From contig JAGRBY010000043.1 of assembly GCA_020433835.1 (NCBI GenBank), forward strand, positions 1 through 22,079: DNA of 22,079 nt, read 5' to 3'. Under the pieces are notes generated by a model. That model was not told the origin of the DNA, made no database searches, and saw only the letters and a program-made list of their open reading frames with translations. The translations under genes and the position numbers were made by a program. The DNA is from Anaerolineae bacterium (GTDB lineage Bacteria > Chloroflexota > Anaerolineae > 4572-78 > J111). Below are positions 1-22,079 of this stretch, piece by piece; position 1 is the stretch's first letter, and every line of letters begins with the position of its first letter.

Positions 1-117
1 TTGGCTAACGAAATGTCTACGGGAGTCTCGTATTTTGAGCAGTTTGTGTGGGATTTGGAGCATCGAGGCGTGGCGGATATCGATATACCCGTCCTCATTT
101 TGGGCATTACGGTCTAA
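1..117 (+). CDS. Possible C-terminal end of an unrecognised protein (5' cut by window edge)
   Basis: Frame 1 is open from the first base to a tandem stop TAA TAG at 115-120, giving 38 codons. The end reads FEQFVWDLEHRGVAD followed by the hydrophobic strand IDIPVLILGITV. A double stop and a composition unlike the junk frames nearby fit the end of a real gene transcribed rightward. I do not recognise the family. A polysaccharide-gene tail such as a sugar-phosphate transferase was considered, but the usual C-terminal motif is not convincingly present. With only 38 codons this could also be chance. Confidence 0.35.
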   Translation: MANEMSTGVSYFEQFVWDLEHRGVADIDIPVLILGITV

Positions 118-247
118 TAGTGCTGGTGAAACGTGCATAACCCAAGTGTTTGGCATGTTTGGTAATAGCGTCTTTTTTTTGTTTTTTATCTGAGAAAATC
201 AGTGTTAATCTGCGTGCAATTCTCTTGTCACCTATAGGGTCAAACCA

Positions 248-310
248 GGGAGTAAGGAGTAACGCCTCTTATCCCCCTACTGCCTACTCCCCTACTACCT
301 ACTCCTTCCC
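248..310. repeat. Dispersed palindromic repeat, GGAGTAAGGAGTA family, copy 1
   Basis: The left arm GGGAGTAAGGAGTA (248-261) is followed by AACGCCTCTTATCCCCC and then CT-rich TACTCC-type repeats that form an imperfect right arm to about 310. The copy at 3839-3895 shares the left arm and the AACGCCT.TTA..CCCC core. The arms here are more degenerate than in that copy. The two copies flank the minus-strand cohesin/dockerin gene. Confidence 0.7.
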
Positions 311-330
311 GCTACTCGCTAAGTCCAAGC

Positions 331-367
331 ATAAAAATGGGGAGGTTGCAACCAACAACCTCCCCAT
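331..367 (-). terminator. Rho-independent terminator of the cohesin/dockerin gene
   Basis: A perfect 12-bp stem pairs ATGGGGAGGTTG (337-348) with CAACCTCCCCAT (356-367) around a 7-nt loop. On the minus strand the stem is followed at once by TTTTTAT, a U-tract. It sits about 36 nt past the stop codon at 403-405, in the right position and orientation for the leftward gene. Confidence 0.88.
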
Positions 368-402
368 CTACACGTTACGTCTCTAACGGTGGCGACAAAA
401 AG

Positions 403-3240
403 TTAGTTCGATACCGATTCGGCCAATTGGTTGTTACACAGCCAGGGTTGGCCACCTTCCTGGCCGAAGTTGATGCTAACCAGAACCAAGTCGAAGATGT
501 CGATGATGTTATCACGGTTGATGTCGGCGGTTAGGTTTTCGCTTTGCTGGCCGAAGCTGGCTCCGATAACCGTAGCATCGGCAATGTCTACAAGGTCATC
601 GTTAGTGACATCGCCGCTGAGCAGGCTGGCTGTCTGCAAAACGGTTTCCGGAATAGAGACGATAACGTCGGTACAGGTGGCCGACAGGTAACCCGGCGCA
701 TTGGCTGTGAGCGCATCGTACGTTCCCGGCGCAATGTTGATGATGGCAAAAGTGCCGTCTGGTTGGGTGGTTGTGCTTATACCTTTGTCTACCAGGGTTA
801 CTTGCGTATCATCAAGCAGCCCGGCACTGCGCCCCGGCAGTTCAACCATACCGTACAGCGTTGCTAAAAGCGGCGAGTCGGTTGGCGTAGGCGTTGGGGT
901 GTTGGTGGGGTCGGGTGTCGGTTCATCGGTTGGATTGGGCGTGGGATCGTCGGTGGGTTGGGGTGTTGGGGTTTCGATAGGGTCGGGGGTGCCGGTCGGT
1001 TCCGGTGTGGGGCCGGTGCCGATGATAACCGTTCCGTTTCGAGAGGTAACGTCTAGCGGGAAAGCTGCCCGATTACTCAGCTTAACGTTATTTAACGTCA
1101 GTTGGGCCGCTCCAGAGGAGCCGATAGCTTTCGCATCGAAAGAAAGTAAGACGACATTGCCAGTTAGCTCCGGTGCATCGCCCTGACGGCTGGCTGCAAT
1201 TTGTACTTTACCAAGCGTATTATCAATCCGGTTCATTACCGCCAGGGATAGAGCGCTGTTGATCTTGAGGTTGCTGACCACCAGCAGAGACGGATCGTAA
1301 TCTATTTCAAACTGCGCCCCATAAATTCCCATATCGGCGTCGAGTACGTCGGCTTCGACAAGAACCGCAAACGTATCGCCCTGGCTGACGGCATCGGGCA
1401 TGGTCAGCCGCAGTGTCAGCGGTGTATCCGGCGTAGATGTCGGTGCGGGCGTGGGGGTGTTGGTGGGTGCGGGTGTGGGTTCATCGGTCGGCTCGGACGT
1501 CGGTTCATCAGTCGGTTCAGGTGTTGGTTCATCGGTGGGTTCAGGTGTTGGTTCGTCGGTCGGTTCAGGCGTGGGGTCGTTAATCGGGTCAGGTAGGGTG
1601 TAGGCTTCAACCCCAAACTTCATTGGCGCTGTGCCGGCTTCATGAGCGCCCATGTCCGGTTTTGTGCCGGTAAATTTGTCGTTGAAGTTAGGGATGGTAA
1701 TCCCTTTGCTAAAGCCGGCGCTGGACGCGTCTAAATAAAATTCTCCGGCTCCGTTGGTGGAATTATAGGTGGGCGCTTTGTTGATGCCGTGGGATTCGGC
1801 CCCGTCGTAGGTTTTTAGACCGGCGTTATAAAGGTCGTAGTCAAAGTCGTTGGTGTCGCTGAGGGAGTTGTTGATCGATTTGTTGCCGCCGCGACCGCTT
1901 ACAAAAAAGATATTGTTGCGGGTCACGACATATTCTGAGGGGCCATTGCCGATGCCGTTGCTGGCCCCCACCGGCTCGATCTCACCAGGAATCTTGGGTT
2001 GCAGCATCGTATTGTGAAAGACGTAAGCGCGTCCGTTGGTCGTGACATCTGAATTGGGAACACCCGTTTTGATAAACGAGCCGGTAAACTTGGTGGTGCT
2101 AAAGTTGTGTTGGTTTGAAATATTGCGCCAAATATAGAGCGGACCGACATCAATGGGGGCAATTGCCAGAGCAATATAGGTTTTGTCGATATAGTTGCCC
2201 CAAATTCGGACATTTTTATTACCCCCTTCGGATTGAATACCGTCATCCCAGCAGCGTTCGATGTAATTGCCGTAGATGTCGGTATCGCCATCGGGGAAGG
2301 TGCCGCCGCCGATGCAATCTTGGAAGTAATGCTCGTCATCGGAGTAGATATCGTTGTAGCGGATAACAAAGTTGCTGCCGGTGCCTTGCACCCGAATGCC
2401 ATGAGCGCCGATAGGGTGGGGATTGCCGTTGTAAACGGGGCGCGGTTCATCCCAGTTGTTTGAGTCGTAGCGGGGATGGTGAATTTTGTTGCCCTGGATG
2501 ATAATCCGCGCGCTGTGGCTGGTGCTGGGAATATCGATGCCGCCGTCTTTGCCGTAGGCCCAGCCATCTTCGGCCACATCGCCCCAATTACTAATATCGT
2601 TGCCTTCGATCACAATATCGTGGGCATCGTCACGAATTTGGAGGCCGTATTGTTGGCCGCCCTTCAGCGTGAGGTCGCGAATGATAATGTACGAGCCTCT
2701 AATGATGAGGCTGGCATCGTCTTTGTTATCAACATCAATGGTGGCCGATTGGCCCGGCTTGTGGGTGTACAAAATGTACCCATTCGGGCTGCCCGACTCG
2801 TCAATAACCAGCATCTTGGATGAAGTTGAGGGTAAGTAAACGGTCTTGGCGACAGGGAAGCTTTCATTCCAGGTAGTGGCTTCTGTTTCCGCTGAGGTCG
2901 ATGTGTTTTCCAGGCTTAATCGAACTTGATAGGTGACTCCTGGCGTTAACTGGACGATACTGCCGCGATACTCTTGCCGATTGTGATCAAACCAAAGCGG
3001 TAATCCATCTTGCCAGGCCGAGGAGCCGGCAGTCCGATATTGAACGTTGGCCGTGCGGGCGGCCGATGCATCGGCCGGTTTCCAGGTAATACCCAGTGAG
3101 TTAAAGGTTGATACAATCTCTGGTCCGGCGGCAAGCGCTGTAGTAGGTTGTAGGGTGTTATAAAATCCTAGCATTAGTATGAGGACAGCCAAGAAGGCGT
3201 ATCTTCTCAGGTAGAGTGGGACAGGTTTTAAGGTCATCAT
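403..3240 (-). CDS. Secreted beta-helix protein with cohesin and dockerin domains
   Basis: This is a large exported modular protein; positions here are numbered from the upstream ATG at 3255. Order: signal peptide (about 6-42, hydrophobic core AFLAVLILMLGF, cleavage near TALA-AG); fibronectin-III-like domain (about 45-135); right-handed parallel beta-helix with repeated IxGNxI rungs (about 140-540), ending in PDMGAHEAG as such domains often do; Pro-Thr-Glu/Asp linker (556-612); cohesin (about 613-746); second linker (748-795); carboxypeptidase-regulatory-like beta domain (about 796-875); and a type I dockerin (about 878-935) with two calcium loops, DVTNDDLVDIAD and DINRDNIIDIFD. Beta-helices of this kind include polysaccharide lyases and C5-epimerases, but I cannot assign a catalytic site. 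I prefer the ATG at 3240 because GGAG lies 9 nt upstream of it; for the ATG at 3255, GAGGAA abuts the start codon. The gene is transcribed away from the polysaccharide operon. Confidence 0.88.
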   Translation of the reverse strand: MMTLKPVPLYLRRYAFLAVLILMLGFYNTLQPTTALAAGPEIVSTFNSLGITWKPADASAARTANVQYRTAGSSAWQDGLPLWFDHNRQEYRGSIVQLTPGVTYQVRLSLENTSTSAETEATTWNESFPVAKTVYLPSTSSKMLVIDESGSPNGYILYTHKPGQSATIDVDNKDDASLIIRGSYIIIRDLTLKGGQQYGLQIRDDAHDIVIEGNDISNWGDVAEDGWAYGKDGGIDIPSTSHSARIIIQGNKIHHPRYDSNNWDEPRPVYNGNPHPIGAHGIRVQGTGSNFVIRYNDIYSDDEHYFQDCIGGGTFPDGDTDIYGNYIERCWDDGIQSEGGNKNVRIWGNYIDKTYIALAIAPIDVGPLYIWRNISNQHNFSTTKFTGSFIKTGVPNSDVTTNGRAYVFHNTMLQPKIPGEIEPVGASNGIGNGPSEYVVTRNNIFFVSGRGGNKSINNSLSDTNDFDYDLYNAGLKTYDGAESHGINKAPTYNSTNGAGEFYLDASSAGFSKGITIPNFNDKFTGTKPDMGAHEAGTAPMKFGVEAYTLPDPINDPTPEPTDEPTPEPTDEPTPEPTDEPTSEPTDEPTPAPTNTPTPAPTSTPDTPLTLRLTMPDAVSQGDTFAVLVEADVLDADMGIYGAQFEIDYDPSLLVVSNLKINSALSLAVMNRIDNTLGKVQIAASRQGDAPELTGNVVLLSFDAKAIGSSGAAQLTLNNVKLSNRAAFPLDVTSRNGTVIIGTGPTPEPTGTPDPIETPTPQPTDDPTPNPTDEPTPDPTNTPTPTPTDSPLLATLYGMVELPGRSAGLLDDTQVTLVDKGISTTTQPDGTFAIINIAPGTYDALTANAPGYLSATCTDVIVSIPETVLQTASLLSGDVTNDDLVDIADATVIGASFGQQSENLTADINRDNIIDIFDLVLVSINFGQEGGQPWLCNNQLAESVSN
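871..1014 (-). repeat. Coding low-complexity repeat, second Pro-Thr linker
   Basis: Degenerate repeats encode PT, PTD, PTP and PTN units (residues 748-795) between the cohesin and the C-terminal dockerin part. Repeats like this expand and contract easily, so length may vary between strains. Confidence 0.75.
1420..1590 (-). repeat. Coding tandem repeat, first Pro-Thr linker
   Basis: A 24-bp period encodes about three copies of PTPEPTDE, then degrades to PTSEPTDE, PTPAPTNT and PTPAPTST (residues 556-612). It joins the beta-helix to the cohesin as a flexible, acidic spacer that could be O-glycosylated. The same DNA yields long Gly/Val/Ser-rich open frames on the plus strand, which are artefacts. 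Confidence 0.85.
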
Positions 3241-3249
3241 GAAATCGGT

Positions 3250-3253
3250 CTCC
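3250..3253 (-). promoter_or_regulatory. Ribosome binding site that decides the start at 3240
   Basis: On the minus strand GGAG is followed by 9 nt and then ATG at 3240. The upstream ATG at 3255 has its purine run GAGGAA directly against it, with no spacer. The shorter start still leaves a full signal peptide. Confidence 0.65.
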
Positions 3254-3307
3254 ATTTCCTCGATGATGAATGATGGTCAATGTGGTGGCAACGATGTTTA
3301 GTTTTTC

Positions 3308-3427
3308 AGGACTTACGCAGTTCTAAAGGTGACAGTCACTTGAATATGCTAAATCGACCTATTTGAGCTATCAAGATGCTGATTTATTGGCAATAAGTGA
3401 CTGTCACCTGGTTTTTGCATAAGTCCT
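3308..3427. mobile_element. MITE-like 120-bp element with AGGACTTACGCA ends
   Basis: The terminal inverted repeats AGGACTTACGCA (3308-3319) and TGCATAAGTCCT (3416-3427) match at 11 of 12 positions. Just inside them a perfect 15-bp inverted repeat, AGGTGACAGTCACTT (3327-3341) and AAGTGACTGTCACCT (3395-3409), is present, and each arm is itself nearly palindromic. There is no coding capacity. The size and nested inverted ends fit a miniature non-autonomous transposable element or mobile palindrome. No target duplication is obvious. Confidence 0.65.
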
Positions 3428-3613
3428 ATTTTTATTTGGTAAAGTACAGTGTCTAGAATGTTGCTCTAACTATATTCTATTAAATTTCTAACTGCGTTGT
3501 GAAGCGTAGAAGTTGCGTGAATTTTTGATATTTTTTATAGAGCAATGTGGGTAGCGGGTTGTAATTACGGGGTAACCCAGGGTAAAGTACGCGCTGATCG
3601 CGTTTAAAGCGGT

Positions 3614-3628
3614 AGGTGACTGTCACCT
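3614..3628. repeat. AGGTGACTGTCACCT palindrome, third copy
   Basis: Perfect 7-bp arms surround a central T. It matches the inner arms of the element at 3308-3427 except for arm-end differences, and lies about 190 bp away from it. It could be a remnant of a second element or a dyad protein-binding site. Confidence 0.55.
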
Positions 3629-3729
3629 GTTTGGTTTTGGTGAACCATTTTCAGGTTAGCCTCACCTAAAACAGGTATATACAATAACTGATCACAAACG
3701 AACCTTTTCGTCAGGAGATGAGGTGATTG

Positions 3730-3768
3730 GGAGATATGGAGATGATGCTGAACAATCTCCATATCTCC
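3730..3768. repeat. Palindromic hairpin repeat (GGAGATATGGAGAT)
   Basis: A perfect 14-bp stem pairs GGAGATATGGAGAT (3730-3743) with ATCTCCATATCTCC (3755-3768) around an 11-nt loop. GGGAGAT at 3729-3735 can also pair with ATCTCCC at 3771-3777. There is no T-tract, so it is more like a dispersed palindromic repeat than a terminator. It is the only copy in the window. Confidence 0.65.
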
Positions 3769-3806
3769 GCATCTCCCGAACAAAATGTTACTTGGCTAAC
3801 TACATA

Positions 3807-3967
3807 TAACTCAAGTTGCTGCCCTGTGGCCAAACGGTGGAGTAAGGAGTAGGGAATAACGCCTTTTAGCCCCCTTAATCCCTACTCCTTACTCCCTACC
3901 CCCCACGTTGTTAGGCCGAAAACATGGGTTTTTGATAATTTTCGATTATGGTGGCAACTTGGGTTAT
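3807..3967. mobile_element. MITE-like element with TAACYCAAGTTGC ends and GGAGTAAGG cargo
   Basis: The ends ATAACTCAAGTTGC (3807-3820) and GCAACTTGGGTTAT (3954-3967) are inverted repeats matching at 13 of 14 positions. Between them lies a perfect 17-bp inverted repeat, starting GGAGTAAGGAGTAGG (3839-3855) and mirrored at 3879-3895. Near the left end is GGCCAAAC, also found near the left end of the related element at 20434-20579. The right end lies only 42 bp before the first operon gene. Confidence 0.62.
3839..3895. repeat. Dispersed palindromic repeat, GGAGTAAGGAGTA family, copy 2
   Basis: Perfect 17-bp arms (3839-3855 and 3879-3895) surround a 23-nt loop containing AACGCCTTTTAGCCCCC. The left arm and loop match the copy at 248-310. 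It is nested inside the larger 3807-3967 element. Confidence 0.75.
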
Positions 3968-4009
3968 ATATATGAACAGTCAGTTTGATACCGTAGGCCA
4001 CGAGGAAAA

Positions 4010-5191
4010 ATGCTATCAGGCCACAATTTGATATATTTTGCTCCGGAAACATGGGATGGATTATGGCGTAATCGGCATCAACTGATGTCCATTTTTGCCC
4101 GTCACAATAAAGTGCTGTTTGTTGAAGGCCGTTACCACCTGCGCTCATTGGTAAAAAAGTGGCGATCAGGCCAGGTAAAGCTGTCTGACTTTCAACAGCC
4201 GGCTCTGCGGCAGGTTGCTCCCAACTTGTTTGTGCTGCGCTATCCGCTATGGGCACCCATTAGCGGGAATTTTGGGGCTATTACCCAAAAAATCAGGCAA
4301 AGCGTGTTACAAACGGCGCTCAAAAAGCTCGCTATGGACAGGCCGATTGTTTGGTTTTCGCGCCCAAACATGCGCGACCTGCTCGATGAGGTACCGTCGG
4401 CCCGGTTGCGGATTTACCATGTGGTTGATGAATATACGGCTTATTCCGGGCTGTCGCAGTATCGCGCAGAGCGCATCGCTCAGGCTGAACAAACGATGCT
4501 GACCAACGTTGATATGGTGGTGGTTGTCTCTCCCAAGCTGTACGAGGCCAAGCGACCCTATAATCCTAACACGTATCTGGTGGCAAACGGCGTCGATTTC
4601 TCAAGCTACAGTCAAGCTCTGGCCAATCCAACGCTGCCGGATGCTCTGCTGAAGATAAAAGAGCCGCGATTAGGATACATCGGGCTTATCGGCGATAAGC
4701 TCAATCTCACGATGGTCAAGGATTTGGTCGAAAACCGGCCTGAGTGGTCGCTGGTGCTGCTGGGGACCGACGATATTGCCAAGCAAGCCGCCACTTGGAC
4801 GGCCTTAAAGGTACTGCCGAACGTTCATCACCTTAAGCCCGTAGCCGCCGACCAGGTGGCCAACTATGTAAAAGGATTTCAAGTCGGGTTGATGCCCTAC
4901 AAACAAAACCAACACGCCGATAATATAAGCCCGTTAAAGCTGTACGATTATTTGGCAGCCGGTTTGCCTATCGCCGCTGTTGATATTCCGGCGGTGCGGG
5001 CCTTTGGCGATCATGTACACATTGCCGACGCACCACCCGCTTTCTCGGCCGCTGTCGCCGCCGCTTTGGCCGACCAGGTTCCTGAGCGGCGGCAGGCCCG
5101 TCGAGATTTGGCTGCCCACCATACCTGGGAGGCCAGGGTAGAGCAGCTTTCTCACCTAATAGAGAGCCACATGGCGGTTAAGAGCGGCTGA
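4010..5191 (+). CDS. GT-B glycosyltransferase (TuaH/GT4-like)
   Basis: This 393-residue cytoplasmic enzyme is likely to transfer one sugar of the polysaccharide repeat unit from a nucleotide sugar. The N-terminal half ends in IYHVVDEYTAYSG (135-147), the region before the interdomain linker in TuaH-like enzymes. The C-terminal Rossmann half starts near LGYIGLIGDK (221-230) and holds the donor-site stretch SPLKLYDYLAAGLPIA (307-322), where the usual E-x7-E pattern is replaced by the PLKLYDYLA form common in this subgroup. No signal peptide or membrane segment is seen. The ATG follows GAGG with a short spacer. It is the first gene of the plus-strand series and is separated from the next by a repeat cluster, so it may be transcribed alone. 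Donor and acceptor cannot be read from sequence. Confidence 0.85.
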   Translation: MLSGHNLIYFAPETWDGLWRNRHQLMSIFARHNKVLFVEGRYHLRSLVKKWRSGQVKLSDFQQPALRQVAPNLFVLRYPLWAPISGNFGAITQKIRQSVLQTALKKLAMDRPIVWFSRPNMRDLLDEVPSARLRIYHVVDEYTAYSGLSQYRAERIAQAEQTMLTNVDMVVVVSPKLYEAKRPYNPNTYLVANGVDFSSYSQALANPTLPDALLKIKEPRLGYIGLIGDKLNLTMVKDLVENRPEWSLVLLGTDDIAKQAATWTALKVLPNVHHLKPVAADQVANYVKGFQVGLMPYKQNQHADNISPLKLYDYLAAGLPIAAVDIPAVRAFGDHVHIADAPPAFSAAVAAALADQVPERRQARRDLAAHHTWEARVEQLSHLIESHMAVKSG

Positions 5192-5665
5192 TCGAGGCGA
5201 AGCGCCAAAACTCTAACTTTTCTCACATAAAACTCCTATTATTTTTTTAGAGATATGTGCTAGCATCTTTAGCAGATATCTAAGGCTCTTTTACTTTACC
5301 ACTACCTTTGCACTTTAAAGGACTACGACAAGAAACCAGGGTTTTTAGCATTAAAAAGAAACATACTATGTTTGCACTTTAAAGTATCACAACAAGAAAC
5401 CAGGGTTTTTAGCGTTAAAAAGGAACGTCTTTTGCCCCGAAAGGGTATCAATTAGGCATCAAAACCCTGGTTTCTAAAAAAGTGCAAACATAGTGAGAAA
5501 CATCTTTTGCCCAAAAGGGTATCAATGAGAGATCAAAACCCTGGTTTCTAAAAAAGTGCAAACATAGTGACTTACGTTCGCTCCATACTTTAACAATATT
5601 CCACTTCCTGCATTTTCCCTTTTTCTCATTCAAGTTAGTTGACACTCTGGTCACGTCTAAAGGTT
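5192..5665. other. Intergenic region filled by a nested palindromic repeat cluster
   Basis: No gene is supported here. The central 5300-5569 is a cluster of four related terminal-repeat arms, listed separately. The flanks (5192-5299 and 5570-5665) are AT-rich, with no hairpin plus T-run that would qualify as a terminator. A 68-codon minus-strand frame (5448-5654) is only the repeat read through and is not a gene. Confidence 0.7.
5300..5569. mobile_element. Nested or tandem MITE-like palindromic elements (CACTAyGTTTGCACTTT ends)
   Basis: Four copies of one terminal arm are present. Two face right (CACTACCTTTGCACTTT at 5300; ACTATGTTTGCACTTT starting near 5366) and two face left (AAAGTGCAAACATAGTGA ending near 5496 and 5570). 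Inside each arm is AGAAACCAGGGTTTT (5331-5345, 5395-5409) or its complement AAAACCCTGGTTTCT (5461-5475, 5535-5549). The two left-facing arms are identical over 39 bp (5458-5496 and 5532-5570) and 74 bp apart, as if part of the element had duplicated. A short core, CTTTTGCCC..AAAGGGTATCAAT, lies between arms. A related element is at 15456-15572. No transposase is encoded. Confidence 0.7.
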
Positions 5666-6907
5666 ATGAAACATCGTATTTTGTATGTTCAAAAAACTGT
5701 TGGCGGTGGGTCTATATTTAGCCTTTTTGAATTGGTTCGCGGTATCAATCGCGATTTGTATGAACCCACCGTTCTTTTTTATCAAACAAATCCGTTTATC
5801 ACCAAGTTTCAAGACATCGGCGCCAAAGTTATTGTATTAAGCGAAAAGCCAGAAAACAACAAAGTTTCTGTTCAGCACATTTCACAACCTAAACCGCGTA
5901 ATGCTATTGTTGATGCTATCTATGGTAATACCTGGATACGCACCAATTGGTGGGAGGCCAAACAGGTTTATGCGGTTTTTCGTGAAGACTGGCCGATAAT
6001 CCAACGTGTAGCGCAGGCAATCGAAAAGGAAAAGATAGACCTCGTTCATCATAATAACAGCCTGCCGGGCAATAAAGCCGCTATCCTTGCTGCCCGCCGG
6101 GTACAGGTACCGCAGATTTGTCACGTAAGGATGATTCATCAGCGGCTGTCTTGGGTCGAAAAGCAGCTTTCACGCTTTGTAGATTGTTTTGTTTATATCT
6201 CAAATGCGGTTCAGCAAAGTTATCGCCAAAGTGGAATTGTTGAGAAAGCCGGGCGCGTTATCCACAATCCCATTGATGTGGACCGCTACACCCAGCCGTC
6301 CTCAGCCGCTAACGTGCGGGCTGAATTTGGCGTAACTGACCAGGACTGTTTAATTAGTAACGTGGGCCGCCTGGATTGGTGGAAGGGGCATGATTTTTTC
6401 CTACAAGCCGTGGCGCAGCTCATTCAGGCTCATCCCAACAGCAAAGTACTTATTGTGGGCGAAGCGAACAATAGGCCCAGCAATCAAGCGTACCTTCAAA
6501 AATTACATCGGTTGGTGCATGACTTAAATTTGTCAAAGCATGTGGTTTTCACCGGCTTTCGGGCTGACATCCCTACCATTATGCAGGCTTCGGATATGAT
6601 TGTGCATAGCGCCTCGCAGCCGGAGCCGTTTGGGCGCGTTATTGTCGAAGGGATGGCCGCCGGTCGGCCGGTAATCGCTACTGCCGCGGGTGGAGTGCTC
6701 GATATTATCGATGATCAGGTAACAGGCTTACTTGTTGCCCCGCAAGATATCAACGCGATGGCCCAGGCTATGATATATCTGGTTCAGCATCCGGATCGCG
6801 CCGGCGAAATAGGGCGGCAAGGGCAAATTGAGGCGCAAAGAAGTTTTACGGTTGGGCAGCACGTTTTAGCGGTTCAAGATATCTACTCGCATTTTCTTAT
6901 GAACTAG
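5666..6907 (+). CDS. GT4-family glycosyltransferase
   Basis: This 413-residue retaining GT-B enzyme probably adds a sugar to the lipid-linked repeat unit at the inner membrane face. Seen in sequence: an N-terminal Rossmann start MKHRILYVQKTVGGGS with the glycine loop (12-15), a linker sugar-site stretch NPIDVDRY (201-208), the C-domain opener SNVGRLDWWKGHDFF (231-245), and the E-x7-E donor motif EPFGRVIVE (320-328) followed by GMAAGRPVIATAAGG. These are hallmarks of the GT4 (glycosyl transferases group 1) family, and the length is normal. I chose the ATG at 5666 because the protein there begins with the canonical beta-strand. A TTG at 5639 would add nine residues that match nothing. AAAGG just before the ATG is a weak ribosome site. 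Confidence 0.9.
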   Translation: MKHRILYVQKTVGGGSIFSLFELVRGINRDLYEPTVLFYQTNPFITKFQDIGAKVIVLSEKPENNKVSVQHISQPKPRNAIVDAIYGNTWIRTNWWEAKQVYAVFREDWPIIQRVAQAIEKEKIDLVHHNNSLPGNKAAILAARRVQVPQICHVRMIHQRLSWVEKQLSRFVDCFVYISNAVQQSYRQSGIVEKAGRVIHNPIDVDRYTQPSSAANVRAEFGVTDQDCLISNVGRLDWWKGHDFFLQAVAQLIQAHPNSKVLIVGEANNRPSNQAYLQKLHRLVHDLNLSKHVVFTGFRADIPTIMQASDMIVHSASQPEPFGRVIVEGMAAGRPVIATAAGGVLDIIDDQVTGLLVAPQDINAMAQAMIYLVQHPDRAGEIGRQGQIEAQRSFTVGQHVLAVQDIYSHFLMN

Positions 6908-7008
6908 TTTTACATCAACGTTACCAAAAGAAAGACCTGGTTTTCTGTTAGAACTTAAATAAACACATCGTTTTACATTTTATACAACATCAAAGAGTGC
7001 TCTAAGTT

Positions 7009-8073
7009 ATGAACATAGCAGACATCGTAAAATATTGGCAGATTATTCGAAAATGGTGGTGGGTTATCCTGCTGCTTTTTGTTACCACGGTAGGTACCAT
7101 TCTGGGGCTGGCGTTTTTTAGCGAACCCGAGTATCAGGCCGTTGTCAAAGTGCAAGTCAACGCCCCACCGCCGCAAGAAGTTCCCCTCTACAGCGACTTT
7201 GGCCGACAAGTTATCAGCGCCGGTATCGAACAGGCGCAGAACAACTTTAGCGAGCTGCTGCGCGAAGGGGATGCCCTGCGTTCCGCTTTGGAAAATAATC
7301 CCGACGTCTCGATGAGTAAAGACGAACTTCTTGAACGGGTTACGGTAGAAGTTCCTGAAGGCTCGCTCATTATGCGTATTCAAGTGTTGGCCCCCGACCC
7401 TGATGATGCCGCTGCGCTGGCTAACGCCATTGTTGATGCCGGGCTGCATCAGTATGAAGAGCTACTGGCGCAATCGACGGTTAGTACGCTTAAATTTATC
7501 GATCAGCAAATAGAAATCACCTCTGCCGAGCTTAGTCAAGCAGAGACAACCTTGATGCAATTTCAAATTGAGAACAAAGTTGGGCAGTTAGATCAAGCCA
7601 TCAACAGCCAATACAATTTTATTAGTGATCTCAGAAAACAAAGTGACCTGGCCAGTGCCAATGGAGACCTTGACAAGGCGCACTCTATTCAAGATATCAT
7701 TCTCGATCGCGAAATAGAAATGCAAAATATGATTTCCCTGTCGGCTGAATACAATCGGCTGCAAGCGCAAGTTTCGCGCGTTCGGGAAACCTACAACTTT
7801 TTGCTCGATCGCAAGACTGAAGCGCAAATTAAAGAAAGTCAGATTCGCTCCTCTAGCTCTATTCAAATTATTACCCCAGCCCGTCCGCCCCAAAGACCAA
7901 CCACGCTTCTTGACGGAAGAATTGTTGTTTTGGGGGGAGTTGTAAGTTTGTTGGCCGGTGTACTTCTGGCCTTCCTGTTAGAATATTTGTCCACCTTGGG
8001 GGCTTCTCAAAAAAGTCCGTATGACAGATTACAAAAATCAGAAACGTTCGCTATGTCAGACAGTTCAAGCTAG
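7009..8073 (+). CDS. Wzz-type polysaccharide chain-length determinant protein
   Basis: This 354-residue inner-membrane polysaccharide co-polymerase is predicted to set the modal chain length made by a Wzy polymerase. It has the family layout: TM1 at 16-36 (WWWVILLLFVTTVGTILGLAF), a large extracytoplasmic part with a long coiled coil (about 160-275), the proline motif PARPPQRP (290-297) just before TM2, and TM2 at about 304-326. It has a short cytoplasmic tail and no Walker A/B tyrosine-kinase domain. It therefore resembles Wzz or the transmembrane half of a split BY-kinase system, whose kinase partner is not in the window. The ATG lacks a strong ribosome site. The next gene, 81 bp on, is the predicted polymerase, its expected partner. 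Confidence 0.88.
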   Translation: MNIADIVKYWQIIRKWWWVILLLFVTTVGTILGLAFFSEPEYQAVVKVQVNAPPPQEVPLYSDFGRQVISAGIEQAQNNFSELLREGDALRSALENNPDVSMSKDELLERVTVEVPEGSLIMRIQVLAPDPDDAAALANAIVDAGLHQYEELLAQSTVSTLKFIDQQIEITSAELSQAETTLMQFQIENKVGQLDQAINSQYNFISDLRKQSDLASANGDLDKAHSIQDIILDREIEMQNMISLSAEYNRLQAQVSRVRETYNFLLDRKTEAQIKESQIRSSSSIQIITPARPPQRPTTLLDGRIVVLGGVVSLLAGVLLAFLLEYLSTLGASQKSPYDRLQKSETFAMSDSSS

Positions 8074-8154
8074 CTGTTATCCGTGTGTGAAACACGTTAA
8101 CCGCTGTTGTTAGTGGGTTCTGATTTCAATTCTTAATATCGACAGGGAAATTTT

Positions 8155-9669
8155 GTGTCATTCTTAACGCGATCTATCGGGTTTGCCCAAACCTATGGGT
8201 CTGGCTTTTTCTCTAAAATAAAAAATATACTGATTGTTTTTAGCGTTGTGGGGCTTGGGGTTGTTTTTGGTTATTTGATGAACCAGTCTCAAGAAACAGC
8301 GTGGTTAGTAACCTCGCTAACGCTGCTATTGGCGCTGATCCTTATTACCAACTATAAGCCGCTCTTCGGCTTTATTTTAATTATCCCTTTCTACTCTTTT
8401 CTTGAGCCGTACATTGAAATTAATATGGGTGCAGGCTTACCAGATTTGTCATTTAGCCGCTTTATGGTGGTCTTTTTGGCTATCTTTATGCTGGCGCAAG
8501 GGGCTATTAAAAAATTCGAAATCAAGCGGATTAGTATTGTTGAATTTTGTGCAGCCGGCATATTAATCGGTATTGGCTCTTCCGCCGCCGGCGCGAGTGA
8601 CGCCATACGGATGTTTCAGGTGCTGCTGAGTCGATTTGTGGTGCCGCTCAGCCTCTATTTCTTCGCGCGAAATCTTATTCAAAGCAAACAAGATCTCAAT
8701 AAATTTTTGTGGGGCATTTCGCTTTTGGGCCTGGCCGGATCGATTTATGCCATTTACGAAATTTATACCGGTAATATCCTTTTCGCCGGTCTGGATTTTG
8801 ATGCGGAAGCCGCCCGAACCACCTACTCCGGAAGTTTAACCTTGCTAAATGGTTTGTTTGGACGATCGCCGGTCTTCGGCCGTATATTTGCGATGACAAT
8901 TCCCATATCGTTTTACCTGCTCTTCGATAGTAAAGATAAGAGAGCGAAAACGCTGCTGACCTTAGCGCTTATGGTTCAGTTTTATGGATTGTTTTTAACG
9001 TATAACCGTACCTCCTGGTATGCGGCCATTATTGGTTTAACCATTTTGCAACTCTTTTACGCGCAATTTAGGCTCGCTTATATTGTCATTGTCCTGGTGG
9101 CGGCCCTTAGCTTGTGGGCCATGTGGGATCAACTCCAAAAAACCGACGTAGTTGAAGATCGTGTTAACAGAAATTCGGAAACCTTCAACGGCCGAACCGA
9201 AATGTGGGAAGCCGCGCGTGAAATGTGGAAAGTGAAGCCTATCCGCGGTTGGGGCGAAGGCGCTTTTGAGAAAGAGTCAGCGCGATTTCGCCCAGACGGC
9301 AGGAATGTAAACTTTCGCTCTACCCAAAGCGAATATTGGGATATCCTTGTTCACTACGGGCTGATAGGCTTTGTGCCTTATTTCCTCTTTTTGTTTATTC
9401 CTTTGTTGTATAGTGTTGTTCTATTTTTTCTGTCTCGCTCTGCGGGCTGGTCCGGCTTTATTAATCCCGGTATCATCAGCATCTATTGGACGGTGCTGAT
9501 AGTCTTTTTGTTAGGTGGCTATACCGTTCCGGTTAACAATCCCATTGGGCGAATGATTCCCTTTGCGGTCGCGGGGGCTATTGTTGGCACCCATCAAGAT
9601 TTAGCCCGCAACACCTTGCTGGCTCTGTTCAAAATAAATCCGTTTAGAAAGAAGCCGGTAACGCAGTAG
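8155..9669 (+). CDS. O-antigen polymerase/ligase-family membrane protein (Wzy/WaaL-like)
   Basis: This 504-residue polytopic membrane protein has roughly ten to twelve hydrophobic segments. The large extracytoplasmic loop typical of the Wzy_C/O-antigen-ligase family lies between about 325 and 395, and contains NGRTEMWEAAREMW (345-358) and RGWGEGAFE (364-372). YNRTSWYA (283-290) precedes it and LVHYGLIGFVPYF (398-410) follows. It likely joins undecaprenyl-linked repeat units (polymerase) or moves the finished chain to an acceptor (ligase); sequence alone does not separate these roles. Lying directly after the Wzz-like gene favours polymerase. The start is GTG at 8155, with AGGG at 8144-8147 and a 7-nt spacer. 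Confidence 0.87.
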   Translation: MSFLTRSIGFAQTYGSGFFSKIKNILIVFSVVGLGVVFGYLMNQSQETAWLVTSLTLLLALILITNYKPLFGFILIIPFYSFLEPYIEINMGAGLPDLSFSRFMVVFLAIFMLAQGAIKKFEIKRISIVEFCAAGILIGIGSSAAGASDAIRMFQVLLSRFVVPLSLYFFARNLIQSKQDLNKFLWGISLLGLAGSIYAIYEIYTGNILFAGLDFDAEAARTTYSGSLTLLNGLFGRSPVFGRIFAMTIPISFYLLFDSKDKRAKTLLTLALMVQFYGLFLTYNRTSWYAAIIGLTILQLFYAQFRLAYIVIVLVAALSLWAMWDQLQKTDVVEDRVNRNSETFNGRTEMWEAAREMWKVKPIRGWGEGAFEKESARFRPDGRNVNFRSTQSEYWDILVHYGLIGFVPYFLFLFIPLLYSVVLFFLSRSAGWSGFINPGIISIYWTVLIVFLLGGYTVPVNNPIGRMIPFAVAGAIVGTHQDLARNTLLALFKINPFRKKPVTQ

Positions 9670-9702
9670 TTAGTAGTTTTTAACACGGGCGATTTCAGCG
9701 TT

Positions 9703-10890
9703 ATGCGCATTTTAATGGTAGTTCGACAATTTTATCCTTGGGTCGGCGGTACGGAAAGACAAGCCCAGAAACTGGCGGCAAAGCTGATTGCTGCGGGCGT
9801 TGACGTTAAGGTCGTTACCGGCTGGTGGTTTCGAGACACGCCCCGGCAAGAGACAATTGATACCATTCCCGTTTTGAGAAATTTTACCTGCTGGGGGCTG
9901 TTCGGTATTAAAGGCTTAAGAAAATTTGGCGGCTACATCTATATCCTGTCGCTTTTTTGGCAATTGTGGCGGCAGCGTCGGCAGTACGATATTATCCATA
10001 TTCATTTGTTAAGTTACCCGGCCTTTCCCGCCGTGTTGATGGGCAAGCTGCTCGGCAAGAAAAGCCTGATCAAAATTGCCAACAGCGGCCATGACAGCGA
10101 TATCCGCCGCATGCAGGAAAACGATATGATTCCCGGCCAAAAACAGATGCTGCCGACAACGCTCAAGGCCGATAAGATGGTGGCTGTGAACAAGCAAATT
10201 ATAAGCGAACTGCAAGCCGTCGGTATCCCCTTAAAGCGGATAACCTATATTCCAAACGGCGTTGAAACCGATCAGGTTACGGTTGTAAACGATTACAAAG
10301 TTGATGACGTCGCTACTTTGCTGTTTGTGGGGCGGCTCCATCCGCAAAAAGGGGTCGATACGTTGCTAAAAGCCTTGGCTCGCGTTAGGCAACAACACCC
10401 CGCTACCAAGTGGCAGCTTTGGCTGTTGGGCGATGGCGCTTTACGGGCCGAGCTGGAAGCCCTGACTGCCCAACTCGACATCGCTTCTTGCGTGCAGTTT
10501 TGGGGCAAAGTGCCTGATGTCGCTCATTATCTCGGCCAAGCTGATCTGTTTGTTCTGCCGTCACGGGCCGAGGGCATGTCCAATGCTTTGCTGGAAGCGA
10601 TGGCGCACGGGCTGCCCTGCATCGCCACCGATATCGACGGGAATGTCGATGTTGTGCAGCACAACCACAACGGGCTTTTGGTTCCGCCGTCCGATGAAGA
10701 GGCTCTCGCCGAGCAGATTATCCGTTTGCTAAATAACCAACCCTTGCGCGAGAAACTGGGCCGAGCCGCCCGTTCAACCATCGAAGCAGAGTTTAGCATC
10801 GATGCGATTACCCAAAAATATATCGATTTGTATGACCGCCTTTTAGAGCCGCATCGACAAACCGAGTTGGAGCTGTATGGATCACATTAA
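9703..10890 (+). CDS. GT4-family glycosyltransferase
   Basis: This 395-residue GT-B enzyme is typical of group 1 glycosyltransferases. The N-terminal strand MRILMVVRQFYPWVGGTERQ carries the GGTE loop (15-18) that contacts donor and acceptor. The hinge has YIPNGVE (182-188). The C-domain opens with FVGRLHPQKGVDTLLKA (208-224) and has the E-x7-E motif EGMSNALLE (290-298), followed by AMAHGLPCIATDIDGN. It is cytoplasmic or peripheral at the membrane. Its last 14 bases overlap the start of the downstream heparinase-family gene, indicating a shared transcript and probable translational coupling. Sugar specificity is unknown. Confidence 0.92.
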   Translation: MRILMVVRQFYPWVGGTERQAQKLAAKLIAAGVDVKVVTGWWFRDTPRQETIDTIPVLRNFTCWGLFGIKGLRKFGGYIYILSLFWQLWRQRRQYDIIHIHLLSYPAFPAVLMGKLLGKKSLIKIANSGHDSDIRRMQENDMIPGQKQMLPTTLKADKMVAVNKQIISELQAVGIPLKRITYIPNGVETDQVTVVNDYKVDDVATLLFVGRLHPQKGVDTLLKALARVRQQHPATKWQLWLLGDGALRAELEALTAQLDIASCVQFWGKVPDVAHYLGQADLFVLPSRAEGMSNALLEAMAHGLPCIATDIDGNVDVVQHNHNGLLVPPSDEEALAEQIIRLLNNQPLREKLGRAARSTIEAEFSIDAITQKYIDLYDRLLEPHRQTELELYGSH

Positions 10891-13228
10891 ACGCCCCAAT
10901 CGCTGGGTCGATATGGGGCGTAAAGCCAAACTCTTTGCCGCCAAAGGACCCAAATACCATTACACCTATTTTCGATGGCGCTTAAACCGGCGCTTAAACA
11001 CCCGCCTGGCGACTGTGGCCTCCTTAACCGAGGCGGAGTTTCTTTCACAATTTCATCTTGATCGTGAGCCTTTGCAGCCCGTTAAGGACGCCCTAACCGG
11101 CCACAATAGCGAGGCCGCTTCTGAAAAATTGGCCTGTTATTTTACGTCTCGCGCGACACCTCACTTTTGCTTTGAGCCGGCGACAGTGAGAGACATTGTC
11201 GATTTTGTAAGCGATGCCCACAAAGCGTGCACCCTACATACTGCGGACGAACTATGTCGGAACATCTTTCACTTCAGAGAAGTTCCAGCCGTACATTTTG
11301 GGGACGCTATCGACTGGCTCTACTGCCCGCATGGCAATGGCGATTGGACCTGGGATCTTAATCGCCATGCCTATTTTGAAACGCTGGGCCGGGCCTACGC
11401 CTACTCCGGCGATGAACGCTATGCGGCCAAATTTCGAGAACTGCTGCTCGATTGGCTGGCTAAAAATCCGGCCGATGTCAGCCAACCCAACTGGTCGAGC
11501 ATTTTTGAAGTAGGGTTTCGGATCAATACCTGGATTTGGGCTTTTTACCTTTTTCGGGCAGCGCCTTCTTTCGATACCGAGCTTTGCTTGGCGCTGTTAA
11601 AAGGGCTTTTTATGCACGGCTGTTTTTTAGAGGCCCATATTGAGCTGCACGCGCAAAATAACCATCTGCTGCTTGAAGCCAAATCGCTGGCCATGCTTGG
11701 ACTGTTGTTTCCGGAATTTAAGCTGGCCAATCGCTGGCGGCAGCGGGGGTTAAAGCTTCTTTATCGAGAAGTTGAAGCCCAGGTTTGCCCCGATGGCGTT
11801 CACGGCGAGATGGCGACCCACTATCATAAGGTCATCGCCGGTGAACTGTTAGAACTGCTGGTGCTGTTGGAACGGAACGGTGTTGATGTGCCAACCCCCA
11901 TCCAAACCCGCTTTGAGCGCATGGTCGATTTCGAGGTATGGGTTACTAAACCCAATGGCCGGTTACCATTGCTGGGCGACTCGGCTTTGGAAGATACATA
12001 CATGCGTTATGCGGCAGCCGGCGGCGTGCTATTTTTGAACCGATCTGATCTCAAGGCGATTGTTCCTGACCCCGGCGAAGCCGAAGTTTGGCTGCTCGGC
12101 CCTAAGCGTATAACCGCTTTTCAAAAAAACGTGGGGGATACAGTCTCGCTTACCTCGCGGGCTTTTCCTGACGGTGGATATTTTGTGATGCGGCACGGGC
12201 ATGCCGAAACATCGCCCTATCTGGTCTTTGACTGCGGCCCGTTTGGCTATAAGCCGGTGCCCAGCCACGGCCACGCCGATGCGCTTAGTTTTGAACTTCA
12301 CGTCGGGGGCCAAACGTTGTTGGTTGATGCCGGGATCTACGGTACCCAACTGGGGCGGGATTGGCGTAATTTCTTTCGGGGGACGCGTGCTCATAATACG
12401 GTGGTTGTCGATGATTATGATCAGTCGACCCTTATCGATGTGTGGCGGGTGTACCAACCGGCGCAGGCAACACTGCATCAATGGGAGACAGGTGATCACT
12501 TTGATTTTGTCGATGGCTCCCACAATGGGTATACCCGTTTGCCGGCAGGGGTAACACATCGCCGTCGTATTTTTTTTGTCAAACCGGAATATTGGGTCGT
12601 CATCGATACCATGACCGGCAGCGGCGAGCATACCTACGATAATTATTTCCATCTTATACCGAATGCCGTTGTTCGGCGTGATCCAGCCTCTCAGCAGGTG
12701 CGGGCTACGGGTGAGAGCGATGCTAGCGGGCTTATCATTGCTCCCGTGCAGTTTGGCAGCAATTACCAGCTAGAGAGTTTTACCGGCGAAACGAACCCCA
12801 TTCAAGGCTGGGTTTCATTCCTATCGGGGCAAAAATTAGCGGCCCCCACTATCCGATATCGTCAGACGGGGCGACCGCCGGTGCGGTTTTGTACGGTTCT
12901 GTATCCGTTTTCGGCAGAAAAGCAGGTGAATGTAGCGGTATCGTCTTTACCCATACTTTGTGAGGTGCAGGGAGATGTTAATCTCATCGGCCTAAAAATG
13001 AGCACGGCTACCTATGTCGATTACCTCGTTCTTGATGATAAGCCGCACAGACGCAAACAATTTGATGATTTTACAACCGATGCCCAAAAGTTGTACATCC
13101 GGGCTAACCATAAAGGTGATCTGCTCAAGGTTATTATGAGAGGAGGCAGCACCCTTAATCGTGCCGAGATGTCAGTGCTTACCCCGAGTCACGCTTCGGA
13201 CCGTTTTTTGCTCGATTATCAGGCTTAA
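10877..13228 (+). CDS. Heparinase II/III-family (alginate lyase-like) protein
   Basis: This 783-residue protein has the two-part architecture of the family. An N-terminal alpha/alpha-toroid (about 50-400) includes NNHLLLEAK (261-269) and DGVHGEMATHYHKV (306-319). The C-terminal beta-sandwich (about 420-700) has the signature SHGHADALSFEL (463-474), then VDAGIYGT and RNFFRGTRAHNTVVVD (497-512). By analogy with heparinase II, His263, Tyr316 and His466 are candidate catalytic residues. These enzymes cleave uronic-acid linkages by beta-elimination, in heparin/heparan, alginate or related polymers. Unusually, the N-terminus is basic and has no signal peptide or hydrophobic segment, so a cytoplasmic location is predicted. 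The start overlaps the previous gene by 14 bp, with GGAG at 10869-10872. Substrate is not determinable; a non-catalytic or editing role is possible. Confidence 0.9.
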   Translation: MDHIKRPNRWVDMGRKAKLFAAKGPKYHYTYFRWRLNRRLNTRLATVASLTEAEFLSQFHLDREPLQPVKDALTGHNSEAASEKLACYFTSRATPHFCFEPATVRDIVDFVSDAHKACTLHTADELCRNIFHFREVPAVHFGDAIDWLYCPHGNGDWTWDLNRHAYFETLGRAYAYSGDERYAAKFRELLLDWLAKNPADVSQPNWSSIFEVGFRINTWIWAFYLFRAAPSFDTELCLALLKGLFMHGCFLEAHIELHAQNNHLLLEAKSLAMLGLLFPEFKLANRWRQRGLKLLYREVEAQVCPDGVHGEMATHYHKVIAGELLELLVLLERNGVDVPTPIQTRFERMVDFEVWVTKPNGRLPLLGDSALEDTYMRYAAAGGVLFLNRSDLKAIVPDPGEAEVWLLGPKRITAFQKNVGDTVSLTSRAFPDGGYFVMRHGHAETSPYLVFDCGPFGYKPVPSHGHADALSFELHVGGQTLLVDAGIYGTQLGRDWRNFFRGTRAHNTVVVDDYDQSTLIDVWRVYQPAQATLHQWETGDHFDFVDGSHNGYTRLPAGVTHRRRIFFVKPEYWVVIDTMTGSGEHTYDNYFHLIPNAVVRRDPASQQVRATGESDASGLIIAPVQFGSNYQLESFTGETNPIQGWVSFLSGQKLAAPTIRYRQTGRPPVRFCTVLYPFSAEKQVNVAVSSLPILCEVQGDVNLIGLKMSTATYVDYLVLDDKPHRRKQFDDFTTDAQKLYIRANHKGDLLKVIMRGGSTLNRAEMSVLTPSHASDRFLLDYQA

Positions 13229-13297
13229 ACCTGATGCCGTTACGCGGCTGAATATGTCTTACCGGACAACTACCGAAACAAAGCGAGTCAATTCTGT

Positions 13298-14176
13298 ATG
13301 AAACTTGAAATCAAAAAGCCTATTTTTGTCGTTGGCGTTGGTCGCAGCGGTTCTTCAATCTTTCATAAAATACTGTGCGAACATCCCCATGCAGCTTGGC
13401 TATCGGCTTTAGGTGATACCCATTTTAATAAACTTGGGCTTCACACGCGCTTTATGAAAGCGATTGATTACCCCGTTGTGGGGCCATACTTGAAAAACAA
13501 ATATATACCGTCAGAATGTTACAACTTCTGGGAGTATCAGTGCAAAGGCTTCCGGCGGCCGTTTCGAGATTTAGGGCCTGATGACGTTACCAACAAAACG
13601 AAAACAAAAATTCAAAAAGCGATGACGGCGCTGCTAACACCCAAACGCGATAGGTTATGTCTTAAAATTACAGGCTGGCCACGCATCGGTTTTTTAAAGG
13701 AGATATTTGAAGACGCAAAATTTGTCCACATTGTCCGCGATGGGCGGGCGGTGGTTAATTCTATGATCAATGTCGATTGGTGGTGGGGCTGGCGCGGCCC
13801 GCAAAACTGGCGCTGGGGCGAGCTAACCGAAGAGCAGCAGCACGTGTGGGAAAAGCACAATCAATCATTTTTAGCTCTGGCGGCTATCGAGTGGAACATT
13901 TTGATGGATGCTATGGAGCAAGCCCGCTCCTATGTTTGTGCTGAAAATTTTCTCACAATTCGCTATGAAGATGTGTGTGCCAATCCCGTCAGTAATTTTC
14001 AGCAGGTGATTGATTTTTGCGAACTGGATTGGTCGCGGGAATTTGAAAAAGGCATTGGCCGGCATCCGCTTAAGAACACCAATTATAAATGGCAAAAAGA
14101 ATTGACGTCTCAGCAGCACGCGATGCTCGATGAAGTGATGCAGCATTACCTGAAAGCCTATGATTACACCTACTAA
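13298..14176 (+). CDS. Sulfotransferase (PAPS-dependent), first of three
   Basis: This 292-residue protein has both PAPS-binding signatures. The 5'-phosphosulfate loop is VVGVGRSGSS (11-20), following a strand and preceding the helix IFHKIL. The 3'-phosphate site is KFVHIVRDGRAVVNSM (141-156). The C-terminal part has the usual IRYEDVCANPVSNFQQVIDFCEL pattern. It would move a sulfate group from PAPS to a sugar hydroxyl or amine. An odd stretch directly after the 3' site packs six tryptophans into 13 residues (161-173), perhaps a sugar-stacking platform. There is no signal peptide, so sulfation would be cytoplasmic, on the lipid-linked unit. The ATG lacks a strong ribosome site. The acceptor sugar is unknown. 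Confidence 0.88.
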   Translation: MKLEIKKPIFVVGVGRSGSSIFHKILCEHPHAAWLSALGDTHFNKLGLHTRFMKAIDYPVVGPYLKNKYIPSECYNFWEYQCKGFRRPFRDLGPDDVTNKTKTKIQKAMTALLTPKRDRLCLKITGWPRIGFLKEIFEDAKFVHIVRDGRAVVNSMINVDWWWGWRGPQNWRWGELTEEQQHVWEKHNQSFLALAAIEWNILMDAMEQARSYVCAENFLTIRYEDVCANPVSNFQQVIDFCELDWSREFEKGIGRHPLKNTNYKWQKELTSQQHAMLDEVMQHYLKAYDYTY

Positions 14177-14203
14177 ATTTTTGTTTACCGTCTGTAAAAC
14201 GAT

Positions 14204-14207
14204 GGAG
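14204..14207 (+). promoter_or_regulatory. Ribosome binding site supporting a TTG start at 14216
   Basis: GGAG with an 8-nt spacer precedes TTG at 14216. The first in-frame ATG would come 16 codons later, inside the conserved N-terminal strand, so TTG is the likely start. Confidence 0.6.
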
Positions 14208-14215
14208 ATACTTTT

Positions 14216-15451
14216 TTGACTTCAAAGATTGGATATTTGGCCCAGGTGTTTCCCCATCTCACCATGACCTTTGTTTATCGAGAGGTAATGGCTCTGCGGA
14301 AGTTTGGCCTTGACGTGGCTACATTTTCAACGTGGCAACCCAAGATAACCGAACTGTCGGAAGAAGCAAAACCGCTTATTCGAGACACCTTTTACATCTT
14401 TCCGTTTCGATGGCTTCCTTTTTTGGTTAGTCATCTTGCCTTTTTTGTGACTCGACCCCGGCGTTATCTGGGTACACTTTTATTTTGTCTGACCCGGCAT
14501 CACAGCTCTTTAAAAAACAGATTTCGAACATTGATGCATTTTGCGCAGGCTGTATACCTAGCCCAAGGGGTTGAGCGCAGTGGCATTCAGCATTTGCACG
14601 TTCACTTTGCCCTGAACGCCACGACGCTGGCGATGGTCATTTCTCGCTTAACCGGCACGCCCTTTAGTTTTACAGCGCACGCCAACGATATTTTTGCCAA
14701 CCCCATCTTGCTACCTGAAAAAATCAAGGCGGCGCGATTTATCGTTGTCATTTCTGAATTTAATCGAAAATTTTTGCAAACTATCGTTCCGAATGAGCCT
14801 ATCGACGAAAAAACGCACGTGGTGCATTGCGGCATCGATGTTGACGCTTTTGCCCCGACAGCCCTCGCTACCCAAAACGAGCGGCCCTTCATTTTGGCGG
14901 TGGGCCGCCTGGTTGAAAAAAAAGGGTATCCCTATTTGATTTTGGCGTGTAAAGAATTGGCGCGGCAGGGTTACCAATTTGAATGTTCGATTATCGGTGG
15001 TGGCCCGGAAGAAGAGAAACTACAGCAGCTTATTGTGGATAATGCCCTTGAAGAGTACGTTCGTCTTGAAGGGGTTGTTTTTCAAGAGCAGATGAAAGAC
15101 TATCTCAGCCGCGCGGATATTTGTGTTTTACCTTGCGTTGTCGCCGCTGATAATGACATGGATGGCATTCCCAACACGCTCATGGAAGCCATGGCCATGG
15201 AAAAGCCGGTCGTTTCAACCATCGTCTCCGGCATACCGGAATTGATCGAGCATGGCCGGTCGGGTTTGTTGGTTCCTGAAAAAGATAGTAACGCTTTAGC
15301 CGATGCGCTGGCTTGTCTTCTTGATGATGAGGCTAGGCGCGTGGCGTTAGGCAAAGCGGGCCGAACTAAAGTAATCGAGGAGTTTGAGATCGAAAAAAAT
15401 TCTTGTACGCTGCTCAAACTTTTTCAATCGTACACACAGCCTTCATTATAG
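14216..15451 (+). CDS. GT4-family glycosyltransferase (WcaL/AmsK-like)
   Basis: This 411-residue GT-B enzyme has the subgroup features of colanic-acid-type WcaL transferases: an N-terminus IGYLAQVFPHLTMTFVYREV, HVHFA (128-132), and FTAHANDIF (152-160). The hinge has VVHCGIDVDAF (202-212). The C-domain opens with AVGRLVEKKGYPYLI (228-242), and the donor motif is DGIPNTLMEAMAMEKPVV (316-333). It probably adds a sugar, often a galactose or glucose in this subgroup, but that is family knowledge only. The start is TTG with a good GGAG site. The stop codon lies inside a 22-bp sequence that recurs 141 bp downstream, on the far side of a palindromic element. Confidence 0.9.
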   Translation: MTSKIGYLAQVFPHLTMTFVYREVMALRKFGLDVATFSTWQPKITELSEEAKPLIRDTFYIFPFRWLPFLVSHLAFFVTRPRRYLGTLLFCLTRHHSSLKNRFRTLMHFAQAVYLAQGVERSGIQHLHVHFALNATTLAMVISRLTGTPFSFTAHANDIFANPILLPEKIKAARFIVVISEFNRKFLQTIVPNEPIDEKTHVVHCGIDVDAFAPTALATQNERPFILAVGRLVEKKGYPYLILACKELARQGYQFECSIIGGGPEEEKLQQLIVDNALEEYVRLEGVVFQEQMKDYLSRADICVLPCVVAADNDMDGIPNTLMEAMAMEKPVVSTIVSGIPELIEHGRSGLLVPEKDSNALADALACLLDDEARRVALGKAGRTKVIEEFEIEKNSCTLLKLFQSYTQPSL

Positions 15452-15453
15452 AG
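15432..15453. repeat. 22-bp direct repeat, left copy
   Basis: The sequence runs ACACACAGCC...TATAGAG and covers the last codons (QPSL) and stop of the upstream glycosyltransferase. It recurs without mismatch at 15573-15594, flanking the palindromic element between them, as a target duplication would. Confidence 0.85.
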
Positions 15454-15455
15454 GG

Positions 15456-15572
15456 CACTACCTTTGCACTTTAAAGTATTACGACAAGAAACCAGGGTTT
15501 TGATGTCTAATTAACAACCTTCTGGGGCAAAAGATGATTCTTTTTAATGCTAAAAACCCTGGTTTCTAAAAA
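15456..15572. mobile_element. MITE-like palindromic element with flanking 22-bp duplication
   Basis: It starts with CACTACCTTTGCACTTTAAAG, as at 5300, and contains a perfect 15-bp inverted repeat, AGAAACCAGGGTTTT (15487-15501) and AAAACCCTGGTTTCT (15553-15567). Its interior is the reverse complement of the interior seen at 5410-5457, while its left arm keeps the same orientation; the segment between the arms has been inverted. The right end stops after TTTCTAAAAA and lacks the GTGCAAACATAGTG tip. It has no coding capacity and sits between two operon genes. Confidence 0.75.
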
Positions 15573-15594
15573 ACACACAGCCTTCATTATAGAG
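15573..15594. repeat. 22-bp direct repeat, right copy
   Basis: Perfect copy of 15432-15453, on the distal side of the palindromic element. It is non-coding here. Confidence 0.85.
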
Positions 15595-15645
15595 AGTGTT
15601 AAGGGAATTCTCATTGTATAACTGTTTGTTAGGAAAACCATCTCA

Positions 15646-16371
15646 ATGATTCGATTTGTTGTTTTAAGTCGCCAGCGGTCCGGTTCTGCATTTTTAGCGA
15701 CATCTCTCGCCAGCCATCCGGATATCGACTGCTACCGTGAAATATTTTTGCCCAAAAATAGCGATGCTGATGCCTACCGTGCTTATCGGTCGGCCACGTT
15801 GGCGCGTAAGCTGGACTATATGGTGCGCCGCCAAGAGTCGGTCAACGGTTATCTGGTCGATATGTATGCCGCCCGAACTGATGTAAGCGTTCTTGGCTTC
15901 AAATTTATGTACTCTCAGGCTAAAAAATATCCGCAGGTGGTTGAATGGATTAAAGCCAATGATGTTAAAGTGATCCATCTTATCAGAAGCAATACCTTGA
16001 AGATGATGGTTTCTCGCGAAGTCTCACGGTCGCGCAAAATTTACCATTCATCGCAAAAAGTGAGTCAAATGAAGGTGGCCTTAAATCCCTATCTTCTGAA
16101 GTATCGCCTTAGAAGACTTACCGAACAAGTTGAGGCCTATCGTCGGCTCTTTCCCGATAACCCCTACACGGAGGTTATCTACGAAACCTTTGTAGCCAAC
16201 CGTCAGCAAGAAACGCGCCGCATTCTTGATTTTCTCGGTGTGCCTGAAATGGTTTCACTTGAAAGTGCGCTGGTGAAAATCAATTCTGATAGTCTCGCCG
16301 ATGTAATAAAAAACTATGACCAAGTTGTACGGGTCTTGCAGGGAACGTCTTATGAAAAGTTGCTGGCATAA
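15646..16371 (+). CDS. Sulfotransferase-family protein, second of three
   Basis: This small, 241-residue PAPS-type sulfotransferase has a 5'-phosphosulfate loop SRQRSGSAFLATSL (8-21) and a 3'-phosphate site VIHLIRSNTLKMMVSREVS (109-127). The C-terminal segment VIYETFVANRQQETRRILDFLGVP is typical of Stf0/NodH-like enzymes. Apart from these motifs it shares little with the other two sulfotransferases here, suggesting a different acceptor position rather than recent duplication. There is no signal peptide. AGGA lies about 11 nt before the ATG. It follows the palindromic insertion, so its expression depends on read-through of that hairpin or on a local promoter that I cannot identify. Confidence 0.83.
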   Translation: MIRFVVLSRQRSGSAFLATSLASHPDIDCYREIFLPKNSDADAYRAYRSATLARKLDYMVRRQESVNGYLVDMYAARTDVSVLGFKFMYSQAKKYPQVVEWIKANDVKVIHLIRSNTLKMMVSREVSRSRKIYHSSQKVSQMKVALNPYLLKYRLRRLTEQVEAYRRLFPDNPYTEVIYETFVANRQQETRRILDFLGVPEMVSLESALVKINSDSLADVIKNYDQVVRVLQGTSYEKLLA

Positions 16372-16416
16372 CCCCATAATTTATCCTGAACTATTTTTGG
16401 ATGTGAAGTAGATAGC

Positions 16417-17505
16417 ATGAAAAACCACAAAATATTTATTGCTTGGATTGACCATAATCGCCGCAGTCAGCTTATTGCCAAAAAATTTCAGATGCCGTTG
16501 TATCTGGTTCACGCGTTAAAGCGGTTTTATTTTTTGGCTCCGCTGCGCTACGTTTTGCAAACCATGCGTACCGTATCGATTCTTATGCACGAGCGACCGG
16601 ACGTTGTTTTTGTTCAAAACCCGCCTATTTTTGCCGCTTTGGTCGTTTACATGTACGCTAAACTGTTTGGGGCTAAATTCGTTATCGATTCGCATACAGG
16701 TGCCTTAATTGCGCCTTGGTGGAAATGGACTTTACCCCTTCACGCTTTTCTGTCGCGGCGAGCGCTCTTTACGCTGGTTACCAATGCGCATTTGGAGGAT
16801 CTGGTCAAAGCCTGGGGTGCCAATACGTTTATTTTGGCCGATATCCCCACCACCTTTCCGCAAGGGACGGCTTATCCGGTTAACGGTAAATTTAGTCTGG
16901 CCGTCATCAACACCTTTTCCCCGGACGAACCGGTTGAGGAGGTATTGGCCGCCGCCGCCGACTTGCCCGATGTTGATTTTTATATTACCGGTAATCTTAT
17001 TCGCGCCAAAAAGAGTTACTTACAAGAGCATCCGGACAACGTTACGTTCACCGGCTTTATACCCGATGATGTTTATTTTGGGCTGCTCCGTTCGGTTGAG
17101 GCTATTGTTGTTTTAACAAAGGACAATCATACGATGCAGCGTGGTGCGTGCGAGGCGGTTTCGCTGGGTAAACCGATTATTACGTCAAAATGGCCCATCT
17201 TAGAAAGCTATTTCAATAAAGGCACGATCCACGTTACTAACACGGCCGAGGGCATTCGAGAGGGCGTTAGAGCGATGCAAGCCGAAAAGCAGAGCTTGCA
17301 AGAGGCTATTCTTACCCTCCAACAGGAACGCCGATTAGAATGGGAGCAAAAGTGGCTTGAGCTTAACCAACGCATTGATCACGGTTCGGCCCGCGTCGAA
17401 ATGCAAAAGCCGGGCTGGCGCGAGGGTGTAGCGAGCCTTGCCTTCATTGCTTCTGTGGCGTTGATCCTGCGTTGGTTTTTCAACCGAGTTATGATGAGCC
17501 GGTAA
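16417..17505 (+). CDS. GT-B glycosyltransferase with C-terminal membrane anchor
   Basis: This 362-residue protein has a GT-B-like layout. A hydrophobic N-terminal half contains the strand PDVVFVQNPPIFAAL (61-75) and FVIDSHTGA (88-96). A linker is followed by a C-domain that opens near LAVINTFSPDEPVEEVL (161-177) and contains YITGNL, VTFTGFIPDDVYFGLL and the donor-side stretch RGACEAVSLGKPIITSKWP (242-260). After that come a charged coiled coil (about 270-318) and a probable membrane helix (about 337-356, VASLAFIASVALILRWFF). It resembles the polysaccharide glycosyltransferases that act at the membrane. It ends 17 bp before the deacetylase-like gene, indicating one transcript. Confidence 0.78.
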   Translation: MKNHKIFIAWIDHNRRSQLIAKKFQMPLYLVHALKRFYFLAPLRYVLQTMRTVSILMHERPDVVFVQNPPIFAALVVYMYAKLFGAKFVIDSHTGALIAPWWKWTLPLHAFLSRRALFTLVTNAHLEDLVKAWGANTFILADIPTTFPQGTAYPVNGKFSLAVINTFSPDEPVEEVLAAAADLPDVDFYITGNLIRAKKSYLQEHPDNVTFTGFIPDDVYFGLLRSVEAIVVLTKDNHTMQRGACEAVSLGKPIITSKWPILESYFNKGTIHVTNTAEGIREGVRAMQAEKQSLQEAILTLQQERRLEWEQKWLELNQRIDHGSARVEMQKPGWREGVASLAFIASVALILRWFFNRVMMSR

Positions 17506-17522
17506 GGGTAGGTAATATCAAG

Positions 17523-18812
17523 ATGAAGGTAAGTCAACTTCAGTCGTCACTGCTGCGACATTTTATCGTCAATAACACCAAACCCTACGAAGCGATTCTC
17601 AAAAATGTGCGCTCGCGTCCTGATGTGTGGGTGACATCGCAGGGAGACTATATCGACTGGTGGCAAAAGCGCGAAAATTCAACGCTAACCATCGTGGTTG
17701 CCGACGGCCAATGCCGCGTGAGCAGCTCCTTAGAAAATGCCGTCATCGAAAAATTCCCCGGCGAATTTATAGAAACGTCAGTGGTGGCCTGTCCGGAGAC
17801 CACTTTTTCGGGCGAACTTTGGATTACCATCGATAGGCGTATCCCGCACAATGTGTGGCTGATGGAGTTTCTCAAACGCGAAGGCATTTTCAACGTTCGC
17901 GTGGCCGATGAAGGTGAGTTTATGATCTCCTGGGAAGAGGTCGCCCCCTTGATCGAAACTATCGAGACCAAACAACGCGACCGCCGCCGGACTCGACCGT
18001 TTGAGGAAGATGTAATCGCTTTACGGCAGATGGTTATCGACAAATTAGCCCAACGGCATCTGCCGCTGCTGCGGGTGTGGTACCATCAAAAAGTTAGTGG
18101 TATCATTCCCAAAGCTGTCTTTTCGCCCCGCTACGATGTCGATCGGGCCATAACCAACTTGGGACATATTCGGCAGTTGGAAAAAAAGTACAACGTCGAA
18201 AGTACACTTTATCTTCGCGCGTTTTGTCCTTTTTATAATGAAGACGCTATCAGAGCGTTAGCCGAGGCTCCATGGTGTTCCGAAATTGGTCTCCATGGTG
18301 AATTTGTAACCCATGCCCGCCAATACGGGGGCGAATTCCATGCCGCCGCTGTGGAAAAGCTCCGTCTGGAGCGACTCACCGGTCGACGGGTGACAGGTGT
18401 TTGTATGCACGGTGGCGAATTAACACAAAACAAAAGCCAACAAACAGCCCGTATTGTCGATGAAACGGAATTCGCTTACGACACGAGCATGACGTTCCCT
18501 TACTATTTTCCCTTCCGCGAAATCATCAACGGGCGACCGAGCCGCTCGTATCTGCTCTGTCATACGGTCAGCGATATCGCCATTCCGGCTAACTTTAGCT
18601 ACGGCCAGGCGTTGTATGACCAGGCTGTGTCTAAAATGGATGAGATTTATGAAAACCATGGCGTCTTTGTGTTCATGCAGCACCCGGTTTATTTTGGTTT
18701 TCTCACGTATTTACGTGAAATGAAAAATTGGAAACCACTCGCTAAGTTTGCCGCGAACGCTTTTCTGTCGTTTCGTTTCAACGGTCGAAAAACGGGCAGC
18801 GTCTACGGATAG
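17523..18812 (+). CDS. NodB/CE4-like polysaccharide deacetylase-family protein
   Basis: This 429-residue protein (from the ATG at 17523) has a C-terminal deacetylase-like barrel. SPRYDVDRA (201-209) takes the place of the metal-binding TFDDG motif, EIGLHGEFVTH (254-264) the histidine motif, and CMHGGEL (294-300) with YDTSM (319-323) the later strands. It may remove acetyl or other N/O-acyl groups from a sugar. The N-terminal 150 residues contain DVWVTSQGDYIDWWQKR (34-50), a pattern I associate with the tail that follows the barrel in related proteins, so the domain order may be unusual. There is no signal peptide, so it is predicted cytoplasmic. A TTG at 17472 would extend it into the upstream gene and is less likely. 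Activity is unproven. Confidence 0.72.
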   Translation: MKVSQLQSSLLRHFIVNNTKPYEAILKNVRSRPDVWVTSQGDYIDWWQKRENSTLTIVVADGQCRVSSSLENAVIEKFPGEFIETSVVACPETTFSGELWITIDRRIPHNVWLMEFLKREGIFNVRVADEGEFMISWEEVAPLIETIETKQRDRRRTRPFEEDVIALRQMVIDKLAQRHLPLLRVWYHQKVSGIIPKAVFSPRYDVDRAITNLGHIRQLEKKYNVESTLYLRAFCPFYNEDAIRALAEAPWCSEIGLHGEFVTHARQYGGEFHAAAVEKLRLERLTGRRVTGVCMHGGELTQNKSQQTARIVDETEFAYDTSMTFPYYFPFREIINGRPSRSYLLCHTVSDIAIPANFSYGQALYDQAVSKMDEIYENHGVFVFMQHPVYFGFLTYLREMKNWKPLAKFAANAFLSFRFNGRKTGSVYG

Positions 18813-18835
18813 GTATAATGCGTGTGGCTGATCAC

Positions 18836-18842
18836 GAGGGAG
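18836..18842 (+). promoter_or_regulatory. Ribosome binding site that decides the TTG start at 18849
   Basis: GAGGGAG is followed by 6 nt and then TTG. The alternatives, GTG at 18822 and ATG at 18858, have no comparably spaced site. The TTG start gives a short charged N-region before a lipoprotein signal. Confidence 0.62.
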
Positions 18843-18848
18843 TTTTTC

Positions 18849-20399
18849 TTGGAAAGTATGACCCGTCGCTGGCTAGTTTTAGGCATCGGCCTGATGATAA
18901 TAACTCAACTGATCGCATGTCAACCGGCATCCGATACGAATGTTGAAACCCATCATGCTGCCATGCCTGAACAAGACCAAGCTCAACCTCCTGTCGAGGA
19001 ACAACCGCCAGCGGTGGTGGAAGCTACGGCCCTGCCGGAGCCAACACGTCAGAATGACAATGCTTCTGATGAAACCAATGCGCCCGATACGGAAATGATT
19101 CAAGAACCGCTGGCCCACGAAACCAGAGCCTTATGGTCACGCCTGGGGCAGCGAAGTGTTGACATTACCCGGGCCGATGTCGATAAGCTGGTGGCCAAAG
19201 TTGACGAAGCCCATCTGAACGTGATTTTGCTCCTGGCGTATACGCATGGCCGTGTCTTCTTTGAGCCAAGTCATACGCGCTTTCCAAATAGCGCAGAGCG
19301 GCTGCCAAATCGAACCACATTTAAAGATGACGAATACGCAGATACGTTTCGTTATCTGGTTGCCATTCGCGATGCACGACGAGCGGATAATGATCCGACC
19401 AATGACTTTGAAATTCACGCCTGGTTTAACACCCATCGCGGCGGTGAGAAAGAAGATGGTAATCCGGGGCAAGGCCAGCCCCATAAGGCTTTGTTAGAGC
19501 CGTATATGCTTAACGCTATCTTTCCGGAATTTCAGCTTAAGTATGGCCTTTACTATTCTGAAAATGACGACACCATGCTCGACCCGGAAACATCGGATTT
19601 GCATCAGCCTAAATTTAGAGCGTACATGACGGATTTGATGGCCGGTTTAATCGAAGATTATGACTTGGACGGCATTCATCTCGATCACATCAGAACCGGC
19701 GGTATATGTTTCAACAATGAAGCCCTGGATTACCCCGGCACCGCGTATGACTTTCCCGGCTGTCAGGAGGATTACAAAGCTTGGACCAAAAAAATTTACG
19801 GTCAAGAGTACACCTTATGGGACGATACTGACGGGTTCGATCAGGTTGAGGATGGCGGCAGCGGTCGCATAGCGGCCTGGCAGGAATATAATGTGGGCCT
19901 GCTGGTTCAGAGCGTCCATGATGCGGTTAAAGCGGTAAAGCCCAACGCCGTTATCTCGGTGGCCTCGGTGCGTAACGATATTACGCGCTCAAGCCGACAG
20001 CAGCAGATTAACGGTCAGGCTGCCTGGGAGTGGTTACAGAAAGGCTGGATCGATGCCATGTTTGTTACATCCTACCTGGCCGATACGCAGGATGTTGTCG
20101 ACAAAATTGAAATTGTTAGAAGCGCGGTCCCCGATGACGATTTGAAATTGAGAATTTTCCCCGGCTTGGCTACGCAAGACCTGGAAAATAATTCGGGTGA
20201 TTTGTGGTCGGACAAAATTGTTGAGCAGGTAAATGCGGTTATGTATGGCGATTGGTCGGGCCAACCCTTGGTACCTCCGGCCAAAGGAGTCGCTCTTTTT
20301 CGGGATAAAGGTTTATCGGATGAAGCCGTTCGACTTTTAGGGGAGCAGCCGTTTAGTCAGCCGGCTTTACCGTATTGGGGCGAACCCGAAAAGCCGTAG
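18849..20399 (+). CDS. GHL10-family (DUF187-like) glycoside hydrolase-like lipoprotein
   Basis: This 516-residue lipoprotein (from TTG 18849) has signal sequence MESMTRRWLVLGIG... with lipobox LIAC and acylated Cys24. A low-complexity Pro/Glu/Gln/Asp tether follows (25-90). The catalytic-type barrel begins at ETRALWSRLG (91-100). It has HAWFN (190-194), LDPE (244-247) and the central DYDLDGIHLDHIR (270-282), where Asp276 or Asp279 is a candidate catalytic acid. These are features of GHL10 proteins, which are predicted to hydrolyse polysaccharides. It would be anchored outside the cytoplasmic membrane and could cut or process the exported polymer. It lies 36 bp after the deacetylase-like gene, and the two together recall the deacetylase and hydrolase halves of PgaB. 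Substrate and activity are inferred. Confidence 0.85.
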   Translation: MESMTRRWLVLGIGLMIITQLIACQPASDTNVETHHAAMPEQDQAQPPVEEQPPAVVEATALPEPTRQNDNASDETNAPDTEMIQEPLAHETRALWSRLGQRSVDITRADVDKLVAKVDEAHLNVILLLAYTHGRVFFEPSHTRFPNSAERLPNRTTFKDDEYADTFRYLVAIRDARRADNDPTNDFEIHAWFNTHRGGEKEDGNPGQGQPHKALLEPYMLNAIFPEFQLKYGLYYSENDDTMLDPETSDLHQPKFRAYMTDLMAGLIEDYDLDGIHLDHIRTGGICFNNEALDYPGTAYDFPGCQEDYKAWTKKIYGQEYTLWDDTDGFDQVEDGGSGRIAAWQEYNVGLLVQSVHDAVKAVKPNAVISVASVRNDITRSSRQQQINGQAAWEWLQKGWIDAMFVTSYLADTQDVVDKIEIVRSAVPDDDLKLRIFPGLATQDLENNSGDLWSDKIVEQVNAVMYGDWSGQPLVPPAKGVALFRDKGLSDEAVRLLGEQPFSQPALPYWGEPEKP

Positions 20400-20433
20400 T
20401 TTTGGTGCGTGCAGTCTATAGGAAAGAGATAAC

Positions 20434-20579
20434 TAACCCAAGTTGTCACCTTTAGGCCAAACAACCTAATTGAACCGCAAAGACGCAAAGAACACAAAGA
20501 TTTTTTATAAAAACTTGGCGAACTTGGCGTCTTCGCGGTGAAACTTACTTCATCTGCTGATGGGTAGCAACTTGAGTTA
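20434..20579. mobile_element. MITE-like element with TAACYCAAGTTGC ends and GCAAAGACGC cargo
   Basis: The ends TAACCCAAGTTG (20434-20445) and CAACTTGAGTTA (20568-20579) are inverted repeats matching at 11 of 12 positions. The left end is followed by GGCCAAAC, as in the element at 3807. The cargo differs: ACCGCAAAGACGCAAAG (20474-20490) is mirrored by CTTGGCGTCTTCGCGGT (20523-20539) at 15 of 17 positions. Palindromes of this GCAAAGACGC type are, from memory, widespread dispersed repeats in environmental bacteria. No ORF is present. It fills most of the 212-bp gap between the lipoprotein and the third sulfotransferase. Confidence 0.65.
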
Positions 20580-20611
20580 ACTACCTAAATTTTTGATTGT
20601 GGAGATAAAAC

Positions 20612-21529
20612 GTGACCTACGTTTTTATTGTCGGTTTACCCAGAACCGGCACAAAATTAACCGTAAATGTTATAGAGTCATGCCCCCAGAAGCGGTGCTT
20701 TATTACGCCTGAAAATTTTTTCTTGGGCCGTGTACTTCGCCCCGGTGTTCGCCAAAAAATGCAACGTATCGGTGACATGACCATCGACAACAATGTGCGT
20801 ACGTTTGTAGACAATATCTATGCGGGTGAATATTTTGGGGTCTACTGGTGGGAGCTAAACGCCGGCAAATGGGGCATCGATAAAGAAACCATGCTCCAAC
20901 GCCTGCTGGCCTCTGATCGTAGCGATAAAGCCATCTACGAAGTTTTGTTACAAGCGTATGCCGATGAATTGGGCGATAATGTCATCATCGGCGATAAAAG
21001 CGGGCCGCATCTCTACCATGTACCGACCCTGCTGGAGTGGTTTCCCGATGCCAAAGTTATTCACACGCTTCGCGACCCACGGGCTATCCTGGCCTCAGAG
21101 TTGAAGAAGAGTCATCGCCTACTGCAAACCGCCAAAAACCGGAAACCGTCACCCCTTTTGGTAAAGCTGCTAACACCGATATTATCGATTGTTATTATTC
21201 TTTATATCACGATTGCCTGGCTGTACGCTGTAAAATTGCACTATAAGTACAGCAAACGGTATCCGCACAACTATTATCTCTCAAAATTTGAGGATCTGGT
21301 TGCGCACCCGGAGAAAAGTGTTCGCGCGCTTTGCCAATTTTTAGAGATCGAGTTCCATCCCGCCATGCTGGCTCCTTCGCACATTGACTCCAGCTATGCC
21401 GGGGGGCAAGAAAGTGGTTTTGATAGCGAAACGCTTTCCCGCTGGAAAGAGCATCTTAATCCGTGGGTGAACAGTTGGTTGGTATTTTGGGGCAAAAAAT
21501 ATCTGCAAGAATTTGGTTACATTCATTAA
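20612..21529 (+). CDS. Sulfotransferase-family protein, third of three
   Basis: This 305-residue PAPS-type sulfotransferase has a 5'-phosphosulfate loop FIVGLPRTGTKLTVNVI (5-21), then DNVIIGDKSGPH (122-133), and a 3'-phosphate site AKVIHTLRDPRAILASELKK (147-166). The C-terminus has YYLSKFEDLVAHPEKSVRALCQFLEIEF. An unusual strongly hydrophobic stretch, about 183-208 (LVKLLTPILSIVIILYITIA onward), lies where most family members have a soluble helix. It could tether the enzyme to the membrane near its lipid-linked acceptor. The start is GTG at 20612 with GGAG 7 nt upstream. It is only loosely similar to the sulfotransferases at 13298 and 15646. The acceptor is unknown. Confidence 0.87.
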   Translation: MTYVFIVGLPRTGTKLTVNVIESCPQKRCFITPENFFLGRVLRPGVRQKMQRIGDMTIDNNVRTFVDNIYAGEYFGVYWWELNAGKWGIDKETMLQRLLASDRSDKAIYEVLLQAYADELGDNVIIGDKSGPHLYHVPTLLEWFPDAKVIHTLRDPRAILASELKKSHRLLQTAKNRKPSPLLVKLLTPILSIVIILYITIAWLYAVKLHYKYSKRYPHNYYLSKFEDLVAHPEKSVRALCQFLEIEFHPAMLAPSHIDSSYAGGQESGFDSETLSRWKEHLNPWVNSWLVFWGKKYLQEFGYIH

Positions 21530-21556
21530 ACTATCGAGTGAGGCATTTTACATATT

Positions 21557-22079
21557 ATGAAGATAGCTATTTTTGGCTTAGGCTACGTTGGAACCGTCTC
21601 AGCCGCTTGTCTGGCTGATATGGGCCATACCGTTGTGGGGGTTGATATCAACCCCACCAAAGTAAAGTTGATTAATCAAGGCAAGAGTCCTATCGTTGAA
21701 ACGGGTCTGCCCGAGTTGATTGATCGGATGGTAAGCAAAGGGCAGTTATCGGCTACGGTTGAGGCTGCTGAGGCGATGCAGGATGCGGATATTTCTTTGG
21801 TGTGTGTGGGTACGCCGGATAAAGGGAATGGCAGCCCCCTGTTGTCGGCGGTTAGCCGAGCTTGCAGCGACATTGGGCAACATATCTCGGTTGCCGCCGA
21901 TTATCACGTCGTTATCATTCGCAGTACAATTCTACCCGGCACGATGGAGAGAATGGTTGCGCCTACCTTGGAAGCGGCCTCCGGCTTAAAAATAGGTGAA
22001 GATTTGGGTCTTTGTTTCAACCCTGAATTTCTGCGCGAAGGCTCATCCCTTAAAGATTTTTATGATCCGCCGTTTACCC
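21557..22079 (+). CDS. AlgD-like GDP-mannose (or UDP-glucose) dehydrogenase, N-terminal part
   Basis: The first 174 codons are visible and the gene runs off the right edge. The enzyme would oxidise the C6 alcohol of a nucleotide sugar to the uronic acid using NAD, supplying a charged sugar donor. Seen: Rossmann loop GLGYVGTVSAACLA (7-20), VGVDINPTKVKLINQGKSP (27-45) then IVE, LVCVGTP (81-87), IIRSTILPGT (120-129) and CFNPEFLREGSSLKDF (153-168). The forms SPIVE, RSTILPGT and DPPFT follow AlgD-type GDP-mannose 6-dehydrogenase more closely than Ugd-type enzymes, which usually show KSTVPVGT. The catalytic cysteine domain is outside the window. The ribosome site is weak. UDP-sugar specificity remains possible. 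Confidence 0.88.
   Translation, partial: MKIAIFGLGYVGTVSAACLADMGHTVVGVDINPTKVKLINQGKSPIVETGLPELIDRMVSKGQLSATVEAAEAMQDADISLVCVGTPDKGNGSPLLSAVSRACSDIGQHISVAADYHVVIIRSTILPGTMERMVAPTLEAASGLKIGEDLGLCFNPEFLREGSSLKDFYDPPFT

What the first reader, a model, noticed from the sequence alone, without database searches (positions are those of the whole stretch)
4010..22079. Candidate pathway for a sulfated, uronate-containing glycosaminoglycan-like polysaccharide
Seen: three different PAPS-type sulfotransferases, an AlgD-like dehydrogenase start, a heparinase II/III-family lyase, five glycosyltransferases, and Wzz- and Wzy-like proteins, all on one strand. Known: AlgD makes GDP-mannuronate, heparinase-family enzymes cut uronate linkages, and sulfated polysaccharides are uncommon in bacteria. 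Inference: the locus makes a polymer sulfated at up to three positions and containing a uronic acid. I am not aware of a described system with this gene set, but I could not search.
Basis: partly seen in the sequence, partly recalled or inferred. Interest (0 to 1): 0.72.

Follow-up and report, generated by a model that had tools for sequence, protein, structure and literature searches.

The report
Bacterial gene cluster for sulfated polysaccharide
A stretch of DNA from an uncultured Chloroflexota-type bacterium carries the assembly line for an acidic surface polysaccharide that is probably decorated with sulfate, a trait reported in few bacteria and mainly in cyanobacteria; the parts are real, but the predicted uronic acid is of the alginate type rather than the heparin type.

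Summary
On one strand lie five glycosyltransferases, Wzz, Wzy, a heparinase II/III-type lyase with its catalytic residues, three sulfotransferase genes, and the N-terminus of a GDP-mannose-dehydrogenase-type (AlgD-like) gene cut by the contig end.

In Chloroflexota relatives the core (GTs-Wzy-lyase-GTd) recurs, while sulfotransferases are a variable layer: 5 of 8 loci carry at least one within 20 kb of the lyase, and 2 of 8 lie in genomes with no Sulfotransfer_3 match. The window's particular trio is not conserved. L002/L003 share its kinds of tailoring genes most fully (AlgD-type dehydrogenase, deacetylase, GHL10, ST3-type enzymes).

Best reading: a Wzy-dependent anionic exo/capsular polysaccharide, probably sulfated, probably containing mannuronate. 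"Glycosaminoglycan-like" is not supported for the window. It may fit a sister locus (L011) with a UDP-glucose-type dehydrogenase, glucuronyl C5-epimerase, sulfotransferase and lyase.

Sulfated-polysaccharide clusters are already described (synechan; Actinoplanes wps-1; a cyanobacterial MAG with heparinase and mannose dehydrogenase). New variant of a known kind.

The parts
4010..5191 (+). GTa, GT4-type glycosyltransferase (first gene of the run)
   Evidence: PF13524/PF13692; homologues at 348-486 bits in L001, L004 and L011
5666..6907 (+). GTb, GT4-type glycosyltransferase (longest ORF starts at TTG 5639; ATG at 5666 likelier)
   Evidence: PF00534 126.7 bits; homologues in L001, L004, L005, L006, L011, L012
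7009..8073 (+). Wzz-type chain-length determinant without kinase domain
   Evidence: PF02706 31.1 bits; homologues in L001, L004, L006, L011, L012; TM-like segments near both ends
8155..9669 (+). Wzy-type polymerase (O-antigen ligase/polymerase family)
   Evidence: PF04932 64 bits; homologues in L001, L004, L005, L006, L011, L012
9703..10890 (+). GTc, GT4-type glycosyltransferase
   Evidence: PF13692 156 bits
10877..13228 (+). Heparinase II/III-superfamily polysaccharide lyase, PL12-related; no signal peptide or TM segment seen by a hydropathy scan
   Evidence: PF16889/PF07940, PDB 4mmh 158 bits; catalytic N262, Y316, H464, H506
13298..14176 (+). ST1, PAPS sulfotransferase (PF13469); 5'-PSB GVGRSGSS, 3'-PB RDGRAVVNS
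   Evidence: model pLDDT 92; best Foldseek hits STF9 and TPST2
14216..15451 (+). GTd, GT4-type glycosyltransferase, follows the lyase in related loci
   Evidence: 289-558 bits in L001, L004, L005, L006, L011, L012 (also 334 and 314 in Planctomycete loci L009, L010)
15646..16371 (+). ST2, short sulfotransferase, weakly similar to LPS sulfotransferase NodH
   Evidence: PF13469 52.3 bits; PDB 9vki 26.9 bits; homologue 147 bits in G006 about 14 kb upstream of its lyase
16417..17505 (+). GTe, GT4-type glycosyltransferase
   Evidence: 319-468 bits in L001, L004, L005, L011
17523..18812 (+). Carbohydrate-esterase-4-fold (polysaccharide deacetylase-like) protein of a family without a Pfam match (longest ORF starts at TTG 17472)
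   Evidence: model pLDDT 90.5, Foldseek and VIA-align to deacetylases; invariant D205, D207, H258, H296 in the 29-sequence alignment
18822..20399 (+). GHL10-family glycoside-hydrolase-like protein with hydrophobic N-terminus and lipobox-like LIAC
   Evidence: PF02638 38.2 bits; TM-like segment at residue 17
20612..21529 (+). ST3, PAPS sulfotransferase; 5'-PSB GLPRTGTK, 3'-PB RDPRAILAS
   Evidence: PF13469 83.8 bits; six homologues at 188-227 bits, two in L002 and four on the L003 contig
21557..22078 (+). N-terminal 174 residues of a nucleotide-sugar dehydrogenase of the GDP-mannose (AlgD) type, cut by the contig end
   Evidence: 1mfz 179 bits vs 122; full-length relatives in L001, L002 and L004 are clearly AlgD-type

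Best explanation
This is a Wzy-dependent locus for an acidic exo- or capsular polysaccharide in a Chloroflexota (Anaerolineae-type) bacterium. GTa-GTe build a repeat unit; a uronic acid, most likely mannuronate made from GDP-mannose, gives carboxyl charge. Cytoplasmic sulfotransferases probably add sulfate from PAPS before export. A deacetylase-fold enzyme may free an amino or hydroxyl group. Wzy polymerises the repeats and Wzz sets chain length. The lyase keeps the catalytic residues of uronate lyases and, having no visible signal peptide, probably trims or clears misdirected chains inside the cell; the GHL10 lipoprotein may act on the polymer at the surface. Shown: gene content, domain families, motifs, predicted folds of ST1 and the deacetylase-like protein, recurrence of the core. 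Inferred: that the product is sulfated, the identity of the uronic acid, the order of steps, and the role of the lyase.
For: Domains and order. Core recurs in six of eight Chloroflexota relatives by sequence match. L001 has an AlgD-type dehydrogenase, a sulfotransferase, a GT and the lyase in a row. L002/L003 combine AlgD-type dehydrogenase, deacetylase, GHL10, lyase and Wzy with 4 and 7 PF13469 matches within 20 kb of the lyase. Sulfotransferases near the lyase in 5 of 8 Chloroflexota loci, 14 of 58 PF13469 matches against 0.27 expected at random. Deacetylase-like and lyase homologues share 7 contig lengths besides the window's own, chance 0.26. A separate locus, G011:C306, joins 5 PF13469 matches, a flippase and a bifunctional ATP sulfurylase/APS kinase.
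Against: Sulfotransferases are not an invariant part: none in the genomes of G004 and G012 (completeness of these MAGs not told), and the sulfotransferase profile hits only 5 of the 80 lyase loci within about 10 kb, one of them weakly. ST1 is a widespread family (1068 hits) with no contig length shared with the lyase in the lists seen. The dehydrogenase is truncated, so its catalytic cysteine was not seen. In the lyase the residue before the neutralising Asn262 is Asn261, as in the GAG-degrading GAGases II/VII, not the His that alginate activity needs in GAGase III (PMC12088678), which sits badly with a mannuronate substrate. The acceptor of each sulfotransferase is unknown.
Confidence: 0.6

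Rival explanations
1. Polysaccharide locus without a sulfated polymer: the sulfotransferases modify lipids, peptides or small molecules, or a terminal cap, and the main chain is unsulfated.
For: Core loci exist in genomes without any PF13469 match (G004, G012). Weak sequence hits of ST1 and ST3 are mainly to protein-tyrosine sulfotransferases; ST2's best is an LPS sulfotransferase.
Against: Three sulfotransferases interleaved with glycosyltransferases in one same-strand run; repeated sulfotransferases in sister loci. Weak PDB hits say little on the acceptor.
Confidence: 0.2
2. Protein-glycosylation or S-layer-glycan locus: the Wzy_C protein is an O-oligosaccharyltransferase and the sulfated glycan is attached to surface proteins.
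For: Wzy_C covers ligases and polymerases (recalled); TIGR03097 (putative O-glycosylation ligase) hits at 34.9 bits, far below its cut-off of 188.1. A beta-helix/cohesin/dockerin-type protein is encoded next to the run (403-3255) and in L011.
Against: A Wzz-type chain-length determinant adjoins it, which points to polymerisation.
Confidence: 0.15
3. Glycosaminoglycan-like (heparan-like) sulfated polymer in this very organism.
For: Among solved structures the lyase matches only heparinase III chains, with the GAG-type Asn before the catalytic Asn; a deacetylase fold next door; sister loci L011 and L012 have a glucuronyl C5-epimerase.
Against: Dehydrogenase of GDP-mannose type, as in L001, L002 and L004; no C5-epimerase in the window; of the dehydrogenases compared, only that of L011 is nearer the UDP-glucose type (302 vs 280 bits).
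Confidence: 0.12
4. Catabolic locus for a foreign uronate polysaccharide.
For: Lyase plus a GHL10 hydrolase-like protein.
Against: Five glycosyltransferases, Wzz and Wzy; no importer or uronate catabolism family among the 15 window proteins scanned; no secretion signal on the lyase by hydropathy.
Confidence: 0.03

Closest known systems
Synechan (xss) cluster of Synechocystis sp. PCC 6803 (PMC8205485, passages)
   Same: Wzx/Wzy-type cluster with several glycosyltransferases, a PCP protein and two sulfotransferases of different subfamilies; sulfated product shown chemically.
   Different: Heparinase and lyase have 0 occurrences in the main text. The product is described as only four sugars (Rha, Man, Gal, Glc) plus sulfate; regulators XssQRS; other phylum.
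Pseudophormidaceae cyanobacterial MAG of Shark Bay mats (PMC9723792, section 20 and passages)
   Same: Reported with sulfotransferase, glycosyltransferase, exporter, heparinase and mannose dehydrogenase genes and a ~20 kb sulfated-polysaccharide region: the nearest described gene set.
   Different: Cyanobacterium; whether heparinase and dehydrogenase lie inside the 20-kb region I could not check (supplements not seen). The paper says its Chloroflexi MAGs (two) lacked the sulfotransferase gene.
wps-1 cluster of Actinoplanes missouriensis (PMC13390465, passages)
   Same: Wzx/Wzy/Wzz cluster with two sulfotransferases and a glycoside hydrolase; sulfation inferred by its authors.
   Different: Heparinase and uronic have 0 occurrences in the main text; Actinomycetota; mutants made.
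Pontiella sulfatireligans F21 putative sulfated GAG cluster (PMC7356697, passages)
   Same: PF13469-type sulfotransferase within a cluster of GT2/GT4 genes; sulfated GAG-like polymer assayed in culture.
   Different: One of three sulfotransferases is in the cluster; heparinase has 0 occurrences in the main text; Kiritimatiellae.
Alginate biosynthesis (GDP-ManA donor, AlgL lyase; PMC4432689, passages)
   Same: GDP-mannuronate donor and a uronate lyase in the biosynthetic system.
   Different: Alginate uses Alg8/44 for polymerisation and transport, not Wzy; AlgL is of another lyase family (recalled); no sulfation (recalled).

Membership tests
PAPS-dependent sulfotransferase (PF13469/PF00685) | Profile match above curated cut-off | tested here: met
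   93.2, 52.3 and 83.8 bits vs 27
PAPS-dependent sulfotransferase (PF13469/PF00685) | 5'-phosphosulfate loop and 3'-phosphate Arg/Ser (motif names recalled) | tested here: met
   ST1 and ST3 clear; ST2 has RSGS and a less typical RSNTLKMMVS
PAPS-dependent sulfotransferase (PF13469/PF00685) | Fold | tested here: met
   ST1 only; pLDDT 92; Foldseek prob 1.00 to STF9 and TPST2, TM-score by query length 0.47-0.58 in the top ten
PL12 heparinase III (HepC) | NCBIfam equivalog cut-off | tested here: not met
   209.5 vs 700 and 158.9 vs 600 bits: related, not HepC
Hepar_II_III-superfamily lyase | Asn, Tyr, His catalytic residues (HepIII Asn240, Tyr294, His424; PMC12088678 Table 4) | tested here: met
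   N262, Y316, H464 aligned with a chain offset of 24 counted by hand; invariant in A1
GDP-mannose 6-dehydrogenase (AlgD) | Closer to AlgD than to UDP-glucose dehydrogenase | tested here: met
   179 vs 122 bits over 174 residues
GDP-mannose 6-dehydrogenase (AlgD) | Catalytic Cys and C-terminal domain | not testable with these tools
   Gene cut at the contig end; present in the L001 homologue
Glycosaminoglycan biosynthesis | Glucuronate/iduronate donor or epimerase | tested here: not met
   Window dehydrogenase is AlgD-type and no C5-epimerase is seen; the contig is truncated
Glycosaminoglycan biosynthesis | Hexosamine in a repeating disaccharide | not testable with these tools
   Needs polymer chemistry
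Wzx/Wzy-dependent polysaccharide locus | Wzy and PCP/Wzz | tested here: met
   PF04932 64 bits, PF02706 31.1 bits
Wzx/Wzy-dependent polysaccharide locus | Flippase and initiating phosphoglycosyltransferase | tested here: inconclusive
   None in the window; contig ends; no genome held
Carbohydrate esterase family 4 | Deacetylase fold | tested here: met
Carbohydrate esterase family 4 | Canonical H-S/T-x-x-H motif (recalled) | tested here: not met
   Invariant H258 without a second His four residues on; no Pfam family at E <= 0.01
Synechan-type sulfated EPS cluster | Sulfotransferases within a Wzy-type GT cluster | tested here: met
Synechan-type sulfated EPS cluster | Sulfated product | not testable with these tools
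   Needs chemistry

The most novel reading that the evidence does not exclude
Chloroflexota carry a modular acidic-polymer system: one recurring core (glycosyltransferases, Wzz, Wzy, heparinase-type lyase) is tailored in some lineages as a sulfated mannuronate polymer (window, L001-L003) and in others as a true heparan-sulfate-like polymer, made with a UDP-glucose-type dehydrogenase, a glucuronyl C5-epimerase and a sulfotransferase (L011): an independent bacterial counterpart of heparan sulfate synthesis with its own lyase built into the locus.
Probability: 0.25. Interest if true: 0.7.

Novelty: new variant of a known kind. Interest (0 to 1): 0.42.

Why it matters
Two papers seen here (passages) treat bacterial sulfated polysaccharides as a cyanobacterial trait (PMC8205485, PMC13390465), although Pontiella cultures have been reported to make sulfated GAG-like polymers (PMC7356697). 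Sulfated GAG-like material is found in granular sludge and its producers are called unclear (PMC7356697, PMC10483923). If right, Chloroflexota join the candidate producers, and the loci offer sulfotransferases, lyases and an epimerase with matched natural substrates.

Tried and rejected
Conservation of the sulfotransferase trio with the lyase: rejected. PAPS genes as support: APS kinase is in 12 of 12 relatives but also in 11 of 14 control genomes, so this says nothing; only the fused ATP sulfurylase/APS kinase inside the sulfotransferase locus G011:C306 is informative. The PF00884 'sulfatase' beside Wzy in L002, L003 and L006 looked like a desulfating partner, but the usual C/S-x-P-x-R site (recalled) reads S/T-x-P-x-H, so it is not counted as a sulfatase; the N-sulfoglucosamine-sulfatase C-terminal hit is not used either. 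Contig-length matching used only the 120, 85 and 120 listed hits (119, 85 and 119 with a contig length), not all 760 and 1068; lengths were typed in; one lyase-deacetylase match (5028) is between different source labels, six are not; deacetylase and ST1 share two lengths (chance 0.82), which is no evidence. The chance assumes random scatter, uses counts entered by hand, and counts profile matches, some of which are pieces of one gene. Of 165 relatives, 80 were kept; 12 were mapped in detail, 8 of them Chloroflexota by record title; the other 68 were scanned only with window-protein and sulfotransferase profiles. That profile was built from window, L002 and L003 members and is of limited reach. 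The greedy gene map hides one of the seven sulfotransferases of the L003 contig and GTd of L005, which searches show. Nothing was learned from the short neighbourhoods of the C5-epimerases in G097 and G201. Active-site completeness of GHL10 was not tested.

Full report
What is there. The window is a whole contig of 22,079 bases from an organism for which no genome is held. All eight lyase homologues in the listed top 120 that carry an organism name are Chloroflexota (Anaerolineae, Caldilineaceae, Anaerolineales, Chloroflexi). From 4010 to the end, fourteen genes run on the + strand with mostly small gaps (194, 212 and 447 bases at three places): five GT4-type glycosyltransferases, Wzz, Wzy, a heparinase II/III-type lyase, three sulfotransferases, a deacetylase-fold protein, a GHL10-type lipoprotein and the start of a nucleotide-sugar dehydrogenase.

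Are the sulfotransferases real? All three exceed the PF13469 cut-off. ST1 and ST3 keep the 5'-phosphosulfate loop and the 3'-phosphate Arg and Ser (motif names recalled); ST2 is shorter and less typical, nearest to an LPS sulfotransferase by sequence (26.9 bits). A confident model of ST1 (pLDDT 92) matches mycobacterial STF9 and human TPST2 (probability 1.00, TM-scores by query length 0.47-0.58 in the top ten). The acceptor is unknown.

Lyase. It is related to heparinase III (158 bits to 4mmh) but far below the HepC cut-offs, so it is not filed as HepC; it also passes the Pfam alginate-lyase cut-off (27 vs 22.2 bits). The Asn, Tyr and His of the heparinase III triad (Table 4 of PMC12088678, seen as passages) correspond to N262, Y316 and H464, invariant in the 25-sequence alignment. 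The same paper argues that this domain is shared by GAG and alginate lyases, and that a His before the Asn is needed for alginate activity in GAGase III; here that residue is Asn261, the state of GAGases II and VII. This is evidence against an alginate-like substrate, whereas the dehydrogenase points to mannuronate; the conflict is unresolved. No signal peptide or TM segment shows up by hydropathy.

Uronic acid. The window's dehydrogenase N-terminus is closer to GDP-mannose dehydrogenase than to UDP-glucose dehydrogenase (179 vs 122 bits). Full-length relatives in L001 (495 vs 274), L002 (509 vs 262) and L004 (533 vs 270) are AlgD-type; the L003 gene matches that of L002 at 869 bits. The one on the L011 contig is nearer to UDP-glucose dehydrogenases (302 vs 280). 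The window is therefore more likely a mannuronate than a glucuronate locus, and 'glycosaminoglycan-like' is not supported.

Comparison with relatives. The genome scan gave 165 relatives, of which 80 were kept; I mapped the nearest 12, 8 of them Chloroflexota (L001-L006, L011, L012). Homologues of the window's Wzy lie in 6 of these 8 (L001, L004, L005, L006, L011, L012), and GTd follows the lyase in the same six; in L002 and L003 the Wzy is more distant (found by Pfam in L002, and by homology to it in L003). Sulfotransferases lie within 20 kb of the lyase in 5 of 8 (L001, L002, L003, L006, L011), 14 of the 58 PF13469 matches of these genomes, against 0.27 expected from random scatter. The genomes of L004 and L012 have no match at all (their completeness is not told); L005 lies on a 9.6-kb contig. 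Among all 80 loci my sulfotransferase profile finds hits in only 5, one weak, so the association is at most a Chloroflexota feature and not one of the lyase family. In the class at large 176 of 298 genomes have PF13469 over its cut-off, while 16 of 298 have the lyase at E <= 1e-60.

What travels with the lyase. Among listed homologues, the deacetylase-fold protein and the lyase share 7 contig lengths apart from the window's own (chance 0.26), while ST1 and the lyase share none (chance 0.34). L002 and L003 match the window's kinds of tailoring genes most fully: AlgD-type dehydrogenase, a polysaccharide deacetylase (another subfamily), GHL10, and six ST3-type enzymes at 188-227 bits, besides lyase and Wzy. 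G006 carries an ST2-type enzyme and a deacetylase upstream of its lyase. The window is thus one combination of an interchangeable set of tailoring genes.

The heparan-like sister. In L011 (G011:C222) the same core is followed by a D-glucuronyl C5-epimerase gene (PF06662, 160 bits), with a sulfotransferase beside GTa and a UDP-glucose-type dehydrogenase on the same contig. L012 has the epimerase in the same place, cut by the contig end, with the missing part apparently on another contig. PF06662 is rare: 5 of 298 class genomes, 4 over the cut-off; two of these four (G011, G012) also have the lyase at E <= 1e-60, and in both only GTd lies between lyase and epimerase. Seven further genomes have none. 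This, more than the window, is where a GAG-like reading has support.

How it most likely works. Repeat units are built in the cytoplasm, with mannuronate and sulfate added there since PAPS and GDP-mannuronate are cytoplasmic (established knowledge), then flipped, polymerised by Wzy with Wzz, and displayed or released. The lyase, present in each compared locus by construction of the search, is read as a trimming or clearance enzyme, by analogy to AlgL in alginate synthesis (inference).

Known systems. Sulfated-polysaccharide clusters with Wzy machinery are described: synechan (PMC8205485, passages) and wps-1 of Actinoplanes (PMC13390465, passages; sulfation inferred there). There is a putative GAG cluster in Pontiella (PMC7356697, passages), and two cyanobacterial MAGs of Shark Bay mats have ~20 kb regions for sulfated polysaccharides, one MAG with heparinase and mannose dehydrogenase (PMC9723792, section 20). 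Sulfated GAG-like material is reported from granular sludge, with few sulfotransferase hits in the genomes searched there (PMC10483923, passages). Nine answered searches of the paper library, judged from their listings (one search listed 20 of 31), showed no paper describing such a locus in Chloroflexota; the library holds open-licence papers only, so absence is weak. Verdict: confirmed observation, partly supported interpretation, new variant of a known kind.

Noticed in passing
window 403-3255 (-): Protein with fn3-like, right-handed beta-helix and cohesin domains, PT-rich linkers and a dockerin match below cut-off, divergent from the cluster; a 242-bit homologue lies at the end of the L011 locus (G011:C222 47609-50494).
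   Followed up: partly
G011:C222 43170-44273 (L097:18671-19774) and G012:C90 1-726: D-glucuronyl C5-epimerase (PF06662) genes separated only by GTd from the heparinase-type lyase in two Anaerolineae: candidates for iduronate-containing polymers.
   Followed up: partly
G011:C306 1-30000 (L087, L098): Second polysaccharide locus with 5 PF13469 matches, a Polysacc_synt flippase, a DegT aminotransferase and a bifunctional ATP sulfurylase/APS kinase: apparently a dedicated PAPS supply inside a sulfation locus.
   Followed up: partly
L002 (G002:C192 28171-29562), L003 (G003:C200 27597-29000), L006 5497-6900: PF00884 sulfatase-family genes beside Wzy with S/T-x-P-x-H in place of the usual C/S-x-P-x-R site; function unclear, possibly a transferase.
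   Followed up: partly
window 17523-18812 and its 84 homologues (P0122-P0205): A family without Pfam match, deacetylase fold, conserved RYDVD-, LHGEF- and MHGGE-like motifs; the three homologues with an organism name are Anaerolineae or Chloroflexota, and four carry a source label 'peptidoglycan/xylan/chitin deacetylase'.
   Followed up: yes
window 13298-14176: ST1 belongs to a widespread, strongly conserved sulfotransferase family (1068 hits; organism names in the listed 120 include Sumerlaeia, Firmicutes and Caldilineaceae), which suggests transfer between phyla.
   Followed up: no
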